Below are positions 1 to 64,000 of a stretch of DNA of 64,000 bases, piece by piece. Every line of letters begins with the position of its first letter. The first letter of the stretch is position 1. The position numbers and the translations under genes are program-made. The DNA lies in contig CP126197.1 in assembly GCA_030272155.1 (NCBI GenBank), positions 806,001-870,000 on the forward strand. Direction: 5' to 3'. The DNA is from Tetradesmus obliquus. Lineage: Eukaryota > Chlorophyta > Chlorophyceae > Sphaeropleales > Scenedesmaceae. The notes under the pieces were generated by a model that ran no database searches, had not been told where the DNA came from, and worked only from the letters and a program-made list of their open reading frames with translations.

Positions 1-120
1 CTGCAGGTGCAACTTCAGCGGCAACGTGCACCGCTCAGGCGCCCTGATCGGCATCACTGACGGCTTCTTTTTTACCAGCCTGCGCAGCAGCAGCTTCTGC
101 CGCTCTTCTCATCCCTGACC
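1..120 (+). repeat. Exon-edge echo of the exon at 158
   Basis: This stretch repeats the acceptor and first ~95 bases of the exon beginning at 158 (same FSGN.HRSGALI reading), then runs out in a changed frame. It is a decayed upstream copy and not a separate exon. Confidence 0.75.
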
Positions 121-157
121 GGATCTACCCATTCATATGTTTGCCCGCTCCTTGCAG

Positions 158-2111
158 GTGCCGCTTCAGCGGCAACATGCACCGCTCAGGCGCCCTGATC
201 CGCGTCACTGACGGCTTTGCCCTAACCAGCCTGCGCAGCAGCAGCTTTGACAGCAACACTGCCACAGCTCTGCTGCGCTTTGAGGGCCGCACCTGGGTGC
301 TAGACACGGCGCAGTTCTTCAGGGCTTCGCAGTACCTGGATGTGCTGTACTATACGGAGTACGAGGGCAGCAGCAGGGGCGCATACAGCTATGCGCAGAA
401 GCAGCATGCGGCAGAGCTGGTGAGAGCGTGTGACACATCAGTGTCTGCAGGGATATGTTTAGGTGGGCTGTAGAACTGGCCCTTTGCGTTGCATGTTTCT
501 GCTAGACTTTCAAAAAGCAGCACGCAGCAGAGCTGGTGAGCACCCTGCTGGATGAGCACCTGCCGGGTGTGGTTGGCAGACGCTTGTGTACATGTGTTTC
601 ATGCGCACAGCTACGCGCAGAAGCAGCATGCGGCAGAACTGGTAAGTTGCTTATTTGGAGCAGAGCCTGCAGGGCTGTGTTTGGCGGATGCGTGTTTTGG
701 CTGGCCACAGAATGACCCTTCTCTGTCTGTTCCTGCAGTGGTGCCGCTTTGCTACCAGCATGCACACAAGTACCACAGGCATCAACTTTCAGCCTGCTGT
801 GCACTTCCCACTTCTGAGCATGGCCAGCCTCAGGATGGCTGAAATGTTGACGATCTGTGCTGCCCTCCTGCAGGCGCGCAAGGAGAGCAGTTCAGTGGAC
901 GCCTTTTGGCTGCTATCAGACTGTGCCCTCACCAACAACACGGTATTCCATGCGCTGCTGCTATCAGTCGGCAACCGCACCTCATGGAGAGAGTACATCA
1001 CACGAAAGGCAGATGTCCTGGAAGCTGGAGCGGCTGGCAATTCCCCACAAAGTGCAGAGCAGGTTGCAAAAGCCCTACCTCTTGACAATTATGCTGCCAG
1101 TTGGTGGGTCACCGGGTGCAAGGTGACTGGAAACAGGCTGGCGAGCCAATCTACTGCTGCTGCTACTGCTGCTGCTGCGGGAGGTGGCAGTACAGCTGCA
1201 GCAAAGCAGCGCAGGAAAGCAGCAGTACATGCGCCAGCAGCGGCTAACAGCAGCAGCAGCAGCAGCAGCGGCAGCTGGGCCGAGTGGGAGGCAGCAGGCC
1301 CTGGTGCAACATACGAGGATGCTGTCAGCGTTGTTATAACAGCGGGGCCAGATCTGCAGCAGAAACTGGCCCTTGGAGGAGCCAAATGTGCTGCTGCATT
1401 TGCTGAGGCTTATCGGGAAATGCAAACAGGGCTGCAGCTTCGTCGAGCTACACATGCCCGCCTGCCGGCTGTTATTTGGTCAACTTTCAACCAGGGCTAC
1501 CTGTCTGCAACAGAATTTGAAAATAACACGGGATTCAGCCACGTGTTACGTCATGATAACACGTTACTAACGTGGTTGGATGTGAAGTTGCGAGGCAATG
1601 CAGCTCAGGGGAGTGTAGTGGATTTGTGGTATGGCGACTTTTGGGCGAGGCAGGCGCAGCTGGTTGGCAACACCGCAAGCAATGGCAGCATATTGGATCT
1701 GGAGTCATTCATTGGCTCCTTTGACCAGGTGGGCTGCTTGATGTCTTAATCAGCTTCAAATCCGTTGTGATCATCGTCATTTGTATATTTATTATCATTA
1801 CCTTGCCAAATAGCGTCGCCAACAGCATGTGGCTCTGTTGAGCATGTGAGGCGCTTTGCGCTGAATTTGAATTTGAAATAACAAGCTATCAGGTTAATAA
1901 CATGCAGCTGGCATACGGCTATGCTGGCACAGCTGCAGCCAACATTGTCCATAAGGATGAACTGGTACACACTTACTGCGCTGCCCGCGAAACTTGCTTA
2001 TGTTGCAGGTGTCTGTCACTGGCAATGTAGCCGGCACACTAGGTGCAGCCAACACCACGCACGCCGGTACCAGCAACAGCAGCAACATCCGCACCAACAG
2101 CAGCAGCGACA

Positions 2112-2143
<32 letters not shown>

Positions 2144-2557
2144 GCTCCTGCCTGCAGCTTGTCTGCAGTGGCCAAGCTGTCGCATTTCGAATCTGGCCGC
2201 CTGCGCAACGTAACGCTGACCAACAACACCGGCTCCATTGCGCTAGACATCAATGGTTTCGCACTGGCTGAACCGGTTGAAGAATTGCTGGTCGCTGACA
2301 ATGCGGCAAGCGGCATACGCATGGTCAGCACACAGCCCAGGTGAGGCGGCAGCACGCTGAATTAGCACCTCTGGGACTTTGGATTGGGGTGACAGTTTAG
2401 GGTTGACGAGTTGACATGCCGTATTCAGCAGTGCACTGACATAGACATAGATGTTGTCATGGTAGCATGATCACAGGTACAACTTCATGTTAGCATGATC
2501 ACAAGAGCCAGGGTATCGTGCTGTCCAGGGTGCACATGCCGCCTCTTGGCCACACCT

Positions 2558-2588
<31 letters not shown>

Positions 2589-5500
2589 GGTGCCACACGT
2601 GCAGGTACAATGGCCAAGGCATTGTGTTGTCCAGGGTGCGCGTGCTGTCTCTTGCCTACAACCCTGCTGCTGCTGCTACCACTGCTGCTGCTGCTGCTGC
2701 TACCACTGCTGCTGCTGCTGCTGCTGCTGTGCCATACCTCCAGGTACAATGGCCAAGGCATTGTGCTTTCCAGGGTGCGCGTGCTGCGCAATGCGCTGAG
2801 CCCTGCTGCCCCAACTGTTGGCGGGCTGGTGCTTGGCGGCTTTGACAGCCCTGTAGGTGACAACATGCCGGTGGATATCAGCAACTGCCATTTCGTTGGC
2901 AACAGGCCAGCTGATATGTCTGAGCAGGTGGGGAGGAGTTGGGTAATAAAACACTCTATCCAAGGTTTGTGTCATTGACTGCTTGTGTGTCTTGTTTCCC
3001 AGGGCGCTACGCGGATCTCTCTGCTTTTGTGGAGGCATGCAGATCCAAGGTCCTGATCAAGACACCACATACCCAATTACTGCTTGCTATCACTTACACA
3101 TGTTTTTCACACTCTACTTCATCTGCTGTAGGGCGCTGCACAGCTGTCCCTGCTTGGAGGTGGCGTGCAGATCCAAGGCCCCGCGCAGGATACCTCGGAC
3201 TCGGCTGCACAGCACGGCTTCCTGCAGAAGCTGGACATCCACATCATTGACAGCACCACCCCACAAAACAACATTTGGCTAGGTCTTTTAGGAACCTTCA
3301 AGCACCTCTGCCCCTCTTTCTGCTCGTTTTTATTCCTGATTGAGTGATGATTGATTGCCGGGCCTGGCTTTTCTCTCCCTGTCTGCCGCAGGGCGCTGCG
3401 CAGTTGTCATTGCTGGGAGGTGGCATACAGATCCAAGGTCCCGCGCAAGATACCTCGGACCCCGCTGCACAGCACGGCTTCCTGCAGCGGCTAGACATCC
3501 ACATCAAGGACTGTGCAATAGAGGGCAATGCAGCAGCAGAAGGAGGAGGGCTGTGGAGTGCATGGCCGCTGCGGCTGAGCAACGTCAGCATCAGCAGCAA
3601 CAGCGCGACACATGCGGTGAGGCGTTGTTATGTAACACAGTGATCTTTGGTGGGATATTATGCAACGCACACTGTGAGAAGTTTATGCTTGCCAGGTCAG
3701 CTTGGGTTCTTGCAGCGGCGAATAATCTATGATGGCACCAGGCGTAGCAGCAGAGGGAGGGGGGCTGTGGAGCGCGTGGCCGCTGCGGCTGAGCAACGTC
3801 AGCAACAGCAGCAACAGCAGCAACAGCAGCAGAGGGAGGGGGGCTGTGGAGCGCGTGGCCGCCGCGGCTGAGCAACGTCAGCAACAGCAGCAACAGCGCG
3901 GTGAGACTTCGGTATGTGACGGACAGCATCCTGTGTAGTGTGATAAGCAATGTGTACTGTGAGATGACATATGCCTGGTAGGCATGGGCTGCTTGAAGCT
4001 GCTAGTTGTTCATGTCAGCAATATGCGGATTGGTCACAAAGCAGCAGCCGAGGGAGGGGGGCTGTGGAGGGCATGGCCACTGCGGCTGAGCAACGTCAGC
4101 ATCAGCAGCAACAGCGCGACACACGCGGTGAGTACGGCGGATTGCATCACCTGGCGCGGCGACACCTGAACCCAGCAGACATAATGCACTGCTTTTGTTG
4201 TGGTGTGCGTCACATTCTAGCTGGGATTGCAGCATCAAGCAATGAGCAACTCGGACGTTGCACACTACAGCAACTGTAACATGCATGTGTGTTGCTGCTG
4301 CCTTGCGTGGCCTGCAGGGTGGCGGGCTCTTCCTGCGTGGCCTGCGAAATGACAAGCTGGGCTCCTCGGGGCAGGCGCTGCTGCAGAATGTAACGTTATA
4401 TAACAACACCGCAGGCTTTGGCGGCGGCCTTGCATGCGACAGCTGCAGGGCACTGCTGATCAACACGAGCATCCTGCACAATACTGCAGTGCGGCGGGAG
4501 TCAGCAGCAGCCGGCAGCCAGCAGCAGCTGCAGCAGCAGCACACTGTCACAATGCAGCTTGCAGACCCTGCTACAAGCGACAACAGCAGCAGCAGCAGCA
4601 GCAGCAGCAATAGCACTGCAAGTACGCTGTCAAGCTGTCAAGCAGCAAATGCACAAGCAGTGCCTGCAGCTCTCATGGCATATCAAGTACGGGGTGCGGG
4701 CGGCGCGATTGCAGCAAACATGGCAGGAAACAGCTTCCTTGTACTGTGCGGCGGCAGCCGCAGCAGCAGCAATGCGCTACTGCACAACCATGCGCAGGCG
4801 GTTGGTGGGGCATTCTACCTCAACTTTACAGCATCAGCAGGCTGCACAGGTCCCAGCAAGGAGGAGCTGCAAAATTTAACATGCTTTGCTGGCTTCAATC
4901 AGTGGAGAGAAAAAGAAGCAAAAGGCACTGGTGATGGCTGGTTGAGTCAGCTGGGTTGTGGTTTGACCACGGTCAACGTTGACTGGTCAAACTCGAGTTC
5001 GGATGCTGGGGGTGACCTGCTGGGCTGGGCTGGTGGTGATGGCTTCAGCATGATCTGCAGCAGCAGCAGCAGCAGCAACTGCAGTGGGCTGCCTGCTAAC
5101 AGCAGCAGCGTGGTGACACTCAGCACTGCTGCAGCCATCAGCAACAGCAGCAGCAGCAGCAGTACTCGCCAACAGTGCTTTGTCAGGTACACAGCTCGGG
5201 GTGCAGGTGCCTGCCTTCCAGCAGCGGCACTAGGGCTTACCAATCAGCAGCTCAACAGCAGCACTGCTGCTGCTGCTGCTGCTGCCAGCCGTATGAATAT
5301 CAGCGGTCCTGAGCTGCGCTTTGAGCTGCCAACCAGCCTTGGCGTTTTCAACAGCACCTGTTTGAAGCAGCAGGAGCAGAAAGCTAAAGATGGACAGGCA
5401 GCGGATGCATCCAGCTGTGCTGTTGCGGGGCTGCAGGGAGCAGCCATGCCCAAAGTGTTCTCGGGAGGTGAGGGGTTGAAGTTGGGGTCTTGTCACTGAT

Positions 5501-6637
5501 ATGCGCGCAATGTAGTGGGTGACCAGGCTGAGATGGGCTGCTGCTGTGAAGTGGCTGTTTTGTGTTTGAGCTACCCACGAGCCTGGGTGTCTTCAACAGC
5601 ACCTGTTTGAAGCAGCAGGAGCAAAGAGCTAAGGAAGGACAGGCGGCGGATGCATCCAGCTGTGCTGTGGCCGGACTGCAGGGGGCAGCAATGCCGAGAG
5701 TGTTCTCGGGAGGTGAGGGGCTCGAGCTATTATACGACTCGTGAAGAGTGATGGGTAACCCGGAGACAAGTGTGTTGTGGAGCTGTTTGTTACTTCTATC
5801 TTTGGTGTCAGTTCTGTGTGCAGCAGGAGCAGAAAGCTGCAGCAGGCCAGGCAGCGGATGCATCCAGCTGTGCTGTGGCAGGATTGCAGGGGGCAGCAAT
5901 GCCTAAAGTGTTCTCGGGAGGTGAGGGGCTGAGCAATTTGAATCATTTCAAACCATTGCATTGATGTAATTATGGCGACACGATGCTTGTAGCTGGCGGC
6001 GGCTGCATTGTGCTGGGGTGGGTGTCGTCACCTTGCCTTGTTGCATCTTAGAGAGTGGCATGCAAGCCTGATTCTGCTTGTCATTACATCCAGCTGTGCT
6101 GTGTCAGGGCTGCAGGGGGCAGCCATGCCCAAGGTGTTCTCTGGGGCTGAGGGGGTTTGGGCATTCTCGGCAAGAGCGTTTGCTGGTGTGGGTTGCGCCA
6201 TGACGGCTGCACCTGGCCATGACTGCATTGTGCTTGTGCAAGGGCCCGTCGCCTTTGCCATGTTACAACTAGAGGGTGGAATCTGGTGCGCTGGGGGGGG
6301 GGGGGCCTTTCTCCCTTGTCGGCTTGAGCACAAACAAGCCCCAGTACAATCCACCCTATCTTCTTCTACTATAGGGTGGCATAATGTGTGGACTCTGCCT
6401 GCGGCGACAGTTGAGCTCGCCATGCGATCACATTCACTGTGCTAGTAGCATACTATGCTCCCGAGGACATGCCATGATGGCACGTAGCCTGGAGTCACAC
6501 CTCGCACAGCACGCAACCTGCCGCCACCGCCGCTGCCACTGCACTGTGAGTTTCCACGCAGACAACATGAACTTTATGGTGCAGCTGACAGGCATCCAGC
6601 AGGATGTCTTTTGATATCTGTTACTTATCGCTGCTGT

Positions 6638-6668
<31 letters not shown>

Positions 6669-7287
6669 CCTGCTGCTGCTGCTGCTGCTGCTGCCAATGC
6701 ACTGTGAACTTCCACTCAGACGACATGAACTTCACGGTGCAGCTCACAGGCAGCCAGCAGTTTGGCGGGCAGGGCAGCGCCTTCAACAGCCAGCTGGGCA
6801 CCATCCAGCTGCACCCTTCCAATGACGGCCTGTTTGTGATCGGCTCGCTGAATACAAGCATGGGCAGCAGCGGCAACGCGCTGTTTTCGGGCATGGCAAT
6901 GCAGCCGGTGGAGGTAAGTAGGGGATTGTTTTGCACAATGAAACATTATTGTTGTTTTGTGAAGTGTGTGGCTGCGTATGCACACCGGGTCTGCCAATAT
7001 GGGCAGCAGCGCAATGCACTGTTTCGGGTGTAGCGATGCAGCCGGAGGAGGTAAGTAGGAGCTTGTTTTGCCCAACGAAACATTACTTTTGTTTTGTTTG
7101 AGATACGTGTGTGGCTGGGTATGCACGCCTGGTCTGCCAACTCCAGCATAGCAGGAGCGGCAATGCACTGTTCGGGTATGGCAATGCAGCCGGCGGAGGC
7201 AAGGCAATTCAGCTTGATGACCCTTGCTTGCCTATGTCAAAATATCTAACATGCCCCACTGCGGGCTGACATGTATATATGCCATTG

Positions 7288-7331
<44 letters not shown>

Positions 7332-10300
7332 AGGCTCCAATATCAAATCGGCAATACGCGTTCAGCTTTGCTGCAAGCTTTGGCGACGATCTGCTGCGCC
7401 AAGTGCAAGCTGTGACTGTGAGGGTGGAGCTGCTGCGATGCACCTGGGGGCAGTTCATGACGGTGAGGGTTTGGGGTTGTGGGGTTTTGGTGGATGCGCA
7501 AACCCTAGATGTTGACGACTTGCTGCGCCAGGTGCAAGCTGTCAGTGTAGGAGTGGAGCTGCTGCGCTGCACCTGGGGCCAGTTCATGACAGTGAGGGCT
7601 TGGGTTTGCTGTGTTGCGCACAATGCACGCCGCACCTGCCCTGCTAGCCGGAAATCCTCAATGCAAACTTCTCGCAGCAATCTAAGTCCTACCAACACCT
7701 GACCTATTCTGCCGCTTGCAGATCAACCGCTGCGTGCGCTGCAACCCGCTTGGCACCTACTCCCTGAACCCTACCATGCAGTGCCAGAGCTGCCCTGCTG
7801 GCGGGGTCTGCCTGAAAGGCCTGCTGGCTCCCTCTGAGGGCTTCTTCAGTTACAACCCATTTGTACCGCAGATCCTGAGGTGCCCGCTGCAAGGCGGCTG
7901 CCTCGGCGATTTGAATTCGAATTTGAATTCGGATTTGAATTCGGCTGAGGTGCAGCCGCTGGTGCAGCAGGCGCACGCGAGTGGCAGCAGCAGCGGGCGG
8001 CGGCTGTTGCTGCGGCGGCTGCTGCAAGCTGCTGCTGCTGCTCAAAGCAGCAATGAAACAGGCAGCAGCAGCGGTGGTCAGGCGGAGCCGCTGGTGCGGC
8101 TGAGTGCCCGCAATGCTGCGCTGCTGCAGTACCTGAGCCTGCTGTCTGAGCAGTGGACAGCTGACCCTACTGACGGCGTGCCTGTGCTGGCTGACATCAG
8201 CTATGGCCGGCTGCTGGAGGGCTGGCAGGCCCTGCAATGCAGTCCAGGGTGAGATGTTATGTTATTTTTTATTTATCGTTTGAATTTGGAGGCAGTTGCA
8301 GCGCGTGAGCATGCAGCTCGAGCAGTGCAACAAACAGTGTGCCGCGTGACAGGATCATTGGCAGCATGCTGTGCTGTGCTGAGGTATGTGGCTGCATGAA
8401 TCACTGACGGCGTGCCTGTGCTAGCTAACATCAGCTTTGGCCAGCTGCTGGGGGCCTGGAGGGACCTGCAGTGCAGCCCAGGGTGAGATGTTACGTTATT
8501 TTTGTCAACCGTTTGTTTTGGAGGTGGTTGCAGCGCGTGAGCATGCGGCTCGAGCAGTGCACCAGAAAGTGTGCCGCATGACGGCTGCATCAGCAACTTG
8601 CTGAGGTATGTTGCTGCATTGATGGCGTGCCTGTGCTGGCTGGGGTCAGCTATGGCCAGATGCTGGAGGGCTGGCAGGACCTGCAGTGCAGTCCGGGGTG
8701 AGAAATCATTTGATCATTTAATTGTGTGTCCTTAACCAGCTGTAAAGGCGGGCTCTTTGCATGTGCAGGTGGTGTATACACATGCAGCTCGAGCAGTGCA
8801 GAAACAGTTGTGCCGCGTGACAGGATCATTGCCTGCATGCTGTGCTGTGGTGAGGTATGTGGCTGCATGAATCACTGATGGCGTGCCTGTGGTGCTGCCA
8901 CCAGCTATGGCGAGCTGCTGGAGGGCTGGCAGGATCTGCAGTGCAGCCCAGGGTGAGATGTTATGTTATTTTTTATTTATCGTTTGAATTTGGAGGCAGT
9001 TGCAGCGCGTGAGCATGCAGCTTGAGCAGTGCAACAAACAGTGTGCCGCGTGACAGGATCATTGCCTGCATGCTGTGCTGTGGTGAGGTACGTGGCTGCA
9101 TGGATCACTGATGGCGAGCCTGTGGTGCTGACATCAGCTATGGCCAGCTGCTGGAGGGCTGGCAGGACCTGCAGTGCAGCCCAGGGTGAGCTCATGTTCG
9201 GGTTTACCCATGTGGTTGGCAGTTTCAGTTCAGAGTACATGCAGCATGCTGTTGTGTGAAGCAGAAGGGGCTTAGGCTGCTGTTGTACTGCTGGATGCTG
9301 TGTCGTGTTGTGCTGCGTTGCTGCGTGATTAATCGGCTCAAGAGCGTATTGGACACCTCGAGCTAGCATGCTGGACATTTTGGAAGTGGTTCTTCCGCGG
9401 CTCATCAGTGTACACAGTGCGTGAGTGAGTGAGTGACTACCCAGGCAGCTCTGCAGCTCTTGGGTAAGTTAAGGCTAAGAGGGTGTGTGTGGCCAGGAGC
9501 GGCGCCCCTGGGCTCCACCCCCTCTACCTGTCCGCTTGCGCCCTAGGGCGCAAGCGGGGCGTAATGCACGCATGCTCTGGGACCGACCCCGCTTGATGAC
9601 TGCAGCTACACTGGCATGCTCTGGGGCACCTCAACAGCTCACTTCCCTCTTGCTCACTTTTGTCATCAGTGTGATCTGCTGCTGGCTCGCCTCTTCTTGA
9701 TGACTGCAGCTACACTGGCATGCTGTGCGGCACCTGTGACAACTTCCACTTGCAGCCAGCCTGCGCTCAGTATCCATACACCTTGCCCGCCCTGTGCCTG
9801 CTCCACCATTATCTTACCTGTGGGTACACTGGCATGCGGTGCGGCACCTGCGACACTACTTGAAAGCCTATCAAAAGCCCTCAGTCCTTCTCATTCGTAT
9901 GTCTGCTGCTCTGTCGTGCCTTGCTGACTGCAGATGCACCGGCATGCTGTGCGGCACCGGTGACACCAACTTCAACTTGCAGCCAGCCGGTCCTCAACAT
10001 CCATTTGCCCTGCTGCCGTGCCTCACCTCACTGCCATCTCCCCTGCAGTTACACCAGCATGCTGTGCGGCACCTGTGACACCAACTTCACCCACCCCTCA
10101 CACAAGGGCATACAGATCCTGCACTTTTTATGCATCCACGGCACGAGTCACTACAAAGCATCATGCCTACCAGAAGAGCGGAAAAAGGACTGAACCTTCT
10201 CCTTCGTGTTCTCTGCTGCTGCCTTGCCCTGTCTTGTTGCTGGCTGCAGCTACACCGGCATGCTGTGCGGCACCTGTGACACCAACTTCACTGATTTATC

Positions 10301-10905
10301 AGGCATGTTGCTCACTCACTACTGATGTGCTCTGCTCCCTTGGGCCTTCCTCACCCTTATCCTGCCTGCAGCTACACCGGCATGCTGTGCGGCACCTGTG
10401 ACACCAACTTCACCGACTTGCAAGGCGGCACACCAATACGATATGGCTCCTATATGGGCAGCTGCGTGCGCTGCGGCAGCACAGCACGCATCTGGGCAGC
10501 ACTGATCGGGCTCTTTTTGGTGCTGTTCATGTACAACGCCTTTGGAATCTGCATGCAGCTGTATGCGCCACAGAAGCGGCAGCCGGGTGCTGGGCTGAAC
10601 AGGGCACCATCACAGCACTTGTACCGTTCGCAGGTGAGAGGAGCTGCAGCAGAAGATGGTTGAAGAGCAGCGGCAGCTGCTGCAGAGCTTGAGCTCCTTG
10701 CATGTGACGAAATCAAATGCATTGTTGCGTCTGCATTTGCTATGAGTCAATAAAGTGTTGATAAGACCGTGTTTGAACAAAACTACCCGGTGCGTGCGTG
10801 CAGGCCAAGCGCTGGCGTGATTTGCAGCAGCAGATCAGCCTGAAGCACAGCCTGAGTGGCACCAACGGCAGGCCCTCATTCACTGCCACAGCAGATAGCG
10901 AACAC

Positions 10906-10940
<35 letters not shown>

Positions 10941-11753
10941 CACCTCTCACGGCTTGCCTCACGAGGCAGTTCCAAATGGTAGTATGGCAGCAGCAGCAGC
11001 TGGTGCCGGTGCCAATGCAGCTGCAGCAGCAGATGAAGAGGTCAACACCGCAGGCCCCAGTCAGCTGCAGCTGCGGCCATCTAGCCTGCTAGGTAGGCCC
11101 CTCAACCCTATTCCCTCAGAGTCACTGGAGCTGAGCCCCTTTGCTGTTGTTAGCAGCGATGGAGCATTGCAGCAAGCAGAGCTGGCTGATGAAGGATGTG
11201 ACGACGACGTGCAGCATCTTGCTGATCTGCCGATGGTAGCAGACAGCACAAACAGCCTCCCTGCAGCAGCAGCAGCAGCAGCAGGAGGGTCGTCAGAGCC
11301 AGCAGCAGCAGGTGCATTAGCGCTACAGCCGTCAGTGTCTTATGGCGAGCCTAGTCGGGACTTTAAAGGTTCCGGAAGTTTTGAGCTGCAGCAATATAGC
11401 GGTAGCTTGCCACTGCCTGTGCTGCAGTCGGGGTACCTGCCTGCTTTATCTACTGTCAGCAGCCACAGTAGCGTGACATCCTGCAGCAGTTACACCTCAC
11501 ACCCAGGTACATGGCAAGCTGGCAGGACGCAGCAACATATGCAGTCGATGCGCAGCAGCAGAGCTAGCGAGGACACTGTGTGTCCAGCAGCTGCAGTACG
11601 GCTGCAGCAGGCAAGTGATGCGGCGGGTCGAGTGCATGCAGCTTCCCCTTCACCTGCACAGGCAGCAGAGATGCGGCTGCAAAGCAGCACAGCAGCAGCT
11701 GATCACAGCCGGGATCTGCTGCCAAGCCCCAGCAGCAGCACTAGTGTGCCACA

Positions 11754-11793
<40 letters not shown>

Positions 11794-12006
11794 TCTGGCC
11801 ACACTGTGGTGCCTGGCAGGCAGCGGAGGGTTGGCAGGCATGAAGCAGCAGAGCTTGCAGTAATGGCAGCAGCAGCAGCAGCAGCAGCAGTGCAGCCAGC
11901 ATCGCCCTTCAGCAGCATGCCAAACGGTGCCACAGCAGCAGCAGCAGCAGCAGCAGGTCCGGGCATTGTTACGTGCCCCAGCGTTGGCGGCCCCCACCAG
12001 CCAACC

Positions 12007-12044
<38 letters not shown>

Positions 12045-15000
12045 GGCGCCGTCAGGCCTCACTGGCAGTCCTAGTGCGCTGTTCAGCCTCGGCAGTGGCG
12101 CTGCTAGTGGCACACTTGCTGCTGGTGCTGCTGGCGGCTCAGCGCGTCTGGGCGGGCCTGTGCCGCTGCTGGTGGGCATGTGGAAGATCCTGACCAGCTA
12201 CCTGCAGGTGAGATATTGATTGTTGAAAGGATACGGACGCGTTTTTGATCATTGGATTGTTTGTGTTATGGCAATTGGTGGGGGTGGGTGCTACTGGTGG
12301 GCATGTGGAAGATCCTCACCAGCTACCTGCAGGTGAGATCTGCTGTCTTGAGGTGAACACAGATGAACTTGCTACATTCTCAATTGCTATTTCCTAGCGT
12401 GCTCTAGTGGGCGCTGCTGGTGGGCATGTGGAAGACGACCAGCTGCCCGGAGGGAGACAATGCTGCAAGCATCAAACACATCATAAGCATAAGTCAACCA
12501 CTACTGTGTGCTTCCTGCACTCACTGCGAGTTGTAAGGACACGTTGTCAGCCCCTACCTCATTGCTGTTTTACCCGCATCCCCGTCGCAGGTGCTGGCCA
12601 TGGTGCGCTTTGTGCACCTGCGCATGCTGCCTTCCTATTCCTACACACATCACACCTGCAGGCAGCTGATAGCTGTCTTTGTTACCATATCTTCGCCGCA
12701 CCCCTGCTGCAGGTGCGCGTTGTGCACCTGCGCACGCTGCCCGCCTACTCCTACAAAGCCCTACTAGCATCACCAAGCCACCATACACACATCACACCTG
12801 CAGTTGCCTCAATACTGTATGCGCAACCTTGTCTCTGCTGCCGCAGGTGCTGGCCATGGTGCGCTTTGTGCACCTGTGCACGCTGCCCGCCTACTCCTAC
12901 ACAGCCCTGGCCTTCTCAGACCTCTCAGCACACCATCAACAGCCTGATTGCTTTCTGTACCGCATCCTTGCTGCAGGTGCTGGTCATAATGCAATTTGTG
13001 TCACCCGCTCACTCAGCATCAGCACGTCACCACACCACCACTACCCACGCAACCAATTGATCATTTGTGCTGCTATGTCTCTGCCGCAGGTGCTGGCCAT
13101 GGTGCATTATGTGCACCTGCGCACGCTGCCCGCCTACTCCTACAAAGCCCTACTAGCATCACCAAGCCACCATACACACATCACACCTGCAGTTGCCTCA
13201 ATACTGTATGCGCAACCTTGTCTCTGCTGCCGCAGGTGCTGGCCATGGTGCGCTTTGTGCACCTGTGCACGCTGCCCGCCTACTCCTACACAGCCCTGGC
13301 CTTCTCAGACCTCTCAGCACACCATCAACAGCCTGATTGCTTTCTGTACCGCATCCTTGCTGCAGGTGCTGGTCATGGTGCAATTTGTGTCACCCGCTCA
13401 CTCAGCATCAGCACGTCACCACACCACCACTACCCACGCAACCAATTGATCATTTGTGCTGCTATGTCTCTGCCGCAGGTGCTGGCCATGGTGCATTGTG
13501 TGCACCTGTGCACACTACCTGCCTACTTCTACAAGGCCGTACTAGCATCACCCAAGCCACCATATACACATCACACCTGCAATATAGCCTCATTACTACA
13601 TGCGCAACCGTGTCTCTGCTGCTGCAGGTGCTGGCCATGGTGCGCTTTGTGCAGCTGCGCACACTGCCCGCCTACTCCTACACAGCCCTGGCCTTCTCAG
13701 ACCTCTCAGCACACCATCAACAGCCTGATTGCTTTCTGTACCGCATCCTTGCTGCAGGTGCTGGTCATGGTGCAATTTGTGTCACCCGCTCACTCAGCAT
13801 CAGCACGTCACCACACCACCACTACCCACGCAACCAATTGATCATTTGTGCTGCTATGTCTCTGCCGCAGGTGCTGGCCATGGTGCATTGTGTGCACCTG
13901 TGCACACTACCTGCCTACTTCTACAAGGCCGTACTAGCATCACCCAAGCCACCATATACACATCACACCTGCAATATAGCCTCATTACTACATGCGCAAC
14001 CGTGTCTCTGCTGCTGCAGGTGCTGGCCATGGTGCGCTTTGTGCAGCTGCGCACACTGCCCGCCTACTCCTACACAGCCCTGGCCTTCTCAGACCTCTCA
14101 GCACACCATCAACAGCCTGATTGCTTTCTGTACCGCATCCTTGCTGCAGGTGCTGGTCATGGTGCAATTTGTGTCACCCGCTCACTCAGCATCAGCACGT
14201 CACCACACCACCACTACCCACGCAACCAATTGATCATTTGTGCTGCTATGTCTCTGCCGCAGGTGCTGGCCATGGTGCATTGTGTGCACCTGTGCACACT
14301 ACCTGCCTACTTCTACAAGGCCGTACTAGCATCACCCAAGCCACCATATACACATCACACCTGCAATATAGCCTCATTACTACATGCGCAACCGTGTCTC
14401 TGCTGCTGCAGGTGCTGGCCATGGTGCGCTTTGTGCAGCTGCGCACACTGCCCGCCTACTCCTACACAGCCCTGGCCTTCTCAGACCTCTCAGCACACCA
14501 TCAACAGCCTGATTGCTTTCTGTACCGCATCCTTGCTGCAGGTGCTGGTCATGGTGCAATTTGTGTCACCCGCTCACTCAGCATCAGCACGTCACCACAC
14601 CACCACTACCCACGCAACCAATTGATCATTTGTGCTGCTATGTCTCTGCCGCAGGTGCTGGCCATGGTGCATTGTGTGCACCTGTGCACACTACCTGCCT
14701 ACTTCTACAAGGCCGAACTAGCATCACCCAAGCCACCATGTACACATCACACCTGCAATATAGCCTCATTACTACATGCGCAACCGTGTCTCTGCTGCTG
14801 CAGGTGCTGGCCATGGTGCGCTTTGTGCAGCTGCGCACACTGCCCGCCTACTCCTACAAGGCCCTACTGGCATCACCAAGCCACCACACACACATCATAC
14901 CTGCAATATAGCCTGATTGCTATATGCGCAACCGTGTCTCTGCTGCCGCAGGTGCTGGCCATGGTGCGCTTTGTGCAGCTGCGCACACTGCCCGCCTACT

Positions 15001-16925
15001 CCTACAACGCCCTACTGGCATCACCAAGCCACCACACACACATCATACCTGCAATATAGCCTGATTGCTATATGCGTAACCGTGTCTCTGCTGCCGCAGG
15101 TGCTGGCCATGGTGCGCTGTGTGCAGCTGCGCACACTGCCCGCCTACTCCTACAACGCCCTACTGGCATCACCAAGCCACCACACACACATAATACCTGC
15201 AACACAGCCTGATTGCTATATGCGCAACCGTGTCTCTGCTGCCGCAGGTGCTGGCCATGGTGCGCTTTGTGCAGCTGCGCACACTGCCCGCCTACTCCTA
15301 CAACGCCCTGGCCCTCCCAGACCTTTCACCTCTCAGCAAACCGCCAACAGCCTGATTGCTTTCTGTGCCGCATCCCTGCCGCAGGTGCTGGCCATGGTGC
15401 GCTTTGTGCACCTGCGCATGCTGACTTCCTACTCCTGGTCACATCACACCTGCAGGCAGCTGATAGCTGCCTTTGTTACCATATCTTTGCCGCACCCCTG
15501 CTGCAGGTGCTGGCCATGGTGCGATGTGTGCACCTGCACACTCAGTACCAGCAGATCACCTCATAATCACTACTGGCACAACCATTTGATCATCTGTGCT
15601 ATAATGTCCCTGCCACAGGTGCTGGCCATGGTGCGCTTTGTGCACCTGCGCACGCTACCTGCCTACTCCTACAAAGCCCTGGCCTTTCCAGACCTCTCAG
15701 CATTCACCAGCTATGTAGCATTCGACTGCCTGCTACTGGGACCCCAGCAGTACCACGCAATCATCAAGACAGTGCTGATGGCAGTGGGAGTGCCGCTGCT
15801 GCTGCTGGCAGCAGCAGTGCTGATGTGGATCGCCTGCTGGGCAATGCACCATGCAGCAGCTCGATTGCATCGGCAATATGGCCATGCAAAATGGGACAAG
15901 CTACGCAAGCTTCAGCGGAGCTTATCCTTCAAGCCCGACCATCTGCCGACGTACCTGCGGCCGCGCATGTTAATAACAGTCATTGTGTTACTTTACAGCT
16001 GTTACCCGTTAATAACATCCAGCCTGCTCAGCTCGCTTGCGTGTGAGTCGATCCCAGCACCACAGGCAGATCTAGACCCCACAGGGTTCAGTTACAGCAA
16101 GCTACACTACAATTGGCTGCAATACAGGGCAGCTGCCATGGCTGGCAACACTAGCAGTAGTGCGGCTGGTGTGATGCTATCTGCTGGTGCACTGGATGCG
16201 GCGTCAGCACGTGCGCAGGCAGCAGCAGAGAGCCGGCTTTGTTCTGCAGGGTACAAGAAAGGTCAGGCTGATGGGCTGTGCTGGGTGGCGGGGCTGTACT
16301 GGCAGCAGGACTACTCACTCAAATGCTTCGAGGGGGCTCACTTTGGCCTGGCCATATTCGGCGTGGTGAGGGGATTGCATAGTCTTGCTGTTGATTCAAT
16401 TTTGACACTCCATGCATTGCCTGCTCCTTTGAGGGACCCGACCACGCTTTGGCCTGGCCATTTTCTTGAGGTGGTGAACGTGGCTTGTGTAGCTGCTGGT
16501 GTCGGTTTATGAGTCCCTGCTTGATGGGCTGTACTGGCAGCAGGACTACTCGCTCACGTGCTGCGAGGGGGCTCACTTTGGCCTGGCCATATTCGGCGTG
16601 GTGAGGGGATTGCAAAGCCTTAAAAAGCCTTGCTGATTTGATGATGACACTCCATGGCATGGAGTCAATGCATTGCCTGCTGCTCTGAGGGACCTGATCA
16701 TGCTTTGGCCTGGCTCCAGATGTAAAGTGGTGGGTGTGGCGGGGTGGGCTGCTGGTGTGGGTCTCTAGAGTGCTGCTTGCTGCATAGTGTGGTTTGAGGG
16801 GCACAAATTGGCCCTGCTATCTTTGGCTTGGTGACCCTTTTGCGGCAGGCCTGCTAGTGTCAAAGCCTGGTGCAGGCCGGGCTGCTGCTGTTTGGGCTGC
16901 GGCTGCCTGTGGTGGCATACAGGTT

Positions 16926-16957
<32 letters not shown>

Positions 16958-17103
16958 GCTGCAGGCCGGGCTGCTGCTGTTTGGGCTGGGGCTGCCAGTG
17001 GTGGCACACAGTTTTTTGCTGCTGCTGCTGCTGCTGCTGCAGGCCGGGCTGCTGCTGTTTTTGCTAGGCCTGCCTGTGGTGGCATAACTGTGTTGTGCTG
17101 CTG

Positions 17104-17143
<40 letters not shown>

Positions 17144-19461
17144 AGGCCGGGCTGCTGCTGTTTGGGCTGGGGCTGCCAGTGGTGGCTGGGCTGCTGCTGT
17201 GGCACAACAGGGCGCGCCTGGACGACTGGGACTTTGCATGGAAGGTGCGCTGATTTTAACTGAAAAATGCAGAAATATTTTGCCTTGATTCTGAAAGAAT
17301 GAGAATTAGGGTAGTTACATGTGCCTGGACGACTGGGACTTTGCCTGGAAGGTGAGCTGAGTGCAACTGTGATTGTGTGATTACTTCCTGCAGTGGCAAC
17401 CTCCGCCGATCCGATGTTTGGTGATATGTTACAGTGACTGGCACTTAGCTTGAAAGATGAGCTGATCATACATGATATCAGGCATATATGTGATGTGCTA
17501 ACTTTGCCCATGCTGACATAATGCCTGGGTCTATGCATGGAGGGAAGCTGAACTTCAACACCACTGTTGCAGCACAACTGCCAAAGTGTGGATGGCCAGC
17601 AAGGACAACTACCAGTAAAGTCACTTTCACTGCCAACTGTACTGTAATGTGTATCGCAAAAGTCTTTCCTGTGCAGCGAGTACCAGGACGCCCTCTGCTT
17701 CTGGGAGTTGGCTGATTGCGCTGACAAATGCACTGCTGACGGTGCTGCCAACTGTACTGCCAACTGTACCGCCGTTATTGCTGCAGTACTCTTTCCTTTA
17801 CAGTGAGTACCGGGAGGCCCTCTGCTTCTGGGAGCTTGTCGATTGCGCTGACAGGTACACAGCTGACGGTGCTGCCGACTGCACCGCCAACTGCACCGCT
17901 GTCTGCTCTGCAGTACTCCTTCCTGTACAGCCAGTACCGGGAGGCCCTCTGCTTCTGGGAGTTTGCTAACTGCCAAGTAACAACTGTACTGCCAACTGTT
18001 CTGATTTTTGTACTGCCAACTGTACCGTGAACTGCAGTACTCCTTCCTGTAAAGCAAATAATGCGAAGCCCTCTGCTTCTAGAATTTTGCCAACTGTCAA
18101 CAAACAACTGTACTGCCATTTGTACCGCCGATTGCATTGCAGTACTCCTTCCTGTACAGCGAGTACCGTGAAGCCCTCTGCTTCTGGGAGCTTGTCGATT
18201 GCGCTGACAAATGCACTGCTGACGGTACTGCCTATTGTACTGCCAACTGTACCGCTGTCTGCTCTGCAGTACTCCTTCCTGTACAGCCAGTACCGGGAGG
18301 CCCTCTGCTTCTGGGAGTTTGCTAACTGCCAAGTAACAACTGTACTGCCAACTGTTCTGATTTTTGTACTGCCAACTGTACCGTGAACTGCAGTACTCCT
18401 TCCTGTACAGCAAATAATGTGAAGCCCTCTGCTTCTAGAATTTTGCCAACTGTCAACAAACAACTGTACTGCCATTTGTACCGCCGATTGCATTGCAGTA
18501 CTCCTTCCTGTACAGCGAGTACCGTGAAGCCCTCTGCTTCTGGGAGCTTGTCGATTGCGCTGACAAATGCACTGCTGACGGTACTGCCTATTGTACTACC
18601 AACTGTACCGCTGTCTGCTCTGCAGTACTCCTTCCTGTACAGCCAGTACCGGGAGGCCCTCTGCTTCTGGGAGTTTGCTAACTGCCAACTAACAACTGTA
18701 CTGCCAACTGTTCTGATTTTTGTACTGCCAACTGTACCGTGAACTGCAGTACTCCTTCCTGTACAGCAAATAATGTGAAGCCCTCTGCTTCTAGAATTTT
18801 GCCAACTGTCAACAAACAACTGTACTGCCATTTGTACCGCCGATTGCATTGCAGTACTCCTTCCTGTACAGCGAGTACCGTGAAGCCCTCTGCTGCTGCG
18901 AATTTGCCGATTGAGCTGACAAATGCACTGCTGACGGTACTGCCTGTTGTACTGCCAACTGTACCGCTGTCTGCTCTGCAGTACTCCTTCCTATACAGCG
19001 AGTACCGCGAAGCCCTCTGCTTCTGGGAGTTTGCAGTCATGGCCCGCAAGCTGCTGTTCCTGGCTGCCACCATCCTGCTTCCCATGGCAGTAAGTGGCAG
19101 CGAGGAGGAAGTGGCATTGCTGCAGCTGCAGGTCTGCGTGATGCTGGGCATTGTCTGCCTGCTGATACACACCTCTATACGGCCATACAAGCGCAGCCTG
19201 CTGAATAGGCTCGAGCGAGTGGGCCTGGCGACGATTTCGGTTAGTCTGAGCTTGCTGTCGTGTGCGGTGGCTGTGAGGAAAGGCAGGGAAGTGCTGTTTG
19301 CGCTGCTGGCTGTTGTGAATGTTGCAGCGGTGGGGTACTTTGTGTACCACATCGGGGTGCAGGTGTGGGAGCTGTTGGGGGACAGGGTGAGGCAGGCTGG
19401 TGCTTCGCTTAAGTTGAGGTCCCAGCGCTGGCTGAAGCAGCGGCAGCAACACCAGCAGTAG
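158..19461 (+). CDS. Pmp-like beta-helix / Cys-rich multi-pass membrane protein, 5' end outside window
   Basis: Large membrane protein of unknown function. Exons that join in phase are 158-419, 739-1728, 2009-2340, 2744-2927, 3392-3616, 4318-5467, 6720-6913, 7334-7462, 7722-8248, 10372-10633, 10804-12207, 15619-16365, 17146-17244 and 18982-19461. This gives 2,327 residues, and the start lies left of the window. The extracellular half (exons to about 7462) has beta-helix/polymorphic-membrane-protein style turns (SGALIRV, LSNVSISSNSA, GGGLFLRGL) and many N-x-S/T sites. Exon 7722-8248 carries a Cys-rich module (CxxC, CQSCPAGGVCLKG) like GCC2/GCC3 or ephrin-receptor-like repeats, and exon 10372-10633 has YTGMLCGTCDTNF then CVRCG. 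About 8 hydrophobic helices follow: one in exon 10, two in exon 12, one split across exons 12/13, and four in the last exon. RPYKRSLLNRLE is typical of algal multi-pass proteins of this architecture. Exon 10804-12207 is a cytoplasmic-looking Ala/Gln/Ser-rich loop. The architecture is well supported; a channel or sensor role would be guesswork. Confidence 0.78.
505..645 (+). repeat. Two echoes of the 158-419 exon end
   Basis: Copies at about 512-537 and 605-643 repeat the AYSYAQKQHAAEL exon end followed by a GT donor (gtgagc, gtaagt-like). Neither has an acceptor of its own. The first copy, attached to the full exon and ending at 419, is the one that joins in phase to 739. Confidence 0.75.
2465..2660 (+). 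repeat. Two echoes of the exon start at 2744
   Basis: Copies at about 2467-2535 and 2604-2655 repeat the YNGQGIVLSRVRVL exon start. The second is preceded by a CTG-run and a CAG acceptor like the real exon at 2744. Only the 2744 copy continues into the complete exon. Confidence 0.75.
2999..4135 (+). repeat. Echoes flanking the exon 3392-3616 on both sides
   Basis: Upstream copies at about 3000-3060 and 3130-3265 repeat the exon start (LSLLGGGIQIQGPAQDTSD). Downstream copies at about 3745-3828, 3831-3905 and 4045-4132 repeat the exon end (GGGLWSAWPLRLSNVSISSNS) with GTGAG donors. The central exon alone has both edges and is in phase with its neighbours. Confidence 0.8.
5560..6160 (+). repeat. 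Three echoes of the exon end at 5467
   Basis: Copies at about 5560-5715, 5820-5925 and 6088-6150 repeat the end of exon 4318-5467 (CLKQQEQKAKDGQAADASSC and AAMPKVFSGGEG), each with a GTGAGG-type donor or its remnant. Divergence grows in the last copy. Confidence 0.8.
6293..6305 (+). repeat. G13 homopolymer in an intron
   Basis: Thirteen consecutive G residues in the intron between exons ending 5467 and starting 6720. Possible sequencing-length error site, outside coding sequence. Confidence 0.8.
6525..7205 (+). repeat. Echoes around exon 6720-6913
   Basis: One upstream copy (about 6525-6602) repeats the start of the exon (DNMNFMVQLTGIQQ). Two downstream copies (about 6990-7060 and 7150-7205) repeat its end (SGNALFSGMAMQP plus donor). 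Confidence 0.7.
7514..7600 (+). repeat. Echo of exon 7334-7462 end
   Basis: Repeats DLLRQVQAV..VELLRCTWGQFMT with the following GTGAGG donor. It lacks the 5' half of the exon and any acceptor. Confidence 0.8.
8420..9190 (+). repeat. Four echoes of exon 7722-8248 end with intron
   Basis: Copies centred near 8431-8482, 8645-8700, 8902-8956 and 9131-9187 repeat ISYGRLLEGWQALQCSPG plus GTGAGATG and the first ~170 bases of intron. The repeated unit therefore spans the exon edge and its flank, about 240-250 bp per step. Confidence 0.82.
9421..9480 (+). repeat. Dispersed 60-bp repeat, copy 1
   Basis: About 60 bases (gtgagtgagtgagtgac, then ccaggcagctctg and gggtaagttaaggctaa) match 52700-52759 with a handful of differences. 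The two places are otherwise unrelated, so this may be a fragment of a mobile or conserved non-coding element. Confidence 0.7.
9590..10290 (+). repeat. Six echoes of exon start at 10372
   Basis: Copies near 9605, 9710, 9829, 9935, 10050 and 10251 each start with a ctgcag-like acceptor followed by the YTGMLCGTCDTNF segment. They then diverge into intron sequence without a donor. Only the copy at 10372 continues into the transmembrane exon. Confidence 0.82.
12290..12460 (+). repeat. Two echoes of exon 10804-12207 end
   Basis: Copies near 12291-12337 and 12408-12450 repeat LLVGMWKILTSYLQ with a GTGAGA donor; the second is degraded. Confidence 0.75.
12580..15618 (+). repeat. Array of about 24 echoes of exon start at 15619
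   Basis: Each copy has a ctgccgcag or ctgctgcag acceptor followed by VLAMVRFVHLRTLPAYSY-like sequence and then a short intronic stretch. Between about 12976 and 14550 the array is organised in a 392-bp higher-order unit holding three exon-start copies spaced about 132, 112 and 148 bp, repeated nearly identically four times. From 14657 a simple ~148-bp unit takes over. No copy carries a donor. Long open readings across the array come from low stop content and not from coding use. Confidence 0.88.
16520..16845 (+). repeat. Echoes of exon 15619-16365 end
   Basis: A copy at about 16528-16605 repeats LYWQQDYSL..CEGAHFGLAIFGV with a GTGAGG donor. A poorer one lies near 16795-16840. Confidence 0.75.
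16866..17090 (+). repeat. Three echoes of exon start at 17146
   Basis: Copies near 16872-16918, 16962-17008 and 17040-17085 repeat AGLLLFGLGLPVVA. Those at 16962 and 17040 are preceded by (CTG)n ending in a CAG acceptor, as is the real exon. Confidence 0.8.
17320..17460 (+). repeat. Echoes of exon 17146-17244 end
   Basis: A copy at about 17322-17352 repeats LDDWDFAWK with a GTGAGC donor; a weaker copy lies near 17432-17460. Confidence 0.65.
17660..18981 (+). repeat. Array of about 11 echoes of exon start at 18982
   Basis: Copies of the YSFLYSEYREALCFWEF exon start recur about every 105-130 bp. They are grouped in a 356-bp higher-order unit that is nearly identical around 17.9-18.26, 18.27-18.62 and 18.63-18.98 kb. 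Each copy starts at a gcagtactcc acceptor junction. The final one (18982) leads into the complete last exon. Confidence 0.85.
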
Positions 19462-19569
19462 CAGTTGTTGTTGCTGCTGCTGCAATGGTGATGCAGCGAG
19501 TTTGGCAATTAGTTGTTGCTGTTACTGCTCTCGCCTTGTTTTGAAGACCCAACTTGCGGGGTGTGGGAG

Positions 19570-19660
19570 CTTGTGTGATAGAGGGTGAGGCAGGCTGCGG
19601 AAGAAGCGAAGCTGAGAGCGCAGCGCTGGCTGAAGCAGCGGCAACGAGTGGCAGTAACAG
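19570..19660 (+). repeat. Echo of the gene's C-terminal coding end
   Basis: Repeats RVRQAG..LK.R.QRWLKQRQ from 19389-19450 downstream of the stop codon at 19461. It lies in the likely 3' UTR; a UGUAA-type signal (19750-19754) follows. Confidence 0.65.
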
Positions 19661-19754
19661 CGGCTTTTGATGCTGCTGCAGTGTGTGTGTCGCTGACATG
19701 GTTGGAGTTACTGCTCTTGCCTTGTCTTGAAGAACTCAGATTGTGGGTTTGTAA

Positions 19755-21640
19755 GCTGGTGCAATGGCCCTGTGCAATGGCTGGGAAACCCTGGGCATGG
19801 CACACAAGGCTTGTGTATGTTGGTGTAGTGGCTGGGGGTCAGCTCTATTGAACAAGCAGCAGTGGAAAGCAGTGTGTGCTGCAGGCTATCTGCTCTAGGC
19901 AGCACTGCAGAGGAGGATGTCTGCTTTGGATTTCGTCCGTGATCTCCTGCCGGCAGCAGCTGGTTATGTTTCACGCATTCGGGTATCTTAGAACTGTCTT
20001 TTCATGTATCCTTGCGTCCATGTGGCAATGTAGGGAACACTTTGAAGTTGGTTCTGGTCTCAGCGTACTGCCTTATGCCTTCTGTTTGTTGGTGCGTAGT
20101 AGTACACTATGGTATGTTTCTGTGTGCAGCGTCACGCTGCAGGACACGCGTATTTTTTGGGATGAATACGGGCAGATGCTTGGATGCCAGGACAGCTGGC
20201 GGCTGTGCTGAATCATACCAAGACATGTACTTGTCGTTCCTGTTATATCTCAGAAGTTCAGGCTGTTGTGCTGCTTATGCAGGCTGGGGCTGCCACACTT
20301 GTGTTGCCGCGGCAGTTGTTGCAGCAGGTGTGGCAGCATATGCACAATGTTGGCAGCCTAGGCTGCAGCCCTGCCGCCGCCTTCAGACCAACTTCAGACC
20401 CGGTTGCTGGTTGTTCTAGGCTAGTCGGCTCCTGCCCCCTTACTGCTGTCTGCGCTGCTGCTGGTTGGCGCAGCCATGATCCACGTGCAGTCGGTTGGCT
20501 TGAGCCATGACTGAGCATCACAATCCTGACTCAATGCGACTGGTCAAGCGGGCCTGGTCCTGGTCCTGGTCAGCATGACTTGACTGTGCGCAGCTTTGAG
20601 TTCACCTTGGTTCTTCAGAGTCAAGGAGCCGTACACGTTGATCATAATTTGTGGCCGCGTCTGCGCAGTCCAGCTTCCACCATCATGGTGCAGTGCATAC
20701 ATGCACTGTGTATATACACTGTGTATGCACTGTGTATATACACTCCAGCTCAGCCAGTGGCCCCCGCACCGGCAGCAGCAGCATGAGTTGCATGTGCTGC
20801 TGATCTGCTGCTGCTAGGAGGCAGCGAGCAATGAATTGGTTGGCAAGCAGCAGGCATCCATCAGCCGCTGCTTGGCTGCAGCGGCTGCTGAGGGTGTGCT
20901 GCTGGCCTGGCATTTGGTGCTGGGACAGCGTTTGGTCGCATGGAGGTGTAATTACAGCTGATTTTCACGTGATGTCACATCGCCACGGTGGCCACGGTGG
21001 CGACGTGTTGCTGCTGGGATTTCGGCGTGGTTGGTGCAACACCAACCTTGGAGATCGTGGACACTGACAAGTAACAGTGACTAATGGGGAGCTTGAGCGT
21101 TGCCGTAGACGGTTTGGGATCTTTATCAGCAATCAACTGTACGGCTTGAGCAACCGAGATACCTGCAAACTAGTGGTTGCCTGAATCCGAGTAGAGCCTA
21201 CTCAGTAGACTGTCCTGTACAGGTACTCAATTGCTCTGCAGCACCTGGCTGTCACGTTGCACCCTGTAGCACACGTCTTCGGCTTTTATAGAGGCGTTTG
21301 CAGTGTATCATGTCCGTTGACGGCCGCTACAACTCACTCGCGAAGCAAAGCAGCAGCACACACCAAGCATCGAGGTGCGTCGCGTGCTTCTTCTGTGTTG
21401 TGCTGCAGCAGGTGTACAGTTTATCCTGCGTTGTATTCGTGAATACTCGCATGCAGAACAGCCGCCATGTGTAGTTTTCAGGAGTTGATTAATGCGCTGG
21501 CAGTCACAAGCCGCTTGTGTCCCTGAAGAACCACATGCCTTCACAAGACTGGCTGATCATCCGAGACGACCCCAAAGCGCAACAACACCCCTTGTATCGC
21601 ATGCACATGCTGGTGTTATACCTATGCATGGCCTTGTGTT
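19755..21640. other. Intergenic stretch without a supported gene
   Basis: No open reading with family resemblance or consistent splice phase was found. It contains a short GT/AT-rich tandem stretch near 20696-20748 (tgtgtatatacac motifs) and one CAG-rich patch. The promoter of the possible gene at 22.2 kb may lie here. Confidence 0.5.
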
Positions 21641-22179
21641 GATCTGCAGGAGGCAGGATGGCAATGGATGCAGCAGCAGGCCTGCAGTAGTTGCGGCACC
21701 AGTGACTCTTGCAATTGAGGCAGTGCAAATTGAAACCAGATCAGTAAAAGTAGAGTTGAGGGGGGTTGCTGCAGAGGTCAGAGAGCAGGAGTCGAGCCTT
21801 AGGCGGGAGCTAGCATTGCTGCGGGAGAAGATAGTGCAGCGGATGCGCACAGGTGCGGCTACATGGCACACGGCAGCCAGGGTGCTGTCTTCCTGGCGCT
21901 TGTGGACAGTCTGTCGTTCAGGCGCATACACCAAGAGCTACATGCATATCTGCGCCATCCCAGCCTGCCAGGACAAGCCTGCAGTAACTGCAGAATGGGT
22001 GCATCTAACACCTGGTGCAACAGCAGGTGTGCTGTTGTGGTGCTTGCTGCTGTTGCTGGCACAGCCTGCTGACCTGGCATCGCAGCCCGGGTCACTACGT
22101 CTCCCAAACCGCAACGCGTCTGCCGGTTTGTACTGCTGCAGGTACCTGCAGTGCTTGATTGTGCTGTGCAGGTTGCAGG

Positions 22180-22560
22180 ATGTCACCCGCCTGGGCCTGG
22201 ATCAAGGCCCACTGGATCCCCGTGTACCTCGTCTTGTGCGTGCTGGTGTCTGCGGGCACACTGCTGCGCTGCGAAGTGAACGCGTTTGGTTGGGTGCGGG
22301 TGCGGCACTCTCCCACGTACACTTGGATTGCGTTTCTTGTCATGTGCCGTGCTGTCACGGATGCTTCAAATCAGAGCGTTCCCAACCTGCTGCTCGCCTA
22401 TGTTCCGAAACTGACGCACGCAGCATGTACAGCAGTAGCCAACAAATGCACGCGTAATGCTAATGTGGTAGCGGCAGTTGCATCAGCAGGAGCGCTTTCT
22501 GCTGTATTTGCGGTGTTTTACGGCATCCACGTGGCCTTTGCGTTCATTGCTGGTGTGTGA
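22180..22560 (+). CDS. Possible small two-helix membrane protein (3' exon)
   Basis: The open frame starts at ATG 22180 immediately after a gttgcag acceptor-like site and ends at TGA 22558-22560 (126 residues). It has a hydrophobic segment near residues 11-29 (WIPVYLVLCVLVSAG) and another at the C-terminus (VVAAVASAGALSAVFAVFYG then VAFAFIAGV). Upstream, 21667-21860 reads as a charged, helix-prone segment (IETRSVKVELRGVAAEVREQ) that could be an earlier exon. The product is not recognised, and the start and exon joins are uncertain. A competing frame over the same bases is also open, so this remains tentative. Confidence 0.35.
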   Translation: MSPAWAWIKAHWIPVYLVLCVLVSAGTLLRCEVNAFGWVRVRHSPTYTWIAFLVMCRAVTDASNQSVPNLLLAYVPKLTHAACTAVANKCTRNANVVAAVASAGALSAVFAVFYGIHVAFAFIAGV

Positions 22561-23803
22561 GCTGAGTGTTACTGCTACGACGTCCAGCAGCATATATTGT
22601 TGCCACGCTAGCGCTCAAGTTTGGTGCAGTTGCTTTTGTTAAGGTTGGCATGTCACTTCCAAGCAGGTGCCGGTGTATGCATGCACAAGTATGTTTTTAT
22701 TGTGCGTAAAGTGTGTGAGCAGTCTCAGGTCGACATTGCCTTGACGGCTGTTCAATCTGTGTTGCACCTATAACAGGCACTCCCATGCATGCCACTATCA
22801 AAATAGACAGCACTCTGGTGCAAGGTTCATTGGTTGTGCCCTTAAAGTCGTCAACTGCTGTGTGGACGTTTTCATGCCATCCTGCCATGTTTGGACGTTT
22901 TCCTACCACGCTCACATGAAATGGCCGTCGACACAACCAATGTGACATCAGGCCAGTAAGCTTCAACAGCATGCTGTTTGAAATTCAAACGTTGAGCAGT
23001 GAGAATATTGTTATGGGCCCGTGGGTGTTTTCAGCTATCTGTTCCCCGCGGGGGGGGGGGGGGGGGGGCACCATGCACAACATGCAAATTTCTTGTAACA
23101 CAATTCAGGCTGAGGACATGAGTGAGACGTTACACCTATATGATGACTGAAGTGTGATGCATTACTGTGTTTGGCACGATCTGCTCTAAGCTTGAATGGT
23201 GCAGTGATGCACAACACATCTGCTGCAGCCGCCAACAACATTTCCGCAACTGTCAGCAAGAGAGATACGCACAGTGGCACCTTGTTGCACCTGCTGGCAG
23301 AGCAATGGCATCTGATGCACATAAATGGGTGGCGGGCCTGCACAACACCAGCTTAACATGAGCGAACATGCACATGCATTGAGTGTGTGGGAACCCTGCT
23401 ACTGCTGCTGCGCGCATGCCAGTCAAACGCTTAGGCCTGGATGGTCAACGACGGGCTCAGGACCCTTTTGTACTTCCACACACATTAGAACAGGGCGTAG
23501 ATCGCATGGTAATGCCCACGCAGGGCACAGCGCGGTCACACCGCACATCCAAGTAAGGTTTGACTGTTCACAAGCTGTACGTCCTTGGTTCCGTCAGTGA
23601 CAGGCGAAGGCCAACCAAAGCCTCACACGACTGTTTCTGACAATGTTGCCGTCATTTCAGCGTTTAATGCGGCAGTGACAACCTCAAGCGGCCAGTGTGC
23701 AGGTCACCGTTGTTGCACGCTGATCACCCCCGCTGTTGTTGTTGCCGCATTCAAGACTCAGCACCATTAAACTCAATAGATATCTGGTTTCACACACGTC
23801 GCC
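22561..23803. other. Intergenic stretch; 19-base G run
   Basis: No gene is supported. It contains an uninterrupted G19 run at 23050-23068, a likely hard-to-sequence or assembly-edge site. The region presumably includes the promoter of the MTK gene starting at 23804. Confidence 0.5.
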
Positions 23804-26269
23804 ATGCAGCTACGTGCCTGTACCCACGGAGCATGGTTCGGCAGCAGTAGCAGCAGTAGCAGCAGCAGTACCAGCAGCAGTAGCAAGCTTGCTGTAGGCT
23901 ACCTCCGTGCTGCTGTCAGAGCACCATCTCGACAGCAACGTACAGTATGCCGCTCTTCTGACTCCCTGCAAGGCGAAGTTGCCGTTAAAGCACCACAGCA
24001 CCAGCCGGAACAGCGGCAGCAGCAGCAGCAGCAGCAGCGGCTAGATGCTGCTGGCATCAGCCAGCTGGTGCGCAGCAACCCCTGCCTGCTGCAGCTGCTG
24101 GGCAGTGCTGACGACCTTGTAGTGCAAGAGCTGCTAGATGGCGTCATCAATGTGGTGTATGCAGGTGGGGCAATCGATTCGTACAGACCTGCACTGCATG
24201 CAGACTGGCGTGTCTTGCCAGCCTACAGCAGCACATACAGGCGGGCAGGAGATAATACAGAACACACATGCCAACCCAGCTCCCTGCAAGCTGCGCCAAC
24301 TGCTTCAGTGCCTGCAACTAGAGCATGTTGATGTACAAGCAAAAGCAAGCATATTGCGTGTGTACTGCATCGCGTGCCAAAAATGCAGTGCACGGCCCGG
24401 CTGGTTCTGTGCTGGTGAAGCAGGCGCTGCCGTATGTGCGAGCAGTGGGGGAGTCCTTCCCACTGTCAAGGGTAAGGACAGCAGCAGCAGCAGCAGCAGC
24501 AACAGCATCAGCAGCAGCAACATCATCATCAGCAGTAGTGTCTGGCAGCTCTGTAGAGGTGTGGTATCTGACTGTCGCGCCATGCTCAACGCACAGGACG
24601 CTGATTGGCTGGAACACATGCAGCTGCAAGCACAGCGTGCTGCATCGTTTGCAGCGTCAGACGTGCAGCATGCAGCTCTGCATGCAACATCAGTTCTGCT
24701 ACTTGCAGCTGGCATCAGCATCCCTCTAAATGCTGCTGTTGGTGTGCTTGCAGGAGCGCATGGATGTGGAGGCTGCAGCAATGCAGCTGCTGCACAGCTG
24801 CTGCCCAGTACACGTGCCCCGCCTGCTGCTGTACAATGCCAGCAGCAGCGTGCTAGCGATGCAGTACCTGCCGCCACCACACCAGAAGCTACTCTACGCC
24901 ATACGCCAACGGCAGGTGATGTTGCAGAAAGGGTGGCTGGCAGCAAAAGATAAGCTGATCGCCCCTTTGCCGTAGTTTGGGGTCACAAGCTGCACCTTGT
25001 GTTGATGCGCATTGCGCACAGCTAGAAGCATGCCGCGTGTCACGTTGTCATGGCTGGCAAGCAGCCGCAGTGCTGAACACATTGCAGCAGCAGTGCCAGG
25101 CTTGTGCTGCGCAATAATTGTCAGCGCGGGCTGTTGATTGTGATTGAGAGCTACGCCTGAATGCGTCATGCATGCACTCTGCTGCTGCTGCTGCTGCTGC
25201 TGGCAGGTGCTTTCAGGGTTGGCTGACCAGCTAGCTGAGCTGGTGTCATCCTACCTGGCACGCAGCAGCCTGCAGGTGCTGCAGCCAGGTGGGATTTGCA
25301 GCAAGCCAGGCTCATATGTTTCTCCAAACACAAGTATTTTGCATGTGTTTGGGTTGATGGGGCGGTGCAAGCATTTCACTGGCTGCGCGTCAGCTGCTTG
25401 CAGTGCAGAATGGCTGACGTTGCTGCCTGCTCATATTCCAGACAGCTGCACTAACCAACTGCTGCTGCTGCTGCTGCCGCCGCCGCCCTGCAGAGCATGC
25501 GACTGCCGTCGTGCAGCTATTTTCAAACCGCGACATCGTGTCTGCAAATCAGCAAGTAGTACTGATCGGGCCCTTCAATCCAGCAGACCCAAGCAACAGA
25601 TGGACCTCTCCCCAACTTGATGCAGCAGTGCAGGCCATGTGGGCAGATGAGCAGCTACAGGCTGCTGCTGCCGACATGTTGCAGCTGTACCGCAGCAACA
25701 AGCAGGCGCTGATACACAACGACCTGCATGCGGGTGAGGCCTGTTGCAGCTAGCGGCAGGCGCATGTGAGCTGCTGTTGTGATGTAGGCGCTTGTTGTGA
25801 CTGTGGGGCACTCAATGGTGACATGCCCCTCATCCCACACTCAATGGTGACATGCCCCTCATCCCACACTGCGTCCTGGTAGTGTAGAGGCAGGCAGCTC
25901 AGCACGCTTTTTAGGTGTTTCCACTGCCACTGATTCTTGCTTGCAGGAAACGTCATTGCTGCCCCTATTTCACCTGCCTGCTTGCAGGAAACCTGCTGGT
26001 GGCCCCTGGCAGCCTGTATCTCATAGACTGGGAGTTTGCCACCACAGGGCCAATCGCATTTGATCTAGGTTGCCTGCTAACAACAAGCAATGCACTTGCA
26101 GCAACTTTCCCGCTTCCTGCTGCTTGCAGGAAACCTGCTGGTGGCCCCTGGCAGCCTGTATCTGATAGACTGGGAGTTTGCCACCACAGGGCCAATCGCA
26201 TTTGACCTGGGCTGCCTGCTAGGCAACTTGATGCTTGCAGTGCTCAGTCTGCAGGGCATGGAGCAGGCA

Positions 26270-26301
<32 letters not shown>

Positions 26302-27149
26302 TGGCGCACGGGCAGCAGCTGGGTGTGCCAGCAGGCAGCAGCAAGCTGAGTGGCTGCTGCAGGTGAGCAGTGAGGCTTGTTGCAGGCGGCTAGGAGAAGA
26401 CATCTTTTCACTGACCTTCCTACCCCACCCCTGAACTGGCTGCCGCCATCCAGCAGCATCGCCTGTGTTGCTTGAGGTGTAAACCCTGTGCACAAATTAA
26501 ATGTGGTTTGATGGTACTTCTTTAGGGAATTGTGTGTGTCATCTGCTGCTGCTGCTACTGCTCTGCAGGTGATGCAGGACACATGGAGTGGCTTCCAGCA
26601 GCAGTACCCCACACAGCTAGCAGCAGCCCAAGCAGCAGCAGCAGCTGGAGGAGGGCTGTTTGCAGCTGATGCTGCTGCTGGCTTGCTCTCTGCAGCAGCA
26701 GCAGCAGCAGCAGCAGGGCAGCAGCAGCAGCTGGGTGTGCAGCAGTCCTCAGCGGCTGGTGCTGCTGCTCAGCTGGATGATGAGTACTGGCAGCAGCTGC
26801 TGCTTGACAGGTGAGTGACAACCACCAGCAGGAGGTGATGTTCCTAGAAGTTTGAGAGACGCAGTCAGCGCCTCAAATATCTTTGTTAGTCAGGATATCT
26901 GCCACAGACGGCATACACCTGCAGCGGTTTGCTGTGTCGCTGCCAATCTATTTAAAGTATCGAGCCTGCCTGCCTGCCTGCCCGGTTGCCTGCCTACCTG
27001 CCTGCCCTGACGTTGGGCATGTGCCCTGCAGCTGTGGCTATGCCGGCTGCTGCCTGATCAGGCTGACAATCGGTCACCACCACTACCCCGACATCCAGGC
27101 GCTGTCAGACCCAGGACAGCAATGCAGTGCCCTGAACTAACGCCTCTTG

Positions 27150-27185
<36 letters not shown>

Positions 27186-27539
27186 CCGGCCTGCCGGCCT
27201 GCCTTGGCTCGGTGTTTGGTTTGACCCTGCAGCTTTGGCTATGCCGGCTGCTGCCTGATCCGGCTGACAATTGGGCTGCACCACTACCCAGACATCCAGA
27301 CGCTGCCAGACCCTGCTGTGCGCTCAGGCGTGGAGCTGCGCTGCCTGCAGCTGGGGCAGCAGCTGCTGAAGCTGCGGCAGCCGCAAGCAGCAGCAGCAGC
27401 AGCAGCAGCAGGAGGAGAAGAAGCTTCTGATAATAATGAGGCAGCCAGCACAGCTGGTGTGGGTGGCTGGAAAAATGTGCTGGACATCCGGCAGGTGGTG
27501 CAGCTTGTGAGGGATGCCTGTGCAGCAGCTGGCAGCTGA
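23804..27539 (+). CDS. MTK: 5-methylthioribose kinase
   Basis: Phosphorylates 5-methylthioribose with ATP to methylthioribose-1-phosphate in the methionine (Yang) salvage cycle. Exons 23804-24164, 24389-24471, 24754-24915, 25207-25288, 25494-25733, 26130-26362, 26569-26810 and 27233-27539 join in phase to 569 residues. Family landmarks: QELLDGVINVVY (~109-120), VLVKQALPYVRAVGESFP (~128-144), the catalytic-loop motif IHNDLHAGN (~303-311) and the metal-binding IDWEFATTGPIAFDLG (~320), followed by the C-terminal helices. Plant enzymes are ~420 residues. The extra length is an N-terminal Ser/Arg-rich extension of ~90 residues, possibly an organelle transit peptide, plus Gln/Ala inserts near 350 and 410-450. 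Where plant enzymes have Asp-Pro-Glu this one has Asp-Trp-Glu, as in other APH-fold kinases. The ATG at 23804 is the first in frame after upstream stops. Confidence 0.9.
25810..25867. repeat. Two-copy 29-bp tandem repeat in an MTK intron
   Basis: Two adjacent identical 29-base units beginning actcaatggtgacatg, inside the intron before exon 26130. Confidence 0.8.
25988..26095 (+). repeat. Echo of MTK exon start at 26130
   Basis: Repeats, almost base for base, the acceptor and first ~90 bases of exon 26130-26362 including the IDWEFATTGPIAFDLG segment. It then diverges before the LGNLMLAVLSLQG part. A shorter remnant sits at 25940-25955. Only the 26130 copy continues in phase. Confidence 0.85.
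27032..27135 (+). repeat. Echo of MTK last-exon start at 27233
   Basis: Repeats GYAGCCLIRLTIG.HHYPDIQ from the last exon, preceded by its own ccctgcag acceptor. Between the copies lies a (CTGC)n tract at about 27149-27200, and similar CTGC repeats precede the first copy (26965-27007). Confidence 0.85.
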
Positions 27540-27695
27540 ACATGGCTGGGACAGGCATGCGGGTTTGAGGTGGCAGATGACCAGCATGACACTTGCTGGT
27601 CTTGAATAGCAGATGCACACATTGGTTGCAACGCAGCAAGAATGTGGGGGTGCGGGGTTGAAACTCCTCTGCTTTTGTTTGGTCCCGGCGCTGGG

Positions 27696-27768
27696 CATCT
27701 GGTGAGGTAGTCACTAGTGACATCTGGTGAGGAAGTCACTAGTGACATCTGGTGAGGCAGTCACTATA
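27696..27768. repeat. Three-copy 25-bp tandem repeat downstream of MTK
   Basis: Units of 25 bases beginning catctggtgagg are repeated three times with single-base differences, about 160 bases past the MTK stop codon. Probably in the 3' UTR or just beyond. Confidence 0.8.
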
Positions 27769-29090
27769 TTGGAGTGTTGTTTGGACTACGTTGGAGTGGT
27801 GTTTCCCAGCTCTGCACCACGTTCTGAGCACTTTGATATTTTGAGTGCAACCACTAACGTGCCACCTGTTCAGGGCGATTGTGTGTATTCAGTTGTGCTG
27901 TGACAACGAGATCCTGACATCCAGTCCCCAGTGGTGACAACAAAAACAGGAAGTCGCGGGTTGAACGTGCTGCATTGTGGACCTGCTGCCCTAAAGGCAG
28001 CTATGTTTTGATGTCTGCACATGCTAATCTGAGGTTCAGCAGCCATGGTGGCCTTTCGAGGGACCACTTCTTGCCATGTGAGTACGCATTATGTTGCATC
28101 ATGATTATGCTTTCAATGAATGCAATCGGCAAATTTCTTTATATGTTTGGGTGTCTGTAGGCTGGTATGACGCAGTTGAGAGTAAAGGCAATGCAAGCAG
28201 TACTGGCCACTACAGCCTTTGCCTTTGAGCGGCTATGACGCCCTATCGGAATGCTTTTAAAAAGTTTTTGAACATATATAAGTTGGCCTAACTCTTCTAC
28301 AACGCCTTCACAGCGCCACAGGGAAGGGCCTCATAACACAACACGACTGCCTGCATTCCAGGCTGATGCAGGCCTTCCGATGTGCCCCAAGACGCTTTCA
28401 GCATCCACATACTCCCAGTTATGTTGTTTTTCTGCGCTTTGGTCGTGCCGATTTGCTTTCTTGGCGGAGGTCGCCGTGCCTTTGATGTCGATGTGCTAGA
28501 CTTGCTGGCAGCACATGCTAGTCGAAGCGGTGGACAGCACTTTGGCAACAACATCCTGCTGCAGCGTACATCCTGTAGCTTCTTTGGGTTTTGATCCTTT
28601 GGTCTGCTGGGTGTTGCAGCAGGTGAGCAAGGTGCAGGTTTCCACTAGAAGTTCTGCGGCCTTTGCAGCTGTATGAGCATCATCTACCCACATTCTGCAC
28701 TTTGAATCTAGAGTTTTAATTCACTTGAAAATGAACGCGGAACAGCGCGACAATGTAGCCTCCCGCCCTTTCCCTACGACAGTACTACTGTGTTGCCTCG
28801 TCACCAGTCTCCAGGTCTGCCGTTCTTCCTCGCTGTGTTGCCTAGATAGCGAGCATTCCTTACCGGTTTCAGTAAGGTGGCTGCTTGCAGCTTGATCCCA
28901 ACTTGCAGCTGTGCCTGCCTGATGCTCAGGTCTGCTGCCAGCACACAATGTGTGGAACTTGGCAGCACTACATGCCATGCGCTGATCTGCACGCTTTGCT
29001 TTCTGCTGTGTCAATACAGAGCAAGTACGCAGCCAAGGAGCGATACCTGGGGGCATCAGACAGGAAAAGCACAGCAGCCGCAGCAGCACA
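27769..29090. other. Intergenic stretch without a supported gene
   Basis: Lower in triplet repeats than its neighbours. Short open readings exist on both strands around 28300-28700, but none has recognisable motifs or spliced continuity. Likely contains the MTK 3' end and the promoter of the gene starting at 29091. Confidence 0.45.
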
Positions 29091-30002
29091 ATGTCAGGCC
29101 AGGCTAGACCAGCAGCCTGCCCGGCATCGCCCGGATCGCCAGTTGTCTTTGCGGGCAACGAGCAACATAGCCTTGGCCTCACCTTCGATCCGGCAGACAA
29201 TGTATTCTCGTCCCCCACAGGAGCTGTCCTACTCGCGCCCAGCTGCCCACCGCCGAACCCTGCAGCAGCGCCACCGCCGAACCCTGCAGCAGCGCCACTG
29301 CCGAACCCTGCAGCAACGCCACCGCCGAACCCTGCAGCAACGCCACCGCCGAACCCTTCGGCAGCCCTGCCGCCCGATGCAGGCATCTGGCCGGTGTCAG
29401 CAGCAGCGCGCAACCTCGGACGTGCTGTGGCAGCGCCGCCGCCGAACCCTGCAGCGCCGCCGCCGAACCCTGCAGCAGCGCAGCCGTCGAACCCTGCGGC
29501 AGCGCAGCCGCCGAACCCTGCAGCAACGCCGCCGCCGAACCCTGCAGCAGCATCGCCGCCGACCCATGCAGCAGCGCCACAGCCGAACGCTCCCGCTGCA
29601 GGCATCTGGCCAGTGTCATGAGCAGCGCGTAACCTCGGACGTGCTGTGGCAGCGCCTGCATCTCCAGGTGCAGTACGCGCCCAGGCCACTCCAGGTGCTG
29701 CTGCTTTAGCCTCACTGGCAGCAAGGTTGGCGCAGACAGCAGCAAGACCTGCCGCGTGTGCAGCTGCGTTTGCAACAGAAGCGCAGGCGCGGGGGTTGAA
29801 TGCTGCTGCAGCTGCTGACGCCGCTGATGCAGCAGCTGACGCTGCTGCTGCAGCAGCTGGTGCTGCTGACGCTGCTGCGAAGGCTGCTAAGCAGGCTGCA
29901 AAGAAGGCTGGCAGGAAAGCTGGGAGGAAGGCTGTGAAGAAAGCTGCGAAGGCTGGTGCCAATCCTCCATCTGCCGCAGCCGCTGCTGGCGCTACAGCTG
30001 CA

Positions 30003-30058
<56 letters not shown>

Positions 30059-31467
30059 CCTCGACAAAGCAGCAGCGGATGCCACGAGTGAGTGGCGCGC
30101 AAGGCGCAAGAAAGCAGAAGCAGACAGCGCCAAGCTTGCAGACATGCTGCAGCAAGCTGAGGCCGAGGATGGGTTTGGCGATGCGCTGCGTGCGCTCAGC
30201 ACCAACAAGGGCAGGAAAGGCAGCACAGGCGGCGCGGCCGGCGCAGCTGGTGGGGAGCAGGGTGGCGAGCAGGGTGGCGAGGAGGGTGGCGAGGAGGGTG
30301 GCGAGGAGGGTGGCAAGGGGCCGGCATGGCAAGGCAACCAGCAGGTGTACATGACGATCCTGCGCATCCTGAGGAGGATCTTTGCGGGTGCCGCGGTCGT
30401 GGCAGATGTGCTGACGCTGGAGCAGATGTACCGCCACCTGAACAAGGCGCACCACAAGAGCAAGAAAGGTGGCAGATGGCACGAGGACGGTGCGTGCATG
30501 GCAGCCTGCTGAACCTTGCTGTGCAGCTGCGCCGATGGCTGATGTGAGCAGCAGGCAGGTTGCAGCACTGCTTGAGACATGCCATGCGTGTGTCAGCCTG
30601 CCGCCAAGCTGGTGTCGTCCACTGGTGATCTACTTGTATGATCCGCCTGGCTGTGCTGTAAGGTTCGCGTTCGTTGTGTGCCACCTGCGAATGCACGCTT
30701 GCTGCGGCATGTAGAGTGCCTTTTGCGTGCTGCTGCTGCACGTGGCATTAGCTCTGCAGAAGCGCATGGCTTCAGCCAAACGCTGTGTTTGACCCAACCG
30801 CGACAGGCACAAGCACGCTTGGGAAGCCGGCTGACTTCGGAGCTGCCACCACTGCCTGCATCTTGCCTCACTCAACTTCGCCTGATGTTCAACCCAGCTG
30901 CCTGATGCTTGGTTGCCAATGCTGCTGCGCCGCACCACTTCCCTGTATGCTGCCTGCAGTGTGCTATGAGTGGTTCTGGCTTCTGTGCGGGCCTGAGGGC
31001 GTGCCTGGCTCTGCGCCGTGGCCGCAGCCTGGGCACAAGAAGCCCATGGCCTTTGTCATCTACCTGCGCGGTGAGTTGCTGCTGCACAGCAGCTGCTTGT
31101 GGTTCTGATGCCTAAAACATTTGCATCAGGACATTATGTTGCAGTTCTTGTTTGTTTGTGTATGCAGCACGCAAATCTGCTTTGGTGGTGTATGCAGCGT
31201 GCAAACCATGCTCATGTGGTGCGCGCGGAAACGGCCGCTAGATGCAGCAGAATCCAGCGCTTCAGAGGGCTGTTTTGCTATATGTGAGTCAAACTGATGG
31301 TGCATCCTCAGCTCAAGCGCAGCTGTCACAGCTGGCTGGATGCCACGTTGCATTTGTGCATGTGCCGCCTGTTGCAAAGCTGCCTGTTGACCTGCTTAAT
31401 CCATACTACCGCAACCCTGCGTGCTGCTGAGCTGCTGCTGAGGCTGGCCTCCAATTTGCTGCTGCTG

Positions 31468-31510
<43 letters not shown>

Positions 31511-31906
31511 GTTGCACAACACATGTGAACACATGTGATGTATGCAGAGCTGCTGCAGTTTGTGGCTGGCCGCAGCATCACATGGAAGCAGATGGCAGAG
31601 TGCTTCCAGGGCGGCACAGGCAACTATGTGGTGCGGCACGACAAGATGGCAGAGCTGCTGGGTGAGCTGTGCATTGATTTAACCTCTTGCTCCAGCTGCT
31701 TCAAAGGCTGAGCTGTCTTAAAACATCACATGTGCATGGCCAAGCACCGAGTCAAGCTGTATGGCAATGTTGTGTTCATGTGTGTGACATGCACAAGCTG
31801 CTGTGGGACAATATCGGCCCAGTGTGTCTGCGGAACATGTTCACACACTGCACTTGCAGCACAGTGCTCTGAGCCCACAACTGCCTGCTGCTGCCTCGCC
31901 TGCTTG

Positions 31907-31939
<33 letters not shown>

Positions 31940-32489
31940 TGCTGCTCCAGGCGCAAGCCCAGCCAGCATGGAGCTGCCGCTGCGCCGCAGGGCGCAGCCC
32001 GCTGCAGCCGCAGCGCAGGAGGTGCAGCCACCGCCTCACAGCAGTGCCATCAGCAGTGGCACTGGCTTCGTGCCGGTGAGTGCTGCTCCTTATCAGCCTT
32101 GTGTTGGTGCTGGGACAGGGTAGCTATATCCAGCTTTATGTGTTGTGTGGAACAGGTGAGACTTGCTAGTTGCTAACCAGATTGAGACGTATGACACGTA
32201 ACAACGCCTTGCATGCCACTGGCGCTGCTGCTGTTGCTGCTGTAGAGGAGCCACAAGCACAGCGCAGCAGCAGCAGCAGCAGCACCTTCCAGCCCGCACA
32301 AGAAGGTCAAGCAGGGGCCAGCAGACGCGGCAGCTGTCTTTAACGGGTGCGGCGTACCCATGTCTCCTGCAGCAGAGCCCTCGATGGTAGCTGCTGGCAG
32401 TGTGGTGCAGCTGATTGAAGATCAGATGCAGCTGGATGCTGACATTGCTGTGATGGCTCACAATATGATCAAGACGAGGAAGACGAGAA

Positions 32490-32529
<40 letters not shown>

Positions 32530-32826
32530 GACTATGGTGAGGAGGGTGCGCAGCCGCAGGGCACAGGCCAGCGCAGGAAGAGGGTCCGCAGGAGCGGTGG
32601 CGGCAGTGGCGGGGCAGCCTGCAGCGAGGTGGCAGGCAGTGAGCAGCCACCAGCAGAGGCGCATGCAGCTGCTGAGGAGGACGAAGCAGTGGAAGCTGCA
32701 GCTGCAGCAGCTGAGGATGATAGGGATGGCGAGGCAGGGGCTGCTGCTGCTGCAGCAGCTGAGGATGGCGGGTGTCGTCTGAGGTGGGACACGCGGCGCA
32801 GCAGGCTGAGGCAGATGAGGCGGTAG
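29091..32826 (+). CDS. Unrecognised Ala/Pro/Lys-rich protein, multi-exon
   Basis: I do not recognise the family. Supported in-phase segments are 29091-30489, 30960-31070, 31548-31661, 31951-32075 and 32246 onward. The N-terminus has about a dozen PPPNPAA-type repeats, then an Ala/Lys stretch like linker-histone tails (KKAGRKAGRKAVKKAAK), poly-Ala, a Gly-Glu repeat (30258-30312), a helical segment (MTILRILRRIFAG) and two compact exons with aromatic and charged residues (CYEWFWLLCGPEG; FVAGRSITWKQMAECFQGG). The last exon has SSPHKKVKQG (NLS-like). Oddities: an in-frame TGA at 29619-29621 separates the PPPNP part from the rest. The 3' end is open in two frames, one Arg/Gln-rich to a stop at 32780-32782, the other acidic then basic to 32826. 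The acidic one seems truer because it is echoed downstream. A 619-codon antisense frame (28721-30580) is taken as a shadow, because the splice phases fit only the plus strand. Nuclear role possible, unproven. Confidence 0.5.
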
Positions 32827-32899
32827 GATGAGGACCGGCGGTAGTGCAGCGCTGCATGTCTTGCTGGTCATGCCTCTGAGTGTGAGCAGCGGTGGTGGG

Positions 32900-33132
32900 G
32901 CAGCTGCATGAGCAGGGGTGGCTGCAGCTGCTGCGGATGCAGCGGTTGGTGTGAGGAGGGGCAAGCGGCGCAGGAGGAGAGTCGCAGCCGGCAGGGACAG
33001 CAGGCACAGGCTGCTATAGCTGCCGGGGAGGACGAGGCAGCGGCTGCTGCAGCTGCAGAGGATGTTATGGGAGGTTTGAGGAGGAGCAAGCGGCGCAGGA
33101 GGCTGAGGCGGGCTGAGGGCGGCTGTCAGTAG
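32900..33132 (+). repeat. Echo of the C-terminal end of the 29091 gene
   Basis: Reads ..[12 protein letters not shown].. then GLRRSKRRRRLRRAEGG and a stop. This parallels EEDEAVEAAAAAAEDD.. and RRSRLRQMRR at 32680-32826. It supports the acidic-then-basic frame as the real tail and shows that the exon-edge copying also reaches stop-codon ends. Confidence 0.6.
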
Positions 33133-34284
33133 TACTGCTGAGCTTCCCAGCAACGCAGTGGCTGTAGGCCGTGCATCCAACCGCACATGTACAGCGCTGT
33201 TCGTGTTGGAGTTGTAAGAGTGGCTGCTTGAGGGTTGCTCTTCAGCTGTACACATGTGTCCTAATTGCCATCTGTTGATTTACAAGTTGACCGTGTCAGA
33301 AGAGCAATCAGGTGTTCCTGGCGGGCGTGCGCTGCGCACACAATGCACAGTGTGCGGCATCCGATTTGTGCGAATGGCAGCTGCAGCCTAGGCTTTAGGC
33401 CTAACTTAGGCCTGACGAGCAACCTCGGAGGTTGCCATGTGCTTGTCAGGTTGTCCCAGGTTGGGTTGGTTTGTGAGAGCGCAGACATACATGTATGTAC
33501 ATCATACAGTGTACATGGCATCACACCATACCCAGTGTAACATACCCAGTCTCAACGAGCAGATGTGTTCAGGGAATGCAGACAAACTTTGCAAGGGCCT
33601 CGGGTTCAACGCTGGCTGATGTGCTGCCAGCAGTGTGCTGTGGCTGTAGGTACGAACAACTTCGCTGTAGTTCGCTGGATTGCTGTATATGGCCAGCCAG
33701 CAGGGTTTTGACCGCTCCCCTAGTAACAAAACCACTTTGCTCTTGTGAAAGCACAGAGCACAAAGTTCTTTACAGACATTGCAGCCGCCAACACCTCTGC
33801 AAAAGGCGCCAACACTTCTGCAAAGGAAAACCTAGACGGCTGAGTAGACCATCTCAAAATGCCAAGCGCAAACCTCACACAAACTGTCAGTGGGCAGGCC
33901 AGCGCCAGCGCCGCCAAACCAGCACCACCCACAGCAGCTGCACAAGCTGATAGAGAGAGCAAATGCAACACATCAAACCGTGGCAATGGCGGTCCGGCAA
34001 ATGCACAATCATGTCATCCATTTCAGTATGTATAAGTACAATGCAGCTCGCACTGCTAGCTAGCTCAACAACAAAGAAGCAGCAGCAGCAGCTGCTACTG
34101 GACGCAACACACACGACTGCTTCAGCAACCACACATATCTCTCCTGCTGCTTGGACAGCAGCCCCTTCCTGCAGCTGCTGCAAGCAGCAGCAGCCATACA
34201 CATTCGCCTGCACCAGCAGCAACTGCACTAACTGGCTGCAGCTGCAACGGCAGCACCTGCAGCAGCCGCATTGCTGCTGGCTGC
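33133..34284. other. Convergent intergenic stretch
   Basis: Lies between the 3' ends of the 29091 gene (+) and NOT3 (-). No gene is supported. A minus-strand UGUAA-type poly(A) signal (plus ttaca at 33770-33774) could end the NOT3 transcript about 515 bases past its stop. Confidence 0.45.
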
Positions 34285-36198
34285 TCATACCGCCTGCACT
34301 GGCAGCTCATCCTCCAGGGCATCATACCTGCAAGCCGGCAACAGCAGCAGCATCTCAGATCAGTGCCATAGCTGAAGGTGTGCACACATGTACAGGGGCA
34401 CCAACACATGCTGACGTCAAAGGCGCTATCAGTGGGTGTGTTGCATGCTTAGCGGGCGCACAGCGCGCTTCTGACAACAGCAGGTGCTTTCCAGCAGGTG
34501 CAGCTTCAAGCCTGTTGTGCGCTGATCCCCTGTGTACCCCACGGATGCGATGTGCTGCCAGCTGCGTGTATGCAGCGCTGCGCTGCAGCCCGTCAGCACT
34601 TTGTAAACAGCATGATGCAGAATGCTGTCCAGCATTCTGCAGGTGGTGTGCTGCTACAGCCAGCCAGCCAGCCAGCCAGCCACCCCATCCCACCTGAAGG
34701 TGAAGTTCTCCTTGCGCCTGTAGCACCAGCCGCTCTGCAGGTCGTCGTGCATCACCTGCGCAGCAGCAGCAGCAGCAGCAGCAGCACAATCAACACATGG
34801 CAGGATGCACAACAACAACCACAGCAGATGTGCAGCAGAGTATCAAGCTATGTAAGGGGGTCGTGTAAGAGCCCTGCACAACAGTGCTTCAGACAGGCAC
34901 CCATCACTGCACATCGAATGCACACCAGATGCGCATTGTATGCACACTGGATGTGCTGCTACTGCTGATGTCGCACTCCCTACATAGTCTGTACCACTGC
35001 AGCACACACAACAGCAAAGTCACAGCCAGCTGCTGCCAACATCAATAACACAGATTACACTGCTGCTGCATACTCAGGTGGTAGTCGAAGTACAGATAGG
35101 TACCCTGCTCGTTCTCCTCGCTAATCACCCAGCACACTTGATATCATAATCGATACGGCAATAACACTATAACAGTAACACAAAAGTGACAACTCACATG
35201 GTAGTCAAAGTACACGTAGGTGCCCTGCTCGTACTCCTCGCTGGTCACGCTGGGCTCCGCGTAGCGCTGGAACCACGCGTTGTGGTGCTTGTGGTAGCGC
35301 CACGACTGACGCTTTAGCTCCTGTTGGGGGCCCAGCAGCAGAAGCAGCAGCAACAGAAGCAGCAGCAGCAGCAGCAGGGTAAGGCAAAGACGCATGTAGG
35401 GGCAGAGCACGAGCTAGGTGATACAGTAGAGTTGATCCAGGTACATGGGTATGTCCCTAAACATAGGTGTAGCAGCCGACCGCACATGCTGGCATGTTTG
35501 CAGCTGCGCTGCCAAAAGCTTGCAACAGCCGCAGAGCAGAGAAGCCATCCCCACCCCCACTAGCAGCAGCAGCAAACCCGCAGCTGCGCCGCCAGATATT
35601 GCTGGTACGTGTTGGGCTAGTAGTACAACTTGAAGAAGAGCGCTTCAGGTACCATCTTACAGAGCACGCACGGAGCAGAAGTAACACTCAAAGTAACATC
35701 AGAAATAACAGCTAACCGCACTTGCGCCGCCAGGTACTGCTGGTAGGTAACAGGATGGCAGGAGATCGCAAAGAACAGCGTCTCAGGGTCCATCTTGAGG
35801 AACAAGCGTGCCGCAAATAACCACAAATAAAATGAACATAAAAAAACAACAAGTACACGCACCTGCGCAGCCAGGTACTGCTGGTGGGTGTCGGGCTGGC
35901 AGAACATTGCGAAGAACAGCGCCTCATCTCAAAGGAACAAGCGCAACGCAAACAACCACAATCATAAGAACATAAACATAATAAATAATCGCACCTGCGC
36001 CGCCAGGTACTGCTGGTAAGTGTCGGGCTGGTAGTAGAACGCGAAGAAGAGCGCCTCAGGATCCATCTTGCGGAACAAGCCAGGCGCGCTGATGACATCA
36101 GGCTGGCTCTTGGGGTAGCTTGCAGGGCCCACGATGGGGTGGCGCGGCTTGGGGCGGTGCCAATCGCTGTCCGACGGCTGCGGCAGCGCCGACCTGTA

Positions 36199-36234
<36 letters not shown>

Positions 36235-39200
36235 CAGGTAAAGCGTGGGTCTCACGATGGGGTGGCGCGGCTTGGGGCGGTGCCAATCAGAGTCAGATGG
36301 CTGCGGCAGCGCCGACCTGTAAAAGCAGCAACAGCAACAGCAGCAGCAGCAGCAGCAGCAGCACAGGTGACGCGTGGGTCTCACGATGGGGTGGCGCGGC
36401 TTGGGGCGGTGCCAGTCTGAATCAGACGGCTGCGGCAGCGCAGACCTGTACAAGCAGCAGCAGCAGCAGCAGCAACAGATGTGAGGCGCTGGGCCCACTG
36501 TGAATGGCGCGGCTTGGGGCGGTGCCAGTCGCTGTCTAACGACTGCGGCAGCGCAAACCTGCAGCAGCAGCAGCAGCAGCAGCAAAGTGCAAGCTTCAGG
36601 CATGTCGTGCACACGAGGGTCTTGAAAGTAGTACAAGAGCCTTGCCGCATCAGCGGTGCAATGGGTGTCGCATAGCGCTTGACTGTTGGTGTGATAAAAT
36701 TGGCAAACTCAATGTGGCGGAAGAGCTCAGATGCCCCCTGCAACAAACTGTGCAAGCTTACATGGGCACAGCGCCAACCGCTGCAGCACGGACGCTTACA
36801 ACTCACCTCATGCAGGCCTCCAGCACAGGCAGTGCTGTCATGCTGCGCGGCACCTGGCTGTGCATAACAGAGCCCAGCCCCCAGCCCCAGCTCGCCAGCA
36901 GCCAGCCTTGTGTGTGCACTGATGCGCAACAACCAAGGCTAAGCACGAGTCCTGCCGTACATGTAACCAGCCAACCTCCAACGTGGGCAGCATGCGCCAC
37001 ATGTGCACCAGCTGTCACATGACACACAACCAACAGCATGGCTGCAGTGTCGCAGCATCTTTACGCACCTCATGCAGGCTTCCAGCACAGGCAGTGCTGT
37101 CACGCTGCGCGGCACCTGGCTGTGCATGGCAGCCCCCAGCCCCAGCTCCCCAGCAGCCAGCCGTGACCAGCCCTCCAGCACAACAGAGCCAGCAGCACCC
37201 TCCAGCAGCGCAGGACCACCTGCTGCTGCTGCTGCTGCTGCCGCTGCTGCTGCATCGCCAGCAGCCTGCTGCAGCGGACCGTTCGCTGCTGCTGCTGCAG
37301 CATCTGGCGCTGTTGCTGCTGCTGCTGCTGCCGCTGGCTGCTGCTTGTCAGCTGCGGCTGCTGCTGCAGGCGCGCCGGGGCCTGCTGCCTTGGCGCCTGC
37401 TGCTGCTGCTGCTGGTAGGCCCTTGGCAAGCACTGCTGCTGCAGTGGGAGCCGCACCTTGCTGCTGCTGCTGCTGCTGCTGTGGGGCATCAGCCGGCCCT
37501 GCTGCTGCAGGTGCTCCAGCAGCAGCTGCTGCCTTTGCTGATTCTGGCAGCCCAGCCATCCAAGCACCAAGCCTGCCGCCAGAAGGCGCACCGGGTGACG
37601 GCGCACCTGCTGCTGCTGGTGATGTGGGACCAGCTGCCTGCGCCTGCTGCTGCTGCTGTGCCTGCTGCTGCTGCGCCGCCTGCTGCTGCTGTTGCTGCGC
37701 CTGCTGCTGCTGCTGCGCCTGCTGTGCAGCTGCCAGCGCTTCTTGCTGCTGCTGCTGCTGCTCCTGCTGTTGTGCTTGCTGCTGCTGCTGCTGCTGCTGT
37801 TGCGCCTGCTGCGCTTGCTGTGCTGCTAGCTGCTGTTGCTGCTGCTGCTCCAGCTTCTGCTGCTGTTCCCGCACACCAGCTCCCACTAGAGCAGCTAGTG
37901 TCACACCAGCTGGCCGCCCAGCTGCTGCTGCTGCTGGCGGTGTAGGTGCCGGCCCCGCACCCACAGGAGGTGGCGGCGGAGGCGCTGCTGCTGCTGCTGC
38001 AGAGGCCGTTGCTGGTCCATTCTGAGCTGCTGCTGCTGCTGCTGGCGCATGATCTGCTGGAGACCCTGCTGCTGCTGCTGCGCTGCCTGGCCCGCCACGC
38101 GCCTGCGTATGCAGCGCACACAAGGCAGTGGCACAGGGACAGGAGTGAAGTCATGACTAATCCCAGCAGTGCATGCCTGTCATGTCAGCTATCCTCCTAT
38201 GTGCATGCATCACGACAACATACCAGCACAGCGCGACCAGCAGGGTATATCCCCGCCATCCCACTCTCTCGGGATTTGACACCAGACCCTGGGGTTTGGG
38301 TTGGGGCGCCCCTGGACCATGCCCACAAAGTCTCAAGCCTGTCTGAGAACTTTTGAATTAGGATCTGTCCCCCTTGACCCACCTGCTGTGCAGGCGTGTG
38401 CGGCAGCTCCCCAGACGCCCGAGGCGTCAGCTGCGTGCGCGGCGACGGCGGCACCACTGCCCCACCACCAGCAGCAGCAGCCGCCGGCGGCTGGATCGGC
38501 GCTGCGCCGAGTGGCGACGGCAGCGGCATGCTGCCAGGTGCTGCGCCGCTGCCGCTGCTGCTGAGGGGTGGCGGGCGCGGCAGCACACCATGCGGGCCCG
38601 ACTTGGGCCGCTCATCCTCCTCCAGCGGCTTCACACTGCGAGGGGGCGTGAAGTTTGGGGTGGAAGTGTGAAGTTGAGCGTGAAGTTGGGTGTGATGTTA
38701 GGTGTGAAGTTTGGTGTGAAGAGCACTGTGAAGTTCGCGCATGGGCTGGTGCAGGCTGCTGCACTGGCTGGACCGTGTTAGAACTCGGGTGGCAGTGGGC
38801 AGGGCATGTGCAGCTGCGAGATCAGCCAAAAGCACTGTAAAGATGGACAGTTTGAACAAGAAACAAAGCAGATCTGCGCACCTTCAAGCAGTGCTTGTCC
38901 AGGAGACCCCCTGCCCAAGGTCCCCCAGCACTGTGCACACGCTTATCGAGTCCGCCCGCCTACACATAACATGCCGCAGCATTGCTGCTGTTACACTCGC
39001 CACGCCAAGGACAGCACAATACACACAGCGCCCCGCCACTCACTTGCTGTTGCCCTGCGCGATGAGCTGCGCCTTGACTGCTGCTGCTGCCGCGCGCTCC
39101 CGCTCCCGCTCCTTCTCCTTCTCGCGCTCCTCGTCATCCTGCAGCATCAAAACAGTCACATGCATAAGGGCACACTTATGATCGTGGCATTATGTCAAAC

Positions 39201-42200
39201 ATGTCGGCAAGATATGTACGCTCGCACTCCTTCTCCTTCTCACGCCTCATCATCCTGCAGCGCATATACATAGCACAACACATGTTAGTGACGGTGCGTC
39301 ATACATTTCATGTGTTGACAGAATATGTGCGCTAGCGCTCCTTCTGCTTCTCGCGCTCCTCATCCTGCAGCGCTCAACATGTGACACATACGGTCACACG
39401 ATTGACCATGGCACCACTGACACATGCTGGCAAGATATGCGCGCTCCCCTCCATTCAACGCTCCTCATCGTCCTGCAGTTCACGCAGGAAAACTTCCGAG
39501 TTTTGGAAGCCCAGGTTTCGAACAATTACACAAAGAGACCCTGCCCAGTGAACTGCTAGGAAACACACCTTGCCGCCGCCACCGCTGCCCTTGGGTTTGC
39601 CGTCCTTGGCTTTCACGCCCATGTGCGCCCCAACGCCCGCCACCAGGGACGCTGCTGGTGCGGCCGCCTCCACAGCCTCCAGGCGGTCCACATGAACGTT
39701 ATAACACACAAAAGCAGCCCACACCTTGCCGCCGCCGCACTCGACTTGCCCACATCTGTGGGAACAGTGCAACTACACTGCGATATGCACACCGTGTTAA
39801 AGACAATTCGCACCTTGCCGCCGCCACCGCTCCCCTTGGGTTTGCCGTCCTTCGCTTTCACGCCCATGTGCGCCCCAACGCCCGCCACCAGCGATGCTGC
39901 TGGAGCAGCAGCCTCCACGGCCTCCAGGCGGTCCGCGATGTCGCAGTACATGTCGTCGGTGTTATCATAGTGCTCGTCAAGCTCCATGCCCTGCAGCATG
40001 GTATAACATTGTTAGGAGTGTTACATTGGATGTTACTTGTGTTAAATTGCAAAACACTGTGTGTGCGTTGGTGTTGGTGTGCACCAGTGCAGTACATGTC
40101 GTCCGTGTTGTCACAGTGCTCGTCAAGCTCCATGCCCTGCGGCACGTTATATTATGTTGCATTCGTGTTACTTTCATGTTAAGTTGGTGTGCATGACGTA
40201 TATGGGTGCATGTGGGTATACAGGGTGTGCAGTTGGTGTCAGCGTGCGCCGCAATACATCTTGTCTATATTGAAGTACTCAAGCAGCTCCATGCCCTGCA
40301 GTATGCTGTAACATGTTACAACATCACAAAAGCACGAAACAACCATGCAGCCCAAGCACAAAACTCACCAGGTGGTAGTCCAGGTCATCTTTGAGCGGGT
40401 CTTTCTCCTCAAACGTGATGGCGTTATTGTCCAGGCAGTCGCCACAAAACCCTGGAAGCTCAGTGCACCTAAACCCCAACCCTTCACATTGCTAAAACCA
40501 CAAACCCTGCCCACCATGTAGTAGTCCAGGTCATCCTTGAGCGGATCGATCTCCTCGCTGGTGATGGCGTCGTTGTCCAGGCAGCGCAGCGCCTTCTCCA
40601 GCGCGCTGGTGTGCTTCTTGTGCACAGTGACCACCTCCTCGAGCTACAGCATGATGAAGCAGCAGCAGCAGCAGCAGGGGCAGCAGGGGCAGGATGTAAA
40701 GAACAGGCCAAATGCATGCACTTGTGTGCTTCTTGTGCAGCGCAACCACCTCCTCCAGCTGCAGCAGCGGCAGGATGTGAAGGAAACAGCAAATATACAC
40801 CGCTGTGTTCCTTGTGCTCATTGACCACCTGCCGCAGCTGTATGCTGTGAACCCCGCGCACCTGCACCAGGCGTGGCGGCGGCTTGGCCTTCTTTTTTGA
40901 CTGGCCGCCAGCTCCTCAATCTCTTACTCAGAAGATTCAAATCATGTCAAATCTATGGTGAAATCAAACCTGCGCACCTGCACCAGGCGTGGCGGGGGTT
41001 TAGCCTTCTTCTTGAGCCCCGCTGCCAGCTCCTCCGTCCCGTACGCAAAAAGACTCAACCAAGTCAAGTCTATGGTCTAATACACCCTGCGCCCCTGCAC
41101 CAGGCGTGGCGGCGTTTTAGCCTTCTTTTTCAAACCCGCCGCCAGCTCCTCTATCTCGTACGCAGAAGACTCAAATAAGTCGAATCTATGGTCTATTAAA
41201 CCCTGCGCACCTGCACCAGGCGCGGCGGCGGCTTGGCCCTCTTTATCAAACCGGCCGCCAGCTCCTCTATCTCATACTCGTACGCCACCAACAAGCAACC
41301 ACCAACAGCAGCCACAGCCTCTTGCAAAGCTGCCACTGCCCACCAGAACCTACCACACACCCATCATACACACCCCGCACGCTGCTCTCCCATTGCCCTA
41401 TGTTTAAGTCTGTGCCTTGGCAGCTGTCTTGATGCAAGCACAATCAACACATACACACACCTGCACCAGGCGTGGCGGGGGTTTAGCCTTCTTCTTGAGC
41501 CCTGCAGCCAGCTCCTCCATCTCATACTCATACGCCTCAATGGCCACATGCAGCCGGTCCACCATGTCATTGATCCACTCGCGGCTCTCAGCCTTGGCCT
41601 GCTCCTTGGGGTCAAGCTTGTCAGCCTGCAGGGGAAAAAAGCAGCGGCAGATGCGCACAGCAGGGTTTGAACAGGGGCATGAGGCGGTTCAGCCGGTCCA
41701 CCATGTCATACGTCCACAAGCGGGACTCGGCCTTGGCCTAGCTGCAAGTCAAAGCACACCACGCTGGGACTGCTGCCACGCGCTGCTTGTTGCATATACC
41801 GCAATCCCCAGCGCTGCCTGGCATCAAGTGGCCCCGAGATGTTGCTGCTGCTGCTGCTGCTGGTACTTCTTTTGACACTGCAAAGGTGCTCACGGCCGAT
41901 CGTACCAGTCCTGTTGCTGTAGCGCCAATGTTGCTGCTGCTGCCAGCACAACATGCAATGTACCCGCGCCGATGCTGCCTTTCTGTGCATCAACTGCCCG
42001 CTGCATACAGATCACTGCTGCTCTTTCCAGGCACCGCCCATTGCGCGCCGCACCTGCCCCAGGGGCCTGCCTGAACTAACGTGACAGCCGCACACGCTGC
42101 TACTGCTGCTGCTGCTGCTCTTTGGCTATTTCTCTTCAGCCACCTGATACACCTAACCCAGCCTTGCTGTAGCAGATGCCGCTTACGAGCTGCTGCTGCT

Positions 42201-44541
42201 CTCTGCGACCGCATCGCACGCCCCATAGGCACTTTGCTGCAGCTTCTTCACTGCAGCAAACGCAGTGCTGCTCCTCGACTACATCACTTTCTGCTGTGGC
42301 ACCTGCCCCAGCGCCGCCTCGCTGAGCTGCTTCACCTTGGCCTCTGTGCCACACTGCCGCTGCTACCGCATGCCTCTATTGCTTCTACTGCATGTTGCTT
42401 CAGACACATCGCACGTGCCCCAGCGCCGCCTTGCTCAACTGCTTCATCTTGGCCTCTGTTTCGCCCTGCCGCTGCTACCGCATGCCTCTATTGCTGCTGC
42501 TGCATGTTGCTTCAAACGCATCGCACCTGCCCCAGCACCGCCTTGCTGAACTGCTTCATCTTGGCCTCTGTTTCGCCCTGCCGCTGCTACCGCATGCGTC
42601 TATTGCTGCTGCTCCATGTTGCTTCAAACGCATCGCACCTGCCCCAGCACCGCCTTGCTGAACTGCTTCATCTTGCCCTCTGTCCCACACTGCCGCTGCT
42701 ACCGCATGCCTCTATTGCTGCTACTGCATGTTGCTTCAAACGCATCGCACCTGCCCCAGTGCCGCCTTGCTGAACTGCTTCATCTTGGCCTCTTTTTCGC
42801 ACGTCTTGAAGCGCTCCATCTCCCGCTCTATGGACTTGCGAGCCTCCATCAGCGCGCTCTTGTCCTTGATGTCCGCGCCGGATATCCTGCAAGCATAACA
42901 CAACAGGCAAGGCACATGGTACAAGCGGCACCACTATACAAATGTCTATACGATGCGCAGAGTTGTCCTTGATGTCCGCGCCAGATATCCTGCAAGCACA
43001 CCATGCACAACGGTTCATTGTAGGGCGGTTTCCTTGCAGCACAGTGCAGTGTGGCACAGCCCCAAGCAGCGCAGACTTGTCCTTGATGTCCGCGCCAGAG
43101 ATCCTGCAAAGAGACATCAGGCACAAATGGTCAACGTAACACAATTGCAGAGCTGCACACATCAGCGGGACCCAGTGCAGTGTGGCACAGCCTCGGTAGC
43201 GCAGACTTGTCCTTGATGTCCACGCCAGAGATCCTGCAAAAGGCATCAGGCACAACATTCAGCAAAGCGGGGCACCGTGCAGTGCGGCGCATGGCAGCCC
43301 ACTATCGCACAGCATCCAGCAGCGTGCTGTTGTCTTTTCAGCCCGCGCCAGAGATCCTGCAGCGGAAGCAGTCGAAATGCACCACAAAAGGCAACAACAC
43401 CGCAGTTCAGTGCTGCGTGACAGTGCAGAGCAGCACAGCCCCCAGCAGCGCGGACTTGTCCTTGATGTCCGCGCCGCAGATCCTGCAAAGAGACAAGCGA
43501 GGCACTGACATTTCATTGCAGCGCCGTCTTGCAGGACATACGTAGCGTACGAAACAAAGCACGCGGTGCAGCCCAGCATAACAGTTTCTAGCGCTGGCAC
43601 ACAAGGGACAGTTAACCCAGCCCAGTGCTGCACAGACACCGCTTGCCAGGCAGACAGCGCGTGCTGGTGCAGCCAGATGCGTGCAAGGTGCGGTGTGGGA
43701 GCAGGGACAGGGTGGAAAAGTGCAGCTGCTGCATTCCTTGTCATCTCGTACCTGCAGAACGTGCTCAGGTGCCATTTGCTATCTGTACATTGGCAGGCTG
43801 CTGCATCAGCAACAGCAGCTGCAGCAAGCAATGCACCAAAGCATCAGCCACACCATGCAGCACAGAAACATCATTTCCAAGCTTCTGACTGACGTTTAAC
43901 GGTTTTCTTACAATTGCAACATGCTTGCACAGCGTGCAGCCTGCTGTTGCTGTTGCTGCTGCTGCTGTCCGGTTGCTGCTGCTGCGCCTCTGCTGCTCAC
44001 CATGACTTGATCTGGTCACGCAGCCGCTGCAGCTTCTTGATCTCCTTCTTGAGATCAGCCTCAAACTTCTCCTTCTGATTGGCGTTCTCCGTGTCGTGCA
44101 CCTGCCACAGCAGCATGCACAGTGCCCTGTCAACCGCTGCACTGCTGTGGAGCCCTGCTGTCAATGCCAGGGCCGGCCATGCTGTCACTGCTGGCTGGAA
44201 AACTAAAAACTTCTGTTAGGTTGCAACTTTTCTCCAGAACGAGGTCGCGGAGGGGGCCGAGTAACCCAGAAGCCGATAGATGGCTGATGGGGCTGTTCAA
44301 CAAGCCACCCCAGGCAACCTGGCGTATCCAACCTCATCCTAAATCTCATACAAGCGTACCTTTTGCCATATTTGATCAAACTCGTCTATGCCCTCCTGCA
44401 CTTTCTTCAAGCATCGATCGATCTCGCTCTGCACGCAGCAGCACCGTGTTCAAGTTCTAAACGAACACCAAAGCATTTTATGGATCAAAAAACGTGCGAA
44501 TGAGGGTCCCCACACACCTGCAGCTTGCGTGCAGCACCCAT
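34285..44541 (-). CDS. NOT3: CCR4-NOT complex subunit NOT3 (CNOT3/NOT5)
   Basis: Scaffold subunit of the CCR4-NOT deadenylase and transcription-control complex. Exons in transcript order: 44518-44541, 44360-44428, 44001-44101, 42751-42886, 41461-41625, 40515-40643, 39814-39990, 39044-39138, 38383-38635, 37069-38102, 35995-36193, 35198-35320, 34694-34755, 34285-34327. All junctions keep phase, giving 869 residues (plant NOT3 is ~845, human 753). The N-terminal coiled-coil Not3 domain (1-~210) shows [41 protein letters not shown] and RDQIKSW, then CLDNDAI..E. The middle (383-~690) is Gln/Ala-rich. The C-terminal NOT box (~730-869) has [55 protein letters not shown] and a short LEDE tail. It is divergent to the transporter at 45096. 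Introns are packed with exon-edge echoes. Confidence 0.93.
35060..35130 (-). repeat. Echo of NOT3 exon 12 end
   Basis: Downstream copy of the [15 protein letters not shown] end of exon 35198-35320 (about 35077-35128). The donor is altered to a ctgagt-like sequence. Confidence 0.75.
35580..35935 (-). repeat. Three echoes of NOT3 exon 11 end
   Basis: Copies at about 35862-35935, 35722-35800 and 35582-35665 repeat [21 protein letters not shown] with gtgcg or gtgcgg-type donors. Divergence increases with distance from the real exon end at 35995. Confidence 0.82.
36255..36935 (-). repeat. Echoes in NOT3 intron 10
   Basis: Three copies of the exon 11 start (about 36260-36320, 36380-36448 and 36500-36560; [18 protein letters not shown]), each behind (CTG)n-acceptor sequence on the sense strand, plus one copy of the exon 10 end (about 36800-36935; [19 protein letters not shown]). 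The remaining stretch 36600-36750 reads openly but has no family match. Confidence 0.8.
39230..39745 (-). repeat. Echoes of NOT3 exon 8 start and exon 7 end
   Basis: Three copies of the exon 8 start ([11 protein letters not shown]) at about 39228-39258, 39340-39370 and 39455-39477, each at a gcag acceptor. One good copy of the exon 7 end at about 39569-39690 ([20 protein letters not shown]) and a fragment at 39723-39745. Confidence 0.78.
40080..40440 (-). repeat. Echoes of NOT3 exon 7 start and exon 6 end
   Basis: Exon 7 start ([16 protein letters not shown]) is repeated near 40089-40141 and, more degraded, near 40250-40300. Exon 6 end ([11 protein letters not shown]) is repeated at 40371-40440 with its flank. 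Confidence 0.78.
40726..41290 (-). repeat. Echoes of NOT3 exon 6 start and exon 5 end
   Basis: Exon 6 start ([12 protein letters not shown]) is repeated at 40726-40765 and 40800-40850. Exon 5 end ([22 protein letters not shown]) is repeated four times at about 40858-40925, 40974-41050, 41093-41165 and 41209-41288, each followed in the sense direction by a gtgcg/gcgcag-type donor region. Confidence 0.83.
41684..42740 (-). repeat. Echoes of NOT3 exon 5 start and exon 4 end
   Basis: Exon 5 interior/start (AKAESR..DMVDRL) is repeated at 41684-41760. Exon 4 end ([11 protein letters not shown] plus gtgcgatg donor) is repeated four to five times between about 42296 and 42690 in a roughly 117-bp tandem unit. 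The units also hold (CTG/CAG)n-like stretches. Confidence 0.82.
42945..43495 (-). repeat. Five echoes of NOT3 exon 4 start
   Basis: Copies at about 42956-42992, 43071-43106, 43199-43240, 43312-43362 and 43447-43492 repeat the [12 protein letters not shown] start of exon 4 with a tttgcag-type acceptor. Each stops without reaching the exon body. Confidence 0.85.
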
Positions 44542-45095
44542 TTTAGCTAGGCTTCCCTCTCAACGCACAAGCCAGCACCCATGTAAAGCCATTTCTAACC
44601 TACTCAATCAAAGCACACTCAGGCACAGCGCACCCTGCTCATACGCGAAAATGGGCAGCACAACAGTAGCAGTGACCTGGGCCCACGGCTCAAAATGGTA
44701 ACCACCCTTGGCGCACGCTAGGCACTGCAAGCAGCATTCGCCACCCAACATATACAACGCTTAAGTATACGCTGTCGAGTCCACGCACCGCGATGCACAT
44801 GCCAGGATGTCAGCTGTGCTGTGAACTCTTGCCTTGGAACTTTCATCTATTGCATTTCACTTACCAGTGCAGCCCGTATCAGACGTAGTGAGATATCTTT
44901 CAATTGCGAACTAACCTCTCGAGCATCTGGCATCGCTGCAGCACGTGTGGCAGCAGTTAGACCAACTGTGCAATGACATCAGCAAGCTTGGACGCCTCAC
45001 CACTCAATTTGTAGTGCAGCAAACCCTGCAGGCAACATGAGTGCACATCTGTCTGACATTAACCTGCAGTAGCAGCTGCATTGCAGCATAGCAGG
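44542..45095. promoter_or_regulatory. Divergent promoter region, NOT3 and MFS transporter
   Basis: The 554 bases between the start codons of NOT3 (-, ATG at 44541) and the transporter (+, ATG at 45096) must hold both 5' UTRs and promoters. No clear TATA box or named element was identified. Confidence 0.5.
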
Positions 45096-46177
45096 ATGAG
45101 CAGCAGCAGGACTGTGAGATCCCCTGCCCCACCAGATGGCATGGAGCAGCAGCAACAGGACGCTCAGCAGCATGCAACCTCCGACTCTGCACACCTGCTG
45201 GCTCACCACAGAGACACAGCACACCACCGGCAAGCAGCAGCAGGCATTATCAGGCTTAGCCGCAGCAGCAGCAGGCAGGACAGCCCAGATAGCCAGCACC
45301 TGCTGCCTAGGAATGCAGCTGCTGCTGCAGGACACCAGCAGCAGCAGCACGAAGTGGCGCAGGATTGCCCTGTCCTGCAAGCAGCTGAGCGTGCAGTATC
45401 CATGCGCGTGTTGCCTCTCCTACTGCTGCTTGTGATGGTTTCCTACAGTGAGTTTCCTGATAGTGCAGGTTAGCGACAGAAGGTGGTGTGCAGCAGTGCA
45501 AGCAACCGCCCTGGTGTCCACACAGAAGCAGCCGCCGCATAAGCTGCCCTGCACAAGCATATGCACCTGCTCTTCACAGTCAGCAAAGTACGCAGCACTC
45601 ATCCCAGCATGCATGCCAGCAGCGCCCACAGACGCTTCGCCAGTGCTGCTTAGCGCATGTGTGGCAAATGCAGGCTGCAGACCATCCCTATCTGTCAGAC
45701 ACTGGGTGCATAGCTGCGACAGAATCTCAGCCTGCTGCATTTTTCTTTGCCTCACACAAGCAGTCATGCGCCTGCGATTAGTGTCAGATGGCATGCAGAC
45801 AGATCTCCTCGCTGCTTATCTTTACTTACACTTTGTCATACCTGCAATCTGTCAATCACGCTGTCCCTGCTGGCATGGCTGTGGCGCACTGCAGTCGACC
45901 GGACAAACCTCAGCTTTGCCAGGTGGGCAGCAACCGTTACATATGCGGTTTGTGACATGTAACAGCTTCCGCTTGTGTGGCAGTGGGCATCATTGCTTCT
46001 AGTCAGATCAATATGTCGCCAGGATACACACACCTGCACATGCTGCCACCTACTGCCAGCATTAGTCGCGCCATGCTCTGCCCACAACATGGGTATGCAT
46101 TGCTCAACCTCACCTGCTCAAGCAGCTCAATCACAACATGCCGTTGTTTGTACCTCAGGCAACACTTGAGCCTGCTC

Positions 46178-46212
<35 letters not shown>

Positions 46213-46282
46213 ACTACTATAGCCCACACTTGCCCCCTCAGCATCCAGCTCAGCCGTGACCGAGCCTCGCCAGCACCCGAAC

Positions 46283-46314
<32 letters not shown>

Positions 46315-46389
46315 GCTGCTGTGGCCCACACTTGCCCCCTCAGCATCCAGCTCAGCCGTGACCCGAGCCTCGCCAGCACCCGAACCTGC

Positions 46390-46423
<34 letters not shown>

Positions 46424-47238
46424 GCTGCTGCCGCAGCAGCAGCATCCAGCTCAGCCGCGACCTGGGCCTCGCCAACACCTGAATCTGCTGCTGCTGCTGC
46501 TGCTGCCGCCGCCGCCGCAGCATCCAGCTCAGTCGCGACCTGGGCCTGTCCAGCACAGTCTACGGCCTAGGCAGTGGTGCCTTCTTCCTGGCCTATGCGG
46601 CGGGGCAGCTGCCCGCCAACCTGCTGCTGCTGCGCTTCGGGGGCCCTGCCTGGCTCGCTGCCATCACCATCGTGTGGGGCCTCGCTGCCTCGGTGAGTTA
46701 TTGCCAGGTCCAGCAAGTTGTTGCTGATCATCGTGCTGCGGGGCTGAGCTGCACCTGTGAGTGGGGCAACCTGTGGCACAGCCTTGGCCCTGAAAGTAGC
46801 TTTAGCCGTCGTGTGGTAATCAATTTTGCTTGGGGCCCCTGTCTGGCTCGCTGCCATCACAGTTGTGTGGGGCCTGGCTGCCTTGGTGAGTGATTGCTAC
46901 TAAACCATAGCATAGCTAAGGAGTGGCTGGATTCGTGTAGCTGTGGCGTGACTGGCTGCCGTCTCAGTTGTGTGGTGCCTCGCTGCCTCGGTGTGTGGTT
47001 GATGTTGCTCACTTATGGCTTGGTTTCTGTCATTGCTGTTCCGTGACTGGCTGCCATAACAATTGTGTGGGGCCTGGCTGCCTCGGTGAGTGGTTGCTAT
47101 GGATTTGGATGGCTGGGTTTGTGTCTTTGCTGTGGCTTGACTTGCAGCCATCAGCATCGTGTGTGGGCTGGCTGCCTCGATGAGCCTGCCTCAATGAGCC
47201 CTCTTTGTTATGGCTTTGGCATGGCTTGGTTTGTATCA

Positions 47239-47296
<58 letters not shown>

Positions 47297-47376
47297 TGTC
47301 GCCATGCAGGCGTTTGCGCTGGTGCGCGGCCCTGTGAGCTTTGTGCTGCTGCGGCTGCTGCTAGGCCTGGCTGAGA

Positions 47377-47409
<33 letters not shown>

Positions 47410-48805
47410 ACAGGCCTTTGCTCTGGTGCGTGGCCCGGTCAGCTTTGTGCTGCTGCGGCTGCTGCTGGGCCTGGCTGAGAGTGGGGCACTGCCAGGGGTG
47501 TGGTACTACGTGTCACAGTTCTACCCGGCTGACAAGACCACGCTGCCTTACTCACTCATTGAGACGGGCATAACCGTGTCACAGGTGGGTGTGCTTCAGG
47601 CGGTAGTGACACATATCTTACAGCATGCAGTGAGTTGCCAGCTGACGTGAAGAGGGATCCTGTCTTCTTTTGGCTTTGGCATACATGGGATCAGGTTGCA
47701 TCACACAGCTGTAGGCGCGTGCTTGCAGTGTAGCATGCAGCGCTGCGGGCGCATGTCGAGATCTGTTCTTGTGCATGCTGCCTGCAGGTGGTTGCTGCGC
47801 CGGTGGCTGCTGGCCTGCTGCTGCTGGATGGTGTGGGTGGGCTGCGCGGCTGGCAGTGGCTGTTTTTGCTGGAGGGCCTGCCCGCGCTGCTGCTGGGCTG
47901 TGCGCTGAGGTAAGAGAACTACTTTGAAACAGCAGACCATGTGTGGACCATAGGGTGACTGGGGCGTTGAATAATGTCAAGTACTCAGCAGCAGCGGCTG
48001 TTTTTGCTGGGGGGGGCTGCCTGCGCTGCTGCTGGGCTGTGCGCTGAGGTAACAGGACTTGTTTAGAACAGCAGAACATTTGTAAACCATAGGGTGACTG
48101 GGGCGTTGAAGAATGTTCGGCTACTCAGCAGCAGTGGCTGTTCCCGCTGGAGGGGCTGCTGTAGTGGCTGACAGAAGACCATTTGTTGACCATAGGGTGA
48201 CTGGGGCAGCAGTGGCTGTTCCTGCTTGAGGGGCTGCCTGTACTGCTGCTGGGCTGCGTGCTGAGGTAAGGGTGAATGTGTAGATCGTCCAAAGACAGGC
48301 TTGCAGGACTGCTTGGGGCTTGAAAAAGAAGTCCCCTCCAGCCGTGGCTGGTCCTGATGGAGGGCCTGCTGCTGGGGTGCGCGATCGGGTCAGAGAAATA
48401 TGGGTTTTGAACACGCTTTTCAAAGGTGCTTGAGGTATCGGGTGTGCCCCCCTTCAGCTTGGGGGCTTGTCAAGCTTGAACCCCTTGACAGCTGTGGCAG
48501 GTTGCATGGTCACTGGGATGTTGAGCATCTTGAGCTTTGCGTGGACTGTCAGGGTGGACGGCTGACGTACATGCAGAGAATTTGCTGTTGCTCTGTTTTC
48601 CCGCTGCAGAAACTGACTGTCAGCTAGCCTTGCTGCTGCCAGCGCATGTCTCTTGCCAGCGGCATAGGCATGTCCAACACCTGCTGCTGCTGCTGCTGCT
48701 GCTGCTGCTACCTTTGTGTCTCCCATGCGCAGGTTCTGGCTGCTAGCCAGCATTGCCACTGCCAGCTTCATGCCACCTACCATGTCATTCAGCCGTTACA
48801 CCTGC

Positions 48806-48863
<58 letters not shown>

Positions 48864-50834
48864 TCTCATACTCACAGGTTCTGGCTGCCAGCCAGCATTG
48901 CCACTGCCAGCTTCATGCCGCCTACCATGTCATTCATCCTTAAAACCTGCCGCTGCCGCTGCTGCTGCTGCTGCTGACGTGTCTTTTGTTCACAGGTTCT
49001 GGCTGCCAGCCAGCATTGCCACTGCCAGCTGCATCTCACTAATCGTGTCATGCGCCTATCACACCTGCTCCTGCTGCTACTGCTGCTGCTGCTGCTGCTG
49101 TTGCCGTGCCGCCTATGCGCAGGTTCCTCCTGCCAGCCAGCATTGCCACTGCCAGCTTCATGCCACCTACCATGTCATTCGTCTCCAAAACCTGCCGCTG
49201 CTGCTGCTGCTGACACGTCTTTTTATTGCAGGTTCTGGCTGCCAGCCAGCATTGCCACTGCCACCTAGTCAGCATGTGTATAAGCTGTCTCACCCGCTGC
49301 TGCTGCTGCTGCTGCTGTTGTTGCATCTCATACTCACAGGTTCTGGCTGCCGGCCAGCATTGCCACTGCCAGCTTCATGCCGCCTAGCCAGCGAGAGGCC
49401 CTCAGCAAAGCAGTGGCAGCAGCTGCTGCTGCTGCAGCAGCTGCTGCGGAAGCAGACGATGCAGCTATGCTAAGCGCAGCAGCCAGCAAGGTTCTACCTG
49501 TGGAAGATGATGTCATGGTGTGTGTGCACAGCGGATCAGCTGCCCTTTGCAGCAGAACCACCAGCAGCAGCATGCCCGACCAACCGCAGCAGTCAAAACG
49601 GCAGCAGCAGCAGCAGCAACAGCACAAGCACATAGCGGCTACACCAACAGGGCCTGAGCAAGATATAGAGCAAGCCAGCAGTATGGCAGCAGCAGCAGCA
49701 GCAGCAGCAGCAGACGACAGTGAGCGGCAATCACTGCTAGGTGCTGGCCGCTCACCATTCGCTGCTGCTGCAAGTAGCAACACCTTGCTCCACAGCGACA
49801 CCAGCAGCAAGCGGGCCAGTCCCTTAGCAGCAGGCAGCTTCACAGGCTGCTGCAGCAGCGAGCTTGGCTGCAGCACCTCCTCCGGCTACAGCATTAGCAG
49901 CAGCAGCAGCAAGTGGCAGGCACTGCTGGCGGTTGCCCGCAACAGAGTTGTGCTGTATGCCGGCTGCTGGCGCATCCTGCATGACATTGCCGGCAATGGC
50001 ATTCTGTACTACACGCCAATGATTGTGCAGGCAATGCTGCTTGCTGGTGGTGGTGGTAATCTTGGCGGCGGTGACACAGGGCGCAGATTGGATGCTGTAG
50101 CCAGCCCTCAGTTGCCGGCCTCCAGCTCAAGCAGCAGTGGCAGCAGCGGCAGCAGCGGCAGCAGCAGCAGCAGCGCGCTTGCTGCTGCTGGCCTAGCCAT
50201 CGGCTTCGCAATCACAAACAGCAGCAGCAGCAGCAGCAGCATCTTCAGCAGTAGCCCAGTGCCAAGTGCAGCAACAGCAGAGCCTGCAGGAGGTCCTGCG
50301 GGCTCGCCAGGTGCTGATGTGGTGCTGCTCAGCGCAATACCTTATGCTGCTGCCTCACTGTTCCACCTGGCTAATGCCTGGCACAGCCAGAGGAGTGGCG
50401 AGCGGCGCTGGCACATTGCAGGTGCATGGCTGCTGGGTGCGGCTGCACTGCTGCTGCTGCCTGCTGCAGCAGCCGGCAGCCTGGCGGCTGCCTCTACAGC
50501 AGCAGCAGTTGGGAGTGTGTCTGCGGCGGCTAGTGCTGCTGCGTTTGTACTGCTGACGCTGGCGCATGTCGGGGTGAACGGCGCAAACGGAGTGCAGACA
50601 GGCCTAGTCGCTGCAAACATTGTGCAGCAGGAGAAGGCACTGGGGCTAGCGATGTACAATACGATCGGATGTTTTGGGTCGTTCTGGGGCCCAGTGATCA
50701 TCGGTGTGCTGCATGACGCCACCGGCGGCTATGGCGTGGCAATGGTGCTGCTGGGAGGCTGCTTGGCAGCAGCTGCGGCTATGGTTGCTCTCTTCAGGCC
50801 TGAGCGGCTGGACAGCAGGTTGGCACGCAAGTAG
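45096..50834 (+). CDS. Major facilitator transporter, ACS (anion:cation symporter) type
   Basis: Twelve-helix secondary transporter that probably imports an organic or inorganic anion; the substrate is not deducible. Exons 45096-45447, 45895-45922, 46521-46692, 47414-47584, 47788-47909 and 49340-50834 join in phase to 779 residues. The first helix runs through VLPLLLLLVMVSYIDRTNLSFAS, with the split ACS-type IDRTNLSFA motif created exactly at the splice junctions. Further landmarks are SRDLGLSSTVYGLGSGAFFL, RLLLGLAESGALPGVWYYVS, the GWQWLFLLEGLPALLLG end of helix 6, and near the C-terminus GPVIIGVLHDATGGYG. Bacterial and plant relatives are ~430-550 residues. The extra length is a ~105-residue hydrophilic N-terminus, an Ala/Gln/Ser-rich loop between helices 6 and 7 (~300-470) and a Ser/Gly insert after helix 7. 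The 28-base exon 2 is unusually small but restores both motif and frame. Confidence 0.85.
46225..46465 (+). repeat. Three echoes of transporter exon 3 start
   Basis: Copies near 46237, 46338 and 46438 repeat the IQLSRDLGL exon start behind a ccctcag or gcagcag acceptor, separated by (CTG)n runs. The exon proper starts at 46521. Confidence 0.8.
46825..47185 (+). repeat. Four echoes of transporter exon 3 end
   Basis: Copies near 46828-46887, 46949-46997, 47047-47092 and 47146-47182 repeat AAITIVWGLAAS and the GTGAGTG donor, in steps of roughly 100-120 bp. Confidence 0.83.
47311..47395 (+). repeat. Echo of transporter exon 4 start
   Basis: Repeats AFALVRGPVSFVLLRLLLGLAES behind its own (CTG)n and CAG acceptor (exon-like start at 47311), then runs into a second (CTG)n before the real exon at 47414. 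Confidence 0.85.
47985..48390 (+). repeat. Echoes of transporter exon 5 end
   Basis: Copies near 47990-48052, 48125-48160 (poor), 48208-48268 and 48340-48385 repeat QWLFLLEGLPALLLGCALR with a gtaag-type donor and the shared intron flank. Confidence 0.8.
48730..49270 (+). repeat. Five echoes of transporter exon 6 start
   Basis: Copies beginning near 48733, 48879, 48996, 49123 and 49232 repeat FWLPASIATASFMPPTMSF behind a CAG acceptor and (CTG)n. The unit is about 110-145 bp. The real exon begins at 49340. Confidence 0.85.
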
Positions 50835-51905
50835 GGACAGGGTCACTCCTGGCAGAGGCAAGATGGTGCTGTCTCCCTGCTTTTGAGAGCACACTGTTGC
50901 CCTGGCTGTGGGCATAAAACTTTGTTGGGAGTTGACTAAGGTGGCTGTGTTTGCAGTCGGCTTGACCGCTCAAAGGCCGAGTTGTGGTCGTTGCAGCTGT
51001 TGCTGTGGCTCAAATGGTATCATGATGATGATGGTGATGCTCTTGAAGCACGCTTCAGGCCCTAAGCAGCTGCACTGCAAGCTGGTGCAAGTAGGGACAG
51101 CGGGGATTTGAGCAGGTAACGGGTTTTACACAAACACAGCACCCACATCAGCTGGAAGTATGGCAACTACTCCCAGCTGCCCCATGCTGTGACCCAGTAT
51201 AAAGATTGCAGGAAAGACCCACCTATGAAGTGCTTTGCACTACACTACTACTGTGCCTGCAGCGCCCTTAGCCAGCAGTTGCCAGCACAAACGTGCAGCA
51301 CTGCAAAAAGCACAGCAGAACGACCGCCGACCTCACATGTGTACAGACACACCAAGGGTAAGGATATGCATCCACAGCTGCCTGCAGGGCATGCGGGTCA
51401 CCCGAGGATTCCTCGCGTGCCTTGCATCCGCACGTGCATCGCAGACACCCTCTGTCAAGGTGTGCACTCAAGTCAGAAGACCAACAGTCATCAGTGACAG
51501 GCACTTTGACTCGCCTGTCCATGCTGGGCAGCTCTGCTCACTGATCTGTGACACGGTAATATGATGATATTGCATAAACAAATAGACAAGATTCACCCCT
51601 GCTCACACACACTAGCAGGAGATGACGAAACTGATTACGACAGATCATCCTAATGTAGACAATGAACGACCATTAAGCAGCCAATATCAAGGCTGAAGGC
51701 TCACAACAGTGTACCAAACATTCAATACAGTACCACACCCCCCTAATGACATGGATATCCCATTCCTTAACTTACTCGGGTGTGAAGTATCGACACACAA
51801 CGCATAGCCCACTCATTCATGATAACAAGATCAGAACCCATGTGCTGCGGCCGCTGCTGCTGGCTGCGCTTGTCCAGCTTGCCCAACTCCCTCAGAGCTG
51901 CTGTC

Positions 51906-51945
<40 letters not shown>

Positions 51946-54634
51946 CGCCAGGGGCTGGACTGAACGCCTCACTGGGTGAAACACAGCAACAACGCCGTGT
52001 GACGTGCGCCACGTTCCGTGAACAGGCTGCAAAGGTGGCCGGGCAGCCCATGCTAGCCAGCAAAAAAGGCGACGTACACTTCCACACCTTGCATGGCTGG
52101 TCACCCACAATGCAATTTGCAATTGCGCGTGACAGCGCCGCCTCCACGTGTCAGTCCTCATGTTGGTGCCCGCAGCATTTGCCGTCCATCGGCAGCAGCG
52201 GCGTGCGGTCTGCGCAGTGCAAAATGAGGATGGAGTGGGACAGGAGCTTTTATCAGGGTGCAGGCAGCAGCAGCCACACTGCGCTACGCAAGCAAACGGC
52301 ACCAGAAGCAGAGCTGAAAACTAGGTTGTGTGTTGCTTGCACACACCCAGCCCTGATGCAGCTCTGGCGCCATGAGAGAATGGACAGTGCTGCCCTGGCA
52401 CAGTGGGCAGCTGCCACGCCTAGCCATAGTTACTGCTCACAATCCATGAAATTCCTGTTGTGGCTTATACCTGCGAAACTTATGGGACGCAAGTTTGTAT
52501 AGTTGGGGGGGTGGAGGCGTCTAAGATGGTGCCACGACCCACATGTGACTATCCTCTTCAATAATATGCAGCTGTGGATGGCAATCATGCTACTGGCATT
52601 ACATGCAGCTGTGGAAGGCATGTATTCATGCTACTGGCATTCACAGCCATCCACAGCAGGTGCTCTGGATGCCGCAGACACACCCCACTGGACGGTGAGG
52701 TGAGTGAGTGAGTGACAACCCAGGAAGCTCTGAAGCTCCTGGGTAAGTTAAGGCTAATAGTGAGTGGACAGTCTATAGCTATGGATGCGCCTTTGTCACA
52801 GTGGGCACTGCAGGTCAAGGCGCGCCACAGATCAGCCAAGCAGACACTCAACCTGACTGAATGCAGGAGTTGCGCAGCGGCTTGCGGGACTTCCACATGA
52901 GATAAGCGGGGCTGCAGGGTGCCGCATTGCCTTCCCCGAACTCTCTCTTGACTGCCTCAAGCTCCCGCCATTGTTCCGCTTCCGCTGCAACACCAGCAGT
53001 GCGCAACAAGGCAACAACGAGTGCGCGTCAAACGGATGCACAGAGTCAGCCTGCGCTCCACGTGTTAACTTCAAGTCGCAAACACAGCAGCCATGCCTGC
53101 ATGTTGTCAACCTGTATGCTCTCTGCTAACAGCCCAGCAGAGGTGATGTGGACCACAGGCTAACTGCACCAGACGACTGATGCTGAGTGGTGCAAGGTGT
53201 TGCAGCCCCCACCAACTTCGATCAGTGCAACCAGCTTTACCAAGCTCCAAACACTGTTGCTTGAACGCATATGCATGCATTACAGCCCACAGCGCACGTC
53301 TCAGCCAACTCCAGCTCTGAACATGAGCTCACCTTCCATCGCAGCCTGCTTGCCTGCATGGCTGCATCACAGCAGCAAGCAGCGCACGAGCACAACACGA
53401 TGTCATGCTGAAGTTCTCCCAATCTGAATATACACAAACTGAACATGCGCTGGCAAATTGGAGGCTGGCACGTTTTGCTGTGTGCACTCAATCGAACAAG
53501 GCAGATCCTCCACATACACTTGCTGCTCATGCCGCTCAGAGTCATCGCACAGCCACCGGCATTTGCAGCTTGCTGCTTCACAGCCTGCACATGCATGGTG
53601 CTGTTGATTCCATCAGCCCAAGATACTATCGGCGAAGGTAGACCCTTTGCATGTGGATAGATGCTGCGTGGCAGCTGCGCGCGCAACACGACAAACAATC
53701 TGGCCGAGCAGCTGTGACACATCCGCAAATGCGGCCGCAGCCAAGACTCACGTTGTGCGGCCCGCACAGCAGCTGTGGGAGGGTAATTAGTGGGCCGTGT
53801 GTGAGCCGTGAGCAGCACATGCAGGCAGGGAAGAGCAGAGCAGTCAGCAAGGTGCACGGGAGCTTCTTGCATGCATGCAGCACAGATTATGCAGCGCGGG
53901 TGCTGAGGCGCTGACAGCTATCATGCATCATGCCTCACAAAAAACACCCAGAGCATTGACACAAATGATTTGCAGTCGAGCACTGTTTGCCGGCACGAGC
54001 AGCAGGCGATGATGCAGCTTACGCTGTTTGTATCATAGCATCTGATTACACCGTGCTGCTCGGCAGTCCTCAATGCAGCAGCCCTCTACATGCAAGCAGC
54101 AAACTGTCCTGCAAGTGCGCTTGCAACAGCTGTTTCCGGTTGCCACAGGCACCCACTGTATCATGCACCCCATCAGTGCAAGCAGCAATGGGAGCATGTC
54201 CAGTGCTCCCATTGCTGCTGTGCCCCCTTCAACACCTCACCTAGGCCTGGTACTGCTGTGGTGCAGCAGGAGCCACCAAGGACAGCAGGAGATGGGGCGC
54301 GCACATGCACAAAGCCAGGGCAGCATGCACAGCAGGGAGATTTGTTGAGTGTTGCATGCAATGGCATGTTGAAAACCAGCAAACTGATTCAGGTATGTGG
54401 AGTGGTCACGCGGCCTGCTGTTGCGGCCCCTTGACATCGGACTGTATGCCGCGTGTGCAGTGCATACTACAGCAAAATGTGCATGCAGGGGTTGGCGCTA
54501 TAGCAGCAGCCAGCTGCCCCCATGTGATGTGCAAATCGCTAGCATGACGGATGCAGTACAGTACACAACAAGGGCAACCATGGTTGCGTTATAACGTTAT
54601 AAACCGTGATTACGGTCAGAAGTGCACGAACCAG
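50835..54634. other. Gene-poor stretch
   Basis: Contains the transporter 3' UTR. An open frame at 51819-52502 (+) has a long Leu run from (CTG)n that mimics a signal peptide, but no other support. Minus-strand frames over the same bases are equally open. A direct duplication of about 45 bases lies at 52567-52645 (atgcagctgtgg units). No gene is claimed. Confidence 0.45.
52700..52759 (+). repeat. Dispersed 60-bp repeat, copy 2
   Basis: Second copy of the element at 9421-9480, here in a gene-poor stretch. It shares the gtgagtgag start and the gggtaagttaaggctaa end. Confidence 0.7.
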
Positions 54635-54915
54635 GGGGGCGGTTTAGTTGAAGCTGAGACACCCAGTTCGTCTGTGGAGGGGTAGCAATCGCTTACCGGG
54701 GGTCAGCTAAGCAACAGGTGTTGCCTTGAAAACTCGCTTGTCGCTTCACCCCCCTCCCCTGTGAGGCTTTCACTGTACTGTTTAGTGTGTTGACTGGCAG
54801 TGACCAGTTCGCTTTCCGCTTACCCCCCCTGAAGCACAGCAAGACCCGCCCTCGCTGGTCGTTTACCCCCCCGTGCAAACGAACTGGGTGTCTCAGCTTC
54901 AACTAAACTGCCCCC
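54635..54915. mobile_element. MITE-like element with ~34-bp terminal inverted repeats
   Basis: Non-coding 281-bp element. The left end (54635-54669) and the reverse complement of the right end (54881-54915) match over about 34 bases (GGGGGC, then GTTTAGTTGAAGCTGAGACA) with one mismatch. A possible 2-bp AG target duplication flanks it (54633-54634 and 54916-54917). It has no open frame, so it depends on a transposase elsewhere. The near-perfect ends suggest recent activity. Confidence 0.85.
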
Positions 54916-54917
54916 AG

Positions 54918-55946
54918 CTCAGCCTCGCCTAAAGCAGCTGCACCCGCACAACGGCAACATACATGTAGGCAGCAGTTACGCATGAAAAGATGGCAGACAC
55001 AGCGCAGGGTGCAAGGTCAGCAGCCAGATTGCCCGGGAACAGTCAGGAGCGGAGGATGGTTAAAATACACTAAACACGGTGTTTGTCAGAAGCCGGAAGG
55101 CTGGGGTGGTCATTGTACTATTGCAAGTGAGCACTTTGATCATGGGCTCATGAGCTGCATCACACAAGCATTCAAAAGCGCCGTAACAACGATAACTGAC
55201 TCTGGGGGTTGCATGCTTGCAGGACTTGCCGGCTACAGCACCAGCCTTGGGTCTGCTGCTGCAGAGCAGACCCAACCCAACTGTCACAGTGTGCTGTCAC
55301 CTACCCTGCACGCGACGCTCGATGTATGCCCGCTGTGTGCCCTCTGGTTTCGCAGCACTTCTGCAGCTACTACAGCTTTCACCTTTCCCAGCGCTTCCAA
55401 CGCTGCAGCTCTCCATTCATCCGACTGATTTGGGAACAGCTCCCACGCTCGGGCGAACAACTGCCGTTGTGCATCGCCCTCCTCTGCTGCCATCCTGATA
55501 ACTCGGCTGGAGCTGTGTGACTAATTCAAGAGGTTCCCGGCACGATTCACCCAAGCATGACTTTAAATGGTTGACAATGTTCACAGAATATGGCCTGGAC
55601 CATTAAACGAGTCAGTGGGCCGACCTTCAGGAGTGCTCCTGAAGTCCTGAAACAAGCTGCAGATGCACAGGCACAGAACAGTCGTCACACAATTCGGTCT
55701 TGAAGCGTAACTGCAAGAGTGATAGGCGAACAAGGGAACCATCAACAGAGTGGGCCTCCCACGGGTTCTGCAAGCGGCAGCTGTGTTCAACCAATTGTGG
55801 AAGGTAGGCCAGGCTCGTAACAATGTTGCATTAGGTAAGAATTGCGCTGCGAGTTTCAGTTGCCCATGCAAGTGCCTCATTATGGTCAGCCGATCACAGA
55901 TCGTGGCCAATTGATCCAACATTATGATAAGCTAAACTCACATCAA
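54918..55946. other. Intergenic stretch
   Basis: Apart from the possible small exon at 55305-55493 nothing is supported. Likely includes the 3' UTR of the MYND gene that ends at 55947. Confidence 0.4.
55305..55493 (-). CDS. Possible first exon of an unrecognised protein
   Basis: From ATG at 55493, 63 codons (MAAEEGDAQRQLFARAWELF, then WRAAALEALGKVKAVVAAE) run to a gtaggt donor at 55304. The segment looks amphipathic and protein-like, unlike the shadow frames nearby. No convincing next exon was found, so it may be an isolated exon, a gene fragment or chance. Confidence 0.3.
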
Positions 55947-57076
55947 TCAGCCCATGTGCCCCACCAGCAGTGCCAGCAGGTCACTCTTCTCAACAGCACC
56001 AGCCAGCCCAGCCACGCCAAGGCCAGCCAGCAGCGCCTTCAGCTGGCGCACAGGCAGCGCGGCAGCAGCAACAGCACTGACAGGCAACTCAAGGCCGGAT
56101 GCTGCTGCAACACCTGCCGCACTGCTGCTGCGGCTGCTGTCCCTAGAGCCGTTGCCGCCAGCAGCAGCAGCAGCAGCAGCAGTACTGTCCCTGCTGGCTG
56201 CAGAACTCACACCTTCACCTGCCGCGCAGCTGCAACTGCCGCTGCACGAGTCACCAGGGGCACTGCTGCTGGTGCCAGAAGCACTGCCATTTCCGGCTGC
56301 ATCCTCTCCTCCTGCTTCTGCTGCTGCTGCTGCTCCCACTGTTGCTGCGGCTGCGGCTGCGGCTGCCGCTAGCTCCTTGCAGACCAGCTTGTGCCCCGCC
56401 TTCCAGTGCTGCTTCTGGCACTCTGCGCTGCACATGCGCACCTGCCTGCAGCCCTTACACACCTTGCCCCTGCCTTGCACCAGCTGCAGTTCACTCAGCT
56501 TGCCCAGGTTGGTGCAGGCAGCGTTGTTGCAGGACCAGCCAACAGGCAGCGCAGCCGCCACTGCTGCACCACACGCCTTCAGCTGCGCCGGCAGCTGATC
56601 ACCCAACACACGCTGTAAGCAGGCAGCTGCTGTTGCGCTGCTTGCCGGCCCTGCAGCAGCACAGCACTGCACCGCCACATGCAGGCATGTCTGCAGCTGC
56701 GCATGCTGCTGCAGCAGCTGAGCCAGCAGTGGCATGCTCACAGCAAGTTCCTCAGGACTGCTGCTGCTGGCCAGTGTTGGTGCCTCATCGCCTGGCAGCT
56801 GCATGTGGCAAAGCTGCCAGCCCAGCCACTCAACACAGGCATACACCATCTCAAGCAGCTGTATGAAGAACTCCTCATCCATGTCATTATCACTTGTCTG
56901 TGGTGCTGCTGCAGCCGTCCTGTGCTGCTGCTCCCCTCGCGATAAGGCACTGCTGCTGCTGCTGCTGCTTGCCAGAAGCAGCTCACCCAACAGCCGCCCT
57001 ATCAGCCACATGCTGCGCGCTGCAACCGTCAGCCAGGGTGTCATGGTGAACGTTATCTGCTCAGTGTACCACCTAG

Positions 57077-57137
<61 letters not shown>

Positions 57138-57620
57138 ATCATCCACCCCGCCTGGCCGGAAGGTCACCAGGGGCCCGGCTGCCACGACTGCTGCTGCTGC
57201 CCAGCGCCCGATGCGCCTGCCTGTCGGCAGTACGTCATCGTCACCCTCACCTTCCGGTGACAGTGTCACTAGCTTGCGCAGGAAATCCGCATCCGCCATC
57301 TGCAGCACCTCGCGCAGCTTTCTGTCACTAGCAGCAGCAGTGCCAGGGCCCCGCATCCGCGCCCGCAACTCATCGCTGCTCTACGTAAAGCACAGCTGCC
57401 GCAGCTCCGCTTCTGACATGCGGCTAGCCTGCTGCTGCAGCCACGCCGTGTGTGCAAATCTGTCAGAGCTTTCGATGCGGTTGCGGCCCACGCATGCTGC
57501 AACGTCGAGTGCGGCCTTGGGGCATGCGCCGCGCAGCGCAGAGGCGCACTTCTGAGCCGTCAGCAGCAGCGACACCATGAAAGGCACGTACTGGTGCCCG
57601 GCAGGTTCCGGCTCCGCTGC

Positions 57621-57653
<33 letters not shown>

Positions 57654-60600
57654 GGCAGCCTTTGAGATTGGTGCAGAGGCATCCTCTAGACTGCCAGCTT
57701 GGATATGTGCAAGGCAGCCATGGCTGCTGTTGCCACCTGCTGTACTGTGCTCAGCAATGCCTCTGGCGGCAGCGCAGTGGTGAAATCAACGGGCAGCAGC
57801 GACAGCACTTGAGCAGCAGCAGCATCTGGCGCTGCCGCTGCTGCTGAACTGCTTGCATTTGCTGCTGCTGCTGCTGTTGACGCTCGGCTGCAGGTCACTG
57901 CGCACAACACGCGCATTGCTGCACACAGAGAGACTGCAAACGCCTCTGCATACTGCGTAATGGCTGCTGCCAGGTGCTCGTGGTTGGTTGCAGGAAAGGT
58001 GTGATGCGGCAAGCAGGCAGCAAGGGAGGGGCGGGCACACCAAGGTGAAGTGGCGTAGCCTTATTTAGATGATGTTTGGCAGCGCAGCGCAGCAACGCCG
58101 CCAGCAATACAGCTGTGCAGCAGTCTCCTTTGCACGACATGTCAGCTGATTAGCGACCCCCACCCCAACTTCTCCCAAGTGCTATCTGCGCCCAGATTAA
58201 TCCTGAATGGTCTCGCAGCTCACAGCGCAGCGGCTGCTGCAGGTTTGCAACGGTGCTGACCTCTGGTTGCTTGCTGGCTGCTACTTTATGATTAGCTTCA
58301 GCAACTACTCGTTGCTGCTCAGCAAAGGTTTCAGCTGCAGAGACAGAGCACTGGTCTGCTTTGTCATCAGCAGTAACAGGCTGCTGCAACACGAGCAGCA
58401 TGTCGCTGGCTTTGCGAATGCGTTTGTGACAACCGGCAGGCTTCACAGAACGTAGATATAACATAGTGTAAATATAGCATTTTTCTGGAGTATGTCGAGG
58501 GCATGGGTCCTCCGTCCCTATCGGCGCAGAGTTGACCGCCAAACATTGCCGCCCAGTGGATTGCGACAACAGTTGGTGTGCATTGCATGATTGACTGGCA
58601 CGCGTCGCGAGTGTTTTGTTTACCTACTTGTTCGCCATGCTTATTAGCGTCAGCGGAACAGCACTGCTGTTGCACTGGTGTTGCTTTCCAGGCATTGCAC
58701 TAGCTATGGCGTGCGCTGCTGCTCAAAACTCATTCTGTGGGCCTTACTGCTGCATTTACCAACCTTGCAGCCAAGCACCACAGGTGGCCTTGCTGCCACA
58801 TACCATGACGTGACGTCCACAGCAGCGTCGAAGTAACGCAGAGGCCTGGCGCAGGGGTATACTATAGCATCCAGCAGCACTTCACACCAGTGACTGTGAC
58901 GTCAACGTAGACAGAGCAAGGACAACGGAGACAGAGCAAGACCACGGCGAAGAGCTTCAACGGGCATTGGCAGCAAGTTGCTGAAGGCGGGACATTCAAA
59001 ACAAGATGCAACCTTACCTTGACAACCAGGGTCAGGTTGCATCTTGTTTTGTATATGCTGCTCTCTGCAGCCTTGCACTGATGTGGTGTCGGGTGAGACT
59101 GAACTATGCAGCTGCATCTGCAAGCTCATATTTGCAGTCCCTGAGTGTGTTTGGTGGCCCACCTTACCTGCAGCACCCCATGTGTTGCCGATCTGTGTTG
59201 CAATGCTTCTGTGTGCTGAATTGATTACAGCAGCAGCTGTGTGTCCTGTTCATCGCCAACCGCATCTTTGTGCAAGCACAACAGCTGTACGTGCTTGGTG
59301 CTAAGCACAAACAAACACCAAAGCGACAAAGCAAACTGCAGCAGCTCTGCAACATGTGGACGACTACGCCAGCCTCGATGCAAGATGCCGGCAACAGCTG
59401 CAGGCTCAAAACCTGTGTCTGTGCTCAATGACACACAGCTGCACAGTCTGTGCGCTTTTTGCAATGCATGGCTGCAGCTGCGGATGCCGCTGATGCTGCC
59501 ACCTATGCAGCTGAATCAGCTGCTGCTGCAGCAACACACCCACCTGCCCCAACTGCGTTCGTTGCTGCCAGGGCCCAATAGTACAGCGCAAGCTGGCAGT
59601 GCTGTGCATCCTCCTGGCTCCGCTGCTTCTGTTGCACTGCATGCAGCACAGCAGGACCCAGCTGCACTACCAGCTCAGACACTGCAGCAGCAGCCACCTG
59701 CTGCTGCCACAGCCCCACATCCTGCCGAACTGCCGGCATGAGTGCTGCCACTGCTGCTGCACGTGCCTCAGCAGCTGGCCACATCAGCACAGCCTCGCCT
59801 AGCATGCTCATCAGCAGCGGCAGCAGCTGCTGCCACATGCTGCTGCTGCCGCTGCTGCTGCTGCCGCTGCCGCTGCTGCTGCTGCTGATGCTGCTGCTGA
59901 TGCTGCTGCGCGGCGCATGATAGTATGACGCTGCGTAGGCAACGCAACCGCTGGTCTCAGCTGCGGGGCGTCGCTTGCTCAGCAATGGGCTGCCTTCTAC
60001 GATCATCTCAAGGCATGAGCTCAGAGCCTTCAGCACTTCAGTAAGCGAGACGTCACACTTTGCTAGTATGCTTTTGTTGAACCTCCGTACTGACTCGCTG
60101 CTAGCACGGCAGGGATCCACTGCTGACATGCCTAGCAGCTCAAGCACGCGCGCATGGTGAGGCGGCACCTTTCCGCCGCCGCCGCTGCTGCTGCTGCTGC
60201 CGGCAGATGTGTATGTTGCTGCTGCGTTGCTGTTGCTCAGGGCCCGCACTACACTGGCTGCATCCACAGCTGCCCGGCCCTGCTTCTGCTGGTGCAGCAG
60301 CCCCGTCAGCCAGGCTGCTGCAGCAACCATCAGCTGTCTTAGCTCAGGAGCTGCCAGCAGCTGCTGCACAGCATGCTTCTGACGCAGCTCAGCCTGCTCG
60401 TAGGGCCCTGCAGTGATTGCCTGTGCGATGTTCACTGCAAGGGCCAGCGCACTCTGCATTCGAATGAATAGCGGCTGTTTAGCAGCCCTAGCACTGCTGC
60501 TGCTGCTGGCGGCGGCTACAGGGCGGTCCTGTGCTCGCAGCGTGACCAGTACGAGCTTCACTGTTGGCAGCAGCGTTGAACGCGGCAGCGCCTCCGCAAA

Positions 60601-60700
60601 CACAGCAGTGCAGGGTGCATGGGTGAGCTCAAAGAGCGTGAGGTCAAGCCTTAGTGCCTGCAGGCCCCTGGCAACAGACAGCCTTTCTTCCAGCGTTGAT

Positions 60701-60739
<39 letters not shown>

Positions 60740-61091
60740 GCAGGTTGCTGGCGGCGGCTGTTGCCACGAAAGCCGCTGCGCGCGCCCTGTGATGGCAGCT
60801 GCTGCTGCTGCTGCTGCTGCCGCCCAGGTTACAACTGTAATACGATGTGCTGCTGGCAGCAGCAGGGTCCTGTGACGTCAGCAGGAGATCAGAGCTGATC
60901 TCAAGACAAACCCCTGCCGCTTGCAACACTGCAGGAAGGTATTCGTCTAGCCGCTGCAGCGTGCTGCTGTTGTAGTCTTTCGCTTGCTGGCTGCTGGCTG
61001 CACGGTTGGGCGGGCAAGGGTCCTGCTGACACCCCCAGCAGATGCAGCACACTTGAGTGGTGGGGTGGCACTTCGTCGCCGCCGCCGCCGC

Positions 61092-61124
<33 letters not shown>

Positions 61125-61696
61125 CCAGCGCGTATGTTGCTGCTGCGCTGCTGTTGCCCAGGGCACGCACCACTGCCGCAGCATCCACAGCTGCCCGGCC
61201 CTGCTGCTGCTGGTGCAGCAGCCCCGTCAGCCAGGCTGCAGTCACCACCAGCAGCTGGTGCAGCTCGGGAGCTGTCAGCAGCTGCTGCACAGCCGGCTCT
61301 GACCGCAGCTGCGTGTGCTGCACCGGGCCCTGCAACGATCGCTTGTGCCAAGTTCACAGCACAGGTCAGGGCGCTCTGCATCAGTACAACTGCTCACCAG
61401 CAACCACAGCGCCGCTGCTGCTGCTGCTGCTGCCAGCTGCATGGCAGTCCTGTGCTCGCAGGATGACCAGCATGAGCTTGACCGCTGGCAGGAGTGTTGC
61501 GCACTTTGCCGCATTGTTGAACAGCGCAAGCATGGATACCTCGGTCAGGTCCTGCAGTGCCAGGCTCTGCCACAACGTCAGCAGCGCCCTGGCCAGAGCC
61601 AGGCCGGGGTGCAGATGTGGAGCAGACTGCTGCTGCTGCTGCTGCCGTCGGCCCGTGCTGCTGCCAAGAAAGCCGCTGCGCATGCCTTGTGATGGC

Positions 61697-61730
<34 letters not shown>

Positions 61731-62519
61731 GTTCATCTGCCAGGACTGCGAAGGCAATGCCCAGGAGCTTGATCAAGCCTGCAGCAGCAGGCGACAAAGG
61801 CGCATGTGTGGTCCACACGCTGATTACTACCGGCCTAGCTTGTGAGGACAGGCAGGTGACAGACTGGTGTCGCTGCACAACAACAGCCAGTTGCGGTCCA
61901 ACCCTGACACAAGTAACACGTGCAAAGAGAGTTTCATGGCCTGCAGGAAGCAGAAGAGGATGGAGCGCATGCGGAGTTGGCAGTGCCAGGCACAGGCCGT
62001 AACATGTGTCATTTAGCACAGATACTTGTTGCTGGCATCCTGCAAGCACTTGCAGCAGCCATGCACGTTGATTGTGCGTCTGCCAAGTCAGCACAGTCTG
62101 CAGAGCTCACTTGACGCAGCAACGCGCAGCTGCTGCTGTGCATCTGCAGTCAAAGCAGGTGTACTGCTTGGCAGCTTGGCTGCAGCAGCGAGGATCTCGC
62201 AGATCATGCTTATGCAGCTCAGGTCCAAAGCTGGGGCTTGCATGATGCCCTGCTGCTGTTGCTGCAGATGCAGCAGAGCCGTGCCAGCGAAGCCTATAAA
62301 CATGGAAACCGTGCCGTCGAACAGTCTAACAAACTGCGAGGGTTCCTTGGATGCGTCAGTAAAGGAAAACCCCGCAATTCTGCCAGTCAACAATTGGTTG
62401 AGCTGCACGAACGCGGCACGGAACTGAGCCAGCTCGCAGAAGGCAGCATTGCGAAGCCCTCTCAGAGCTTCGAATGAGTTTATTAGGCTTTCCACCGGAT
62501 TTGGAAGCGCGGCAGACAT
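55947..62519 (-). CDS. MYND zinc-finger protein with C-terminal SAP-like segment, internally duplicated
   Basis: Probable protein-interaction or regulatory protein. The start is taken at ATG 62519 (MSAALPNPVESLINSFEALR). The exon 62111-62519 joins in phase to 61940 downward, later long segments are 60603-59544 and 57966 downward, and the end is TGA at 55947-55949. The MYND finger (about 56370-56525) reads C-x4-C, CKGC, CSAEC, H and final C. The C-terminus (RQLKALLAGLGV..EKSDLLALL) resembles SAP/MANF-C helices. The rest is Ala/Ser/Gln-rich helical sequence. An ~1-kb segment (about 60.2-60.85 versus 61.06-61.73 kb) is duplicated (AWLTGLLHQQ..GRAAVDAA.VVRAL), and the 5' copy is out of frame partway. 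Further oddities are an in-frame TAG at 57381-57383 between otherwise continuous frames and an unresolved frame change near 57690-57760. It is either a decaying gene, unusual splicing or sequence error. Exon structure between 57.7 and 62.0 kb is incomplete. Confidence 0.6.
58997..59051. other. Perfect 18-bp inverted repeat (hairpin)
   Basis: Arms 58997-59014 (caaaacaagatgcaacct) and 59034-59051 are exact reverse complements with a 19-base spacer. It lies in an apparent intron of the MYND gene. It could form a stem-loop in DNA or RNA; the function is unknown. Confidence 0.8.
60200..61735 (-). repeat. About 1-kb tandem duplication inside the MYND gene
   Basis: Two copies share, in sense order, a Gln run with PSQG.RSGF, TLLP.VKL.LV.LRAQD, AVQQLL.APEL.QL and PPHH..VL.LLG. 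The 3' copy is open through a 366-codon frame (59503-60603). The 5' copy changes frame. This is larger than the usual exon-edge echo. Confidence 0.7.
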
Positions 62520-63828
62520 TGCCGTGAGTTTGCAACGAGATTGTTCACTGTACAGGTGCTGACGGTCAAACAGTTTTCATGATCTTTTGCTTGAAGCGGG
62601 ACATCTAGCAGCCCTCAAAAATGTGGCTTTTGTTGGCATCAGGTTCAACAATATTGCTGTGGACCCACTGTTAACACGGCGATATTGGCTTGTCACCATG
62701 TGGTTCACATCAGGTCAAGGTCATTACATCAGTTGTCAGCTTTTGGCTGCTCAACTCTACAGAAGCGTTGAGAAAGGAGCAACTAGTAGCGATGACGATG
62801 ATGAGGCAATGCCATGGCCCAAAAGATGGAACCTCGGACCCCAGCTTGATGTCCTGCAAGCGGCCTGAAGGCCATCTAGCTAGGTCTGTTGTTTCATTGC
62901 CAGGTTCAGTATCAGTTTCTGTCCTTGACTGCTGATGCAACCGCGTGATATTGATCTAGCTTCCACAGGATGGCAGGGGACCTGACTTTCACTGACTTCC
63001 TGTCGCACACGCTGGCCACCTGGGTCTGGACCTTAATCCTGGATCTCGATCTCAATCTGACTCTCACACATCCTCCCCCCTCTTCTAGTTTACAATAGAG
63101 GCAATAACTGTTGCCAACATCTTTGCAAGTGTGCTCCAGAAGAGGCGTCTGGTAGATAATGGCGCTTGACAACATAGTTAAAGATGGTGCAGTACGCAGT
63201 TTCTTCATGCAAAACAAAGCATTGACCTGATTGTGTCCATTTTGCTCATGGTTGTTCAGCCTGTGCAGGCGGGCCTGGTGCAATGCAATGTGCACGTGAC
63301 TGCGGCGGCGAATCTGGCATAAGGTTTGCTCACAGCGCCTACGTTGATGCGGGCTGCCGATCGCAAGAGCGGTCCCTGCTGCGCAACAGATCAATCAACA
63401 AAGGGCGCACCAGCCGAGCGTTGGCGCAGCTCTTGTGCGTGCACATGGCAAGCAGACCTACTGCACAGGCAAGTATCCACGGCACCATCTGTTGTGACAG
63501 CAGTAACATCCACGCTAAAAGCATACACAGCAGCATGACCAACAGAGCCTCACACCCGAGCACCTGCTGTTCCTGCAGCTGCGTGTGCTACTGAATGTGA
63601 TGCTGCATGTACTGCTGTGTGTCCTGCAAGCACAAGGCCAGGCCGCCTCGCTAAGCACATGCAACCAGCAAAGTGACAACGAGGCAGGTGACAAAGAGAG
63701 AGCGGCAACAAACCCAGCAGCACCAACGCAGGGCAAAACGTAGCTGCTCACTGCACAAGGGGCTGTTCCAGTGCCAGCCGTACTGCCTGCTTGTACTGCC
63801 TCACTGTACTGCCTGCTTGTACCGCCTC
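62520..63828. other. Intergenic stretch
   Basis: No supported gene; less triplet-rich than the flanks. It holds the promoter of the MYND gene and the 3' UTR of the gene ending at 63829. A short direct echo of 63890-63917 lies at about 63762-63790, past that gene's stop codon. Confidence 0.45.
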
Positions 63829-64000
63829 TCACTGCACGTAGCGCTCCACCTCCTTCCTGAACAGGTCAGGCACGTCCCGCTTCACCCGGAACGGACTGTT
63901 CCAGTGCCAGCCGTACTCAAACTTGCCGTCTGCCTTGCGCGGCGCGTCAAACTCACTGCCAGCGTACCACGTCTTGGCTGCAGCACCTGCCAGCGCTAGC
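63829..64000 (-). CDS. C-terminal exon of an unidentified protein, continues past window end
   Basis: In the sense direction an acceptor (gctgcag, or the preceding ctggcag) is followed by a clean frame. It reads TWYAGSEFDAPRKADGKFEY, then GWHWNSPFRVKRDVPDLFRK and EVERYVQ, and stops with TGA at 63829-63831. The charged, aromatic, low-repeat composition contrasts with shadow frames, so I regard it as real coding sequence. I do not recognise the family from this end alone. Confidence 0.6.
   Translation of the reverse strand, partial: LALAGAAAKTWYAGSEFDAPRKADGKFEYGWHWNSPFRVKRDVPDLFRKEVERYVQ

Follow-up and report, generated by a model that had tools for sequence, protein, structure and literature searches.

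Introns of the green alga Tetradesmus obliquus contain tandem arrays of partial copies of the exon edges that adjoin them. These arrays very probably arose by recurrent local tandem duplication of ~120-base segments straddling exon-intron junctions, with the outermost splice sites staying in use. The exon-edge echoes were confirmed as a real phenomenon, and they extend beyond the window, by which we mean the stretch of 64,000 nucleotides to which an earlier note had drawn attention, part of a genome of 104.7 Mb in 17 contigs. Each copy lies in the adjacent intron and carries one splice site together with a partial exon, and the used sites are the outermost ones. In the proposed sequence of events, a copy of the exon end, GT and intron start would be placed downstream of the used donor, or a copy of the intron end, AG and exon start upstream of the used acceptor. 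The outermost pair would still be spliced, and every event would lengthen the intron by one unit and add one near-perfect decoy site. Because the outermost pair would remain in use, mRNA and protein would be unchanged and the duplications would be tolerated. Units would then be recopied into arrays and decay. The duplications presumably fall at close to random positions, and only those that leave exons intact and splicing undisturbed would persist. The decoys may be mostly ignored because of exon definition, since a copy has no partner site.

Exon-edge copies follow a direction rule

The main test set comprised 32 introns in four homology-checked genes, of which CCT1, CCT2 and CCT5 are located on three other contigs and an MFS transporter inside the window. 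For exon starts, the upstream intron contained copies at 21/32 junctions and the downstream intron at 0/32; for exon ends, the downstream intron contained them at 16/32 and the upstream intron at 0/32. The direction proposed in the earlier note was thus borne out, with copies at none of the 64 wrong-direction junctions. Copies were present in 24 of the 32 introns, and 4 of 42 mid-exon probes from the same genes had a match. The threshold for calling a copy was a score of 21.3. Introns of other genes gave a 99.9th percentile of 20.3 and a maximum of 23 (1,656 probe comparisons), and the reverse complement of a gene's own introns gave a 99th percentile of 13.7 and a maximum of 25 (128 comparisons), so at least one reverse-complement comparison passed. 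In the window, the reverse-complement controls yielded 0/49 and 0/49. The suggestion that a copy keeps only one splice site also held, since a whole exon is spanned by none of the 120 catalogued copies.

The self-comparison that the earlier note had proposed (simple repeats masked) showed direct local repeats over 25.9% of the window and inverted repeats, five pairs in all, over 0.5%. Of 326 direct pairs, 325 are at most 3 kb apart and none exceeds 5 kb. They form 38 clusters, 36 of them at 1-49,386, one at 60.2 kb and one at 63.8 kb; the smallest offset is 72-262 bases in 37 clusters and 900 in the one at 60.2 kb. The expectation that the pattern recurs elsewhere in the genome was likewise confirmed. 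Repeats at offsets of 60-250 occur in 14 of 20 arbitrary 10-kb stretches outside the window, where median coverage was 12.2% for direct and 0% for inverted repeats. Offsets of 100-140 account for 45 of 110 nearest-repeat pairs outside the window. Among ab initio exons elsewhere in the genome, start copies were found upstream in 11/82 and downstream in 2/82, and end copies downstream in 18/81 and upstream in 1/81. Mid-exon probes matched in 9/79 on each side, perhaps due to wrong ab initio exons, and reverse-complement controls matched for 0/82, 0/81 and 0/79 probes.

Arrays in the window

Three genes of the window were checked: an MFS_1 transporter (plus strand), Not3 (minus strand) and a gene for which "TRP-like" is a mere label (plus strand). 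They hold 59 of the 120 catalogued copies (TRP-like 34, Not3 13, MFS 12). The earlier note had claimed at least four unrelated genes on both strands; both strands and three genes are established, and the fourth, on the minus strand at 34-39 kb, is an ab initio prediction only. Its count of over 100 copies is plausible, as ab initio models for the whole window give 51 copies of exon starts on the upstream side and 44 of exon ends on the downstream side. The opposite-direction ab initio counts, 28 exon-start copies downstream and 17 exon-end copies upstream, arise from copies that the models mistook for exons, and homology-checked genes were used in the main tests for the same reason. A first set of ab initio gene models, which merged genes and took copies as exons, was rejected; a second version was better and had the same fault.

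The TRP-like gene is large, has no Pfam match and keeps one open frame across four exons. The exon at 7722..8248, in phase with the next exons, has an echoed 3' edge. It is followed by four copies of the exon end plus GTGAG at 8249..9190, read directly from the sequence with a tandem period of 233, and the same intron holds six exon-start copies at 9573..10371 before the exon at 10372..10633, whose 5' edge they echo. Two donor-edge copies lie at 12208..12453. The largest acceptor-edge array, at 12557..15618, contains 22 exon-start copies, partly arranged in a 392-base higher-order unit (98% identity between units), and precedes the exon at 15619..16365. When the genome was searched with 15619-15960, at least 18 partial copies were found, all upstream in the same intron among the matches listed. 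Further along the plus strand, an array at 17629..18871 precedes an ab initio exon (18872-19386), and on the minus strand two adjoining arrays at 35578..36560 lie at edges of exons known from ab initio prediction.

The Not3 gene was identified by a Pfam match (E = 3.9e-29) over a translation of two exons, at 41461..41625 and at 42751..42886 on the minus strand, the latter echoed at both edges. Donor-edge arrays of four copies each occupy 40850..41460 and 42299..42750 (the second with period 112), and five acceptor-edge copies occupy 42887..43495. In the plus-strand MFS gene, about three acceptor-edge echoes at 46222..46520, seen by eye and kept outside the counts, precede the exon at 46521..46692. 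Four donor-edge copies (46693..47184) and one acceptor-edge copy (47309..47413) share the intron before the exon at 47414..47584. The exon at 47788..47909 is followed by donor-edge echoes at 47910..48270, two above threshold, and five acceptor-edge copies at 48714..49339 precede the terminal exon at 49340..50834.

Intron length rises by about one unit per copy

Intron length follows 343 + 139 × the number of copies (r = 0.72, Spearman 0.83), and the 139 bases added per copy are close to the median copy spacing of 125 (5th percentile 98). Together with the exclusive direction, the copied intron flank and the recurrence elsewhere in the genome, this strongly supports junction-spanning tandem duplication as a route of intron growth. 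The earlier note had spoken of growth or gain; growth stands, and gain of new intron positions was not demonstrated. Its view that the duplicated unit spans the junction agrees with the exclusive direction in the checked genes and with the copied intron flank. Of the 120 copies, 89 lie far enough away for a flank test, and in 33% of these the similarity to the real flank exceeds the 95% null. Under strict scoring, the flank aligned over less than 15 nt in 53 of 73 copies and less than 8 nt in 47 of 73.

Copies separated by a single step (spacing up to 180; 42/45 at acceptors and 31/41 at donors, TRP-like gene left out) define units of 121.8 bases (sd 17) at acceptor and 121.4 (sd 19) at donor edges. 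This narrow size common to both edges, with exon and intron parts anticorrelated (r = -0.47, -0.38), agrees with the proposed duplication of junction-straddling segments. It could also mean that duplication is directed to exon edges at the DNA level and that the splicing filter is secondary. An example would be a replication or chromatin unit of ~120 bases positioned by exon-bound nucleosomes or co-transcriptional splicing structures. We consider such targeting possible but doubtful. The exon part (mean 49.4, sd 15.5) exceeds 85 nt in 0/73 single-step copies, where 28% would be expected (6/120 overall, maximum 100). Intron-only local repeat pairs are few in the four checked genes (12/132; 3/47 at ≥90% identity), and the 56 distinct breakpoints lie near 0.41 of exon length with a spread narrower than uniform. 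However, constraint on the real exon keeps edge copies recognizable longer than intron-only copies, a visibility bias, and the observed values agree with an exon part spread evenly from 22 to 76 nt (mean 49, sd 15.6), so that a lower bound of ~46 nt on the intron part would act as a filter and not as a target. Breakpoint position is also uncorrelated with exon length (rho = 0.01), and for this reason breakpoints set at exon midpoints were not adopted despite the narrow spread. The 5th percentile of the intron part is 47 nt at donors too, for which the branch-point argument does not account; this speaks against the proposed mechanism of near-random, filtered duplication.

It is a tentative proposal, and we lean against it, that size-ruled, junction-centred duplication of ~120-base units is the main source of intron length genome-wide, with splicing following an outermost-site rule. 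If true, this rule would be robust to dozens of near-perfect decoys.

Divergence of the copies

At junctions with at least two copies, changes unique to the real exon number 3 nonsynonymous and 33 synonymous (N3:S33), whereas those unique to a copy are N66:S72, which indicates that constraint acts on the copy taken to be the real exon. Differences between copy and exon fall on the three codon positions as 68/68/296 (five genes), and this excess at third positions is heavier than simple neutral decay after duplication would predict. The source of some copies may thus not be the adjoining exon. In another explanation, the alga is diploid with strongly diverged haplotypes, and copies that arose by unequal exchange between them would carry synonymous differences predating the duplication. 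The third-position excess and the lack of correlation between nonsynonymous and synonymous differences per copy (r = -0.09) favour this explanation. Haplotype divergence may also be reflected in assemblies of other strains: that of DOE0152z measures 208 Mb against ~109 Mb for UTEX393 (PMC5552973), a contrast that we read as separate haplotypes, and a predicted secondary haplotype is mentioned for Scenedesmus NREL 46B-D3 (PMC7955037). Nevertheless, a mild excess at third positions (30/30/54, TRP-like gene left out) is present even among same-breakpoint copies, whose differences should all postdate the duplication. Part of the third-position excess may therefore be mutational, and haplotype exchange is an unlikely source of the copies. 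A strict N/S of 0.49, against a rough neutral expectation of 1.38 (based on substitutions tabulated over 1,122 aligned bases of intron flank), at first resembled coding constraint, a resemblance weakened by the same-breakpoint pairs and the absent frame lock. Counted against the duplication mechanism were the third-position excess, the short flank alignments, the mid-exon matches outside the window and the reverse-complement pass.

Relation to known routes of intron evolution

Introner elements are dispersed and put splice sites into many genes. The copies described here likewise plant splice sites in many genes but were found only locally: near-identical sequence at many loci was not seen, window pairs beyond 5 kb being absent, and for one exon-edge probe searched genome-wide the matches listed, at least 19, all fall within 3.4 kb of C7. 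Intronic minisatellites are tandem arrays of decaying units, and the echoes share with them tandem repetition with a typical period (unit ~122, sd 17-19), but their units are tied to the edges of exons and vary from one intron to the next. A 2007 study by Zhuo et al., cited in PMC3488318, links human introns with tandem arrays in its title, which concerns intron origin, not junction echoes. Whole-exon duplication, as in mutually exclusive exons, would carry both splice sites, which 0/120 copies do, and NAGNAG-type tandem sites lie only a few nucleotides apart, far closer than the copies with their median spacing of 125.

Duplication is already known as a route to introns. In the Rogers model and the potato case (PMC4974935), splice sites are likewise provided by in-gene tandem duplication, with the peptide unaltered in the model; the cases there are single or few and concern new introns, whereas here old introns lengthen, the original sites stay in use and copies occur in 24/32 introns of the checked genes. 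In Drosophila, new intron positions ascribed to proto-splice-site duplication also involve local tandem duplication with splice motifs, but the account given is of exonic duplication followed by intronization, in ~5/31 cases (PMC2891723). The earlier note knew of no description at this scale. The density, direction rule and size ruler were described in none of the papers searched. It has long been asked what makes introns longer where transposons play no part, and by what means splicing selects the right site when near-perfect decoys are present. In this case both processes leave traces that can be counted, with one unit per event and a direction that gives the source edge, and many natural decoy experiments adjoin their real sites in this genome.

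Use of the decoy sites

Splicing seems to pass over most decoy sites. The annotated CCT1 isoform P0241, with 13 exons over 10.8 kb, contains no copy (539/539 residues compared); P0243 differs from it by one residue and lies on a transcript-sized contig, just 1,853 bases long. The expectation that the protein is left unchanged is supported by this isoform, but the decoys are not fully silent. Copy-derived micro-exons occur in two database proteins, both protein models: a second annotated CCT1 isoform, which uses the donor of one copy, and a CCT5 protein listed in UniProt under Tetradesmus obliquus, in which a copy forms a 15-residue insert.

Such inserts raise the question of whether the copies are functional and retained because they offer alternative edges to exons, serve as steps in recursive splicing or act as decoys recruiting U1 or U2AF. 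The AG or GT is retained in 111 of 120 copies and their divergence is heavy at third positions, as function would predict. Yet this retention agrees, without selection, with the 4.2% divergence of copy lineages at codon positions 1 and 2 (107/2,552), copy spacing modulo 3 (32/44/44 among 120 copies) reveals no frame lock, and no regular second splice site was seen by eye at the inner breakpoints of 73 copies. Copies also score below real sites (donors 8.7 vs 11.2, P = 0.0017; acceptors 9.8 vs 11.9, P = 0.014), on a score trained on the same real sites and hence biased toward them. A function of the copies is improbable. Recursive splicing would call for AG followed at once by GT in each copy, and for stepwise removal; many acceptor copies do read CAG/GT across the junction, others CAG/AT, CAG/GC or CAG/AA. 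An assembly artefact, which the nearly identical 392-base units might suggest, has almost no chance of being correct, because identity between nearest repeat pairs mostly ranges from 70 to 97% (5th-95th percentile), the copies carry private differences, the CCT5 insert differs from this genome's copy and the two annotated CCT1 isoforms differ by one copy.

Gene models of these algae are at risk, as the CCT1 and CCT5 database entries already hold copy-derived inserts. Overlapping domain hits in CCT1 had suggested the birth of an intron amid duplicated pieces of an exon; this reading was rejected, as the sequence revealed donor and acceptor echoes and a 27-nt micro-exon.

Repeat landscape

The window spans positions 806001-870000 of contig C7. 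The genome comprises 17 contigs and 104,662,953 bases in all, and the T. obliquus assembly (GCA_030272155.1) is tabulated at 104.70 Mb in 17 contigs (PMC12571836). When the window was compared with itself after masking of simple repeats, direct local repeats covered 25.9% of it, whereas inverted repeats covered 0.5%; 325 of 326 direct pairs lie at most 3 kb apart, and the direct repeats group into 38 clusters. The echo arrays at exon edges proposed in the earlier note are real. As an outside sample, twenty 10-kb stretches were taken at preset coordinates: each of the 17 contigs contributed one at 1 Mb, and three more came from 3 Mb. Their median coverage is 12.2% for direct and 0% for inverted repeats; some direct repeat occurs in 17/20 and none in 3/20, and a repeat at offset 60-250 in 14/20. 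Two of these stretches, L035 and L036, are dominated by longer repeats, so the mean coverage of the twenty is inflated. Given this coverage, the feature extends outside the window, although the window itself is above average. The offset to the nearest repeat is most often 100-140, within the window (38/90) as well as outside (45/110). Offsets of 200-250 form a clear second rise within the window (19/90); outside, no clear rise appears there (9/110).

Several other repeats were observed. A direct repeat with an offset of ~6.4 kb spans the entire L036 stretch (1-10000; C17:1000001-1010000), and L035 (C16:1000001-1010000) has 58% direct-repeat coverage at a median offset of 1.4 kb, above the usual unit. 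In the window, 12721-14865 is a higher-order array of 392-base units, each of several echo units, with 98% matches. Two ~700-base repeats at 60238-61696, 71% alike and 905 bases apart, are bigger than and unlike the 120-base echoes. No repeat cluster of the window lies between 49.4 and 60.2 kb, and an open frame at 55947-57368 on the minus strand contains a MYND finger (Pfam E 1.9e-7). CAG/CTG triplet runs are plentiful across the window, 12% of which was masked as simple repeats.

Direction of the copies

To avoid circular gene models, genes with outside support were chosen, and their exons were taken from spliced alignment. The CCT1 (407 residues) and CCT2 (478 residues) models can be aligned almost end to end with solved chaperonin subunits, the CCT5 model matches algal orthologs in alignment, and the MFS transporter gene of the window has four exons in a single open frame of 652 aa (Pfam MFS_1, 3.6e-20). 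The 32 introns of these genes were searched with 40-nt probes. As a null, 1,656 comparisons were made against introns from other genes, and the threshold was placed above the 99.9th percentile of their scores. Exon starts are copied in the upstream intron at 21/32 junctions (40 copies) and exon ends in the downstream intron at 16/32 (30 copies), whereas no start was found downstream (0/32) and no end upstream (0/32). Mid-exon probes matched in only 1/21 cases upstream and 3/21 downstream. Both the predicted direction and the enrichment at exon edges are therefore borne out. At least one of 128 reverse-complement comparisons exceeded the threshold (maximum 25). CCT2, which had given no prior sign of copies, has starts copied at 5/9 and ends at 2/9.

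Among ab initio exons outside the window, starts are copied upstream at 11/82 and downstream at 2/82, ends downstream at 18/81 and upstream at 1/81, and mid-exon probes match at 9/79 on either side, with no reverse-complement match. Within the window the direction is blurred (starts 19/49 upstream vs 8/49 downstream; ends 20/49 downstream vs 11/49 upstream) because copies themselves were called as exons. The phenomenon is real and is found well beyond the window; its claimed generality is supported by copies in genes on other contigs, in addition to the outside repeats.

Unit anatomy and intron growth

With Not3 and a gene labeled TRP-like added, the set reaches six genes and 120 copies, none of which spans a whole exon. 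The AG is kept in 69/73 acceptor copies (38/40 in the four homology-checked genes) and the GT in 42/47 donor copies (30/33), in agreement with the claim of partial copies with one splice site. Single-step units (spacing up to 180, TRP-like gene left out) measure 121.8 (sd 17; 42/45 copies) at acceptors and 121.4 (sd 19; 31/41) at donors, and their exon and intron parts trade off. The exon part of these 73 averages 49 (sd 15.5), where uniform breakpoints would give 67; it exceeds 85 nt in none of them and in 6/120 over all copies. By our own arithmetic, this corresponds to an exon part spread evenly between 22 and 76 nt, which puts the intron part at ~46 nt or more. At acceptors, such a minimum would follow from retention of the branch point; the same argument leaves the donor minimum unaccounted for. 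Of the 89 copies whose intron flank could be tested, 33% match the real flank beyond the 95% null, but under strict scoring the flank aligns over <15 nt in 53/73.

At threshold 20, the homology-checked genes contain 73 copies in 24/32 introns, with both kinds together in 13/32. Copy-bearing introns have a median length of 693 bases, compared with 290 for copy-free ones, and length follows 343 + 139 x copies (r = 0.72, P = 4e-6; Spearman 0.83). The slope is close to the distance from one junction copy to the next (median 125.5, n = 120, six genes), as expected if each event lengthens the intron; the spacing has no frame lock (mod 3 = 32, 44, 44). Intron growth by junction-straddling tandem duplication best explains these observations.

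For T. obliquus strain UTEX393, the GC content is listed as 57%; a gene has on average 7.8 introns, and these average 462 bases, longer than the introns of the four other green algae in the same table (PMC5966456). Single cases of intron gain by duplication have been described (PMC4974935, PMC2891723). The mechanism class is already known, and the density, exclusive direction, size ruler and length law are new to us. No description of junction-echo arrays was found in the literature searched, mostly papers available without subscription; "intron" and "tandem" are absent from the main text of a comparative Sphaeropleales genome paper (PMC12571836), and "intron" from the Scenedesmus NREL 46B-D3 paper (PMC7955037).

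Divergence and splicing of the copies

At junctions with at least two copies, changes unique to the real exon number N 3 and S 33, compared with N 66 and S 72 for changes unique to a single copy; the constrained sequence is therefore the real exon. Copy-exon differences at codon positions 1/2/3 number 68/68/296 for five genes together and 29/55/92 for the TRP-like gene. When copies that share an inner breakpoint are compared with one another, the counts are 30/30/54 and 79/113/164, respectively. The third-position excess between copy and exon is larger than simple neutral decay predicts; possible contributors are constraint, mutational bias and divergence between haplotypes.

When sites are scored with a matrix derived from the real ones, copy sites average lower than real sites, yet 17/47 donor and 37/73 acceptor copies reach the real-site lower quartile. 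In the gene models the used donor is the 5'-most and the used acceptor the 3'-most, which suggests that site choice is set by position, not by strength alone. The earlier note held that the copies are decoys leaving the protein unchanged, and this stands in part. The annotated CCT1 isoform P0241 (OEZ86_010546, on C16; 547 aa) has 13 exons over 10.8 kb, is copy-free and agrees at 539/539 compared residues. The database protein P0243 differs from it by one residue; the contigs that encode it are no longer than 1,853 bases and are taken as spliced RNA. Two other proteins, however, contain copy-derived stretches. The second annotated CCT1 isoform, P0242, is identical to P0241 except for nine additional residues. 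These are accounted for by a micro-exon of 27 nt (C16:4180291-4180317; 792-818 of stretch L043) that sits within a donor copy and uses the copy's own donor. In the UniProt T. obliquus CCT5 (P0121), a 15-residue insert maps to the copy at 8194-8238 of stretch L041, with four residue differences within the insert or at its end; a separate database record therefore also contains that copy. P0121 is probably mis-annotated. The end of T. obliquus CCT1 exon 4 is an echoed edge, and CCT1 of Scenedesmus sp. NREL 46B-D3 (P0245) has an unrelated stretch where that exon ends; perhaps similar arrays confuse annotation in that alga.
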